From: Tribonema minus
Lineage: Eukaryota > Sar > Xanthophyceae > Tribonematales > Tribonemataceae
Direction: 5' to 3'
Assembly (NCBI GenBank): GCA_017506865.1
Contig: JAFCMP010000323.1
Location: forward strand, 496,001 to 560,000
DNA: 64,000 bases
Below, one piece after another: positions 1-64,000 of this stretch. Position numbers and translations under genes: made by a program. The notes beneath the pieces were generated by a model, which had not been told where the DNA came from, ran no database searches, and was given only the letters and a program-made list of their open reading frames with translations. Numbering within the stretch: the first letter of the stretch is position 1; every line of letters starts with the position of its first letter.

Positions 1-224
1 GACATAGATATGACCTCATTGTGCACATTAGTTAATGTTTCATTGAGGGCCAGGTAGGCAGTGCCCAGCACCGCCCTTGGCGGGTCAAGTGCCACGGCGA
101 CCATGCAGGCGCATTTGCAAAGCAGAGACGATCATGGCACGCGCCGACACGTGGTGCAGAAAACATGATAGTATTCGAGACCTAGTACAGCGCCACACGC
201 ACGCAACAACGATTCCTACAGTCG

Positions 225-240
225 CCCCCCCCCCCCCCCC
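225..240. repeat. C16 homopolymer abutting the ACP stop codon
   Basis: Sixteen C on the plus strand, directly touching the stop codon (243-241) of the minus-strand ACP gene, so the transcript would carry G16 straight after TGA. A similar tract follows the stop of the Rdx gene near 12.9 kb. Confidence 0.9.
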
Positions 241-1700
241 TCACTTGGCCTGCGGATGCGTTGCTACCAGCTCAATAATGTCCTTGGGCGCTGCCAGTTT
301 GAGCGCTGCTGACTCGGGGACTTGAATGCAAAACGCAGTTTCCACCTGCACGGCGATGTCCAATAGGTCCAGCTCATCAAGCCTGCAGGCAGCAAGCAAC
401 CCGTTGTGTTTGTGAGAGCAGTCCCACAAGCGCGTCTGGGTTTATACATAAGCCATCAACCTGGATAAAAGAGTGTCGCGTCAAATGTGATCCGTCATGC
501 TTGTCTGGCAACTGCCAGCGTACGCGTCTGTTGCTGTGACATTGTGGCGTGCAACCGCGATGTGCTTGGAGTGCCCCTGTATAATCTCCTCCCAGGAAGC
601 AGCGGCAATCCCTGTCCCCTCACATCATTACTACATATTGGTACGCATTGCATGTTGCTTGCAAACCACGCCCGCAGTTTGCGAGTGCTTCAAGCTGGTG
701 TGCTCCTTGTGTCGCGTGAGCTGCGTTGTTATACTTGAAGTCCAAGCATAGGCCGTTACCGCAAATGGCTGTGACATTATCAACACATTTCATTCCTGCG
801 CAATTCCTGTGCAGTGCCAAAGTTCACGGCTTGCATGTGCATAATCATTTGTTTGCCTTGCATGTTCCTCGTCGACAGCAATGGCATCTCACTTGTTTTC
901 GAGTTGGTGCACTTAAAGTTCATCAGCTTACCTGAGCGGAACCATTTGTGTGTGTGTCGCATTGTCACAAGATGCTAGTTCACCTCACCTGCAGTTCAAA
1001 TACTTGACATGAGCAACTTCAAGTTGGTACATCAAATCAAAATCATCAGCCCACCTGAGCGACGTAAACGTGCTATCGAGTGTCAGCGTTCCCTCCAGCA
1101 TGTGCCCGCGCAGCTGCTTCATCCCCGTCAGCAGCGTCATGACCCTGGTGGTGACCTCATCCTTGGGGATGAAGCACTGGGCGACAGGGGGTATGCATGT
1201 ATAGAACAGCTGCTCAGCATGAAGTTGTCGCAGCTACTGTAGCATGTATGTATGTAGTGGTTGGCTTTCGATCATGAAGTACCTAGAGAGCGCCTCAAGC
1301 ATGACTGTGCCACTTCAGTGGCTCACAGAAAGCATGGATAACTGAACATCAGCCAGAGAACATCGATTTTTTGATTCGTTTTTCATCAATATACTGATCA
1401 GCAAGGGCCTGGGGGTGTCGATGCAGCCATAGTCGCCACCAAAGGTGGCGTGTCAACAAGTTCACTTTTAATACTTTCTGAGTGGTGCTGCAGACTCGAT
1501 GAGCTGTTGATCTGCTCGAGCTGAATTTGATTTCAAAGTTCGCTGTTTGCTGGCCACGACAGAAAGTAGTGTGCCGCACTAAATAGTGGCTGACTGCAAG
1601 TATCAAAACTCACCTCTTGTGGGACAGTAGACATGGCCCGTCGCGCGGGCGCACTGCGCACTGCGCGCATTGCAGCGCATCTGGCAACGGAGCTCAGCAT
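241..1700 (-). CDS. Mitochondrial acyl carrier protein (NDUFAB1-type), DSL motif changed to DEL
   Basis: Three exons: 1700-1614, 1176-1055 and 382-241; phases 0 and 2 match, giving 116 aa. Exon 1 encodes a short Arg/Ala-rich leader ending RRAMST, typical of a mitochondrial presequence. Exons 2-3 give the four-helix ACP pattern: helix I (about residues 36-50), the LTLDSTFTSL loop, then LDELDLLDIAVQVETAF (71-87) followed by IQVPESAA and a final helix with KDIIELV. Mitochondrial ACPs serve octanoate/lipoate synthesis, complex I and LYR-protein complexes. The residue aligned with the phosphopantetheine serine of the DSL motif is Glu73, created across the exon 2/3 splice region, so the protein as read could not carry the prosthetic group. 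An earlier in-frame ATG lies at 1748; 1700 was preferred because the leader then begins the protein. A decayed copy of the exon 2 donor end lies near 925-948, downstream in intron 2. The family call is firm; the compartment is inferred from the leader. Confidence 0.75.
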
Positions 1701-1967
1701 ATCGTCCTGCGATGTGTTTGGGTCCGCCTTCCCCTTCAAATGCTGCACAGAGCCGGATCAGGTTACAGATAGTGAGACACAGGACTCTGGCTGAAAAGCG
1801 CGCCTGATGTACGCAACGCAAGCCTGCTACGCACCTGGACTGTGCTAAGGCGGCAGTGCTAAGGCGGCTTGTAGGCCTTCAAGAACGGCCATGTTAGCGA
1901 ACTTCATCACTTGAACATGAACACTTTTCATCGGGAAGTTCGAGGCTCATCCGCGTATACGTGTGTC
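1701..1967. promoter_or_regulatory. Divergent intergenic region, ACP / plastid protein
   Basis: 267 bp separate two divergent start codons. No TATA box was recognised. A short direct repeat, GTGCTAAGGCGGC-like, occurs twice near 1842-1870. A shared bidirectional promoter is inferred from the arrangement only. Confidence 0.35.
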
Positions 1968-4388
1968 ATGAGGAGACCTGCGGCGTTCGTCGTGTGTGTG
2001 CTGTGCGCGACGCCAGCGAGCGCATTCGTGCCCGCCAGCGGCAGCGCCGCTGCACGTGTGCTGGCGCTCTATAGCAGACCGAGCGAAGCATGCGTTAGAA
2101 GATGGTCATGCTTACGATTCGGTCTGTCTGGGGAGCTCAGTGACAGCAGCGGTGGTGGAGAAAGCAGCCCACAGTCATCTGCAGCAGATCTCGCCAGCAT
2201 CGTGGAGAGGAGTTTCGTCGTAGCATGCAGTGAAGGCGACTACACGGTGAGCTTTCAAGAATGTCTGCTGTGTTTCAGTTCGCATATGCCATTCGGCCTT
2301 CACAGGTTCGCTTTGCACTACCTGTGACATCAACGTTCTGCACAGCAGGCCGTAGTACCGCTCTTATACTGGTCGTCAACGTTCTGCACAGCAGGCCGTA
2401 GTACCGCTCTTATACTGGTCGTCGAACTGCTAGATCGATTGTAGTCAAGTACAAATACTAGTAATATCTGGTGTCGTATGTTTTGTGGCCGGGAGCGTGT
2501 ACATGAAGCTTTTGCTTTGCTGCTGCTCACAACAACACAGCCTTGACGATGGCCTGGAACAGCGCTACATCATGTCTAGCAGCCAATGGATAGGGCTGTC
2601 TGCGGCTCACAATTGCTCGCTCTGCATGCTGTTTGCCATGGCAGAGGGGATTGCAAGCCTTCATCTCGGCAATCATGAAGGCGTATGAGAGCGGCTTTGC
2701 AGTTCCAACGCTGTCAATGGAGATTGGCATGTGCGGCAACAACAGCGCTGGCAGGCCGCTCATGGCAGAGGAGGTGAGAGCTTCGACGCAAGCATGCACA
2801 CGTGCACTTCAGCTTGAATGCGCCCAGTTTTGTAGCAAGTACAGTATAGCAAGCACAGTGTTTGATTACTGCAGTGCCAGCTCTTGTCGGACAGTTATGT
2901 TGGGTGTTCGTTCCTATTTGACATTCACCGACTACAACGCGTGAACTCATGAGTGAGTTCATGTGATGGCAGATGAAAAGTGTGCAAGCATTCACACCAG
3001 GCCCTGCGCGTGCCCTATTCCAGCGCCTTCCGTGTGACTGCGCTCATTGTGTGTAGCTGCCATGGTGACAGCTCGTGCTGTGACCGTGTCACATTATAGT
3101 CGTTTAACGGCAGATCGCAGGCGTGTGTCTTCTTGAGGTATATTGCATTACCAAATTACCCTTTCCCAACCCCGTCTCAAGTGGAGCTTCGAACGGCGCG
3201 GATTACGCTGGAGTACGTCACTCTGGAGTGAGCATACCTAAAGTTACACCTGGGTCAGCGGTGTGCAAATGCTGACTACTATACGTCCGTCCTATTCAGA
3301 TGTACAGAGGACCATGTGTTGTACATACGTTGCATAGCTCACACGAAATGAATACCTCCATGCCCACCTTGTCATTGATGAACATTGAGACTGATAAAGC
3401 ACTTGCAACTCAGGTGGAGCCGCGCACTGTGTGGATGACGCTGGTGTACCTCACGCTAGAGCGCGCGCGGTGGGCATACATACATACCCACCGTAGTTGC
3501 AGATGTACTTTTTTGAAATGCTGCTGAAGCAGTAATAATAAATACTGCACTGCCACTTCCTTCGCAGGTGGAGCTGCGCACCGTGTGGATGACGCTGGTG
3601 TACCTCACGCTCGAGCGTGCGCGGTGGCCGCAGCGCGTGCCGCGGGCAGCGGGCATCAGTGCTCCGTTCAAGAACGAGTTTGACCCGTTTGTGGGCAACA
3701 TCATGCGCGCCCACTCGTCGGGCTACGATCTGAACGTGAGTGACATGTTGAGACATGTACTCGCAGTCTTCGGCTCGTGCGTTGTCGTAACTTAGGGTTA
3801 GGGTTAGGCAGGCATGCTCGCAGTTGTAGGGCGTCGCCGCTCCCGTTGAGAACGAGTTCGACCCGTTTGTGGACAACATCATGCGCGCCCACGCATTGGG
3901 CTATGGCCTGAACGTGAGTGACAGTGACATGTGCCTGCAGTGTTCGGCCCACGCCTTTTTTACATCATGCGTTTGGGGGTACCTAGGTGAAAAGAAGGGG
4001 GGGTAGGCAGGTATGCACGCAGCTGTAGGCCACATCACACGGGATGTACATGCTGTGTTGCAAACACGCCCATGGGTGTCCGCCCCTCCAGCGGACGTTA
4101 AGAAAGCACCTCAGGTATGTATGCACATATGGCGCTCCTCACCCTGCGGTTTGTCTCTCCACGCATGCGCGCCTACTGGTACTGGAGGTCTGGCGTGAAT
4201 ACACATTCGACGCTCCTCACCCTTGCGGTTTGTCTTCCCCCATGCATGCGCGACAGCGGCTGAAGCTGGAGGAGATGATGCGCGGGGGGACGGAGCCGCG
4301 CACCCCCTTTGAGGCAGCAGTGCTCAGCCAGTGCATGCGCATCGTCTTCATGACGCTGGAACTGATGAGCCAGGGGTGGGAAGGCTAG
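1968..4388 (+). CDS. Plastid-targeted protein of unknown function, four exons
   Basis: Exons 1968-2246, 2645-2773, 3568-3735 and 4257-4388; all introns are phase 0 with GTGAG donors, giving 235 aa. The N-terminus has a hydrophobic signal sequence (MRRPAAFVVCVLCATPASAF) ending in the ASAF junction diagnostic of import into complex plastids, then an Arg/Ala/Ser-rich transit region. The mature part is helical with no catalytic motif that I recognise: exon 2 has AIMKAYESGFAVPTLSMEI, exon 3 VELRTVWMTLVYLTLERARW and FDPFVGNIMRAHSSGYDLN, exon 4 RLKLEEMMRGG and MRIVFMTLELMSQGW. The latter two resemble each other, suggesting internal helical repeats. ATG 1911 upstream is in frame but would bury the signal peptide. 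A donor-like GTGGGA just before the stop leaves open a longer C-terminus. Decayed copies of exon ends flank exons 3 and 4. Confidence 0.65.
3184..3917 (+). repeat. Partial copies flanking exon 3 of the plastid protein gene
   Basis: The exon at 3568-3735 has copies of its 5' half upstream (about 3412-3475, nearly identical; about 3184-3225, more diverged) and a copy of its 3' half downstream with the GTGAGTG donor (about 3840-3918). None contains a whole exon. Confidence 0.8.
4130..4272 (+). repeat. Upstream copy of the exon 4 acceptor region
   Basis: About 57 bp at 4130-4186 resemble 4208-4272, covering the pyrimidine-rich acceptor and the first bases of exon 4. The copy lies upstream, as for the other exon 5'-end copies in the window. 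Confidence 0.65.
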
Positions 4389-7190
4389 AGCGCGCGACGC
4401 GCTCGGCAGCCCAACTTGAAGTCACACACATGTCAACTTCAAGTGTGACGCTGTCGAGGTCCTTGCTGCCTTCGAGAGCGCACGCTAGACGGCAGTCTGT
4501 GGCGGCGGTGTCGTCTGACGGCAGCGATGAACGCCAGGGTGCTGCGACAGCGGCGTCGGTTGGGTGACGACAGCAGTGCTCAAGTAAGTGGTTGCGCATG
4601 GCGCAGTGGGCGGCATGCGTCGGAGCACTGCCACGTCTACTCTAGGAGCCCGCAGCTGTCAGCATCCGGGCATAAAGTGGCAGTTACAGGGCAGTTACGA
4701 CACGCGTCGAATCGCACTGGCATTTGCAGACCGACTGCCGCATACAGGTGTTTGGCGTGACGGTATAGAGGAACAACCTCCAGTGAAGGGGAGGGGGGAG
4801 GAGGGTGGGGGGGGGGGGGGGGGTCGTAGATCAGCAGCCAACACGACAACTGTGAGAGTTTGTTGTAACCTTTTGTTTATGTTGAGTGGTAGGCTAATTA
4901 CAATCACATCACAGCTGATGCGCGGGCACCATACCCGCACACACGCATCGCATGACGGAATGGACCTTGTCTACAGCAAGTGTATGTATTTGGGCGGACA
5001 ATGCATTGCGAATCAAGTTGCGACTGCCTTGTCGATCTCACCGGGTGCTTGGCGTTCCCAGACAGTCACTCACCGTAAGCCCACGTCGATCGTGCCTTTG
5101 CCCATTGTCGCCAGCACTCTCGCATGATGTTTGCTTTGATGAATCTATACAGCAAGCTGGTCCAATGCGCGGCAGATTGATGCCCCAGTTCATCATCGGG
5201 CCTACTCTGATAGGCGCATGCTCAGGGATGTCACGACAGCGCACTGCTCAAAATACATGAACACAGTGTCACCAGCTGCCACTCTGGGAACAGAACATGA
5301 TGCTGCGTCTTGCATGTGCATGGACACGTGTCGTTGTTGACGCATGTGAGTCGGGAATGCCTGAGAACGGGTGTTTTGCCAGTACATGTGGTTGATCTTA
5401 CACACACACGGTGCCATAATGTCGACATACTGCAGCACAACGCTTTGCGCTCGGGACCACACTCAAGGGCAGTGGACATTGCATGCATATCCAGCATCAT
5501 GGTCCTTGGCGCCCCGCCGTTTGACCAGATGAGTCAAGACACCCGCTGCTTCAACCGCATCAGCAGTGGTGAACATCGTTGTAATTTGGGCAAGCCGCTG
5601 CTTGCAACATGTCGCCAGACCATGCCAGTACTTTTTATTAATTCTCGCTCCGGGCGCGAAAAAGCCCAGATGAATGGCATCCAGCTTTGACGCTTGCTGT
5701 ACGGAATCTACATGTCGCGTGACAGTCTCAACGACAACCACTACGTTCGTGCAGTCATGCCATTGAACTGCATAATTGCGCATGCGCGTGCAGCGTAGCA
5801 GGCACAGCTTAAGTTGAGACAACGCAGCGACCCTCAGACGGTGTACAGCAGCAGTTTCATTCATGTTGTTCCCAAACACTAGCGCGGTCTAGAAGCACAT
5901 GCGTGCATGCGCCGAGGCGCATCTGCCCTCCTCTTGAACGGGGCCGCCGCTGCCTCGGGGCTGAAGTATATGGGCACCGGCAGTGCAGCCAAGGCCGCAA
6001 AACATTGAACACCTTCCCCCCCAAAAGCGCTGCGATACTGCAGCTTTGTTTGTACCAGCGAGGAGGAGACAGGCACGATGTTGGCCATGGCGTTTGCCGC
6101 CAAAACTGTGTGCGCCGAGCAAACGCCTTTACCAAAATTGCGTTCGCGAGATGAGCTCCGTGGTGCACATGATGAGCGTTGCTGCTGCCAGCAGGCGGCG
6201 GCAGCAGCAGCAGCAGCAGCAGCGCTCAGAAAAACAGCGCCAGCGCTGTCCGCGCCGATTGAACTTGCGTAGCACTGCAAGATCGGCAGCACGTGACCTG
6301 CGAACCATCTGCACGTCTTTGTAACCTCTTGGAATCCAGATCTGCGTCTGAAAGCGCTGCAGTTGCAAAGCACGTCGCTGCAACAGCAGCATCAAGCATC
6401 AGCGGCTGCACATCCATTTGCACCCAAAGGACTGCAGCCGTGCTGCCGGTGCTGCCGGCGCTGCCGGCGCGCTGCGGAGCAGGGCAGACCAGTAGTAGCT
6501 GGACAGACGCGCGCTGAGACACGGAGCAGCTGCAATACTGCACAAATTCCCGCAAAGAGCAATGGCGCCCCACAGCATGCCTCCGTGGCGGCACCTGCGG
6601 AGTCGATGAAGCAGCCGCGCCATGCCCCGCTGCTCGCGCCGATGGATCTAAGCGCCGCATCGCTGCGGCCCCGGCCGCTGCCGCCGCGGCGCCGCCGTGA
6701 AAATTGTGCTGCGACTGGCACGTTGCGCTTCACCGCGGCAGCAGCGCTCAGAGCTTGCCCCTGTGCTGCAGTGTCAGAGGAGTCAGATACGGCACCTGCG
6801 CCGTGATCCATCTAAAGCAGCTGAACAGCTGGCTGGCTGTTTCCTGCGCGGCGGCGGCGGCTGCGCTCCGCAGTACAGGTCGATGAGAGCGCTCGGAACG
6901 CACGGCGCTCACCGCCAACCTCAGCATTGAAGCTGCGCGCGGCGGCAGCGCCCGTGTGTGAACGGGCAGCATGTATGAGCGACGCGATCTGCTGCAGCGT
7001 CGAATCTTGTCCTGGCAGTGGGCGCTTCGCACGGAAACGACCGGCCGCGGCGGCGCTGCGCGGAGGCGCATAACTGCAGCTGCGCGCCGCCAGCGGTGTC
7101 GGTGGCGCACCAGCTGCCGCCGACTGCATACGCGCAACGGCCGGAGCACCGCCAGCGCATCACCATGACCACGAGCGTGCCGCACTGGCA
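4389..7190. other. Intergenic region without recognised gene; G17 tract and CAG/GCG-rich DNA
   Basis: Contains a 17-base G run at 4807-4823 about 420 bp after the plus-strand stop, and from about 5.9 kb DNA rich in GCAGCGC/CAGCGCTC units that is open in several frames by composition. No domain, signal peptide or consistent exon series was seen. Confidence 0.5.
5641..5688 (-). repeat. Dispersed 48-bp repeat, copy 1
   Basis: Matches in reverse orientation the segment at 22009-22056, sharing the core GGGCTTTTTT/CGCGCCC-like stretch and ATCATCTGGGCTT. Perhaps the end of a mobile element; no target duplication was recognised. Confidence 0.5.
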
Positions 7191-7194
7191 GTGG

Positions 7195-7620
7195 CGGTGC
7201 CAGAAATCGGTGACGCCAGAAGTTGGGGATGTGCCAATCGTCCACTGCGTAAGCACACCAGCTGGAAAACCGCGGCGCACCGCCGGACCGCTCACGCCGC
7301 GCTGCCAGCGCCGCTACAGGTCAGCGACGCCCCGAGCTGCTTGCGGCGCCGCCCGTGAGCTGGAGCCTGCGCACACCGGCAGGAGTACCGAGGCGGTCGT
7401 ACGATGCCCCTTGACAGCAGCGGGCACGGCTCACCGCCAGAGCACACCCGCAGGCCGTCCAGTGCCTGGTACGGTGCACTGGCAGCGGCGGGCGTCGCGC
7501 GTCGCTAGAGGCCGGCGACGACCCCCAGCAGCCGCGAGCACAAGCGCGCGCTGGCAGAAGAAGCGCCGTAGCGTCGCGCGCGATGCCCTGGCAGCTGCCG
7601 CAGCGCGTGCCAGCTGCGCT
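7195..7620 (-). repeat. Serial decayed copies of the 3' end of the ABC transporter's last exon
   Basis: The coding end at about 7649-7740 recurs at about 7505-7610, 7314-7400 and 7195-7225 with increasing divergence away from the gene. Each still shows the GGCGACGCC...AGCTGC core and the stop-codon region. They lie downstream of the stop. Confidence 0.75.
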
Positions 7621-7648
7621 AGTGCGCTGCGCAGCGCAGCACGCGCTG

Positions 7649-7940
7649 CTAGAGGTCGGCGACGCCCCAGCTGCCGGCGGCGTCGCCCGCGAGCACGAGC
7701 GCGCGCGCATGGAAGCGCCGCAGCGTCGCGCGGTGCCCCGCGGAGACGAGCGTCGCGCCGGCGGCGCGCAGGCGCGCCATCGCGTCCGCCTCCGCGTCCT
7801 CGCCAAGCGCTGACGTCGCCTCGTCCAGGAGCAGCAGGCGCGGCCGGTGGTACAGCGCGCGCGCGAGCGCGAGGCGCTGCGCCTCGCCCGGCGACAGCAC
7901 GTTGGGCCAGTCGGCGACGCGCTCGAGCCCGGCGCTGCTG

Positions 7941-7972
<32 letters not shown>

Positions 7973-10900
7973 ACGCAGCAGGTGCGAGAGGCGCAGCTGC
8001 TGCAGGATGTCGGCGACGCGCGCGCGGCCGGCGGCGCAGGCGACGGCGGCGTCGCGCCACTCGCGTGGGTAGACGACCTTTGCGGCGGCGGCGGCGGCGC
8101 GCGTAACGATGCACAGCGCATAGCGCGTGAATTGATGGCGGCTGCCGCGCTCATGCTGTGTGTTTGAAGTGTGTGATGAGAGTGTGCGTAGAGTCTAGCA
8201 CATGAGTTGATGTCGGCTGCCGAGCTTACGGTTGGCTTTGAAGTGTCCTTCGAGCTGACGCGCAGAGTCTGTGAAAGCCCTTCGGTGGCAGAGACACATG
8301 TACTGTGTGAGGCGGCGGCGGCTGCGGCGACAGCGGCACATGAGTAAACTACCTCTGCAGTGACCGTTAGGCAATGCACACAGACAAATCCATTTATGCT
8401 ATACAAAACAAGGCACACAATGCAGAACTTCACATCGCAGTACGTCTGGCACCAACGCGCGCGGACAGCACGCACCCTGACCACTAGCTTTACGTATTCT
8501 GCTCACGAGCTATCTTCGCCTCTGCTGCCCCGCATACACAGGTGTAGAGGCACGCATCAGCGCTCAGCGCCGCAATACCTGCATACCCCACGCACCTGAT
8601 CCGCTAGCGTCCCCACGAACGTGTACGGCTTCTGCGGCAGAAACATGATGCGCTCGCACTCATACTCCCCGCCGCCGTCGCCGCGCGCGCCACCAGACCA
8701 GTTTTGCGCCGCCCCGCCACCGCCGCCGCCGCTGCTGCCGCAGTGCCGCACCGTGCCGCCGCGCGGCTCCCACAGCCCCGCCACGACGCGCAGCAGCGAC
8801 GTCTTGCCGCAGCCGCTCGCGCCGCAGATGAGCACGTGCTCGCCCTCCGCAACACTCAGCGACAGGTCGGTGATGAGATTGCCGCCGTCGCCGCCGCCGC
8901 TGCCGCCGCCGTTCTCCGTGCCGTTGCGGAACCATGCGCTGTCGCCGCCGGCGCAGCCGCCCGCGCTCGGCCGCGCCACCGTCACGTTGCGTAGCGTCAG
9001 CAGCGCGCCGCCGCCGCCGCCGCCGTTGCTGCGCGCTTCCTCCGCCGCCTCGTCAGCGCCGCTGCCGCTGCTGCTGCCGCGGCTGCGCGCGCTGAGCATG
9101 GCCACGGCGGCCGCATCGCCCTTATTCGCATCATCGTCCTCATCGCCATCAGCGGCAGCAGCGGCGGCGGGGATGTCTAATTCGGGGCGGTCATATGGCG
9201 ACAGCTTGGCGGAGGCCGCGGCGGTGAAGCCTGCGCCGCACAAGAGCTCCATGACGCGGCCGGCGCTGGCGCGCACGACGGTGAGCGACGCGCTCGCGTC
9301 GAGCCCCATGCTGAAGGCGTTGATGATGTAGAGGCACGAGTACGAGCCGCGCGCGAGCAGCGACGAGATCTCCGCCTCGCTCGCGGCGTGCGCCTGGCAT
9401 GGGGGTTGGGGGGGGGGTTGGGGGGGGTCAGATTGAAAGAAAGTAGTAGGCCCAAATGAAGGATAGAGGTTGGTCGAGGTGGGAATTTAGACGCCAACCG
9501 TAAACGTGGCATCGTCGCTGCCGACAGTGACAAGTCTGACATGGGGGACGCTGAGTGTTGCATGACGAGATCTCCGCCTCGCTCGCGGCGTGCGCCTGGC
9601 AGGGGGGGGGGCGCAGGGGGAAGTTGTGGCGTTGGGGTTTAGCATCAGAATTAGGGTTAGGTCAGGGTTAGGGGTTACGGATCAATCACGCTGAGGGTGG
9701 CATGATGAGGGGATCTGCGTCGGCGCACCTTGGTGAGATAGAAGATGAAGCCACCCGTGTAGGTATGCATAAGCAACATGCAAGTAGGGTATGTAGGTAT
9801 CATACACCGTTTTCGGCGCACCTTGGTGAGGTAGAAGATGGAGATCCCGACGGCGGCGTAGTTGACGATGGACCCCACGTAGTCAAAGAACTGGACGCAC
9901 GCGTACAGCGGCAGGTGCGCCCACAGCACCCGCCAGCGCGCGTCAACCGCGCTGTTGAAGTAGTAGCCGAGCCGGTGACGCTCCGCGCGCGCCGCCGCCG
10001 CCGCGCCGTAGAACGCCACCGCCTCCGCGTTCGCCCGCAGCCACGCGTGCGCGTAGCGGAACGTGCCCTCGCGCCGCTCGGCTTCGTAGACGCGCGGGAC
10101 GACGCGACGCAGGACGACGGCGTTCAGCGCGCCGGCGAGCGCAAAGTACGCGTAGCACGCCGCGGGCGCCACCCAGCCGAAGAGCGCCGCGACGTACCAC
10201 GTGTAGTACGCGAGCAGACCGGGGACGACGAGCGTCTTCTGGATGACTTCGCCCATCGCCGTGGTGAGCGCTGCCGCGTCGCTAACGATGCGCTGGTCGG
10301 GGTTGTCGACGGCCGCCGCCGCCTTGCCGCCGCCGCTGCTGCTGCCGCTGCTGCCACCGCCCGCGCGCGTGAGCTGGTACGGCACCGTGCCGCGCAGGTA
10401 GTGCGCGTGCAGGTACCTGCGCGCGAATCGACAGGTGTGTGAACATAAGACGATTGTGCGTTGGCGTGCATGATGCGCGCTTAAAGAAGCAAGTCACACT
10501 TGAAGTACTGTGTTGAAGTTGGTGGCGGGCGCCTGCGGCGTTCTTGCAACAGCGGCGCTCTGTGTGCGGGGAAGGCTGGCAGCGGCGCACGTCGGTGCGC
10601 GGGGGCAGTGCTTTGCGCGGTCATGATGCGTTACGTGCAGCTGAGCACTGTGACAATTGGCGGCGGCGGCAGCGCGTGTGGCCGCGGAGCTGGCATGGCG
10701 CCATGCTGCGCATGTGGCGCGCGTGTTTATGCGAGCACCGCGCGCATGCATGTCCACGCTGCGCGTGTGCATGCGCTTGTATGCGCCGCCGGCATGGGGG
10801 GAGCGCAGGGCTGCCAGCACATCAGGGGGCGCATGCACGCACAGGTACAGGCAGGCGTAAAAGACTGCTGCAATTTGCGGAGGCGGCAGCGCTTGCTGTC

Positions 10901-12164
10901 GGCGTGGTCCAAATGAGGGTGCGCGGCGTCATGATGTGTGTGTGCATACGTCAATGGCACGCGGGGCTGGGGTTGCACACTGGACAATTTGGCCTCTTGA
11001 GCCGCTGAGTCGCAAAGGTGCAGAGCTGCTGCCTGCAGCCTCAACCTCCCAGCCACCTCGATTTGTGCGCTGCATCTCTATGCAGTGCATAAACGTAGGC
11101 TCCGCGCCTCAGCACGATACACAGAGCGTGCCCCAGCAGCAGTACGCAGGCTTGTCAGCTCTCGACTTGCGATGAAAGCTGCTGCCTCTGATGGCAAGAC
11201 GCAGTTCATTGCAGGCCACAGCATGATCTTAGTTCTGATTGCGCCGGTATCTGTCTGTGCTGCATAAGTTCTCTTCAAACAAGTCAGCTCCAGGGCCACA
11301 AAGCCCATGGCGGATTAGGCCAAAACTAGCTGCAGGCATTGCCATGCAGCATGCGCTGTGATGGCCAAGACAGTTCGTGAGCGCACCTTGAATCTGGTGT
11401 AACAGTGCTCGGCACTGACACTTCTGCAGCCTTGTGTTGGACAACACGCGTCAATAGGAGTGTAGTCAAAGTGCTTAACACTGTTACATGACCACAACAT
11501 CATAGGGGCTCGCTACACAAGTCCATGTGCTGCATGACCACTCCATGAGCAGGTATTCTGCACCGGCAGCATGCAACTGCATTGCAATTAGACCTGGCAC
11601 TGCCTTCATCCCAAAACATGTCCAAGATCTTGCGTACCTCACGAGGTTGCACCTCCACTGCAGAGCGCACGCCTCGCACGCGAAGTCCCTGCAAGCCCTC
11701 AGCGTCCCCACCACCGCCACCACCAGCATAGACCTCCACAGGACGTTCATGAAAAGCTGCCAGTCCTGAGATGACACCGCCAAATAGAAGTCCCCAATCA
11801 CCGTCATGATGAAGGAGGCAGCAACCTCGTAGGTGATCGCCAGGGTGACGAGGAGCAGGGGCAGGCACCACCGCCTGTCTCGCAGCAACCCGTGCCAAAA
11901 GCAGATCCGAGAAGCTTCGTAGGCGTGCCTCCAGGTTCCCCACTGCTGCTGCTCCTGCTTGACATCGCCATCAGCGGCATTGGCATTGCGAGTATCTTCT
12001 GCGTTCGAAGCCTGCAGCCTGTTGTAAGTCGGCAGGTGCATGGCACAAGCCGCTTCGCCGCGGCTGCTGTGCACTGCGACGGTGTCTGCCTGCTTGCTGT
12101 ACACCTGCTGCTGAGATGCAATGGCTGCGGCACGGGTGCGGCGGCATGTCGACCAAAGATCCAC
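7649..12164 (-). CDS. ABCD4-type ABC half-transporter
   Basis: Four exons: 12164-11638, 10416-9822, 9393-8596 and 8077-7649; phases 2, 0, 0 all agree, giving 782 aa. Residues about 95-370 form the ABC transmembrane domain of the ABCD/YddA class: [12 protein letters not shown] near the start, NPDQR in a cytosolic loop, and [19 protein letters not shown] followed by [16 protein letters not shown]. The ATPase domain has Walker A GASGCGKT (about 565-572), Q-loop MFLPQKPY, signature LSPGE (about 701-705), Walker B LLLLDE (about 721-726) and H-loop histidine (about 755). Ala/Gly/Ser-rich inserts make it longer than the roughly 600 aa of animal ABCD4. ABCD4 moves cobalamin across lysosomal membranes; other ABCD proteins serve peroxisomal acyl-CoA import. 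The substrate here is unknown. No signal peptide was seen. The Ac/Ds-like Walker and signature motifs are intact, so it should be active as a dimer. Confidence 0.88.
8117..8250. repeat. Tandem pair of about 57-bp units in ABC transporter intron 3
   Basis: The unit at about 8117-8173 (ATGGCGGCTGCCG core then TTTGAAGTG) recurs at about 8195-8250. It lies in the intron between exons 3 and 4. Confidence 0.6.
9560..9840 (-). repeat. Partial exon copies in ABC transporter intron 2
   Basis: At about 9565-9605 is a copy of the first bases of exon 3 plus acceptor and C-rich tract, upstream of exon 3 in transcription. At about 9718-9750 is a copy of the last bases of exon 2 plus donor (TAGAAGATG...CACCTTGGTGAG on plus), downstream of exon 2. 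TTAGGG units lie between them at 9650-9675. Confidence 0.75.
10417..11637. other. ABC transporter intron 1, GC-rich without recognised exon
   Basis: 1.2-kb intron; 10.5-10.9 kb is rich in GCGCATG/GGCGGC repeats, open in several frames by composition. Nothing with domain character was seen. Confidence 0.5.
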
Positions 12165-12881
12165 TGTTGAACTGCTGTTCGCGCTGCGGAAGCTGATTGG
12201 CGCGGAGGAGTGTTGAAGTACCTAAATTTGTTCTTTAGAAGGCACCATCAATATTGCAATCATGCGGATATATCATGATGAGGTGATCCTGACATTGTCA
12301 GCAAGACAAAAAACAACAACACACACTCCCAGCCTCACACATTAAAATCACTTCTGCATTGGTCTCACAACGAACAGCCCACATGGTCGTGACACTGCAG
12401 CAGGAAGAGGAAACCTGGCTGTGTTGCCGTGAAGAGCAGGCTTAGCGCCAGCTAAGTACATTACACATGCGCCGCTGCTCTGCTCAAGCGCTGCATATTG
12501 GCTGCACATTCCCTACTGCAGTGTTGTGCAGGGTTAATGACTCATGCATGAGTTGGCGGTCTTGCGGCGACGTCATGCACCTCTGCAGTGCTGACTTCCT
12601 CAAGAGGACAGCCACATCACCAATCCTGAGCCCAGCCCCTCTATGGCGTGGTGGATCGCTGTAGCTCAGTTACGTCCATGTAGTGCAGTCGCAGCAGCTC
12701 GTGTGCGCGTGTGGTGCTGCTTGAGCGCACTGCGAAACGTCTGGGACTCGACGCACCCTCGCCCGCTGCAACGCTGACGCAGCCGCTTGAGCTACCCCAG
12801 TCCCAGTGACACTTGCATCAGACACAGCCGCCTTGCACTACCCTGCTCTGGATGCAAATGCAAGCGACGCATTCGTTAGAG
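12165..12881. other. Intergenic region between ABC transporter and Rdx gene
   Basis: About 700 bp between the ABC transporter start codon and the Rdx stop, both on minus. It should hold the ABC transporter promoter and the Rdx 3' UTR. No motif was recognised. Confidence 0.4.
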
Positions 12882-12899
12882 CCCCCCCCCCCCCCCCCC
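12882..12899. repeat. C18 homopolymer just after the Rdx stop codon
   Basis: Eighteen C on plus, three bases beyond the TAA of the minus-strand Rdx gene (12905-12903), so the transcript reads TAA then G18 almost at once. This parallels the ACP gene. Confidence 0.9.
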
Positions 12900-12902
12900 G
12901 CT

Positions 12903-14190
12903 TTACACCTGCATGTCGGGCTGAGCACTGGGGGGCACACATTCCGAGTGACCCAGGTCCTTGGTGGGCACGATGACGTTTCTCACGCGCTGCTTGAGCA
13001 CCTTTGCCTCTGGAAAGCCGCCGTCCTTCTTGCGCTCCCAGACCTCAATGCCATTAGCAGCAATTCTGAAGGTGCCAGACACTGGGCTGGGCTGCAGTGC
13101 CACCTCCCCAATCTCCTTCTGCAAGGCAAGCAGGGCATCAGTGATGACGACAAGTGTGGCCAGAGGAGCGCAACAAGGAGTCGGCAATCATCGACAGTGG
13201 ACTAGCGCGTTGTTCGCGCAGTAAGCCTTGACAGCGCACAGCTCAGCACAGTGTTGAGATTGGGTCCTGTTGGCACTCACGTGGCTGTTCTCATGTTTTG
13301 CCGCCTGGTTCCCAACGATTGCTTCTAGCAACACATGCACTAGCCGCGAGTCTTGGGCCTGCCTAGGTCCCTTGGTGGTCAATCTTTGGCAAGGCAATGA
13401 GCTATGCACTCTCAAGCCTGATGATGTCATCGTATGTTGCTACGCCCCAATGCCATCTGCTTTGAACGTGAAACTGCAGTTTGACTTTTTCAACCTGCGT
13501 ATGCGGGGCAACGGACCTGAAGCAACCGAAGAAGCACCAAAGAGTGAAGGTTGGCAGGCGGGCTGCAAGAGCTCTCGTTTCACATAGAAGAGATTATGAT
13601 GTCTTCCTTGCTATTGGACACCTTGTCGCCATACCCATGCAGGTGGAAAATGCGTGAGAATTGGCTGGGCTGCCTGCAGTGCTGCCTTGTCATTATTAGT
13701 GCTACTTGCTACAGCGTATGGAAAGAACATTTCATGTACCTCAAACGTGCTGAGAAGCTCCTGCGCCAGCCATGCACTCCGCATCATCCATTTGCACCCT
13801 GGCAGCAGGCGTTGCAGCATTGTGCAACTCAGTCAGCAATTGTGGCCAAGGGTGACGCGGATGCAGGTGCCGCTGCTTACACAAAGCAGGTGCGCGGTGA
13901 GCTGATGTGTGCACCAGCAAACTACATGCCATCAACAAGTGGCCTTCGCTCCCATGCCCTTCCTCAACATAGGACTTTACAAATGCAAGTGTTGACAAGA
14001 TCATTAAGCAGTGTATATACGGACCAGGACAGTATTCGATGACTATGCGGGGACTCCTTGGCCGGTCCTCGCTAGGATCTGGTGTGGCGAGAGCTTTTCG
14101 CTGAGCCACAACGATGCCGGAGCCGCCAGGCAGGTGGATGAATGCATGGCAGCAGCTCACCAGCAAGAGTAAAGCGCAGGACAGCCCCAT
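12903..14190 (-). CDS. Plastid-targeted Rdx/SelW-like thioredoxin-fold protein
   Basis: Exons 14190-14025, 13798-13740 and 13118-12903; phases 1 and 0 agree, giving 146 aa. A signal peptide (MGLSCALLLLVSCCHAF) ends at an A-F junction (residues 16/17), followed by a short transit-like stretch, so plastid import is predicted. The Rdx core begins at about residue 48: RIVIEYCPGCKWMMRSAW, with the CxxC redox motif at 54-57 assembled across intron 1, then the helix LAQELLSTF, the strand EVALQPS, and the C-terminal GGFPEAKVLKQRVRNVIVP...KDLGHSE characteristic of this family. The family includes selenoprotein W; here the first position is Cys, so no selenocysteine is needed. Rdx proteins are thought to act as thiol oxidoreductases. 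It lies head to head with the FAD oxidoreductase gene, 139 bp apart. Confidence 0.88.
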
Positions 14191-14329
14191 CTTTCTCTTC
14201 TGCAATCGAACATCAACATCAAGTTGAACTTGAAGTTTGCCCTGTGTGTGTGCTGTGAAGTGGTGGCTGCAATGACCTGCCACTTGTAGCTGCAAGAGCA
14301 GCATTGCAGGCTTTTTCCACAAGCGCAGG
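14191..14329. promoter_or_regulatory. 139-bp divergent promoter region, Rdx / FAD oxidoreductase
   Basis: Two plastid-targeted redox genes start on either side. It contains ATCAACATCAAGTTGAACTTGAAGTTTG, with the ACTTCAAG/CTTGAAGT motif common in this window. Co-regulation is inferred, not shown. Confidence 0.4.
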
Positions 14330-17300
14330 ATGCGCTGCGGATGCTGTTCAGTGGCAGCAGCAGCAGCTGTCTCCATGACAGTGTGGAATGGCGTCGCTGG
14401 CAGGGCCTTGGCATTCACGGCACCCGGTGCCATGCGCAGGCACTGCTTGCTTCAGCATAGGAGCTCGAGTCATGGAGAAACAGCTGAAGGTCGCTTGCAG
14501 CCTTATTCACAGGAGGCCTTGCAGGCGAGAGTGGATGCTGCCCACAGGGAGCTAGGGAGACCCTGCAGGGTTGCTGTTGTGGGAGCAGGGTTTGCAGGTA
14601 AGCTGGCTGCTGCAGCACGATTAAACATGTGATGCGCTCTGTAGGACACATACTTGAAATCAACAGTTCGACCAGAGACCTCATTTCTCGGCATCCTTGA
14701 CGACACCACGATCCTTGTGCTCCACTCGAGGGGAGCTCAAATGCACAGATGCAGTCACGCTTTGGCAATCAGCGTTGCTTGAATTTAAGGCGACCAGCGG
14801 GTGCAGACTTTATGTTCTATAGTGTACAACATCTGCGGGTTCGGCCCCTCTGTACATGTCGCAACCAGCCAGCAGGCGCAACATGATGCACAACATTAGC
14901 AGCAGTTCGTTACTTGGTCAAACAAACATGTTAGCATCTCGCCTCCAGCAATGTAGTGCTCGTTTTGCTGTAGACCGCCTTGTGCTCAACCTGTGGACCA
15001 TATGGCTAGTTCTACCTCTCATATACCGTAACGACTGTCAGCTTCAAGAGCAGCTTGGCTGGTTGTACTCAACATGCATGCATGTGAGGTCGGGTGTACG
15101 TGCATGGCGGTATGCATAGCTTAACCACCACGACACATATGGGTGGTGGGCAGGGCACATTGGTTCATCACGCTGAACTATGACAATGTGCGCTTCGGGC
15201 TTTGATGTGCGCAGCAGTGACCCCGCTTTGCGCCATGCAGACCTCTCAAGCAACAGCTCCTCAAGTGCTGTGAAAGTGCTTGCGATTGAACCATGTCCAT
15301 AGGCCTAGTTCTGCTGTCCTCATCAAACTGGTTGAGCTGGCTACGACTACAGCAAGAATGCATTGATGCTGTGGCAGTGTAGGTGCCCAAGAGAGTTCTG
15401 ATGCCGTCACCTCATCGAGGTGCGGCGGCGCTTTGGCGGTGATGCGCACCCTGTATGTATGTGACCCACTATGCAGGCCTCGCCACTGCGCACAACCTCG
15501 TGTCGTTCGTGCGTGCGTCACCGTGTACGGTGACCACGATCTGCATTCTCTCTGTGCACCACCCGCTCTGCAAGCCCTCGCAGCGATAACATCTCGGTAC
15601 ACTGTGTTGCTGTGCACGGTACGCCATGTTGCCGTGGATAATGTTGCAAAAGCGCATGCATGCATGCATGCCGCACACGGTCGTGTGTATGCTTGCCGTG
15701 CGCAATGTGCCCTCTGCAGGCACACGAGTGTGCGCTACTGTGCATGCTGATGCACAAGTGCATGCATGCTGCCACGTCTTCTGATACAGAAGCGCATACC
15801 GCATGTATGTGACCCCCTTTGCTGGCCTCGCGACAGCGTACAACCTGGTCTCGTTCGGAGTATGCGTCACCGTGTACAACGGCCACCCTCTGTACGCCAT
15901 TCACTCTACAGGCCTCGCATCAAAAACATCCTGTGGCTCGGCGCACGTAGGGTTGTTGTGCGCGCTGGCGCACAAGTGCGTAACACAAAAAACGCTGTAT
16001 GCGATTCATCACTCGCAGGCCTTGCGACAGCGTACAACCTCGTGTCGTTCGGCGCATGCGTCACCGTGTACGATGACCACGAAGCGGGCGACGGAGGCGC
16101 GTCTGCCGTCGCCGCCGGCATGTTGCACCCCCTGACGCCGCGCGGGAAGCTGATCTGGGGCGGCAAGGAGGGCCTTGCGGCTGCCATGGACCACATCGAG
16201 GTGCATTTGAAGTTGTTTCATTTATGTACTTCAGTGTATTATCAAAACGTGTTCATGTTGACCTACTTAAAAATGCTGACCTGTGTGCTACAAGGCCCCC
16301 CAGGAGCTGTTGAAATTGGGTACATGAGTTGATAAATGTGTCACCGGGGGAAGCTGATCTGGGGGGGGCGAAGAGGGGCTAGCGGCTGCCATGGACCACA
16401 TTGAGGTGCATATGAAGTTTTCCTTTTTCACTGTACTTCAAGTTTTTAGGGACTGAGCAATGCTGACCTGTGTGCTACCAGGCCCCTCAAATGCTTCAGT
16501 CTGTTTGAACTGGGTGGCGTTAGTGTTGTTTGATGTGTCATATCGCCGTCGCCGCCGGCACGTTGCACCCCTAGCGCCCCGGGGGCAGGTGGGTCGGGGG
16601 GGGGAAGAGGGCCTGGCGGCAATCATGAACCGAATTGAGGTGCAGTCATTGAGTCAATATGTACTGCATCCATATGAAAACACTTCAAGGAGTACTTCAG
16701 TATGTACATTGTGGAAGCAGGTACTTCAGTACGAAGTATATAAGTTCACACACGAGCAGTTTTGAAGCTTGTGCTGGAAGGCCCACTCAGGTGCTGCATT
16801 TCATGTGAACTGGTCACTACTGACATGATTGCAGGCAATCTGCTCAGCAGCTCAATGCGCTCCTGCCATGCGACCAAACACTCATCACGGCTCAGCGCAC
16901 AGTGCGCTCAATGATCGAGTTTTCTGCTTGAACGTAACAGCAGCGGACGTGTTGGCATGTTTCTGGCAATTTCCTTGGCCCTGATATCAATTGATGCTCC
17001 TCTTTGTGGCAGGCCGCCACGCGCGCGCTCATCACGGCTCAGCGCATAGTGCGCCCGATCATCAAATTCTCTTCTTCGCATATTTCTCACATCCCTAATA
17101 TCATCTGATGCTCCTTTTTGTCAGGCCGCCACGCGCGCGCTGCGCAGCGCCGCGCTGCTGCCATGCGACCAGACACTCGTCACGGCGCAGCGCATAGTGC
17201 GCCCAATCATCAACTTGTCATCCTGAACGTAATTGCGGCGGACATGTTGGCATTTCTCTCTCATTTGACTTTGCACTGGTGTCACTTCCTGTTTCTTTTT

Positions 17301-18465
17301 GTCAGGCCGCCACGCGCGCGCTGCACAGCGCGGCGCTCCTGCCGCGCGACCAGACGCTCATCACGGCTCAGCGCATAGTGCGCCCGATCATGGACGCGCG
17401 CGCGCACGACATGTACGCGAAGGCCGCTGCCGCCAACCCTCAATGGCTCAGGTCAGGGTTGTGGTGTGCATCACGTCGATTCACAAGACGGGCCTTGCGC
17501 CATTGCTGATGCCACCAGTCCAGCATTGTTGCTCTCACGGCCCAGCCCGGGCACCCCGCAGAAGCAACACCGGGCTAGCCTCTTTGCGCATCAACTGTCC
17601 CCTGTCACGCACATCATGTGGCCGTGTTTGCCATTCATGTTATTCCATTGCTCAGTGAATGCGTACGTGCGGTGCGTCAGAACAACTTCAACTCTGCGCC
17701 GCGCAGCCACCCATCCGCCGGGGCTGCGAGCCCCCGTAATGCAGACTTCCCAATGTTGATACATGCGCCGTAAGTCAATCAAATACCATCGTTCGTGACA
17801 GTTCGAGTCACTCGTGACTCAACCACTGACTGACTCACGACTCCCGCTCTCAGGTGGCTTACAACAGAAGAGCTGTGCGACGCGGCGCCCGGCACATCGC
17901 CCGACGCACTGGCAGGCGTCGAAATCGCCGGCGCCATTGCCATAGACTCGCGCCTGTACCTGCGCGGCCTGTGGGAGGCTTGCCGGCAGGGGGGGCGACG
18001 CTCCGCAACGGGAGCTTCAACTTCAATATCAACCTCAACAGATGCACAGACGGGAGCGTCATCGGAGGCCGGCGGACGGGCGAGCCCGTCAGGGGAGCGT
18101 CACGGCACGTCGCAGAGCCAAGTTGAAGTTGACACGGCCAAGCGCCGCTCCGAGAGCAGCGAAGGCTCGCGGTCGCACGGTGCGGGGGCTGCATCAGCAG
18201 TTGCGGGGTTACGCAATGGGGGGAAAGGGGGGGGGGCGCGGTGGGTGCACGAGCGGCTCACGCAAGCCGCCGTGGGGGCCTTGGTGGAGGGGGAAAACGC
18301 GGGGTTTGATGCGGTTGTGCTGGCGGTTGGCTTTGACGTAAAGGCGTTCCCGTCGCTGGCGGGCGTACCGGGGCTGCGGCTGGTGCGCGGGCAGAGCGTC
18401 GTGCTCGCCGCCGCCGACAGTAGCAGCGGCGGCTGTGGCGGTGGCAGCAGCAGCGGCAGCGGCGA

Positions 18466-18499
<34 letters not shown>

Positions 18500-19084
18500 G
18501 CCTCTGCCACGGCCATGCATGGCAGCACCAGCAGCAGCAGCAGCAGCAGCGAAGGTGCCTCTGCCGCTGCCGCCACCGTACAAACAAGCTGCGTTGACAG
18601 CAGCAGCGCCGGCAGCAGCGCGCCGGCGCTCAACGTTGCAGTGCTCAACGGGCAGTACGCGGTGCCCGCGCGGCACGGCGCGCGACGCGCGCTCATCGCC
18701 GGCGCCACGCAGGAGCACGTCCTCTACGCGCAGGCGCGTGTGCCGCCTCCGCGCGCCGCCGCCGCCGCCGTCGCCGAACGCACCGCGCTCATGCAGAAAG
18801 TTATCGAATTTTATCCCGCTGCCGCAAATGGGGACGTGCTCTCCGTGACGGCCGGCGTGCGCGTCATCAGGGACCGTTCCAAGTGGGGAAGGATCCCGCT
18901 GGCGGGGCGCGTTCCCGGGGAACGGCGCCAGTGGGCGCTGGCGGCGCTCGGCGCGCGCGGCCTGATCCACCACGCGCTCATTGCGCGGAGCGTTGCTGCA
19001 GCCGCCATCTGCGATGATGACTCCCTCATTCCGCAGGAGCTGCAGGACGGGCTGTGCGCGGCGCGCGCGGTGCCGACTGCGTAG
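14330..19084 (+). CDS. Plastid-targeted FAD-dependent oxidoreductase (DAO fold)
   Basis: Exons 14330-14597, 16019-16200, 17306-17451 and 17854-19084; phases 1, 0, 2 agree, giving 608 aa. The leader has a hydrophobic stretch then ALAFTAP (Ala28-Phe29), the complex-plastid import junction. The dinucleotide-binding motif VAVVGAGFAG|LATAYNL spans intron 1. Exon 2 continues the FAD fold with VTVYDDH...GGASAVAAGMLHP, the typical DAO-family second segment. Exon 4 has the substrate domain and, after a long Ser/Gly linker (about residues 270-400), the C-terminal FAD segment VRVIRDRSKWGRIP...LGARGLIHHALIARSVA. DAO enzymes oxidise amino or hydroxy groups using FAD; the substrate cannot be told. Serine runs in exon 4 are CAG/AGC microsatellites inside the enzyme. 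Introns 1-3 carry many partial exon copies. Start 14375 is possible but loses part of the signal peptide. Confidence 0.85.
15465..15895 (+). repeat. Two upstream copies of FAD oxidoreductase exon 2, 5' end
   Basis: The first about 75 bp of exon 2 with its CAGGC acceptor (16012-16085) recur at about 15810-15890 and 15468-15545. They keep the GCCTCGC...ACAACCT...GTCACCGTGTAC order but end where intron-like DNA begins. Confidence 0.85.
16341..16650 (+). repeat. Two downstream copies of FAD oxidoreductase exon 2, 3' end
   Basis: The last part of exon 2 (CGGGAAGCTGATCTGG...ATCGAG and GTGCAT donor) recurs at about 16341-16420 and 16547-16650. Frameshifting single-base changes make them non-coding, yet the GAG|GTGCA donor remains in both. 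Confidence 0.85.
16834..17215 (+). repeat. Three upstream copies of FAD oxidoreductase exon 3, 5' end
   Basis: Exon 3's opening (acceptor CAGGC, GCCACGCGCGCGCTG..., CTCATCACGGCTCAGCGCATAGTGCGCCC) recurs at about 17123-17213, 17012-17065 and 16834-16919, each following a TTTTTGTCAG- or TTGCAG-type acceptor. The nearest copy is closest in sequence. Confidence 0.85.
18474..18555 (+). repeat. AGC/CAG microsatellites inside FAD oxidoreductase exon 4
   Basis: Two uninterrupted (AGC)n runs at about 18471-18500 and 18530-18550 encode polyserine in the linker. Confidence 0.85.
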
Positions 19085-20375
19085 CCTTGCGCACGCAGGC
19101 GTAACAGTTGCGAATGCAGCGCAGCTGGTTGCCTGTACTGCAACTTCGATGCAACGCGCATCTCAGTAGCTGTAGTGTAGTGTCGTACAGGCCCCGCGAT
19201 GCGTTGCGTTGACAAGGGCAGGGCGCACAGTCTCAATGTTGACGTCATTGTGTTGTACGTCGTGTATTGCTTGGCAATGATATCACTTGGGTGCACAGTC
19301 TCAATGTTGACGTCATTGTGTTCATAGGATGTGTGACTCGACATCGTTTGAGGTCATCGTGGTTCTGCGTGCGCGTTACATATGCTTGCCGCGGCTGTAT
19401 GGTGCGCCATTCACACCGCATTGACACGTGCGTCGGCTTGTGCGATGCAATCACAAAACTACATTGCGGCTGCGTGTTGACTTGTTGTTGGGCATTGCAC
19501 GCAACAGTTGGAAATGCGGCGATGCACATTGGCAAAGGTAGCAGACGAGGCTGAAAGGCATCGCCACCCATAACATACAGTAGAAAGTGAGCAACGCACA
19601 TTGTCCCCGTGAGAACACGCCTGACACGTGCTATGAACGGCTCGGTCTAAACCCTCCCGTACCAGATGATTCTGATGCAAGCAGGAAGTGTCCGTTCTCC
19701 AGCAGCAGGCAAACGCATGATGCGATTCATTTGAGCTGCAAGTACTCACCGAGCATCAGACTTGTATGACCAGGACAGCATTCAGTACGAATGCATGATG
19801 GCAAACCATTCAGACCAGCCAAAGTGTCTTTTCAAGCAGAAGAGCAGCAGTTCAAAAAGCAACAACAGCATATAACCACAAGCACTGTTTGTATGGCAGA
19901 ACCGCACTGTATTTTTGCAAAACGGCGGTGCATCTAAACCTTGGTAGCCGCCCGCCCTCATTTGATCACACCACACTGTAGGCAACGGCGGCACACTGCC
20001 CGACCCTTGCGCTACACCATCCCCCTGCCATCACGTCCTGTGACAATTGTCAACACAAAACTTGAGATTGCTGAGCCACGCAAGTCGCTTGAACTGCAGA
20101 AGGCCCAAAGCATATTGCAGCGGTCCCGTACATGACATTCGGGGAGCGGCGCAGCTTTTGAAGCGTCCAACTGCAGAATCAGGCTTGCACCTCCCGTTAT
20201 TGCCTACCCGTGCGCCGGGGCGCGCTGTGATCTTACCGCCGGGAAAAACTTCACATCAAAACACTGCAAACGGTACTCGACTGCACACATACACATCGCC
20301 CCGACTATATGCCCCAAGGGGCAGTCGTGCTGTGCGATCGCTTTCACTGCGAGACGCAGGTCACGCTTTCCCTGA
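19085..20375. other. Intergenic region after the FAD oxidoreductase
   Basis: No gene recognised. A direct repeat of about 30 bp with the core CACAGTCTCAATGTTGACGT lies at 19228-19258 and 19293-19323. Confidence 0.5.
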
Positions 20376-21113
20376 CTACAAACCTGCAAAGCTGCCGAAG
20401 CTACGCGCTAGCAGGGGGCTGAAGGGCGGCATCTCTGGGCCATCTAGATCCTCAGCGGTCCACCTTCTGGCTGTACCCCTCGCCAGCTGGCTGCGCAGAT
20501 CGACGGCGGCAGCGCCGTCGCCGGGCAGGCGGCGGAACCGCTGCTGCCGCCTCAGCGGCGGTATGGGTGTGAGGCGGCACTCCTGCCGCGCCTGATGCAA
20601 CGCCTGCTGAGGTAGCAGCCCTCTCTTGACCAGGAGCTGTGGGGAGGCCTCCAGCGCACGTAAAACGAGCGCAATTTGGGTGGAAGGCACGTCGAGGCCG
20701 GACTTCAACAGCAACAGCCGGCGAATTGGGCCAAGTGCTTCTGGCTGAGTTGCTGGAGGAGTTGCGGCTGCAGCTGGCCGACAGGCGGAGACGCGCAAGG
20801 CTGTCAGGGCGGCGAACACGTCGACTGGTAGATCAGCTCGACGCCGGTCCGAGTCCGTGGAATGGTCCTCCGTAGGGGCTTGCGCCTGCATTTCCTGCAC
20901 CATATCGTGACGTGAAACTAGTCCCAGCTTCACCAGTCGCTTTGCCGGCAGCCCGAGAAGCACGTAGAGGGCACCAAACTCCCTGGGGCTGACGACCAGC
21001 CTCTGCTCCATCTTGTGCAACACAGCGGTAGCCTTGGCGTACAGAGGGCTGCCCACCGAGGGCACCTTGAGGCCCACAGGCGATGCGTGAACGGTGTTGT
21101 TTGCTTCCGCCAT
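20376..21113 (-). CDS. Unrecognised 245-aa protein, intact copy of a pair
   Basis: Single open frame from ATG at 21113 to the stop at 20376. Seen in it: SPREFGALYVLLGLPAKRLVKLGLVS near residues 42-67, an Ala/Pro/Asp-rich linker, a helical segment DVPSTQIALVLRALEASPQLLVKRGLLP, then ECRLTPIPPLRRQQRFRRLPGDG and a short acidic tail. The two motifs LGLPAKRLVKLGLV and LEASPQLLVKRGLL look alike, so the protein may hold two copies of one helical unit. No enzyme motif, signal peptide or membrane span. A second, broken copy lies 2.4 kb away on the same strand. A GCAG|GTTTGT donor close to the stop would allow a longer spliced product. Function unknown. Confidence 0.55.
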   Translation of the reverse strand: MAEANNTVHASPVGLKVPSVGSPLYAKATAVLHKMEQRLVVSPREFGALYVLLGLPAKRLVKLGLVSRHDMVQEMQAQAPTEDHSTDSDRRRADLPVDVFAALTALRVSACRPAAAATPPATQPEALGPIRRLLLLKSGLDVPSTQIALVLRALEASPQLLVKRGLLPQQALHQARQECRLTPIPPLRRQQRFRRLPGDGAAAVDLRSQLARGTARRWTAEDLDGPEMPPFSPLLARSFGSFAGL

Positions 21114-23105
21114 CAGGTCCAGCTTGCAGGTATATGAAACTTTGATCAGGTTTGTTTTCAGGTGAGTTTTTGGTCCAGAGAAAGTTCTTGCGGAAACTTA
21201 GATTTTTCCAATTTTCCACCAAAGAAGACCGTTCCATACCCGCCGACGCAAATGACACAGGGCTGTCATTCATGTTTGATCAGCATGTGATATATGCGGT
21301 AGCGCTGCTACATCACCTAGTGTGCGCGGCGCAGTGGCTTGGCGCCGGCAGTGCACGCGCGGCACGGCGACGGCGGCAGCGCCGCGGCGGCATATGTATG
21401 TACGGCTTCAGCGCGGCACACACGCGGCGTGCGGCGGCGACAGCGCCAGCACAATGACGGCGCAGTGCGTTGCGACGGCGCAGGACAACGTGCAACAGCG
21501 AGGCGGCACTGCCGCTGGCGGCGGCGCACTGCTGGCGGCGGTGCGTGCACAGACGGTGAGAGCTAGCTGAGCGCGCGGGCGGCGCGGCCCGGGTGTGCAG
21601 CTGAGCTTCAAGTCGGGGAAAGCGCGTTACAGGCACAGTGTTTTCTGAGAGGTTTTTCTGAGCATTGTCACACTGTTTGGCACTGCTTGCACCAGTTGCT
21701 GTCTGGAGGTAGCTGTAGCAGCCAGGCTGCTGCAACTTGAAGGGACATTGCTGTTCTTTTGCGTTGGTTGCAAACACCATCAATGATTGCTCAGTGAGAG
21801 CTTCACCCGGCTCATCTTGGTTTTCAGACTGGGGATCCAGCCATTTGGTCATGCAAAAATGCCTGAGGGAGGGTGACAGAAGTAAGGAGCTTACACCTGC
21901 CAAGTGGGCTTCAAGGTCAAGTTGGCCCCCCTCAGCGTATGTAAAAAGTTTGATGCAGCGCCCTGCCCTTAGAGCGCATCATGAGGTACCTACACACACG
22001 AAGACTACAAGCTTCGATATCAATCATCTGGGCTTTTTTGTGCCCTGAGCGAGAACCATGGTAAAGAAAAGGACACACAGAGACTATCAGGGAGCGAGAA
22101 TGCGCGCAGCTGCACTGGCAGTTCTTGCTTGCCTGCTGGGGCATGGAGCAGTGCCTCCACACCTTTGCATACTACTTCATAATAATATATGTCAAGCAGC
22201 CAGCAACAGACTTGTGGTGGGTACTTCGCGTGCACATGTCAACAAAGCGTCACGGTTTCAAGTTGTGACATATGTGTCACGGATCCCTAAAGGTGTCCGG
22301 CAGGCTTCAAGTTGGCTCACCGCCAGGTACGTTGGATTGCTGCACGTGCAGTCGCCAGTGTCATTTGGACGCGTTCACAAGTTGTCGTTTCATTGTATTG
22401 CCTCGTACATGCCATATGTGTACTGCCAGCGCATTCATCTCATCTCTTGTGAGAGTCTCTATACACAAGAATGCACACAAGTGTCTGCCTGCTATCATGC
22501 TGAGGCTGCGCACCCAAGACATATGAAAGCACATGATTGCATATTCAGAGCATGCGTGCACGCACTGCAGCCGATTTGATACCAGCACGCAGACATGTGT
22601 CATACCAGTGCAAGACAGACAGCAAGCACGTGGTCAAGTTGCAAGAGAAGACGCAAAGTATGTGCGTATGCGTGAACTACTTGAAGTTTCATTTGCAAAT
22701 ACTGCCAGTCCATACCATGAAGATTGTTGTGCGGGTGCTGCGAAAGACTCACAGTGACAAAAACTCAACCGCCGCACCTTGACTGAGCGTATTATGCTCA
22801 TCTGATCATCTATGATGTACTACATGTAGCCTCTATGTAGGGGCTGCACTCAGAGGCTCTGCTTGAGCTGAATTGCAGAACGCTCGCTGGCCGCCCCCTA
22901 CATGCTGTTCGGCAAAGACCGCGTTCAGTCTGCATCTGCAGAACTGCGGTGTTGCTCTTATTTTGCCGATGAGGCACGTGGGGCAAGCTCGTGTGTGTAG
23001 CACAGAGCATCGTGTATACATACTTCTATATGCCTCCTTACCCGCCTGTTGCCGTGGCGCGTGTGGACGAGCTGCGTAGCCAGAATGCTGCCAGAGAAGG
23101 TGCGT
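21114..23105. other. Spacer between the two related genes
   Basis: About 2 kb. 21.3-21.6 kb is GC-rich (GCGGCGGCA) and open in several frames by composition. The dispersed repeat at 22009-22056 lies here. No exon series recognised. Confidence 0.45.
22009..22056 (+). repeat. Dispersed 48-bp repeat, copy 2
   Basis: Reverse-complement match of 5641-5688; the TCATCTGGGCTTTTTTGTGC core is shared with a few substitutions. Confidence 0.5.
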
Positions 23106-23850
23106 TTATCGCGGGGCTAAGGGAGGTAGCTCAAGCCTGTCGAGTTCGTGAGCCGTGAACCTTGTTGCTACACTCCTCTCCAACAGGCTGCGCAGGTCGA
23201 CACGGGTGCCGTCACCAGAGAGGCGGCGAAACGAGTGTTGCCGCCGCAGCGGTGGGATGGGTGGCAGTCGACACTCCTCTTGTGCTGCGTAAAGTGCCTC
23301 CAGCGGAAGCAGGCCTCTTATGACCAGGAGCCGTGGGGACGCCTCTAAGGCATGCAGAAGAAGTGCGACTTGCGTCGATGGCAGGTCGATGCCGCATCGC
23401 AACAGCAGCTGACGAACTGGGCCAGGTGAATCCTTGTCCTTCACTGCTTTGCTAAGAGCGTCTATAGCATCCGCTTCTGCGGGGGCCGTCAGCGAGGCAG
23501 CGTCGTCTAATGAACATGTCATCGGAGTAACGACCGGCTTCGCTGTACCTTCTTAGCGTGTGCCTCCATCTGCTGCGTCAACTCGTGACCTGACACCAGT
23601 CCGAGCCTCACCAGCCGCTTGACGGGCAGCCCGAGAAGAGAGAAGATGATAGCAAACTCCTTGGGGCTTATGGCCAGCCTGTGCTCCTGTTTATGTAGGA
23701 CAGCCGCGGCCTTGGCGTACAGAGCGCTGCCTACCGAGGACCTCGATAGCGCACCTGATGCGGTGTTTCTAGCGTTGTGCCTACCGAGGACGTCGATATC
23801 GCACCCGATGCATGCGGTGTTTCTAGCATTGCTACCATCGCGTTGCTGGT
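23106..23850 (-). pseudogene. Second copy of the 245-aa protein gene, frame broken
   Basis: Two adjacent minus frames together match the intact gene at 20376-21113. Part 1 (about 23750-23535) reads LYAKAAAVLHKQEHRLAISPKEFA...LLGLPVKRLVRLGLVSGHE and then hits a stop; part 2 (23522-23106) resumes with VRQLLLRCGIDLPSTQVALLLHALEASPRLLVIRGLL...ECRLPPIPPLRRQHSFRRLSGDGT and ends at its own stop. A 40-base intron was tried (AAG|GTACAG to TTAG) but gives the wrong phase, so a frameshift is the simplest reading. Part 2 has stayed well conserved, so a shorter protein from Met 23522 is possible. Confidence 0.6.
23740..23845. repeat. Tandem duplication of about 55 bp
   Basis: CTACCGAGGACxTCGATAxCGCACCxGATGC...GCGGTGTTTCTAGC occurs twice in tandem (about 23730-23776 and 23780-23828), at the 5' edge of the broken gene. 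Confidence 0.8.
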
Positions 23851-23879
23851 ACGGTAATCACGGGCCCTTGTGTGTTTGA

Positions 23880-26800
23880 GAGAGCCTGTGTGAGGTCTTG
23901 TGAGCTAGGGTAAAAAAAAGCCAGCAACTTGAAGTTGTGGCGGTTGGGAAAATTCTCCTTTTTTCCGCGGGATTTGAGCGATTTTTCCACCCACAAGCGT
24001 TGCTTGACCGGTGGCCATTCTCGGACTAGAACTGCATTTGATATATCTCACGCTGCCGAAAAACGTGTCCTGTAGATAGGTGCAGACAAACGAATGCGTC
24101 ATGTACATGGTGCCCATTTTGTGCTTGGTCTTTGATCACTTTAGTTGCAGGCATGGTGCGAATCAATTTCTCAGGTCCAAGGTACGTATGGACTTGTATT
24201 TATAAAGTCCAAGGTACTCTTAAAGCCTTGCACATGCAGGAAGCAACAAGATTCAAATTACCTTGTCAGCAAATAATGATAACCCACGCTCACGTTAGCC
24301 AGTGCCAGTGGGCTGATTGCAACAGCTCCTGCAATCTAGTGCATGTAAGGTGACTTTTGGCAGCCAGCTAGCCCCGCTTAACTGTTGGCAGAAAGTACAC
24401 TACAAGGTTTATCATGGATCACAGCATACGATGAAATCACGCAGATGGCAATGAGGGCTGTGACGGTTGTGGCAGCTGCCATGGTGGACATGCCATGGGT
24501 GCTACAATTGACAAACCATGTACCCGGCCTCCCTTGGGCCTTTATAAATACTTTTATATGTAATAAGTCGATACGTACATCTCAGGATCGCTGGCACGCC
24601 TTGAATTTATGCTTGGTAATTATCATGCATGCCTGCACAAGCAGCAGGTGAGAGTATGTTCTGTATTGCAATTCAATGTAGCTGTGGCTATTCAAGTCCT
24701 GTAGACGTATTCACGTTACAAACGCATTTGCAGCCGCAATCAACAGGTGCCTGTCCTGAGGTGACGTATTTGGGTCGAAGGTAATGGCTGGCACTTCATG
24801 GGGGTTGCTTACCATCTGACGTGCTCGCTGGTACATGAGTTGGACTAGCTCACACACAATTCGTGTTGGGTATAGGCTTCAACACTATCAAGCATAGGCT
24901 GCTCGTGCAGCAAGGGCTGCTCGTGCAGCAAGGGCTGTATCCTTAGAGAGTTCAGCGCAGCCACCCAGCAATGCACGTAGACTCTGTGTCCCTCTTCAGG
25001 TTTCAGAGCGAGAAGCGGCACGTCTTCGGGATAATCCATAGCAGCTTCGCCCCCTCCAAAATACTCTGGAGCCTGCCGCAGCTCACACAATCATGGGAAG
25101 GTTTGCAATGCCTTGTCAGGATTACATCATCACATTGAAAGCGCAACAATGAAACGACAGTATCGCACATAAGGTGTGTACCAGCCTGGTCTGAGACCAT
25201 GGTGCAGGTATACTCGAGAATTCTGTGCCGGCTATACATACAAGTCCATGACGTACAACTACAGATGCAACAGGTATTATCGGTAGTGCAGCCATCACAC
25301 CACGTAAGCAGGTTCATCAACAATGGAGTCGCCAGTAGGTGCGCAGTAGCATCATCTATGTTGGGTCATCGGCATGGCGACATGGAATGTCATGGAAAGT
25401 CCTCGATATTGCAACATTGTTTAAAACCCTGCCAGTGAGTTCACACATTGGTCCGAGTGACTGCTCGCAACCTGCAGTAAGAGGTAAGCCCGGGCAATTC
25501 TGTGTTCCGGTCTTCTCTTGCCGTTTTCATTGGCACCGTGACTGTATGTGGTTGTACGGTAGCATGCAAATGCCTGACCATGGTGGCTTCCCTTTTGAAT
25601 CTACGCGTCTCAGATACGCCGTTTTCAATTCAACAGCACTTGTAAGCCCTCAATCAGCTTGCAGTCACGGCAGGACCATATTGAATACCAATGGCCTACC
25701 GGGTTTGCAAAAAGGATTCTTCAACATTAATGGTGCTCTCAACTAAAGCAGAAGGTTGAGGCATGATACTTGCCAGTGTCTGCGTTGTACCAAATTGCCC
25801 GTGACCGCTTGTGCACTCAGCCAAGCAGAACTTGAGCATGGTACTTGCCTGTCCCTGCATTGTACATCCGTGTCTCGCAACCGCCGCTCTTGGACTTCAT
25901 TCTGTAGGCGTGCAGGCCAGCCAGCAAGCGCTCTCAGCCACCACAGTCTCTGCGTTGAGTTAACCTGGCGCACGAACGGATGTCCAGCAAAGCAGGGGAC
26001 AGGCGCGCTGAGACGAAGCGCGGAGCCCTGCACATAGAAAAACTTTCGCCTGCAGCTCACCCTGTGCATCCTCTATTGTTGAGACTGCGCGCTCATGGCC
26101 CAGCGCTCGGCTCGTTACCACATCATGACCAGATCGCGAGATCCAATTACCTTCAGCCGCTGCTATCAGGCCTCGCAGGCATGTTCGAGTTGCGACGGCT
26201 GTTGACTCTGCTGATGAGGCACAATCGACGCAAGTCCTACAAAGTAAACACATCATGCCCGTCACGACGCTCGCCCGGCTTCTTGAGCCTGCTGCTGTCA
26301 TTAGTTCCCCAGCCTTCGAGCACCGCGCACCATGCATCTGGCACGTTTGCTGTGACAACGCCAACGAGATTCCTGCCTACCTCGACGTTGATGGACGCGC
26401 CCGCCAGACCTGCCCTCCCTCACAGCTGTGGCTCGGCGGCGTCCGTGTTCTTCCTTTGCACAGCAGCGGCAAGTCACAGGCGCCGGTAGGATTTGAGGTT
26501 TGAGGTGCGCAAACCTGGTCCAACGGATGAGTTTGTCCACGCACACGCAGTACATATATATTACTGAGGGTGCAGAGTCTGTATGCACCGGTGCTCACTG
26601 TCGGATCTTTGCAGCAGATGGCTGCAATGGGTTCCTTACAAAAGTCATGAATGAGTACACTGGAAGTGTTGCCCGCGACAGACATGTGTGCTGCAGCCTG
26701 AGAGCAGTCCAGTGACTGCTGAGGAGTTTTGCAGCAGCTGTGGATGCCAGTAGCGGTAGTGATAGAATAGTGGTAGCAGTAGCAGTAGTGATCGCTGCAG

Positions 26801-29440
26801 CCTGTGTTGGGTGGGAAGAGCATGCAATCACTATTGTGCACCCTGCATGCACTGGGAGCAGTCGCTTATGGTATGGTGTCTATACTGCATATCCTCTACA
26901 CACTCCAGATCCTAAAGGGTTTCTGTCCCTAGCGAAACTCGATGAAAAAAGTACATTGTGCTGTCATTCTGCACAGACCCTCTGAGCGGTGCTATGCGCG
27001 AGACCGGCGGGGAAAGCGTACGTGTTGAATACAACTTCGTGCAGAATAGCCCCAGGGTCTCCGCCCCTTATAAGAGTTAACTTCTGGCAGCCGTAACCGC
27101 CGGGCTGAGCAGGTTTACAGTATGGACGGCCCCACACCTACAATGCGTGGCAGCACCTACCGCCGCGACCCCGAGCCGACTACACTACTTAGTGCCAGTG
27201 TGCACTGCACAATGCGCGCACTAGGATTGCCAGGCAAAACCGTGCCAGCTGCATACGTGCCTTGGGTGGTGCTGCGTGCAATTCATATCCACGATTTGAG
27301 AATACCAGAGAAAAGCGCCAGCGATGGATGATTATGACAAACACCGCTGACGCATGAGCACATACTTTACACATGCAGTGGCGCCGTGCAAAGCGGCCCT
27401 CGTCGGCGGCATCCTACTACAGAGCGGCCTGCTTCAGTATGCAGAAAGCTGGTGTTGCGACCGCTACCAGCACCTGTGCAAACCCCTGCCAATACGTATA
27501 CGTACATGGCCTTTAGCGAATACAGAGTTCGCTCACCAGAGGCTGCACAGGGCAGGACGCACACGGTGGTGGCCGCGGGGGGCAGTGGAGTTCGAAAAGC
27601 GTCCAACTGCAGAGCTGACTCGCGCAAGGCGCCGGAGAGCCATGCAGACGCAGCGCCGCAGTCTGGCTGCAGCGGCAGCACTGCGGCAGCGCCGGGACCC
27701 TCGGGGCCCGGAATGCGTTCCCAACTGCGGAGCCTCGTGTGCAGCGTGTTGCAATGATGCCGACGCCGCGCTGCAGGCAGGCGGCAAGCACGCAGAGCGC
27801 GGAGCACTGAGCGCGGAGCGGGTTTGCAAGCCAGCGACATGGGGAGCGCGGACGCAGCGCAGGCACAATCATTATGTCAAAGCTCAACGGCAGCAGCAGC
27901 GCTTGCGCAGCGCGCGTAGGCAGCGACAACGGCACACGCGGCGCGCGTGAGGCGCACGTGGTGCGCGTCGAGTGCAGCAGCGCCACATTGGTGCACGGAA
28001 GCGCGTACGAGGCATGCACGGGCTCGGAGCGCTGCAGCGGCGCCAGCAGCATACACGAGGCTCATGCGGAGTGTGATGGTGCCAGCGCTGCGCTGCCGCC
28101 CAGCAGCACGCCCGAGGTGCGGGCAGAACGTTGCGAGAGCGCTGTCTAAGCACAAGCGGTGGCAGCGACGTGTGCGCGGGCACTGGCAGAGAGGGACGCG
28201 TGCACAGCAGCATTTTCTCGCTGAACTCTGCCACGTACCATCTGCAGCTGACCTCGTTCTGCAACTCAGCAGCAGCAGCAGCAGCAGCGGTTGTTTGCCC
28301 GAGCGCACCACCGTCGGCGTCAGCAGCCTGAGGTTCATGGCCTCCGCCGCAGCAGCTGCTACAGCAGTGCTCAGTGGTGCAACCCCTGCGTAACAGTCGG
28401 CAACGCTGTGGTGACAGCGCTCGTCACCGTTGTAACTGTCAAGACTGCCGCCACAGCGGGACCAAACAGCAGTACAGCATGCGCAGCGGCGCAGCGGCGC
28501 TGCCGCCGCTGCCACGCACTGCCTCCCACCCCCTTAGCGTATCACAAATTGCCCGAGATCAAAGTTGCAAGCCGTACGCTTTTGTCTGCCATGTGTATTG
28601 CCACCATGTGCTGTCATTGACTTCAAACAGAACGCTGCACACTGCACGCGGTTTGCCATCTTGACAGAACGTGCTCACCTTTTGGTGTTTAGGAGATAGT
28701 CGCAACAACTTCAAAGTCGTGGAGCGTATGTTCGCGCACAGAAGGGCAACTTTGACTTTCGTGCAGTGTAGCTAGTCCTCAGGTATGTGAAGGAATATGC
28801 AGATTGTTATCTCCAACAGGCGTGTTTGCCACATCATTCATGGTAGGAAACGCAAATGAGAAAGCATAGAGTTCATACAATGAAGGGTACTGCCAGCCCT
28901 TGCAGGCTTTGTACACACAACAATGCAGTGCACTGCCCTCATTCAAACGCACAGGCACCACCAGTTCAAGCGCTGCCAGAAGCCGCAACACAGACACAAC
29001 AACACTACACAACAACATTACAGGGCCTATGCACACCACCAACTAGTAGTAGGTACTGCACGTGATTAGATTTGATTATCCCCATATGCTCATGTTCTGA
29101 GTGCACAACCAATCAACGCTGCGCAAGATTCTGTGTTGACGACGCATGCAAATACATTGCATATGCCATTGGGTCCAGCCATGGAAGCCACCCATGCGAG
29201 ATAAATTTCACTTGCTCTAGCGATCAGACTGTAGCCATAGCGTCGGCAAAGCATGCAAGCATCAGTCAAGCAGGCACAAAGCAATGTGCAGCCAAGGTAA
29301 GCAGCCGCAGCCTTGATCGTATGTCAAAAGCACATCATGTATTTACTCAAACAAACAATGACGAAAGATACATTGCGCTTGCGGCCTGACAGCAACGCTC
29401 TATGCAGTGCCGCAAGGCCTCCTGCCGCTCTACCTCCTCC
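23880..29440. other. Poorly resolved region, possible minus-strand exons
   Basis: No complete gene assembled. Minus frames with protein-like composition: about 25090-24930 (ELRQAPEYFGGGEA... LLALKPEEGHRVYVHCWVAA), about 26290-25960 (NWISRSGHDVVTSRALGHER), and about 25960-25860 (LWWLRALAGWPARLQNEVQE) ending at a GC-type donor CAG|GCAAGT. That donor end recurs at 25761-25795, downstream, like the exon copies elsewhere. 24899-24935 holds an 18-bp tandem repeat (CTGCTCGTGCAGCAAGGG). 27.5-28.5 kb is CAGCG-rich. Confidence 0.3.
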
Positions 29441-30550
29441 CAAACTCATACGTGAACACGGCCAGAATGCCGAAGTGCGCCTGGACCTCCTTATTGTATC
29501 ATAAGCACACGCACGTATCTACATGTCCTGCTGTAGCGGATGACTTCATCTCTGAGCACGGGGCGGTCCGTGGCGCTGTGATTGCCGCAGCCTGGATCAC
29601 CACCACTAGGCCTGTCCCCTCCAGGATGAAGTCGACGACGGTGTCGAATACAAGCTGCGGGAGGTGCAAAGAAACAATGATAGCGGTCAGTGCTGCGATC
29701 GCGGTGAGAGAGCTAGCGGTAGTATGATGCAGTGCATAGATGAGCATGCCATGGGCAACATTGCACGGGAAGAGTGCACGTGTATAGGAACTGCTGTCAC
29801 ACAATACCATGAGGTGAGTGCACTCGGTGAGCACAAAAACCTGGCGACCGTTGGCGATTTGAAAGGCGAAATGCACAATTCTCTCCAGCGAACTTTCAAG
29901 CTATCATGCCATATGGTACACAGGCCCTTCAGCCCGAATGTACACAGCCCGATCACCTCTGCAACTCGCCGTGATCATGCCAGTCATCAGGGAGTGCAGG
30001 TCGAGCAGGTGCAGCGCCTGGTCGAGGCTGGTGATCTCTGCGGTGAGCTGGTGGCTGAGCCGCGCGCAGAGCTCCGGCCGGTTGTTCATGGCCATGAGCA
30101 CCTGGTGGGCGGCCAAAGTGCGCTGCTCAGCAACAGCAGCCGCAGCTGTCTTCATCCGCTGCAGGGACGCAGGCGTGGGGTACATCCGATGCAGATATGC
30201 GGCTTCATCCAGCTCGTACTGCGCCATCTGCACAGCTATTGACCCCATGAACTTTGCCCACACCTTCTTCGCATGCTCATGGCGATCCTGGGCCACCTGG
30301 GCGTTGACCCTGCTGGCAGCAATCCACTGAGGCATGCCCGCGATCTCCCGAGCAGCAACCTGCAGCGTGACCTTCGGGGCAGCCGTTTGTGGATCGGGCT
30401 GCTCACCATGCTGCTGTCCATTGGCAACGGGAGGTGCTGCGGGCTGCTGGTGCAGCGACGGCGGCAATGGATAGTGCAGTATGGCGGCGCCTGGCATGAG
30501 CCCCTGAAAGGCGCCCCTGCGGCCATCGGTCCATACTGGCTCGGGGTCGG

Positions 30551-30618
<68 letters not shown>

Positions 30619-30932
30619 TGCTGCTGCGGTAGCTGAGGCTGTTGAGCTGCTGGCGGTTGCTGCTGCTGCCGCTGCCGTCGTGCCGCTGCGCGTCGAGCCC
30701 TCTGCGCCGCCCGCCCACTGAGACCGTAGCCGTGCGCCTGCTGTTGCGGTACAGGGATATTATCGACAGCACCTGCATGAGCTGCTGCCGCCGCCACTGC
30801 CGGCTGTCGAGTCGCCCTGCGCTTCTTCTTGCCGCCGCCGCCTTCGCCGCTGGGAATGACATGCACAACATGCGGGGGCTCCGCTGGCACCACTACTGGC
30901 ACGGCTACGTTGTCGGGCGCTGCAGCCTGCAT
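29440..30932 (-). CDS. Polyglutamine protein of unknown function
   Basis: The main exon runs from ATG 30932 to about 29980 (the frame stays open to 29904). It has a basic KKKRR patch and AAQRARRAAARRQRQQQQ, then a run of about 24 glutamines encoded by (CAG)n at 30555-30618 (plus CTG). It ends in a non-repetitive helical region: AREIAGMPQWIAASRVNAQVAQDRHEHAKKVWAKF and MYPTPASLQRMKTAAAAVAEQ...LSHQLTAEITSLDQALHLLDL. Two further likely minus exons follow: about 29663-29560 after a CCTCCCGCAG acceptor (LVFDTVVDFILEGTGLVVVI) and about 29495-29440 (EVQAHFGILAVFTYEFGRR, then AG|GTAGAG). The joins are not proved. The basic, Q-rich start suggests a nuclear protein, but I do not recognise it. Confidence 0.5.
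30555..30618 (+). repeat. (CTG)n / (CAG)n microsatellite encoding polyQ
   Basis: About 21 uninterrupted CTG units on plus; read on minus they code for glutamine in the preceding gene. Confidence 0.95.
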
Positions 30933-31259
30933 GATTACAGGTGGTGCACTTGACGAAAACTGGCGCTTGGGGATTCTTGGCCTTTGTGATACGATGGGGC
31001 TGCCTGTAGTTCTGTAGTGCGCGTGTGCATTTCACAACAGATATGCGACCCCGCCCTAAAGCGTTCATCAGTTGATTCTGAGTTTGCCAACGACTGTGAC
31101 ACACTGTGACCCGCGTGACCCCCCGGCTGTGACCCATTTGACATTTTTTCGAGAGCGTGACTCTTTTCTAGCTGCATGAAAATACAAGTCGTGTGGAAAA
31201 AAAGAACCATATGCATAGAACCCCAGGTGGGCAGGCGGACGGGTGTGAATGTCTGTTTC

Positions 31260-33955
31260 TCCCCCAAGTAGATCTGACTGATCATGGCACATTCCCCCTG
31301 TGATAGGCTTAGATGCACTTCACTCTCACAGTGCCAAGCCTGGCACTGTTCTGACTTTGTACGTATACTTTTGGGTTCGTCCCGGAAGCAAACAGCAACC
31401 TCAACTCTTTTTTGGCTCTGTGCGTTGAGCTGGCGCTTGTTCCACACCTCGCAACGCTACACACAACTGAAGCATACGCAGCGCTGAAGCATTGCGCGCA
31501 CCATGCAGCCCTTGGCGCTGCTGAGGGCGTACCGGTGGGGCGTTCGTTGGCGGCAGGACGCTGCGGTCTCGTGGAAGCACCATCTACGCCCGCCTCACCG
31601 ACGGTAAGCGTTCGCCATACGACTCACTGCCTGTGTAGGTTTGGAGTAGCGGCTCCTCTTCACAGGTGCTTCTCCCTTCGGCTCGGCAATCTGGTGCTCC
31701 AGGCAGGGTCCCTTGCTGTGTTGAAGGCCGGCATACTGTGGACACTGCGGTGCAGCATCGCGTGTGTTCGGTTTTTTGACCCATGGGTATTCGTTGGGCG
31801 TCGCGCAGTGGGTGGTGCGAGCGCAGGCAACGTTTCTTCATTTGCACTGTGGCTAACGTGTTTGCAATGGCCGAGCTGCTCTGTTGTAGTGAGCTGCTTG
31901 TGTTCATTGCCCCGCTGCACGGGGTGAAGATTCCGCCGTACGCGTTACAATTGCATCGCTACACCGGCTTGAACGGAACCGCAGCAAGCTTGCTTCTCCC
32001 GGAGGCACCAGAGGTCGTCCGAATCGCAGAGGTGCCTTTGTCGTGGGGGTCGGGGGGGAGGGGGGGGGTTGCCTGTGTAGTGTGTTTTGTGTTCCTGTAG
32101 TAACACTGTTTAGCGCATCTACAGCTCATCACACTTGTTTGTGTTGTGCATCTGCACCGTCGATGCGTCAAACAATCAGCGATGACGTAATCCATTCAAG
32201 TGCCTTCACATGCTCTGCACTGACACTGCATTGCCTGTTACTGGTTTGTGCTCCTCCTTCTCTTGCCGCTGCATTGCACGCACCACGTCGTCCACATGGA
32301 GCGACCGCTATTCCTTGCTCATCAGGGTTCAATCGGCGTCAAGTGCACATCTCCAAGTCCTTTGGCTTGGTCACAGCGGCTGCAACAGCTTCTGTTCAAG
32401 CAGTCCGCAGCAGCAGCGGTCAAACAAGGTATGCAACAGCCAAGCTGCACTCTTATGCTACTTGCATTGCCACATTGCTAGCTTGCCTGTCTGAGCTCAG
32501 AAGAATTGTTTTGACCTGTTTCTCGTAAATGCAGCTCTTCTTTTGAATCATCAGTATGGTGCCTCAGGCAGGGTTGCTTGCTGTGGTGAAGGCAGGCACA
32601 GCGGTGCAGCATCGCACTGCGGTGTTCAGTTTCATGCAAGTATGGAAGAACACATCTGATCAAACTGTACGACCTTGTGTTTCAAGTCTTTGTTTGTTGT
32701 TTGAGTGGTCCGCGCTATACTTCCTTGCGTTCTACCCGGCCTACAAGCTGACACTTGCGTTTCTTTGTCTGTTGCTGTGGCTTGCAGCTCCGAGCTTCGA
32801 GACGAGCGACCTGCGTTTTTGCAAGTCATTAGGGCCTGAATGTGTTTATACACACACTTTATGGAGCGGCCAGTGCAGCGTCGGGCATCTCTACTTGGTG
32901 TTCTGCCTGATGCAGTCGTGAATATCACGCCTTCGCCTTGGGAGCCTGCAGCAGTATCCGTTGCTTATAAGTGCCATCAATGGGCGCTATTTTGACCACT
33001 AGCTTGAGGACCAACAGACTTCGTTGTGTGTGTTGTAGCATCTGCAAGTAGCCATTTTCCGTGCTCTGAAGGCTTTTTGAATGAATTGAGCTTTGAGCTT
33101 TTGTTCCAAGTCCGGGACACCCAGTGTCTGTGTTACATGTCTGTTTTTGATGAAATCTGCTCGCCTGCAAGTGTGCTGCCTGACATGCACATGCTTATTT
33201 GCTCTCTGTGGTGTGAAGCTTGCTGCGAGTGTTTGGATGCAATACGCAACATTGATACATCTGCTTGTATGGCAGAAGACAAACAAAACTGAGCAAGCAA
33301 TCATCTGTGGAGGCAAGGTCAGTTTTGGTGTGCCCTTGTTGCACATGAGAGCGCACAAAGGATGCGTCAAGCAAGATCAGATTTGCAATGCATTAATAAC
33401 TGGTACACACACTACAGTTACACTGTGAGGGCCGTGACAGGCGACAAGTCTTGCGGTGCAAAGAGCATTCTATGCAACTGGCAAATTTTGACGATTCAAC
33501 AGTGCATTTTGCATATGAGCACACTTCAACATGCAGACCACAGTGGCCTTCACATCCGTTGGCAGGCTTTAAGTCACTGCACACGAAGCACACAAAGCTC
33601 GACGATCTTTTGATTCGTTTTTCACACACCGGCAGTGCACAGAGCAGCCCACTACCTGGCTTATACAGCAGCAGCCGTTGCAGTTGCAATTACTCTACAT
33701 GCACGTTTTGCTCAAAGCAGCACACCAAGAGTGGCAGTGACAACATACAGATTACAACTCTCAAAACACTGCCAGCAGCAGTGCAGTCCTGTATACATGT
33801 GCATTACAGTCACGACGTGATGGCAACACCGCATGCGCCGTCTGGAGCTTGTTGCAGGTGTGCCTCGGAAGTGTGTTTGATCTGTGTGCTGAAACGTGAG
33901 GAGCACTGCAGCGTCGACGCACTCCTGATGCCGCTGAACTTCAAGACTTGAAGTT
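31260..33955 (+). other. Possible weak plus-strand gene
   Basis: A frame from ATG 32163 has a hydrophobic leader (LTLHCLLLVCAPPSLAAALHAP) and could splice at AG|GTATGC (32429/32430) to a segment at about 32553-32640 (MVPQAGLLAVVKAGTAVQHR). That segment has a diverged relative upstream at 31690-31765 (VLQAGSLAVLKAGILW). A G-rich run lies at 32044-32066. No domain was recognised and the coding potential is uncertain. It converges on the 3' end of CDC27. Confidence 0.25.
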
Positions 33956-36900
33956 TCACATGATGCCCGCCTGGTCGTCCGCTTCGTCGGGCTCGTGCAG
34001 GTTCTCGAGCGCCGCGCGCACCGCATTGTCCTGCATGCGCCGCACACAAAGAGAGGTTGAGTACGCATGGAAATGTACTTCAAGAAAGTAGATTAGCATG
34101 GAAACGAGTCACAATATCGTAGAGCTCTACAGGTGACAAGGTGTGGTCAGCCGCAAATGCTCATTATAAGAACGATTCAAAAGATCGTAGAGCTCTAGGT
34201 GGCAAGGTGTGGTTAGCCGCAAGTGCCTTTCACCAATGACCGCGGTCGCCGCTGCTGCAGTCATCGGCCACGAGTCAAATGCTTCATTAGGTATATTACA
34301 TGAAGCCAAGTACGTTGAAATAAGGAGGACGCGTCTTGCAGCAGAAGAAGGCGCCGTTGGCAATTTTATTCAGCTGGTTGAGCTTTGTTTGACGTTGCAA
34401 TGACAAAGGGCACGTTGTACTGAGTGCTGTAGTGAAAGCCGCGCACACCTTGTGCACTGGGCGCAAACTTAGATCAGGTTTAGGGTAAGGGGAAGAAAGT
34501 ACATGGGTGTGAGGTTAAGGGTGGGTTACAGCGGATAGGGATAGGGTAGCGTGGACCGTAATCAGCGACTAGTGTGACCCTACCCCCGAGCTTTGCTCGC
34601 GCAGCGGCAAACATGCAAGGAGAGGCAGAGTTCTGTGCAGCGGTGAACTGCTGAATGGCGTCATAGAGGCATGTACGCATGTGGAGAAACCAAATATGCG
34701 CGCAGAACCGCCACATGGCCTTCCTACGCGAAGGGCTTCCTACGCGAAGGGCTTCCTACGCGAATCTATCTCACTTGTGTCATACAATACTTGAAAGCGA
34801 CAAAAACGCATGCGTGCTCGGGGGATTAGTGCCCGTACCTTAGGGTGAAGCTCCTGCACGGCGATGAAGTACTAAATGGCGTCATTGAGGCGCGCATGTG
34901 TACTGGGCAGCGACGCGAGTTCTCCGTACATACACTCCTATCCTTCTTGACTTATGATTAAGGTTGTTGGAATCGTAAATTTTTGGAAATTCAAGTCGTA
35001 AATCGTAATCGTAACGTAACGTACCGTAATCGTAAGCCGTAATATTGCTGCTAATCGTAAATCGTAATGGTAACATAAGTATGCCGTAATCGTAAATAGT
35101 AAAAGCCGTAAATGTTGTAGAATGAGCTCAAAAATGAGGGTTTTGTAAATGTGCACACCCCAACTCCAAACAGATATGCCCCACGCCTCAGGATCAATGC
35201 AACATCGTGGAGGACAATTGTTATGTCTATTGCTTCAGAGCAGCACAGAGAGGCCACCGTAAAGCATGTGCTAGCGAAGCCCTGAGCTCAATCTGGGCCT
35301 TTCATGCTGCGGTCGTTTGGGGTACCCCAGCATCGTTCTTGCCGGAGTGACAGTAAAATGCGTTAGCCGTAGTGGTTGCATCTAGCAGAGCTGCCTTCCT
35401 TTTGCAAGCTCGCCCGCCACCCAAGTTCCTCTGTGCGCTTACATGCATATCAGCAAGTACTTGTTCCGCAACGCAAAGAAGCTCGTGGGCGCAGGCTGTC
35501 CAACAGCGTTGCACCTTCATTGCATCAACGCCATCATCTCTCATGCAGCACACCTCGTGATCTTCCGCACGCACACACTCTCGCTCTCGCTCGCGCAACT
35601 TCACTTCAACCTGATTTTTGAGGGTGTGTGTGCGAGAAACACGAGTAGCCTACTGGCAGGCTACTACCTACTACATATATACACTATATGCCGCAAGTTA
35701 CGGCACCGGCACCGTAACTTAAGGGAACCGTAACTTACGGTCTTACGATATGCGTTCTGATTTACGGCATAAATTACGGCATAAAACGTTACGCGTAACT
35801 TTACGATTTAAAATTGCAACAACCCTACTTATGATAGATGATAAAAGTGATAGAAGTATACTTCATATACTCCAGGTACAGTTCGGGATATGTGGTTTGA
35901 ATGTGTGCACTGTAGGCGCTTGCCCCTTAGGGTTGAGGTCCTGCGCGGCGGTGAATTGCTCAACGGCCTCATCTAGGCATGAAGGCAAGCGGAATCGCCC
36001 GAACAGCCACGTGGACTCCTGCGCAAATCGTACTTGCGACTTGTAAACAATGAAAAGCGACAGATGCGCATACGCGCATGCATACCTTAGGGTTGAGGTC
36101 CTGCGCAGCGGTGAAGTGCTGTACGGCGTCGTCGAGGCGCCTGAGGCGCTTGCAGATGCGGCCCATCCAGAAGTGCACGCTGCACTCGCGGGGCACCGCG
36201 TCGCGCACCAATATCAGCTCCTGCACAGAAACCGAGAAGGCAGCGGGGTTGAGCACTGTATTTGGCAGCACTTTAGGGTTAGAGCTGAGCCTAACCGCGA
36301 CCTTAGGGCTGTAACCCCGACCTTAGGGTTACTCGCGGGGCACGGCGTCGCGCACCGTGACCAGCTCCTGCGCAAAAATGATGAGGCAGCAGGGTTGAGC
36401 AACAGCACACAAAAAAACTACGGGCGAGGCACTGCCGCTTGCACACCAGGAGCGGTTCCTGCGCGCACGGGGTGGACAGGCTGCTGAGCACTTGCGCTTG
36501 GCAGTGCTGATGGTGAAAGACCCAATTCGAACCCTAACCTGGATCTACTCATGTGACATTAAACCGCGAAGCATGACCAGTTCCCGACGCACGTGCCAGG
36601 AGACGACTAGGCTAAGCAGTGTGGCTGAGCACTCGCGTGTTTGGCAGCACTCAGGATTAGAGCCAACCCTAGCTCTGACCATCGCCCTACACGCGCAGGC
36701 AGGCCAGGAACGATCGAGCAGTATATGGCTGAGGGGGGATAGGTGGGTACTTACTTCCAATGCTGACGCATAAACCCACACATGCGCCTAGGGCACTCAG
36801 CCCTAACACGAGGGTGGTACTGACCTCCAGTGCTTCTTCATTTCTGCCCAACGCCTCCAGCACGCGTGCTCGTTCAAACCTGTCCAGACGACCAACATGA

Positions 36901-39900
36901 ACAGCACGCAGCTGAATTAGCATTCATGTCCTTGACAGTTCGTGGTGCTGACCCTGTTTGAAACCCCGATCATACCCTAGGCCTACCTGACTATGTAGAG
37001 AACCAGGCGCCACTCAGACCTCCACAGCAAAACCACGAGCGAAAAAGCACGCGCAAAGAGCGAGTGTCACATATCAAGCCCCCAAAAAATGCGCAGCTCA
37101 GCGCATGAGGCCAGCAAAGGTCAGTCGACAGCGCGAGCAAGGTTTCGGGTAACAGAGGACACGTGATGATACCGCCCGCACCAGGTGTTGCAAAACATCT
37201 AGGAACTGCGCAAACGCCTCAAGTTCAAGTTTCTCAACCACGTGCAGCTTAGGGTTAGGGTTAAGATTAGGGCTGCACAAGAGTGGCATGGCAGCAGCGG
37301 ACTTGCGCGGTTCGTGCTAGTCTGGGGTCAGGGTAAGGATTAGGGCTAGGGTTGCATCTGTTAGGGCTAAGACTGCTCAGCTCATTGACGGCATCGCCTC
37401 TACGGCGTGATGTGCTCTGCCACCATGGCATCAACACCTTGAGCGACAATTGGCAGTTGAGGGTGCATACTTCAACTTGAGGTACAACAACAGCAGAACG
37501 TGCATACTCACCTCATTGGAGGCATCGCCTGAGGTGTGATGTATTGCTCTGCCGCCATGGTATCAACACATTGAGCAACAGTTGATGGGAATACACTGCA
37601 AGGGCGGCGCTAACCCTCACTGTAGCCCTAAGCCTAACCTGAACCCTTACCCCAAACAAAGACAGCAGACGTGCATACTCACCTCATTGGAGGCATCGCC
37701 TGAGGTGTGATGTACTGCTCTGCCGCCATGGTATCAACACATTGAGCGACGGTTGATGGGAATACACTGCAAGAGCGACAGTGACCGTCACTGTAGCCCT
37801 AACCCTAACCCCAACCTTAACCCTCATCAACGACAGCAAGACCTGTAAACTCACCTCATGGGAGGCATCGCCTGAGGCGTGATGTACTGCTCTGCCACCA
37901 TGCGCAGCGCCTCTGTGTACCTGCATCACGACACGGGGCAGCTAGAGTTAGGTATACGTGAGGTAGGGTTCACTTTTCCCCCAAAAACCTCGATTCTGAC
38001 GCACGGAGGGATACCGAGGACTGAGCAATGCCGCCATGCGCAGCGCTTCTGTGTACCTGAATCACAACGCGAGGCAGTCATGATCAGGTTATAAAGTGAG
38101 GTAGGGTTGCGTTTTCTGTTCCAACCTAAACTGAAAACCTATAAACCCGTGCCATTGCTTTCCTCGGGAGTCACGAGGGTATCTCATGTTTTGCTTGGCA
38201 TTGGGCAACGCTGCACAAAGTACATGCAGTCCGATGTTGACTTTGGCAGGCCGACCCAATACAGTTGAGCCAGCCAAACAAGGCCTGCAGAATGAATGAA
38301 TGGCACGCACTGCGCTTGATGAACTGCCGTCAGGCGACATCAGACCTACATGTCAAGTTTGCTTGACGGCACTCGCCATTTGTTGATTGCGGAAGTCTGC
38401 CGCCAGGCGTAATTAGGGTAAGATTAAATCCAAGTAGGGTCTGCGAGACAGCGCTCTCACCGCTTCATGCAGAGCGCTGGCGCAAGTTTTAGTCAGGGTT
38501 AGGGTTAGGGTTTCTTTGAGAGCGCTCACCGCTTCTTGTCGCAGAGCACCGCCACTAGGGAACAGCGCAGCTGGGTGCTCAGCGGATGTTAGGGTTAGAT
38601 CTAGGGTTTGCTCGACAGCGCTGATCGCTGTATGCAGAGCACCGCCGCAAGGCATTTGTTAGGGTTAGGGTTTGTGTGACAGCGCTCACCGCTTGTTGTT
38701 GCAGAGGCACCGCCGCCAGGTGTAATTAGGGTTAGGTACAGGGTTTGTTGACAGCGCTGACTGCTTTATGCAGAGCACTGCCGCAATGGGTCATGAGGCT
38801 TAGGTGAGGGGAGTTTTCGTTCAACAGCGCTCGCCATTCGTCATCGCAGCGCACAGCCGCCAGGTGCTGATTGGTTTAGGTGCAGGGTTCGCGAGACAGC
38901 GCTCATCAATTCATGCAGAGCACTTGACGCAATGCGTTATTAAGGTTAGCGTTTGCATGACAGCGCTCACCGCTTGTTGTTGCAGAGCACCGCCGCCAGG
39001 TGACAGCGCAACGGCGTGCACAGCGGGTTGATGCTGAGGGCGCGCCTGCAACACAGACAGCAGCGAGCAGGACGGCGAGATGCAGGCGGCAGCGATGCTC
39101 AGCTCAGCCATATGAAAAGAAGGCCTCGCAGTAGCCGTAGCCTGATTAAATTCCAAACTAGACTTCAAACACTGAGTGGCCTGACATGCGCCTGCAACAG
39201 CAGCGCGCAGAACAACAAGGTGCACATGGCACAGAAGCTCAGCAGCGATGCTCAGCAATAACTGTAACGGGCCTTGCCTCACGGCAGCCTGATACAAACC
39301 TCAACCCAGACTCCAAACTGTCTGACCTGAAATGTATGTCTGCAAGGGCGAAGCATTCCTGGCGTTGGTACACCTCCCGTCAACCCAGACTTTAACCCTA
39401 ACCAGCCCCCAAACCTAGCGCTGCTCGACCTGGAATGTGTTGCCGCCAGGGCAAATCGCTCCTAACCCTATCCAAACCCCTAATCCAGAACCCAAACGCT
39501 GTCTGACCTGAAATGAGCCCCCGCCAGAGCAAAATCACTCCAGCTGAAACGGGCCTAACCGTAGCCTAACGCAAACCCCAACACCTAACGCAAACCCCAA
39601 CACAGACTCCGAATGCTGCCTGACCTGAAACGTATTTCTTCCAGGGTGAAAAAATCAACAAGCTAGAACTATAGTTGCAACAGGCCTCAGTGTAGCCTAA
39701 GACGATCCTTAACCAGACCCCAAGCACTGCCTGACCTGAAATGTATTTCCGCCAGGGCGAATCGCTCCTGGCGTTTGTACATCTCACCTAGGCCCAAACC
39801 TCAACCCTGACTTCAACCCAAATCCTGACCGACAACCCTAAATGCTAAATGCTGTCTGACCTGAAATGTATTTCCGCAAGGGCAAATCGCTGCTGGCGTT

Positions 39901-42900
39901 TGTACACCTGACCCTAACTAAAACCCTCATTCTAACCCAAACCCTACCCTTAACCAGACCCTAATGTCTGACCTGAAATGTATTTCTGCAAGGGCAAAGC
40001 GTTCTTGGCGCTCGTACACCTCGCCCAGGCCGAACCAGCCGTTGTACTGCTGCTCGCTGATGCTGATGCACGTGCGGTAGCAGGTGATCTGCGCGGCACG
40101 GCGGTAGGGCAGCACGACTCAGCTGTGGTGGAAACATGTGGTGCATGGCGTTTTGGCATCACATTGTGTGTGGCTTCACACATGTTGGGCTTCGCGTTAA
40201 CATCGACATGATCATCTGCATCGGGTAGAAACATTGGTGCAAGCGTGTTTGGCTTCACATTGTCCTCTGAGCTGAAAAGAAACATATGGTGCATGGTGTT
40301 TTGGTATCACGTTGTCGTCTGCATCGGGTAGAAGCATGTGTTGCACAGTGTCTGCCGAAGCAAAAGAAGCTCGCAGCTGCCCAAAAAATACCCCACACTG
40401 GCTATAGAACCCTAACCCTAGCCACACGAGCACCACTTCCAAGGCCACCTAGCGCTGCACACAAGCACTCTACTGATGAAATCACCGGCTTCACGGCAAC
40501 TGCAACATCGCCGGCCACATCCAGGTCAGAGTCAAAATCAGAGTCACTAACTGCCTTGATTGCAACATAACAGCACCGGCCGCGTTCAGAGTCAAAATGA
40601 GAGTCACTGACCGATTCAGAGCAAGAACATATCATCACCGCCCACACTCAAAGTCAAAGTCAGAATCAGAGTCACTCACCGCCTTGTCAAAGTCCTCCAT
40701 GAGTACGTACTCGTGACCGCAGAGGGCATGCGCGTACGCCATGCGGGGCGCCACCTGAGGGAAGAAGATTAATAATATATTTGTCAATATTTATGATACA
40801 CAGTAGAATACTTCAAGGAGTAAATTGAGGTGCACAGTTGTTTTGTCGCTGCTCTGATGCAGAGGAGAAAGAGCTCAGCCCTGCCCGAAGACGAAAGGGA
40901 CAATAAGAGAGAAAAACAACAGCAATACATCAAGCTCGCCTCAAGCAAGGAAAAAACAAATACTTCAAGCGTGGAAACATCAAGAACATACTTCAAGTAG
41001 CACAAACTGAGATGCGCCGCTGTTTTCTTGCTGCCCTGACAGAGCGGAGGAAAAGTGCGGTGCCACCGGCTGCAATAGGCGATACCTACATGCCTGCCCT
41101 CGAAGCTATGCATCAACGTCAGTGCTCAACTAACCCAATTACCTGTGCTGCGAACAGCGACATACATGCTCTCGAAGAGGAGCATCAATCTCAGTGCTCA
41201 GCAAGTCTTGACTTCTCTAGTTAGTGACCTGTGCCGCGCGCAGTAACAGCTCGAGCGTCCGTGTGAACTCCTTGGTCATCATTCGATACCTACATTCCTG
41301 CCCTCAGCCATAGGCATCGACATCAGTGCTCAGCGAGTCCAGTGAGTCACAGCTCGAGCGCCTGCGCATGTTCCTTGATCATGAGTTGATACCTTACATA
41401 CCTGCCCTCAATATTAGGCATCGACGTCAGTACTAAGCGAGTCCAGTGAATTAATAACCTGTGCCACGCATGCTCCTTGATCATGAGTTTATACCTCCAT
41501 ACCTGCCCTCAATTATAGGCATCAGTGCTCAGCAAGTTCACCTGTGCCGCGCGCAGGAACAGCTTGAGCGCCTGCGCGTGCTCCTTCTGCTTGCTGAAGC
41601 AGTTGCCCGCGACGCACCTGGCGCGCGGCGACATCAATCACCATGCAGCACTGCTCAGCGCAATATTGTGTGCATCATAGTGCAATATCGTAGGTAGTGT
41701 AGCGCATGACATGGCCAAAAGCACGGTGGCATCCACGGGGGCCCTTGGTGCAGAAGTTGCTGCCTGCGAGGTTAGGGTTAGGGTTTGGTCTGCACGACAT
41801 CGCTGAAGCAGAAGCTGCTGCAAAGCACAGACCCTCAGGTGACGCGACAGAGCGCTGCTGGCAAGGGTATGTATGCTTGGCGCAAAGACGCACGGCATCG
41901 CTCTCAACAGAAAATCATTGCACACACCAGGCCATAGCTGCAGACTTCAACAACCTCACAGTGAAGTTTGCACCATTTCAACTTGCCACTCACCATGTGA
42001 CAGGATGTAGCCTATCAAAGTCGAGCGCGCGCTGCGCCAGGTAGCACAGGTCCACCTGAGCGTTGTTGAGGTTACGGGAATTGAGGTTTGCGTCAGAAAT
42101 AACAGGAAGCACAGCCAAACCCGCGAAGGAATTACGGCTTGGGGGTAAGGAACGGGACGAATGCGCAGCCAAAGCATGCAATCGGGGCAGGAATCGGGGG
42201 TACGAAAGCGCGCGGCTGCGTAAATGAGGGGTACAAAAACGCAAAAAAGGAGTTTGGCGGGTGCTGTCAACAACAGGGCGTAGTCGGAGCCAAGAGGGAG
42301 GTTGGTGAGGTGCATGAATGATTGGCGTTGAATGACAGCATAGCGGGAGAGGGGTGAGATGCGCAGCGTGAGCGAACGCGAATGTGAAGTTGCAGGGCAG
42401 AGCGGGGTTAAGTGGGCACGTGTTCACGCGAATTCATCCATGATGGTGAATCCACCAGCATTCGCGTGATTTCTACGGTAACAGGGCCAAAGCAAGATAC
42501 ACCTGAAATCCAACCCTCACGCCAGAAGCATTGCTGAACAGGAAAATCACCATCATGAAGGCATAGCTGGTTGAACAAGGGCAACGGTACTCCTGACACT
42601 GAATGCGCTCTGCTGAAACAAAAAAGAAGCACCAGCATCGTGCAGATACAAGAACTGTGTGAATTTGGTGAAGCTACACCTGACACTGAATGAAACAGAA
42701 ACACCAGCATCATGAACATGCATTTGTTTGAATGAGCGCTGAGTCACTGACCTGTCTGTTCAGATGCCACAGACAGGAGCTCAGCAGTTCCAGGCCGTCG
42801 AGACGGTGCGGCTCAAACTGCATCATGTACTTGAACGCTGCGGCAACAGGCAGCAGGGGTGATGGGTAGGTCAGAGTTTGGGCGAGGCTCAAACTACATC

Positions 42901-45900
42901 ATGTACATGCACTGCGGCGGCGGGCAACATGAATGAAGCAGTAGCGGCGGCGGCGGCGGCAGCAGCGGCAACAGCAGCGGAGGCAGCAGCAGTAGCAGCT
43001 AAGAGAACCACAAATCACGTAGTAGACCCCACCCCCCCTCCCCCCCCTCTTCGCCCAGTCTAGTCGTGTTGATACTCTGTGATGTGCGGTAGCGGCCAGT
43101 ACAACAATGTGCGGCACGCGAACAATGGTACATGTTGCGGGGTACGTAGAGAGTTATCAAGTCTGCTGCTCTTGCAACAGACTGGTCCATAAGACTGCCA
43201 TTTGGACAGGCAGTGCCAGGCCGAAAAAGGTCTATAGTGAGGTGGTCAGGCGTGGCACTAACCCTAACCCTAGTAAGCCACTTCATCGTCAGATCAGAAA
43301 GAGCGGCACACTCTTCAGGCTGGCAACCTGTGAAGCAGCACATGCAGGCGGCCAGAAAAAACACACGTGGCGGCCGCAATCTTGACTAGGCCGAGCTATC
43401 CAAGTCAGGCAATGGCGAGCAGGCAAAGCAAAACTTCAAATTTCAGGTGCATGAAACGTGCCTTGAACTGCGACCAAATTAGATACTTCAACTTGAAGTG
43501 CATACCTTGAGCTGCGCTCTCGTAGTCGCCCATGTAGTAGTACGCACGCCCAATCTGCAACGGCGCAAGAGCCCGCGAGTGATGATTAGCCGATGCATGT
43601 ACAAGCGTAAGTTCATCATGAGAGCACTTGCTTCAATAGCGGTGCAAGTTAAAAGCAACTGTCAGCGTGTAATGATTAATTGATGCAACTGCAACTTCAA
43701 CTTCAATATAGCATAAGGCTAAAGCGCTTTGGCGCCTTCTCGCGGAGCGGAGCGCAAGACAGGCCGCTCAGCGGCGCACGCGCAGCCAGTAAACTGCAAG
43801 TGACGCCTGCTCTGCTGAGCAACAATGCCTCCTCACATGCCGCTAAGCTTCATTCAGCAGGTGCAAATGCAATCTCGTCAGTTCTGTCGAGCGGCGGATG
43901 AGCGCTGCCGCAGCGCGAATGCGTAACTGCAGAGCGCTGCTGCTTCTGCGTGCAGTGGGCAGCGCGGGTGAGCTGATGACCTCAAACGCATCGCTGTGCT
44001 GCGTCTGCAGCTTGCGCAATCATGGACCAATGTGCATGGCCGACACCCCCCAGAAGGGGGTATGCTGCTGTACTTCAAGACAGCGATCAGCTGAAGGACT
44101 CAATGACTCGTACTCACTGACTCATTGGTGACCACATGCAGCGACGCATGCACTATATATCTGCATGCAAGCAGAACCCGATTTTGAAGCATCCAGGCAT
44201 TTGTTTTCCTTCCGAGGTTGAGGTTGAAGCTCTATGTAGGGTTGATATCAAGGCTAGGGTTAGGATATGGTTGGGCAGTCGTACCTGATTCTGCACCCTG
44301 GGGTTGAGGTTTGAGGTCTAAGGTTGAGGTTAAGGCTAGGGTTAGAGGGTAGGGTTTAGCCGTTGTGCCTGGTTTCCCACCCTAGAGTTGAGGTTCAAGC
44401 TCTAGGGTTGAGTTTAAGGCTAGAACTAGGGTTGGGCGAACGTACTGCACCCAGCCTGTGTTGAAGTGCGGCACGGGCAGCTTTTGGATGCACTACATAT
44501 CTGCAAGCAGAACACGAACCTACTGCATAACAGGCATTTATCTAGGGTTGAGGTTGAAGCTCTAGGGTTGAGGTTAAGGCTAGGGTTGGGCGGTTGTACC
44601 TGACTCTGCATCCAGCCTGTGTTGAAGTGCGGTACGGGCAGCTTGTGGATGCAACACATATTCGCAAGCAGCACACGAGGTTGCCGCATCGGGCAGGCGT
44701 TTTTCCTACTAGTAGGGTTGAGGTTTAAATCTCTACAGTTGAGGGGGATAAAGGCTACGGCTAGGGGGTAGGCTTGGGCGGTTGTTGTTTACGTTCATTA
44801 TGGTACCTGGTTCTGCACCCAGCCGGTGTTGAAGTGCGGTACGGGCAGCTTGTGGAGCGTCTCCACCGCCTCCACGCAGCGGTAGAAGCTCACATGTTGA
44901 TACGCGGTGCCTGCGAGTCAACAAGTGTCGCGGGCCGATATTAGGTCGGAGGCATCCAGTTTGACGGCTAACCACACCTTGTCACCTAGAGCTCCATGAT
45001 CTTTTGACTCGTTTCCATCAGGGCCATTGTACCTGCCACGTGCAACGCTGAACTGTGGTATCCAAAGTGACGTACTTGTCTCGGCAAGTTGTCATTGTCC
45101 AGATACAGTACTCTCACACAAGGTTCATCGAGGGATGTGGCCGTCAGACTAGAGGTGGCGCATTCCTTCACATTATCCGACAATACCAGAGATTACACGG
45201 CTTTCTTAATGTTTGGCTCAATCCTCATGTGCATTCAGTCTCCTCTAGGGCTAGGGTTAACCCTAATCCTAAATCATTCATTGTCCTCCGTCACAGTTCA
45301 CTCAATTTGCCCCGCCAGCACGTGCGGAGCGGTGCCCCATCATGATGATGAATTCACCATCACGAGTTCAATGCAATGTGAATGCAGAGCACATTCACTC
45401 AACAGGACATGAACATCGTCACTCACTCATCATGTAGAGCAGCGCAAAAAAAATCCGTTCACCAAGGGGATGGTGTCAGGGCGAGGTTAGAAATGAGCTA
45501 GCATGCGCACAGTTCCAGCAACGAGGCTTGGTGGGATGAGGAGCAGTGAAATTCATGTGATTCTACTGCATCATGTTGTTCGATCAGGAAAGTGATGATT
45601 TAGAAAGTCATTTGGTGCTAGTTCAGCATGCAGCAATTCAATGCTACTTCAGCATGCAGCGCCACTCACTAATTATGGAGAGCAGCTCGATGAACTCTCT
45701 TGGCTCTACTTCAACATGCAGCGTCACTCACTCATGATGGACAGCAGCTCGAGGAACTCTCTCTCCTGCGCCGCATTGTCAGCGCTCTCCTCCCCCTGCA
45801 GCGGATGCTCAGCGGGGGTCTGCCCCCCTTGCGGCAGCTCAAACTCGGGGGGTTGCGGTGGCGTCCACCCCGCTCTTGGCCCCCCCTGCATGCCCCCCGC

Positions 45901-45995
45901 TGCCGCTGTCGCCGCTGCTGCTGCCGCCGCCGCTGCTGCTGATGGCGGCGGCGGCGCGTTGATGTTGCCATTGAAGTGCGGAGCGGGCGTCTGAT

Positions 45996-46043
<48 letters not shown>

Positions 46044-49000
46044 GCAGCAGCGGCGGCAGCGCAGTCATTGTCAGTTGCGGCCTGCTGCAGCTGACGTCAC
46101 CGTTGCGATGCGGAACGCGGGTCTGACGCAGAGGCGGAAGAAGCAGCACAAGCAGCGGCGGCAAAAGCGGCAGCGTAACCCCTGTCAGTGGCAGTTGCGG
46201 CTTCAGGGGCTGGCAGCACACCCCTCCCAGGGGGATACGCGGGCAAGACCAGGGGTACGCGCATACATACTGTGCGTTGCGTCTGTACTGCTAGTAGAAC
46301 CGCAGAGCGGCATCTGATGCAGGGGGAAAGTGGCGGGCGGCGGCGCCACCGTTGTCAGTTGCGGCAACAGGGGCTGGCGCAGATGACGAGAGAGCCTACC
46401 CTAACGCTTATCATGACCCCACTCTATGTTTTTAGTGCCCTGCCCCCCCCCTTCCATCAAGTGCCCACAGGAACGCTGCATGTCGCACTGCACTAGGGCA
46501 GACCGTTCTGCACGCGCGTGCTTTGACACCAGCGCTGAGGACTGGTGAATTGTGCACGTGCTGCCGCCGCCAGTGCTTTAGGCCTGTGATGCTGCGCGCC
46601 GCTGCTGCCGTGCTGCTCTCTGCGCGTTGTGCGCAATGTACGTACTTCATGCACTCGAAGTATACCGTACCTGCTGAGGGCCCGCTTGTTGAAAGCCGCC
46701 GTGCACAGGAGTCGCAGCCGCTGCTGCGGGCAGCGCCGCGGTGAGATGCCGCGGCACCTTGCTGGGCTTCCGCTCCGGCCTGACGGCGGCGACGCAGCGC
46801 TGTCTCTGTCAGTTACGTCAGTTACGCATCAGTTGCGCATTTGGCAGGAAAAGGGCTGCTTGCCGGGCTTCCGCTCCGGCCTGACGCGGGCGACGCTTTC
46901 TTTGTCAGACAAGTCAATGCGGAAGTTGCGCTTTCGTCGTCGGTTACGCTTTCGTCGGCAACGCATACGGCGCCAAAAGGGGTCTGTTGCCGGGCGAGCC
47001 CTGCAAGGGGCCTGGCTGGCGTGGTGCCGCGGACATGATTCTTGCCATACATACCCCTCGCCCTAACCCTAAGCACTCCTTGTGCGGTACAAGCCAGCAG
47101 TTTCAACGCTGCATTTGCTCGAGCCTGATGCGGGCAACGCTTTGTTGGTCACTTGTGTCAGGTGCGTGTTTGGAGGTTACGCGTCCGGCGGGAAAGGGGT
47201 GCGTCTGGCGGCGGCGATGGGTGTGTGTGCAGGGTGCGCCGTGCTACGCACACGCCGCCGGCTGTCATGCCGCTGACATGTAGGTTGTGATCGCATTCAC
47301 CTAATCTTAGTATGACGCTAACTCTAACCCTAACCGAAAGTCATGGGTAGATGTACAAGGCGACATGGGCTTCACGATGCAGTTCTGACCAAAATTGGTT
47401 CACTGCATGTTGTAAGCGATTGAGTGGGGTCGGCACTGTGTTGATAGCTTAGTCTAGCAGACAACATTCAAGAGCACAATGACGTGAAGCTTCTTGGCAA
47501 GGCTGGGAACTTGCTGGGCTTAGTCGCCAGCCTGGAAAGAGCAGCTTGTAGGAGCGACACACATGTGAACCGAGACAGCGAACGCTTGCTTGCGAGCACT
47601 TCAACATGCTAACACTGACCCTAAAACAATTTCACACAGCGCTAAGACAAAAAAGGGGGGTCGGCACGCATGGAAGGGCACTCATGAGATGCTGCCAGCG
47701 ATGCACACCCTAACCCTAACCCCAACCTTAACCCTAGCCCCAAACCTCACCTACTAACACAGTTTTCAAGCACACACCGGAACATAGCTGATACTGACAC
47801 GCACACAACCTCGCCGCCTCGCAATGGGCATGATTCACAAGCCCGAGAGGTTTTCAACTCTATTGGAACTTCAACTCCACCCCTGCACCACCCACCTGAC
47901 AGTTGGAACCGCAAACATTTCACGCGCGAAAGAGGGGGGTTTGGCTACGTTGTTTTCTGTTGAAACTTCAACTCCACCCCTGCACCACGCACCTGACGGT
48001 TGGAACCGCAAACGTTTCGCGCGCGTCAGAGGGGGTTTCAAACGCTAGCCGTCCCGCCATGCGCCCCCCCCGCGGGGACCCCCCTGGGGATGCGCCCCGC
48101 CCCCTTCCCCCTACCCCCAGGTACCCCGCGCCCCTGGTTTCCATCTCCTCTTCCATATCCAGGTCCATCTGAGAATGACAGAAGGCGGCGATGAAGCAGG
48201 TGACGCTTGAACGCATCCTTCATATATGAGTACACTTTGATATTCATCAGTAGTAGTTGCTCTCAGTTATGCCTGCACTCATGTATATGTACGTACCCCT
48301 GGGTTCCACCACCTCATGCCCACACCTTGCTGCGTGAACGGCAGGGTAGCACACGGCGCAGGGGTGGCAGCTTGCGTTTTTTTATAATTATTGCTTGTAA
48401 AAAAGTTCTGCCCGGCGAAATTACGCACTGCTGCCCTGTTGTTGAAGTCAGCCCACGCACCAGCCCCACTCGTAACCGTTGAGGTTTGTTCCAGCTTGCC
48501 AGCTCTCAAACTTCATGAAAACAATGCACTACGTACGCAGGTGGGTGGCTCTCGTGCTCTCCATTCCGCACAGCTGCCTGCTGTTGTCGCACCCCGCGTG
48601 GACCCTTACCCTAACCCTATCCCCAACCCCAGGCAAATGACAGCGTGCGTGAGCCTTAACCCCCAGGTATGGAGCGATGGACACGAATGATGGTTACGGT
48701 TACGGTTCCTAACCCTAACCCTCCTTATCACCACCTCTGTGGTCCTGAATTCTTTTGTCAGACGCGCAGGGAGGTGCAATCGGTTGGAGTCCCGCAGGTG
48801 CAGTCCAAGAGGCAGGGCTTCTGGTTTAATTGATGCACATGGAAAGGCGGCAGGATGCTGCTGCAGCGGGTTCGGTGTGGCCGCTAGCACAAACCTCAAC
48901 GACATCCCCTCGCGTCAGCACAGATGCACTGAACCCTGAAACACACGACTAGTGACAGGCGGCAGCACAAGCTTCGTCGGCCATTTGTTTCTCGGAAATA

Positions 49001-52000
49001 CGCAGAAGGAGCATCGAAAGCTGGGCATACAGTACTATATGGCTTCTTCAAGTGCTTGGATAATGCAGCAGCGAAAATTATGACTCACCGCGGATGAGTG
49101 GAGTCGCGAGTCCCCCAGCTCGCTGTCCCCGGGCGTCGCGCTCTCCATCGTGTATCGCCTACTCGACCCATCTTCAACACCAGTCCTAATGATCACTTCA
49201 ACTACTTGCAGATGCGACTCACCACGGATGAGGGGAGTCGCGAGTCGCCCAGCTCGCTGTCCCCCGGCGTCGCGCTCGCAGTTGTGTCCCTGCTCGACCT
49301 AACGACTAGCCAGAAATGAGTGTTCTCACTTCCAAATCTGTATCAATACTTCAACTACTTGAAGATATGACTCACTGCGGACGAGGGGAGTCGCGAGTTC
49401 CCCAGCTTGCTGTCCCCTGGCGTCGCGCTCGCGATCGGCGGGAGCGCAATCGCAGACTCCCCAACACACCAGCCGTCAGATGATCGTTTCTTTTTTCAAT
49501 ACGCCACTTCAACCTTTTGAAGATGCGACTCACCGCGGATGAGCGGAGTCGCGAGTCCCCCAGCTCGTTGTCCCCCGGCGTCGCACTCGCTATCGGCGTG
49601 AGCGCGATCGCAGAGTCCCAGCACACCTGCCGTCAGATGATCGTTGCTTGATTCAACACACCTCTTCAACTACTACTTGAAAACTACTACTTGAAGATGT
49701 GACTCACAGCGTGGAGGGTCGTGAGTCCCCCAGCTCGCTGTCCCCCGGCGTCGCGCTCGCAATCGTGATAGCAACTTCACCTAAACCTCAACACACACTA
49801 GCTCCTAGACACTTCAGAAGTATGATCGTTTCTTCGAATACACCACTTCAACTACTTGAAGATGTGACTCACCGCAGACGAGGGGAGTCGCGAGTCCCCC
49901 AGCTCGCTGTCCCCGGGCGTCGCGCTCGCGATCGGCGTGAGCGCAATCGCAGAGTCCCCGAACAGCAGCCCGCGCCGCGCGGTGGCAGCCACAGAGGGGG
50001 TCACGCCCCCTCCCGTGTCCATGCTCACAGAGGGGGTCTCTCCCCTGTGGAGCGACGGCGTTGTGCGCGACGGGGGGGCGCGGTAGGGGGGCGGCCGCGC
50101 ACCGCCGCGCCTGCTGGCCAGGAAGTCTGGAATGGACAAGGCAGAGGGGGGGGGGAGAGTCATCAGTGCTCAGCGGGTGCCTAATATGGATGCTCCGTGC
50201 TAGCTCATCAAATGCAACAAGGAATGCCGGACAGACACGCGAGCAAGTCCGATGCCAGACGATGCTTTGTAGGGTATTGGACCTCGGATGTTTGTTTTCA
50301 AGTACACACTATAGAGTTACCAAGCGGTGTTCGAGGATGCATACACGTACACACATATCAGCCCACACACATATCAGCCCACCCTGCTCTATGCTTTGCA
50401 GGCATTCCTGTGCAATGAAGTCAGCCTGCCCCTATCCCCTATCAGCGCGCAAGAGAGAGAGAGAGAGAGTTGAGGTTCAGACGTCACTCAGGCCACGGCC
50501 ACCGCACACAGTGACCGCAAGCTCACATGGCTAACCCCATGCCCCAGCAATGTCACGAGCGCACGCGCAAGCATAAATTGGAAACCACAATACAGCTAAT
50601 AAGACAGTGTGTCGCACGTACCGCCGCGCAGGCTGTAGCTCTGCCCCGGAGAGCTGCCCCTGGATATCACGCTGCCTGGTGTGAGCATGCCCATGGTGCC
50701 GCCGCCGCCAATGGCCATGCTGCTGTGCGCCCACGTGCAATTGCTGTCAAAGGCAGTGAAATAACAGGCTGTTGAGTAAGACAGGTACAGCCCCCAAGCG
50801 TACACACGCGATGCGTTTTACATACAGTATGCTATGTATAAGGATGAGCGCTGCCGCCAATGGCCACGCTGCTGTGCGCCCACGTGCAGTTGCTGTCAAA
50901 GGCACCGCGATCAACAGGCTATGAGTGAGTGAGTGTATAGAAGCACACTCCAGGATGAGAACAGGTGCCGTCGCCGATGGCCGCAAGTACTGCTGCGCGC
51001 CCATCCTGGGACTGGGCCGGAACAGACTCATCGCCATGGAAGCTTCCCTATCTGAATGACAATTCTGCCTAAATGTAACCGTAACCCTAACCCCAGACAC
51101 TAGAGGTTAGAAACGGAACGGAACCGAAACGGAAAACGGAATAAAAATTACGTTTAACATAGGACACGGATACCTCTGCAGGTCCACTAGCATACTCCCA
51201 TGACATTCAAAATATCACGTTCTGAAACCGAATTTTAAAAACTGAAAAACGAAACGGAAATTTTCCAGGAAAACCGTGTTTGAACCGTGTTTTTAAACGG
51301 AACGATAAACGAAAACGGAACACGGAAAAACGGTTCCGTTTTATGTGGGTTTGCCGCGTTTGCGTGCTTGTGTGGTGCCAGACACCTGTCCTGGTGGGTG
51401 CACTGCACATTGTGCAGCATGGCGATGATGCAGGCATTTGCTCTAACTGCTTGACCCAACCTAAACAAGTTAAACTGAAAGTTGAGGTTCAATTTTTTTT
51501 CGCAAAGCGGCTTGTGTTTGGACCACAATCCTACAACTAACGCCTATGCCCTGACTGCTTGTCAGGGTGTTCCGTAATTAGCGGTCGCTCCTGCAACTAG
51601 CTGTCTCAAATGCGCAATCGCCCCCCGTTTTACTGCCGTACTGTGCCGAAATGCTGGACAGAGTCCATTGTATCGGACCAGACGACATCAATGTATGACA
51701 TGCCATGTAGTTGCAACCTATTTCTCCATGCTTGCTCGGCCAATGGGGTTAAGCACGACCATAGTGTTAGCAGCATTTGTGCATATCGTGGTGGGCAACT
51801 GCACAGGCTCTGCCACGGCTGCACAGGCTCAAAACGCCACCAAAACGGAACGAAACACGGGTTCTGTTTTCCAAGGCTATGGTGCAGCACCAAACACAGT
51901 TAAGTTGATTGATTAACTGCAACTCCAGGGAGCACATGTCGCACCGTAACACAGGGGTGGTAGTGCAGTAAACTATGGACCTTGAAAGTACACCTGTTTC

Positions 52001-55000
52001 AGCCCCTGCTACAAGCGTGACAGTGTGTTGTGAGCACAATGATCAACTGGGCACCAGGCCGGTACCGCTACTTGTATGCTAACGCTGGTGCTATACGTGC
52101 TTGCATCTCAATCATGACCATTGTCACAGTTTCGTACATATAGTACAGTTCTGCTGCACACAAGTGTGTTCCTGGTGCCACAAAAGTGCTAATAGCAGTG
52201 CCATACAGCGCTGATGACTGCGTACCTGGTTTCCGTTCATGACATCCTCAAGCAGGTCACCCAGCCTGTTGGCATCCGTGTTCCGTTTAACACGGAAAAC
52301 GAAACGAAAATGCCCGTGGGGCCGAAACACGGAATACGGAACGCAGGCCCCTGAACATTCCGTTTCTAACCTCTACCAGACACCCACATGAGCCACTTTG
52401 AGCGACATTCTGCCTAATTGTCAATGTAACCATAATTCTGACTCAAGACACCAACATGAGCTACTCAAGCAATATGACTTACCTAGGACTGAGCCGGAAC
52501 GGGCTCATCGCCATGGAAGCTTCCCCTATGGCGGAAAGCTCCCCCTCGCCCAGACCCCACGGCGGCAGCCCCCCCGGGCGCCGCCCCCCGCCCCCCCTCC
52601 TGTCCCCCGCTGCCACGCTGTTCTCCTGGTCCGCAATGTCAACGCTCCGAGCGGGGGTTCTGCCGAAAAGGGGGGGCTGCGGCGGCGGCGGCTGCTGCTT
52701 GTGGGGTCTGGCGTTGCGCGGGTCGGGGTGGACGGGCTCCGCAGGCTTGCTGAGGGGGCGCAGCGGCAGCGTGGCGAACTGCAAGAGGCGACGCGCCGCA
52801 GCACAGATTGTCAGAGTTGAAGTTTACACACAATGCAGAACTGACATGTGTTGTCTGAGTGGGCTGCCGCCACGACCTGGTTAAGGGGCGCAGCGGCAGT
52901 GTGGCGAACTGCAAGAGGCGATGCGCCGTGCGGCAGTTTGCCTCATCAGAGTTGAAGTTTGGACATTCGACGCAAAACTTGTCTGCGTCGTCAGGGTTGA
53001 GGGGGGCAGCGGCAGCGTGGCAAACTGGCAACCCGCCGCATGGCGATTCACCGGAACAATTGATCAAACTTGCAGTTCAAAAGTGAATGCTGTGCAAGCG
53101 AAACCTTGTTAATGGGGCGCAGCGGGAGCTTGCAAATGCAAGAGAGGGGAGAAGCACCGCGTGTCGACGCCAGCGGCATTACAAGTAGATCGCCAAAGCT
53201 TGAGTTCGACACTCTTCTCTCTTTCATGACATAAGCTGCTGTGTGGCGGCCGTGGCCTTGTTGATAGCGCACAGCAGCAGTGTGACAAACTAAAAAGCTG
53301 CGATGATCACCTGGTGACTGTGCACGGGAACGTCGGGCAGGCTCGTGTCATGTCCCCCAACTGCCGAGGTTGAAGTACTTGCACTTCAAAACTAACCTCA
53401 ACGCTCACTTACAGTAGAGGATACAATGTTGATCAGGTACCTGGTGATTTTGCGCGGGCACATCAGGCAAAGGCCCAAAGCACGAGCTCGTGTCGACGGC
53501 CTGCCCCATGTCGCACAGCGACTCAAAGCTTGACCACAGCATAGGGTCCAGTACCAGGCTCAGGCGGAAGTAGGCAGCTGCCTGCCCGTGCCTATCTGTT
53601 GCCTGCGCCGCGCAAAGTGGTGTGCAGTAAAAGTTAGGCGCGGAGAGGACCGGACGCTGCCCAGTAGAACGCGAATCACATGACTGTCTGTTGCCTGCGC
53701 CACCCAAGCCTAACCCTAACCCTAAACCTAACCCTAACCCTAACCCTAATCCTAAGCAGGGACCAAGCAGAATGAGAATCAAGTGACTATGTGTTGCCTG
53801 CGCCACCCAAGAGCAGCAGGGAAAAAGTCAAATGCGAGGTGTCGACAAAAGGGGAACCGGCGCTCTACGCAGCGGGCACTACACAGCGGAAACTTGATTC
53901 TATGCGAAGAAGCTGGCAGCCTGAGGATTGAACTTGGAGGAAGTAGGCGGCCACCTGCCCATGACTGTCTGTTGCCTGCGCCACCCAAGAGCAGCAGGGA
54001 AAATGTCAAACGCAGGCTGTTGAAAAGGGGGAGTGGCGCTACACAGCGTGCACTGCGCAGCGAAGCACCTGGGACAGGCAAACACTTTAAGAATGTACAC
54101 ATATCTGTGTACCGCTTGTCTCGCCCGTATTCGCAGCTGGCCTGTCTTCAAGTGTCACACTTTATAGGATGCATGTTGTGGGTGCTCTGCTTGAGGCATT
54201 GACCCACTTTTAAAAAGTATTTTCTGGGTTCGGTTTAGTTAGGTTTACTTGGTTTAGGGTTAGGTGTAGGGTTACGGTTAGCATCACAATGCATGCACAA
54301 CAATGCATCAGGCGGCGACTCTCCAGCCACTCGTGCCGCATGCTGATCTACCTCATGAGTCTCAAGTAAATCATGAGTTACACTGAGACTCACGACTCCC
54401 TCAGGACTCACTCACCTGACAGATCTTGCCGAGCAGATGCAGGCCTGCTGCGCCATTGGGCACTGGGTGCGGCCTCCGCAGCAGCGCCTCCTTGCAAGCT
54501 GCGGGTAGGTACGCATGCGGGGGAGCGGCACGTCAATGATGCTGTTGAAGTTGAACGCCGCACAGCGCTCAACTGCCCGACTGAAGTTGTGCACAAGGCG
54601 TCAGGGCGCTCAACTGGCGACTGGAGTTTTGTGAGACATCACACCTCTGCAGCAGTGCCTCCTTGCAAGCTGCGGGTAGGTATGTACGCGAGAGAGCGGC
54701 ACGTCACTGACGCTATTGAAGCATTTCTGACTACTGTGGATATGGTGGCACTGTTTGACTCGTGGCCAATGACTGCAGCAGCGGCGACCACGGTTATTGG
54801 TGAAAGGCACTTGCGGCTGACCACTCGTCACCTAGAACTCTTCAATCTTTTGATTCGTTGTCACTGATGCTGTTGAAGTTGAACGCCGCACAGCGCTCAG
54901 CTGCCTGACTGAAGTTGTGCACAAGGCGCTCAACTGTCGACAGGCGTCGCAGCGCACAACTGTCGACCGAGGTTATGTGAGACATCATGCCTCTGCAGCA

Positions 55001-57155
55001 GTGCCTCCTTCTCCTTGCAAGCTGCGGGTAGGCATGTATGCAAGGACGGCGCGCCACTGACGCTGTTGAAGTTGAACGCCTGCGCTGGTGTTGAGCACGC
55101 CGCTGCACAGCGCTCAACTGCCCAAGTGAAGTTGTGCGAGGCGTCACAGCGCTCGACCGTCAACTGAAGCTGTGCAAAAGAGAAGGCGTCGCCGCCTGAA
55201 CCTGTGTAAAGCGTTGCAGTGCTCAACCGCCGATGGGCGTCACAGTCTGGTGGGCGAGATGTACTGTAGCGCTGTCACTGTCTGGGCGCTGCCGCTGTCG
55301 CCAAACGTCTGAGCGCTGCCGCAGGAATTGAACACCTGAGCACTTGTCATCGTATGCTGAGCGCTGTCACTGTATGCGCGCTGCCGTTTGCGTCAAAATG
55401 CCTGGGCGCTGCCACATGTCTGAGCGATGCCGCTGTCATCAAACGCCTGAGCATTCCACTATCATCAAATGCTGGGCACTGTCACTGTCTGAGCGCGCTG
55501 CAAAACGCCGTAGCGTTGCCGCATTCTGAGCGCTGCAGCAGTAGTCGAACGCTTGAGCACTGCCGCTGCCCTTCAATGCCTGAGCGCTGCAGCTTGTCAT
55601 CGCTGAGCGCTGCCGCTGTCATCGAATTGCCTGAGCGCTGCCACATGTTTGAGCGCTGCCGCTGTCATCGAATGCCTGAGCACTGCAGCTGTCATCAAAT
55701 GCCCGAGGTTGCTACCTGATTCAACAGCACATGTACCATCAGCAACCTCGCCTTCAGAAGCACTGACACGGTTGCCTCGTGCATACCACAACACTGCCAG
55801 ACAGAACAGAGTGTGTACCGGTTTGTCATACTAAATCCAAGTTGCACCGACAAAATCAGACACCAAGGAGCAACGGTTGGCTGTCCAAGGGCCGCATATC
55901 AACATGCTGCGCGGACCGTTTGCTTAACACTGACCCTCAACCCTGACCCTAACCCGAAGGGTAGGTCTAGTGCAGTGCCAGGGTGAGCCAACCTGGCATG
56001 CATGGCCTTCTATGCAGCACACATGACCTGTGTGCTACCGGTGCCTTCGTCACTGTAGGCAGCACCTCGGGGGATTGAACTGCGCTAACGGATGCATGCT
56101 GCGCCTGACTTGGCGTTTCTCGCAGCAATTTCGTGACATCACGGCGACGCTCCAGTGACAGGCCATACCAATGCTCATGTCACAGAAGGCGGGTACCACA
56201 TAAAATTGACGTGCACTTTCGGACGCATGCACGAGACATCTGCACTGCATGCGTCGCACCCTGTGAGACAATGGCCTTCTGCTGCACACACAGTGTCCGT
56301 CAAGGGCCTGACTTGAAGTTTCTCTTTGCAAGGGGACGTACCATCTAGGCCCTTAACTTCAACATCCGTGTCCGCCAGCAGCACGCTCTCCGCCTCCTGC
56401 AGCTTCCCCAGGACATACGCGCAGTGCGCCAGCAGGTATCTGCGAAGCAGCGCGGCAGGATTGGCAGTAAAGGGAAGTGCTGCACTTACTTCGGTCTGAG
56501 AAACGCACGTTGATTGGATTTGCTGCGCTGCGCTTGGCTATGGCCCTGACTAGTATACCCCTCTCTGCTGGCGCGGAATGTGCTCTCGATATGATTACCT
56601 CAGCGTCATGGCAATCTGATTTATTGAGGTAGCACTTTGTGAACTGCAAGCACAGATAGTCACGGTTGAGCCTAGTTAGCCGGCACCCAAGAAAGTGGCT
56701 GCGAGGCTTGCTGTGAAGCGGGCCTCAGTCAGGGAGCTACCAAAGCATTCACAAGTCCCACGAGCTATATGTCATGCCATGACGTGTGTTGGCAGCAGCA
56801 AACAGCTCTGTGTGCACGCAATAACGCTGCAGATATGCACACAGGTCAAATCGAAGTCTTCTTCGCTGCTGACTACGGGCACAATACTACTAGCAGCACG
56901 GCACTTGCGCGTGATTGGCAAACTACCATTAACACGCAGTTGTGCGCACCTGCATGGCTCCGACCGTGTCCCTTGCAGCAGCACATGGGCTCTCCTCTTG
57001 CCAGAATCGCCCTGCCTGGCATGGCAGGTGGCCAGAAGAAAGGCGTTGTCCTCCCCTGGGTGTGCCGCCAACAGTCGCTCGCACAGAAACGTGGCGTTCT
57101 CCAGCAGGTAGGAGTCCAAGTAGTGGCACACCAGCGCCCGAAGCTGCGCTTCCAT
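33956..57155 (-). CDS. CDC27: CDC27/APC3, anaphase-promoting complex TPR subunit
   Basis: Exons: 57155-56950, 56439-56342, 54498-54416, 53602-53441, 52778-52483, 50743-50622, 50126-49873, 48168-47993, 45990-45732, 44910-44807, 43554-43506, 42837-42752, 42055-41994, 41617-41542, 40754-40680, 40088-39973, 39045-38971, 37920-37855, 36879-36825, 36220-36086, 34030-33956. All phases agree except 47993 to 45990, where a short exon (length 3n+1) is missing, perhaps at 46.7-47.2 kb. About 880 aa; human CDC27 has 824. Order matches the family: N-terminal TPRs (FLCERLLAAHPGEDNAFLLATC; RYLLAHCAYVLGKLQEAESVL; LSLVLDPMLWSSFESLCDMG), a disordered middle, then C-terminal TPRs (LHKLPVPHFNTGWVQNQIGRAYYYMGDYESA; SSCLWHLNRQ; CVAGNCFSKQKEHAQALKLF; YAHALCGHEYVLMEDFDKA; NGWFGLGEVYERQERFALAEIHF; VHFWMGRICKRLRRLDDAVQHF) and an acidic tail. 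APC/C TPR subunits bind the C-termini of CDC20/CDH1 and APC10. Small exons (49-176 bp) sit in introns full of exon copies. Confidence 0.92.
34098..34288 (+). repeat. Dispersed repeat family, copy A
   Basis: GATCGTAGAGCTCTAGGTGGCAAGGTGTGGTTAGCCGCAAGTGCC... from 34171 to 34280 matches 54752-54862 in reverse orientation at roughly 85-90 percent by eye. A shorter tandem relative lies just before it (34098-34165), and 44971-45022 is a third, inverted partial copy. Confidence 0.75.
34610..36590 (-). repeat. Copies of CDC27 exon 20 ends
   Basis: The donor half of exon 20 (plus: CCTTAGGGTTGAGGTCCTGCGCAGCGGTGAAGTGCT...) recurs downstream at about 35912-35980, 34825-34905 and 34610-34685. The acceptor half (CGGGGCACCGCGTCGCGCACC...AGCTCCTG) recurs upstream at about 36331-36375 and 36555-36590. 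The second transposon sits among them. Confidence 0.85.
34951..35835. mobile_element. Non-autonomous hAT-type element with 8-bp target duplication
   Basis: Element 34959-35827 (869 bp). It is flanked by the perfect direct repeat CTTATGAT (34951-34958 and 35828-35835). Ends are TAAGGTTGTTGGAAT and, reverse-complemented, TAGGGTTGTTGCAAT. An 8-bp duplication and YARNG-like termini are hAT hallmarks. The subterminal regions are packed with CGTAA/TTACG motifs in inverted orientation, which could fold into a long hairpin or serve as transposase sites. No transposase frame. Confidence 0.8.
37376..38065 (-). repeat. Copies of CDC27 exon 18 ends
   Basis: Plus CTCACCTCATTGGAGGCATCGCCTGAGGTGTGATG... 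recurs downstream of exon 18 at about 37679-37745, 37508-37575 and 37376-37445; the 5' end recurs upstream at about 38028-38065. Units between copies contain CCCTAA runs. Confidence 0.85.
38360..38935 (-). repeat. Array of about eight copies of CDC27 exon 17, 3' end
   Basis: Plus CAGCGCTCACCGCTTGTTGTTGCAGAGCACCGCCGCCAGG-like units at about 38897, 38824, 38750, 38682, 38617, 38520, 38451 and 38360, spaced roughly 65-95 bp, all downstream of exon 17. GTTAGGG units alternate with them. Copies appear to fall into CCGCTTGTTG and CGCTTTATGCAG subtypes that alternate, so a two-unit block may have been amplified. Confidence 0.85.
39320..39910 (-). repeat. Array of six copies of CDC27 exon 16, 3' end
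   Basis: Plus CTGACCTGAAATGTATTTCCGCCAGGGCGAATCGCTCCTGGCGTTTGTACACCTC-like units at about 39857, 39729, 39621, 39504, 39427 and 39320. All keep the donor GTCAG and lie downstream of exon 16 (40088-39973). CCCTAACC units fill the spaces. Confidence 0.88.
40525..40620 (-). repeat. Copies of CDC27 exon 15 donor end
   Basis: GAGTCAAAATCAGAGTCACTAACTGCCTTG and a second relative at about 40590 resemble the exon 15 donor region 40645-40690. Confidence 0.65.
41142..41480 (-). repeat. Copies of CDC27 exon 14, 3' end
   Basis: ACCTGTGCCGCGCGCAG...AGCTCGAGCGCCTGCGCATG...CTCCTTG-like copies at about 41455, 41345, 41226 and 41142, downstream of exon 14. Confidence 0.75.
42885..42930 (-). repeat. Upstream copy of CDC27 exon 12, 5' end
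   Basis: GAGGCTCAAACTACATCATGTACATGCACTGCGGC matches the start of exon 12 and its acceptor (about 42808-42845), and lies upstream in transcription. Confidence 0.7.
44280..44660 (-). repeat. Copies of CDC27 exon 10, 3' end
   Basis: GTACCTG...CTGCACCCAGCCTGTGTTGAAGTGCGGTACGGGCAGCTTGTGGATG recurs at about 44595-44660 and 44440-44510; two short donor remnants lie near 44365 and 44282. All are downstream of exon 10. Confidence 0.88.
44971..45022 (-). repeat. Dispersed repeat family, copy C (partial)
   Basis: CACACCTTGTCACCTAGAGCTCCATGATCTTTTGACTCGTTTCCAT is the inverted form of about 34098-34150. Confidence 0.65.
45420..46325 (-). repeat. Copies of CDC27 exon 9 ends plus CAG microsatellite
   Basis: Downstream of exon 9: donor-end copies at about 45665-45715 and 45425-45445. 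Upstream: acceptor-end copies at about 46095-46125 and 46300-46325 (GCATCTGATGCAG type). Between them, (CAG)n at 45997-46042 forms an unusual purine/pyrimidine tract just before the exon 9 acceptor. Confidence 0.75.
46740..47215. repeat. Three related units, possible source of the missing CDC27 exon
   Basis: CTTGCTGGGCTTCCGCTCCGGCCTGACGGCGGCGACGC at about 46757-46795 recurs at about 46858-46895; weaker relatives occur at about 46985-47010 and 47125-47212. By analogy with the other introns, one of these should be a real exon between 47993 and 45990, but no choice gave matching phases. Confidence 0.5.
47886..47935 (-). repeat. Downstream copy of CDC27 exon 8, 3' end
   Basis: CACCTGACAGTTGGAACCGCAAACATTTCACGCGCGAAAGAGGGGG matches the end of exon 8 (about 47990-48033). 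Confidence 0.85.
49081..49770 (-). repeat. Array of five copies of CDC27 exon 7, 3' end
   Basis: Copies begin at plus 49700, 49529, 49369, 49216 and 49081 (the real exon donor is at 49873); spacing is 135-171 bp. Each has GACTCACCGCGGATGAGGGGAGTCGCGAGTCCCCCAGCTCGCTGTCCCCGGCGTCGCGCTCGC-like sequence plus a flanking intron segment with CTTCAACTACTTGAAGATG. Several still encode the SATPGDSELGDSRL stretch. Confidence 0.92.
50455..50469. repeat. (GA)n microsatellite
   Basis: Uninterrupted GAGAGA run in CDC27 intron 6. Confidence 0.85.
50842..51060 (-). repeat. Copies of CDC27 exon 6 (5' end) and exon 5 (3' end) abutting
   Basis: Exon 6 acceptor-end copies lie at about 50842-50905 and 50960-51005. 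Directly joined to the second is a copy of the exon 5 donor end (51007-51060, GGACTGGGCCGGAACAGACTCATCGCCATGGAAGCTTCCC). The two copy series of one intron meet here. Confidence 0.85.
51093..52383. mobile_element. Non-autonomous hAT (Ac/Ds-like) element with 8-bp target duplication
   Basis: Element 51101-52375 (1275 bp), flanked by the perfect direct repeat CCAGACAC (51093-51100 and 52376-52383). Both ends begin TAGAGGTTAGAAACGGAA (18-bp identical inverted repeats; YARNG type). Subterminal zones at 51108-51340 and 52285-52375 are dense in AAACGG/CCGTTT, the same hexamer bound by the maize Ac transposase. No transposase frame. It interrupts CDC27 intron 5, next to an exon 5 copy. Confidence 0.88.
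52880..53360 (-). repeat. Copies of CDC27 exon 5 (5' end) and exon 4 (3' end)
   Basis: GGGGCGCAGCGGCAGTGTGGCGAACTGCAAGAGGCG-like copies of the exon 5 acceptor end at about 52883, 53003, 53113 and 53268, then a copy of the exon 4 donor end at about 53305-53360. Confidence 0.85.
53683..54070 (-). repeat. Copies of CDC27 exon 4, 5' end, within a 190-bp duplication
   Basis: CTGTCTGTTGCCTGCGCCACCCAAG copies at about 53685, 53787 and 53967. The blocks 53787-53890 and 53967-54070 are near-duplicates (AGCAGCAGGGAAAA...). CCCTAA units fill 53707-53755. Confidence 0.85.
54640..55160 (-). repeat. Copies of CDC27 exon 3, 5' end, and associated units
   Basis: CTGCAGCAGTGCCTCCTTGCAAGCTGCGGGTAGG recurs at about 54643-54690 and 54986-55035. 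GTTGAAGTTGAACGCCGCACAGCGCTCAACTGCC units at 54541, 54865 and 55063 accompany them. Confidence 0.85.
54752..54862 (-). repeat. Dispersed repeat family, copy B
   Basis: Inverted match of 34171-34280, including GGTGAAAGGCACTTGCGGCTGACCAC and the AATCTTTTGATTCGTT end. Confidence 0.8.
55280..55710. repeat. Degenerate minisatellite of 25-30 bp units
   Basis: About fifteen variants of GAGCGCTGCCGCTGTCATCGAATGCCT follow one another in CDC27 intron 2. No clear exon source was found. Confidence 0.85.
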
Positions 57156-57510
57156 CGCCGAAGGATCAAGAGTTGGTGCCCCCCCAATTTGATGTTGCAG
57201 ATGCTGAAAATTGTTGTGGCTGCGCCCCTATGATTTGCCGCTATCGGGCATCCTGTCGCTCAAGAACACGAGCGGCAGCCTGCTGCTCCGCCGCTGTTGA
57301 GCTGCTACACACACACACACACTACACCTACAAAGCAGTGCTCAGTCAGTCTTTTTCACCAACTGCCAGTTTGTTTGACAAGCGCCGTCGTGCGCGTCTG
57401 CCAGTGAGGGGGGAGGGCGAGGTTGCTGGTGACGCAACGCTACTCTGCTGCCCGTGTGCGTGACGATTGTTGGCGGCAAGCCCGCAATCGAGGAGACTCG
57501 GCGATTAAGC
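57156..57510. promoter_or_regulatory. 355-bp divergent region, CDC27 / coiled-coil gene
   Basis: Lies between two divergent start codons and holds an (AC)n run at about 57306-57323. A shared promoter for two cell-division genes is inferred from the layout. Confidence 0.35.
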
Positions 57511-60500
57511 ATGAGACCTACAAGAGCAACGAAACAGGTACGCTGTGGCACTCCTTGCGGTGCGTAGCTGCACCCGCGATGGCAAGCGCAGGAATTCAAT
57601 CATTTCAGCATGGTCAGGATTGACTGTCGGCGATCTAGATGTCGGACGTTCGTACGGGCAGCACGATAGTGCTTCTGCAACTGACAGTTGCTGCTGGCTC
57701 ACTCCCTCTCAGGTAGATTATGGCGACCCTGGCGCGCTGACGAAGGCGGAAATGAGACGGCTGGTGAAGGAGTCGCGTGGGCGACCTACAGACTCTGCAA
57801 GTAAGTGTAAATGATCTGGATCGATTGATCGCTGCAGCGTACGTGGCGCTGTGGCTATAGAAATGCAATTCTTGCGGTTTCTTCCCTGCCTTGGCTAGGA
57901 ACGAGTACACCACAAATGGAAACCTGGTCTGAATTAAACATGCTTTACAAGGTTAGGTTGCACATGCTGTGGCTGTTGCCGCCATCCGCGCACTTCTGTG
58001 CACGGTCTCGACCGAACCTGATCGGCATTCGTCGGTATTCCCGTTCTGGAAGGGTTGCACTAAATATACAACTTCTCAGGAGGTGCCACCACCAATGTTC
58101 CACAGCGCATACATTCGTGCATTCACCAATTTCACCGTAACTGTGAGCAATCCCACCACCGCAAAATCTCAACAAAAACTTCAACACAGACAACTGAGCA
58201 CTGCACGTATGACGCTCACGCAGGACCTGATGAGGTCACTGAGACCACAGCGTCCGCAGCTGCCAGGGGAAAGGGGAAGGCAGCGCCGGTGGCGGCTGCA
58301 ATGGATTCAGCGGGCGCTGATGATGCAGCGCCGCAGTTGAAGTTGACAAAGCGCAAGGCTGTCAAGGGTGCAGTGGGCTCAAAGCAGAAGGTAAGGACTG
58401 AAAATAGCAGTCACCAGCTTCTGGTGTCATTGAGTGCCCTGCGCAGAGGCCCGGCTGCACCTCCATGCACCTCGATGTGGGTGACACAGGGGCATTGAGG
58501 ATCACCGTCTACACGTTGTGATGCGCGCTGAGGATTGTGAGCACTTCTTGGGCCTTGAGTTTACAGTTGAAGTTGACATAATTGAGGCACTGAGTGGCTG
58601 GTTTGTCGCACAAAGGATGCTACTGATTGTCACCGAATGTGGGGTTGAACAAACAGCGCAAGCGAGCCGGAGAAAGTTGCGGTCTCCTCCGTCAGCGCGT
58701 GCCAGCTGCATACTGCTCTTCGCTGCACATGTTTGACGATTTGGTGCTCTGCGGCCTGCGTCAAGTGCAAATGTTGGTGAAGGAGACAGAGTGTCCCTGT
58801 TGCTCCTGCCGTGCGGCTTGGAGCAATACTTTCTGATGGTCCCAGTTCTCGGTGCTACCCTTCAACTGCGAATACGCCAAAGTCCTGATTCTCAACAACC
58901 ATTGCACGAAACGCCTCCCTTTGCAGAAGTCCGCTGCTGCCGCGAACGCTGAGAAGGAGAACACGGGAAACAGCGGCGGCAGCGGCCTTGCTGCATTTGC
59001 CATGGCGACGCCAGCCAAAGGCCAGCCCAAAAAGGGCGAAGAGGCGACTAAAAAAGCGCCCCTCGCCAGGAAGGGCGCAGCCGTGAAGAAGGCAAGTCAC
59101 CCTTGGCATGCATGCATACATTTTCTTGAAGTGGCTGTGCATACATTTTCTTAAAGTTGCAGTGAAGTTCGATGTAAAGCGCGCCTCTCTCGTTGGTCTG
59201 CTCCCCTGCAGGTGAACTTCATTGTGCATTGCCTCCTGGCAATCAAGTTTTGCTGCTGCGTTGCATGGCGGGGGAGGGGTTGTCTGTTGTTCAGAATCGC
59301 GTTGTTGGGGTGCGTGAGCCCTCTCCTGAAACTGCCACTGCAAGTCACAGGGCAGCACACCTCTTCCATTCATCCACCTGTGCTTTGTTGCACATCCGTT
59401 CCTTTCATTCACCTGCGCTGTGTGTCGCATGTACTGTAGCCATTTGACCTGTGTCATGTTGCTCTCTGAACTTCACGCGTAGAACGACGTGAAGTCCGCG
59501 ACGCTGGCAGGCAATGCACCGCAACACACGCAAACATGCCTCTACACCACCTGGCTAATCGATCACGCTGTCTTTAACTTGCTGAGCATCTACCCGCCAT
59601 GCATCCAGCACGTAACTGCCACGGCACGCCACCATGCAACGCACCTCACACCCCTGCCATTCCCGCTCCCACCCTCATGCGCACACTGCCAGCCTACCGC
59701 CGTGAAACCCGCAAAGAACGCCGCCGTCACTACGGCAACATCCACCGAGGACACGGACCCTCAGGCGGGGCCCTCAAACCCTAACCACAGGGATAACAGG
59801 AAGAGGAGCCGCGAGAAATCCCCGCCCCCCGCACTGCCAATGGTGACCCCCGACTTGGATGACCGTGCGACAGAGGGTCCCGTCGGTGAAACGGCTGATT
59901 TGGGGGGGTTCGGGGACGGGGACAGGGGGGGAAAGGGAGATGCGCTGCAGGCCGCGGTGGCGGAGGCGGATGCTCAGCAGAGCGAGCCGCCGCGCAAGAG
60001 GACGGACAGGAGGGTTCGCGGCAGGGGGCAGCAGCAGCAGCAGCGCGGCAGCAGCAGCAGCAGCAGCAGCGCTCAGGCTACAGGAATCAGTATGCTGGCC
60101 GATAGCGGCGAGGAAAGCGCGGCAGCAGCGGCGCGGGGGCGGGGCGCGAAGGGGGCGCGTAAGAGCAAGAAGCAGCAGCAGGCAGCGGGGGGGGCAGCGC
60201 GGGTGACAGCGCTCAGTGCTCTGGCTGCTGCGGACGAGAGCAGCGACAGCGGCGGCGGCGTCAGCAGCGGAGACGTATCGCCGGAGCGCGGGGGGGAGGC
60301 GGCGCAGCAGCAGCGCGCCAGCGCTCAGGTGACAGCAGCGCTCAGCACGCTGGCTGCTCTCGACGGAGGCGGCGGCGACAGCAGCGCAGCAGCGCGTGGC
60401 GGTGGCGGCGGCGCGAAGCGGCACACGCGTAGCGGCGGTGCCGCCGCGCTCGTCGATAGCGACAGCAGCGGCAGCGGCGGCGGCAGCAGCGGCAGCGCTG

Positions 60501-63500
60501 GGGACGCGGAGCAGGCGGAAGCCGCGGCGCGGGAGCCGTGCCCCAAGAGGGCTGCCAGGGGCGCCGCCGCTGCCGCGAAGCAGCGCTCCGGCGGCGCGGC
60601 GGCAGCAGCGGCGGCGGCAGCAGAAGGAACGATGGTCGCTGCTGACGGCAGCAGCGGCGGCGGCGCGCTGAGCAGCGCTGCTGCCGTGCAGGAGGGGCTA
60701 TCGCGCGCGCAGCGCAGCTTTGTGGAGCAGATGCGGCAGCTGGTCGGGGCGATACAGGCGTGCGGCGGCGGTGGCGGCGGCGGCGGCGGCAGCAGCGTCG
60801 GCGGCGGCAGCGATGCTCTGGCAGTGCTCAGTGAGAGCGACGCAGCTGCTGCGGTGGCGGACCAGGATGTGAGTTCTGGCGCCAAAGTACTGTGTGCTGC
60901 ATACATAGTGCTGGCAGATAGATCCGCAGGTGTGCAAGTATTCACGCCTGAGTTCAGCTTTTGACAGCAATTGTCTCGTCTCATTGTACATCGGGGACTC
61001 TCGTGGCCTTCGTTCACTGCATGTGTTGTACAAAAGTCTACCAATGCGCGCTGGATTGATGGCAGGTCTCGGAGTGCATCAAGTTTCCGCAGACGTATGC
61101 ACAAGTGAGACGCGCTTAGAAGTCATCAGCTACAAGAGCTGGCCTACGCACCATACCCGCTTCAAAAATACCTAACCCTAACCCTAACCCTCAAATATGC
61201 TCCGTGAGAGTGAGCACTGATGCCACCATAGTTTGGATGAGCTGCCTGCAATGTCGTGCAAAAGCAGTTCTGATTCTTGCGCGCATGAGTTGCTTGCATG
61301 CAGAGAGAGTACTAGCGCAGCCGCAACGAGCAGGGGGCTTTAAAACCTGTTCATGGTCCATCATCATTTATTATCACAATTATGCTGATTTCACCACAGT
61401 TCGGATGAGCTGCTCCTTCATGCAACGACAGTTCTGACGCACGTGCGCTGCTCACAAACAGGGCCGAGTACTGTCGCAGCCGCTACGAGCAGCTGGCTGA
61501 AAACCGTCCATGCTCCACGAGAGTGCTCGTTTCGCTGATGCCACCACAGTTCAGATCAGCTGCTGCTTCGTGCAACGGCAGTTCTAAAGCATGTGCGTTG
61601 TTCGCTAACAGGGGGAGTACTGGCGCAGCTGCTATGAGCAGCTGGCGGCGCTGCGCAAAATGACTTATGATGAATTAATGCAAAATGAGAGCAATCATTA
61701 TGATCATGTCAGCACAGTGCATCCCCCGCTTGCAACCTCTCTGAACTGCAGTTCTAATGAATGTGCATCGTTCACTAATGTGCGTTGTTCGCTAACAGGG
61801 AGAGTACTGGCGCAGCCGCTACGAGCAGCTGGCCGCGCTGCGCATGACGGAAGCGGAAGAGCAGCTCAAGGCGTTCAGGGACCACGCGGACGAGAGGGCG
61901 GCGGCGCAGGTATACCTACATGCCTACATGAACTACTTGAGCTTTCTCTTTAAGTTTGCCGTGTGGAGTTTGCCGTCATGCGATATCATGCCCTTTCTAA
62001 ATACGGAGCGGAAGAGCAGCTCAAGGCGTTCAGGGACAATGCGGACGAGAGGGCGGCGGCGCAGGTATACCTACATACCTACGCACCGTAAACTACTTGA
62101 ACTTGCTCTTGAAGTTTGAAGAGGGCGGCGCAGGTTACCTACATGCCGTCGCATCAGGGTTCATTGTGATTTCATGTTCTCTTACGACTTCATATCATCA
62201 TTCGTCTACGCCTCATGTATGCACCAAAATGCTGGCGTCGCAGCATGAGGGAACTGGCCACACTTGGACTTTCGCAGGTTATACCTACATGCACGCCACA
62301 AGGTTCTTTTGTAGCGTTTCATTTCTTAGTCCTGTTGAAGAGAAATGAAATCTGGTACGACAAGCACCATCATTCATCAATGCCTGGTGTATGCACCGAG
62401 CGCCGTCCTGCGCAAGAAGAAGAATCTGAGGAGCAGATTTCAAACATGCCATTGGTCGCCCTCTAGCTGACATCCCGCGCATCGTGTGTAGCCGTGCATT
62501 GAGCGCTCTTGCACGATGACGAGAGAGGTGGATGAGGCCTGCATGCCGTTTAAAGTTCTTTGTGACAGCTGTAATCTCATGTTTTTCAACAGGGTTGTAT
62601 CATCATGCAAATCTACGCCTCGTGTGTGGCACTGAAATTGCTGCGGGAGTGTGGACTGCCCATTCTTGAACTTTCTCTGGAAGTTGGCCATGTGAAGTTT
62701 GCTGTCATGCGACATCATACCATTTCTAGACTACTTCACCTGGGTGGCTGGGCTTTCTGTATTGCCTACCAGCTAGGCTTAGGTAGCGCTTGCTGCAGCT
62801 GCACGCCAACTGTAGTTAGCCTAGTTTCAACAACTTCAAGTGATGCTACGCTGCCGCTTCCCGAAGTCTCTCAGCAGAAACATCACACTCTATTCCGCAC
62901 GCCTCTTCCCCCTGTCCACGCTAGGTCACCCGCAACTTCAATTTGTGCTTTTCATACCTACAACTTCAACTTGTCGTGCACGCGCAGTCCGCGCTGATTG
63001 AGCACCTGGAGCAGCAGATCGCTGACCATCAGCAGCAGCAGCAGAAGCTGAGCACTGCCATGCCACAGCGCTCAACCAGCAAGAAGAAGCGCGCAGCGCC
63101 GCTGCCCCCCGCCACCGCGGAGACGCCTGCGGGCACCGGAAAGGAGGGGACCACACAAACTTCACAGCAGGTGACTTGCCATTGCTCGATTCGGCAACCA
63201 TTGCGACTGACTGGGTGCAGGCACCTTGTGTGTGAGGTTGTATGCAGAGCAGTTCGGAATGGGCGTAGTGGCACACAACTTCAAATACTGCGAAGCAGTC
63301 ACTACTTTCAAAATTCATTGCAATTATGTATTGAAGTACAAGGTTGTATTATTTTTTTGATCGAATTGCTTTTTAGTGAGCACTTGCTAGATTAAGACTG
63401 CCGTCAGTCAGTACCTGGATGTCATTTGATCTTGCTACAAAACGTATTGAGACAGTTCTTGTTCAAGTCACTTGGATGATGATATGCGGGCCTGCTGCGC

Positions 63501-64000
63501 CATCAAGCGCACCATGCACTTCACGCCTGCTGTTGCAGTTCCCAGTGCTGGACTATGTGTGCGCTGTGCGCCGGGCCAGGTGGCGGCGCTCGAAGCATGT
63601 CAATCGAACTTGCTACATTACGTACTGAGACAGTTCTTTATTGAAACCATTTTGATGATGATATCATCAAGTGCAAGGTGCACTTCACATATGCCCTTGC
63701 ACATCACACGCAGCCTCCACTCCCGCAAAGCCTGTGCGTGCCTCCGCTGTGCATCAGATTACCATGTTGAATACCCCAGAGCTGATGAATGTGTACGCTG
63801 TGCGCTGTGCCAGGTGGTGGCGCTCGAAGCCAAGGTGGACCGCCAGAGGGCCCTGCTGCTCGTGTATCAGCAGCTCAGCAGCCTCGCCCTCAACTTTGAT
63901 CCTGAGGACAGTGCACAGTCTAAGGTGAGTTGTCAAAGTGCAGCCACGTGATGTTCCTGCGTAATGAATATATTACTGCTATGTACAGTGGATGTATTCA
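57511..64000 (+). CDS. Coiled-coil nuclear-type protein, possibly monopolin Csm1/Pcs1-like (3' end outside)
   Basis: Exons 57511-57537, 57713-57800, 58224-58390, 58927-59091, 59483 (or about 59695)-60868, 61799-61909, 62988-63170 and 63814-63924, continuing beyond the window; all joins are in phase and mostly phase 0. The donor at 59092 is GC (AAG|GCAAGT). The first half is basic and disordered (KLTKRKAVKG; TPAKGQPKKGEEATKK), then a large Ser/Ala/Gly-rich exon with RKRSREK and KKRTDRR-type nuclear signals. The second half is coiled coil: YWRSRYEQLAALRMTEAEEQ, SALIEHLEQQIADHQQQQQK, and VALEAKVDRQRALLLVYQQLSSLALN. Coiled coil followed by a conserved 'yQqLssLal' helix resembles the entry to the Csm1/Pcs1 globular domain, which would lie past the window end. 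That domain is not seen here, so the family name is tentative. It is divergent from CDC27. Confidence 0.6.
61290..62070 (+). repeat. Copies of the 61799-61909 exon ends
   Basis: Upstream copies of the acceptor end (CAGGG.GAGTACTGGCGCAGC.GCTACGAGCAGCTGG) at about 61608-61655, 61458-61502 and, weaker, 61300-61335. One downstream copy of the donor end (GCGGAAGAGCAGCTCAAGGCGTTCAGGGACAATGCG...CAG|GTATACC) at 62005-62068. Confidence 0.9.
63425..63790 (+). repeat. Upstream copies of the 63814-63924 exon, 5' end
   Basis: TATGTGTGCGCTGTGCGCCGGGCCAGGTGGCGGCGCTCGAAGC at about 63555-63598 copies the acceptor and first bases of the exon. The flanking ACTGAGACAGTTCTT...TGATGATGATAT recurs at 63448 and 63627, so the duplicated unit is about 180 bp. 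Confidence 0.85.

Follow-up and report, generated by a model that had tools for sequence, protein, structure and literature searches.

Serial partial copies of exon ends in Tribonema minus and their probable origin in short tandem duplications

Genes and exon copies in the window

The window, the whole 64,000-nucleotide stretch of Tribonema minus DNA that was analysed, carries an ABC transporter gene, exons of an FAD-dependent oxidoreductase (DAO), a CDC27/APC3 region and exons of unnamed proteins. Thirteen exons (parent exons) were compared with their surroundings, yielding 37 direct partial copies (echoes), 16 upstream and 21 downstream; the parent exon at 63.8 kb has none (1 of the 13), and one extra, inverted match seems to reflect CCG low complexity. 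The features in the first part of the window are as follows.

3568..3735, plus strand: parent exon of gene 1 (unnamed protein); open frame, acceptor cttcgcag, donor gtgagt
3414..3473, plus strand: 5'-end echo of this exon, upstream; 93.3% over exon positions 1-60, acceptor AG kept
3181-3228, plus strand: second, weaker 5'-end echo of this exon; AG lost to AA
3849..3913, plus strand: 3'-end echo of this exon, downstream; 87.7% over exon positions 104-168, donor GT kept
8597..9393, minus strand: parent exon of the ABC transporter gene; Pfam PF00005 (E 4e-9) in ORF 8560-9486; exon ends read by eye
9564..9595, minus strand: 5'-end echo of 8597-9393, upstream on this strand; 100% over exon positions 1-32
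7498..7580, minus strand: perhaps copied from the end of exon 7642-7732, the last of the ABC gene; past the stop, which was read from the sequence; 74% over 94 bp, offset 144
16019..16200, plus strand: DAO parent exon a; Pfam DAO PF01266 (E 1.3e-6) on 16015-16200
15477-15539 and 15825-15886, plus strand: two upstream 5'-end echoes of DAO exon a; 87.5% and 87.1%, the second without AG
16345-16405 and 16545-16639, plus strand: two downstream 3'-end echoes of DAO exon a; 86.9% and 77.3%, GT kept, the second not well anchored
17306..17451, plus strand: DAO parent exon b; open frame, acceptor tttgtcag, donor gtcagg
16857-16918, 17013-17062 (two pieces) and 17125-17210, plus strand: serial 5'-end echoes of DAO exon b; 85-100%

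The neighbour of the ABC ORF, ORF 9678-10493, matches Pfam PF06472 (E 2.6e-27). The remaining features lie between 34 and 63 kb.

36086..36220, minus strand: CDC27/APC3 parent exon (residues ~729-769 of an 824-residue chain); PDB phmmer E 8e-6
35925-35978, 34838-34893 and 34630-34670, minus strand: downstream 3'-end echoes of 36086-36220, from exon-to-window alignment
36331-36367, minus strand: upstream 5'-end echo of 36086-36220, from exon-to-window alignment
37855..37920, minus strand: parent exon, probably of the CDC27 gene too; open frame, both splice sites
37376..37730, minus strand: three downstream 3'-end echoes of 37855-37920; 94, 92 and 80%, in a TRF array of period 171
38029-38057, minus strand: upstream 5'-end echo of 37855-37920, from exon-to-window alignment
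39973..40090, minus strand: CDC27/APC3 parent exon (residues ~638-659 of an 824-residue chain); PDB phmmer E 1.2e-5
39861-39909, 39736-39797 and 39327-39376, minus strand: downstream 3'-end echoes of 39973-40090; donor GT kept in all three
44807..44910, minus strand: parent exon, likely CDC27; open frame, both splice sites
44447..44649, minus strand: two downstream 3'-end echoes of 44807-44910; 95 and 93%
49873..50130, minus strand: parent exon, upper bound approximate; donor gtgagt at its end
49081..49765, minus strand: five downstream 3'-end echoes of the 49.9 kb exon; 84-93%, the farthest being the most similar
61799..61909, plus strand: parent exon of an unnamed protein; open frame, both splice sites
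61305..61657, plus strand: three upstream 5'-end echoes of 61799-61909; 91-97%
62003-62064, plus strand: downstream 3'-end echo of 61799-61909; 95%

At least the exons at 36.1 and 40.0 kb are, on sequence similarity, one gene, CDC27, although five designed or consensus TPR chains score better than CDC27 for exon 36086-36220 (PDB phmmer). The original prediction spoke of such copies in six genes; several genes do bear them, and six may be an overcount, since these two exons are both CDC27.

As to the genome as a whole, LHC proteins gave 92 matches in the assembly and the RuBisCO small subunit none, which suggests a red-lineage plastid and led to a green-alga reading being dropped; COX1 gave no useful genetic-code signal.

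Orientation and polarity of the copies

The copies had been predicted to obey a polarity rule, with copies of an exon's 5' end found only before it and copies of its 3' end only after it. In the window, 14 of the 16 upstream echoes touch the exon 5' end (the other two are internal, with midpoints at 0.40 and 0.47 of the exon) and 20 of the 21 downstream echoes touch the 3' end (one is internal, midpoint 0.76), so that all 37 direct echoes agree with the rule, in a count that is partly circular because the parents were picked after the arrays had been seen. An independent set was provided by 33 Pfam-defined chaperonin (CCT/Cpn60) exon cores, from six of ten gene loci counted in the same genome. 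Thirteen of these cores bear echoes, 45 in all, forming 19 separate exon-end arrays; every one is direct, the 19 derived from an exon 5' end are all upstream and the 26 derived from a 3' part are all downstream. The copied core measures 23-141 bp and ends at varied exon positions. Neither a wrong-side echo nor a whole-core copy was found among the 45. Scans of four families gave the same polarity in 15 of 15 classifiable neighbours (CCT 4, RNA polymerase second subunit 2, MCM 9), three unclassified ones having been set aside before the count: two read-through matches with at least three stops (C146:376030 and C457:482936) and a 31-position overlap (C279:809719/808720). An MCM match resembling a whole-exon copy proved to be a 3'-end echo with read-through, and a wrong-order LHC match at C79 to be part of the same protein, namely its third helix, with the open frame closing in a stop; a similar, apparently wrong-order LHC pair is present at C1.

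The rule is thus upheld, and the copies are far from universal. That every gene is filled with them, as had been claimed, is contradicted by the 20 chaperonin cores without echoes, by the C511 Cpn60 locus, where none was found, and by HSP70, for which no echo was recognised among 81 matches (73 of 98 candidates scored) and no profile range is duplicated; neighbouring HSP70 matches overlap by up to ~30 profile positions, at exon joins. Duplication density is uneven on a broader scale too, a local direct repeat being absent from 5 of 20 sampled 10-kb loci.

The lack of whole-exon copies, also remarked on at the outset, has little weight of its own. A simulation was run with 150-bp exons, 500-bp introns and units sized as in the data (junction-spanning to intron-only events ~0.36 : 0.56); 36% of events spanned a junction and 2.3% a whole exon, or ~16 junction events per whole-exon event, so few whole-exon copies are expected by chance. 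The polarity is best read as forced by the geometry of duplication together with selection, with no separate law. In the three introns noted to contain both kinds of echo, donor copies come first and acceptor copies after: 16345-16639 then 16857-17210 in DAO, 1888-2277 then 2302-2363 in L031, and 2831 then 2923 in L032.

Local tandem duplication and decay of the copies

At E<=1e-3, self-comparison of the window returned 86 HSPs in direct orientation and 7 in inverted orientation; five dinucleotide shuffles returned none. As predicted, the repeats are direct and local: 79 of the 86 direct HSPs and none of the 7 inverted ones join sequences at most 1 kb apart, and the median offset within clusters is 126 bp (IQR 97-169, n=125). 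Over 309 kb, 12 of 70 TRF arrays are, by our count, young two-copy tandem units (match at least 94%, period 25-97), in which array length minus twice the period is -6 to +2, with no insert between the copies; junction overlap in the young units of the sampled DNA is at most 2 bp, and the shortest unit is ~25 bp. Two closely related stretches, C179 and C90 (~2% divergence over 4.4 kb), differ there by only two insertions of at least 20 bp, both tandem duplications (24 and 29 bp), and the argument from this pair is confined to these two. Over the following 1 kb the two stretches diverge more, and a third length difference occurs at an old tandem repeat (offset 82 bp, 77% alike, more diverged than the contigs), where a copy may have been lost from C90.

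The many pairs parted by sequence that cannot be aligned between units could point to a mobile introner or transposon at the exon edge, whose target-site duplication copies part of the exon. This is very improbable given the absence of any insert from the young units, the likeness of the spacers within each of four arrays aligned side by side, and a DNA search of the 158 Mb assembly with the DAO exon b array (one array, very common words skipped), which matched its own locus only. We give almost no weight to an assembly artefact: near-identical redundant contigs do exist (C489 and C70, 99.9% identical over 4.9 kb and uninformative as a haplotype comparison), but most copies are ~2-25% different, with a codon-position pattern unlike that of errors, and the polarity rule holds across many contigs.

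The codon positions show how the copies evolve. Differences between echo and parent number 65, 46 and 135 at positions 1, 2 and 3 (of 858, 864 and 860 sites), and those between echoes 132, 117 and 165 (of 996, 996 and 988; 0.133, 0.117 and 0.167). Divergence at positions 1 and 2 thus doubles, from 0.064 to 0.125, while position 3 stays nearly flat (0.157 and 0.167), and the doubling is what two unconstrained branches in place of one would give. Echoes decay as non-coding relics, the stranded copy being free of coding constraint. Gaps occur in 12 of the 45 chaperonin echoes, with totals not divisible by three in 11 of the 12.

These data also bear on whether echoes are functional, as alternative or mutually exclusive (partial) exons under selection. 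Of 57 well-anchored echoes, 53 have kept the splice dinucleotide (61 of 67 in all rows), and in the L029 491-583 echo, which raised this reading, 14 of 16 changes from its exon fall at third positions, as if it had been temporarily constrained. The near-even spread of echo-echo differences over codon positions led us to reject functional exons, which are very improbable on other grounds as well: the gaps break the frame, the copies are partial, of many lengths and without one splice site, CCT-epsilon and one CDC27 exon each align to just one segment of solved proteins, and AG/GT retention is near that expected from ~6% decay per site (~50 of 57, our estimate). The overall third-position share between echo and parent (135 of 246, 55%) exceeds a rough neutral 45% (our estimate); a frame-free test on all 221 blocks gave a mean share of 0.514, against 0.492 for the null and 0.519 for neutral echoes.

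In the subset with homologous introns, the exon part differs between echo and parent by 0.086-0.095 and the intron by 0.145-0.164, the slower exon divergence that constraint on one of the exon copies would produce. Between echoes, equality had been expected, and the values are 0.101-0.139 for exon and 0.152-0.177 for intron. Intron substitution over all 102 pairs (0.19-0.27) is part-way to that of shuffled sequence (0.31-0.34). The intron flanks often align poorly: 41 of the 102 pairs pass the homology cut (one echo string dropped), and homologous extension into the flank has a median of 11.5-31 bp of 40, although a plain tandem unit ought to show more recognisable intron. Part of this divergence pattern may stem from ectopic conversion or from detection bias. 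The expectation that older copies are pushed outward was not borne out, the farther copy being less similar in only 46 of 84 pairs (permutation p 0.29; 12 arrays of at least three copies, smaller ones excluded, a DAO echo in two pieces counted once).

Proposed mechanism and comparison with known systems

Tandem duplication across an exon-intron boundary, as originally proposed, fits the orientation, distance, polarity, copied splice sites and slower exon divergence of the echoes, which are very probably explained by random head-to-tail duplications, mostly ~100-170 bp apart, combined with selection for intact mRNA. Short head-to-tail duplications, with units from ~25 bp, would be frequent in this genome. 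A unit lying over an acceptor would give intron tail, exon head, intron tail, exon head and remaining exon, and the upstream exon head, cut off from its exon, would turn into intron; a unit over a donor would give the mirror image, with the stranded copy downstream. Duplications within an exon would break the protein and be purged by selection. Together with the simulation, the pattern shows that junction-spanning duplication plus selection accounts for direct orientation, polarity and the scarcity of whole-exon copies. Stranded copies then decay without coding constraint, and repeated duplication, to which the arrays point, would lengthen the intron. The small junction overlaps suggest that the duplications most likely arise from a staggered break that is filled in and joined again using little homology. 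In plants, repair of adjacent single-strand breaks yields short tandem duplications, tens to hundreds of bp long, that are direct and local and have little junction homology. The plant lesions are experimental; in this alga such repair would be deduced from its products.

Splicing would have to pass over outer copies of both splice sites, which exon definition (whole exons being recognised as units) would make it ignore. We propose tentatively, leaning slightly against it, that serial duplication at exon edges is one of the main ways in which introns lengthen in this lineage, made tolerable by exon definition; every intron would then carry spare donors before acceptors, no acceptor-then-donor false exon would occur and the innermost sites would win. 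If so, the genome would serve as a natural experiment in how splice sites are chosen from near-identical competitors, and arrays in which the innermost site alone gives a working mRNA would form a natural test of exon definition. The origin of intron DNA is an open question, with few proven cases of gain or growth by duplication; here it can be read in many genes, from copies of graded divergence that make rates, unit sizes and junctions measurable.

Genome-wide serial copying of exon edges was not recognised in any report in the open-access literature, judged by titles and the opening lines of abstracts, and the precedents found, as described in the portions of the papers cited below, are isolated cases, single genes or small sets. 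In the AGGT model of Rogers 1989 and Hellsten 2011 (as cited in PMC4974935), tandem duplication provides spare splice sites. That echoes are by-products of intron birth from duplicated AGGT-containing exon segments would agree with the splice sites carried by the copies and with a potato case in which a duplicate of an intron 3' side and exon 5' side created a new intron (PMC4974935). This reading is nevertheless unlikely: the model requires AGGT inside the duplicated exon segment, whereas an echo runs from an existing junction and its other end is scattered within the exon, which also counts against the earlier idea that AGGT sites set the duplications. Nor is a route to new introns, likewise suggested at the outset, in evidence, as parent exons already adjoin an intron, the copies sit in it and no intron birth was shown.

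Tandem duplication as the source of the echoes nonetheless has relatives elsewhere. In the potato case, one event gave rise to both a new intron and extra exon sequence (PMC4974935); echoes are serial, involve both exon ends in many genes, are apparently intronic and lengthen existing introns. In Drosophila near-intron pairs, partial exon duplications became introns in 5 of 31 cases, a similar step, although what is duplicated here is an already existing junction (PMC2891723). Direct repeats of 4-30 bp near both intron ends, read as insertion footprints, resemble echoes in being direct and close to intron/exon borders, but they pair the two ends of one intron, whereas echoes place tens to more than 100 bp of an exon beside itself (PMC11782384). 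Introners, too, have massively expanded the intron sequence of some lineages, as dispersed copies of one element, whereas each echo is a copy of its own adjoining exon (PMC9860276).

Polarity and orientation of the exon-edge copies

A scan of the assembly for chaperonins (CCT/Cpn60) yielded 56 matches at 10 gene loci by our own count, six of which were taken, giving 33 parent exon cores, these being the exon portions matched by the Pfam profile rather than exact exons. Echoes (partial copies of an exon edge in the adjoining intron) were borne by 13 of the 33 cores, and when each of these 13 was searched for on both strands of its own locus, 45 echoes emerged, in 9 upstream and 10 downstream arrays. 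All were direct; the 19 upstream echoes each start within 14 bases of the 5' end of the core, and the midpoints of the 26 downstream echoes lie within its 3' part. Neighbours repeating a profile range kept the same polarity in 15 of 15 classifiable cases (four CCT, two RNA polymerase second subunit and nine MCM, including one doubtful at first but settled on inspection; three others were set aside as unclassified). The original prediction that 5'-end copies lie upstream and 3'-end copies downstream, in direct orientation, was thus borne out. Its broader claim, that echoes fill the introns of every resolved gene, is not supported, given the 13 of 33 chaperonin cores and the absence of recognised echoes in HSP70, for which 81 matches showed no repeated profile range save short overlaps at exon joins (73 of 98 candidates scored). 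Two HSP70 genes, at C522:957211 (-) and C522:981609 (+), lie about 24 kb apart in opposite orientation, with matching exon structures.

In the window, 13 parents gave 37 direct echoes (16 upstream, 21 downstream), each on the expected side, and one inverted, low-complexity hit; the exon at 63.8 kb gave none in this search. This count is a weak test of polarity, because the parents were picked by open frame and splice sites after the arrays had been seen and two are doubtful. Homology backs some of them: an exon of the FAD-dependent oxidoreductase (DAO) gene, ABC transporter ORFs and two exons of the TPR protein gene CDC27/APC3, for one of which five other TPR chains outscore CDC27.

Local repeats and their units

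Compared with itself (E ≤ 1e-3), the window (C323:496001-560000) returned 86 direct HSPs and 7 inverted ones; 79 of the direct and none of the inverted have partners at most 1 kb apart, and five dinucleotide-preserving shuffles gave no HSPs. The duplication process extends beyond the window and is unevenly spread, since local direct repeats (94 HSPs) occur in 15 of 20 10-kb loci sampled from the assembly (158.18 Mb, 554 contigs; one locus per contig at round coordinates, not strictly random). Inverted HSPs within 1 kb numbered 14 in these loci; all start at most 25 bp from their partners, and are palindromes or hairpins. Other repeats in the window are:

34098–34279, 44960–45018, 54754–54859: short dispersed sequence, 78–92% alike, the last two inverted relative to the first; it looks like a small mobile element
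20415–21061, 23113–23739: direct duplication of 650 bp, well above echo size, with copies 67% alike and 2.7 kb from each other; perhaps paralogous exons
e.g. 53709–53755, 47707–47751, 37797–37824: CCCTAA-like telomere-type runs, scattered across the window
51100–51320, 52270–52380: ACGGAAACGGAA-type repetitive stretch, twice, about 1 kb apart (by eye)

Across 309 kb, including the window and selected gene loci, the minimum offset in 125 repeat clusters had a median of 126 (quartiles 97 and 169). Twelve of 70 tandem arrays of period at least 25 (own count) were young two-copy arrays (match at least 94%), whose length minus twice the period was -6 to +2, implying almost no junction homology. Near-duplicate stretches (C179:220031-224467 and C90:845101-849600, about 2% diverged; C489 and C70, 0.1%) indicate some redundancy or duplication in the assembly. 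The C179 and C90 stretches, which may be alleles or may stem from a recent duplication, show 1.9% mismatches over an alignment of 4.4 kb and have five insertions of at least 8 bp away from the ends: the two of at least 20 bp (24 and 29 bp) are tandem duplications, unlike the other three (13, 9 and 11 bp). The next 1 kb is 6–12% diverged, and the extra length of C179 there is the second copy in a tandem repeat of 82-bp offset; since the two copies share only 77% identity, C90 is as likely to have lost one as C179 is to have gained it.

The assembly also holds 92 light-harvesting matches and no match to the RuBisCO small subunit, and among solved relatives of one LHC exon the LHCI polyproteins rank first, followed by the single-domain chains ACPI and CAC; these sequence matches suggest a plastid of the red lineage.

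Decay, splice sites and a possible mechanism

Echoes differed from parents at 65/858, 46/864 and 135/860 sites for codon positions 1, 2 and 3, and from one another at 132/996, 117/996 and 165/988, counts that are not independent because echoes share ancestry. The rate thus rises from 0.064 to 0.125 at positions 1 and 2 and is nearly static at position 3 (0.157 and 0.167), the pattern expected of unconstrained echoes with a constrained parent. Stops occupy 4 of 831 echo codons, and gaps occur in 12 of the 45 chaperonin echoes, with totals not divisible by three in 11. Among well-anchored echoes, 23 of 26 retain the acceptor AG (27/30 over all rows) and 30 of 31 the donor GT (34/37); there is no clear selection on these sites either way, as retention is near the neutral prediction of roughly 50 of 57 dinucleotides intact at about 6% loss per site.

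Fill-in of staggered breaks fits better than fold-back or template switching, we infer, given the head-to-tail units, the little junction homology and the lack of local inverted copies beyond hairpins. Simulated random head-to-tail duplications of observed-like sizes fell at the two junctions in 18% and 18% of cases, in intron only in 56%, inside an exon in 6% and over a whole exon in 2.3%, wrong-side copies being impossible by construction. Such arrays might be tolerated if exon definition picks the innermost splice-site pair of each; three introns were noted to carry echoes of both types, and in each the spare donors precede the spare acceptors.

Some observations fit less well. Intron flanks of echoes align less well than a plain tandem unit predicts, and in echo–echo pairs exon portions are somewhat more similar than intron portions; rapid intron turnover, later trimming by deletion, detection bias and occasional conversion could each contribute. 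The expectation that older copies are pushed outward failed, the arrays showing no ordered outward growth.

Comparison with known duplications

We recognised no report of exon-edge copying at the present scale in the open-access literature searched. The nearest cases differ from the echoes. The duplication in potato RdRp (PMC4974935) is alike in geometry, but was a single event that produced a new intron; those in Drosophila (PMC2891723) affect exon interiors, whereas echoes copy exon edges; and the short direct repeats of 4–30 bp at both intron ends (PMC11782384) are a different phenomenon.
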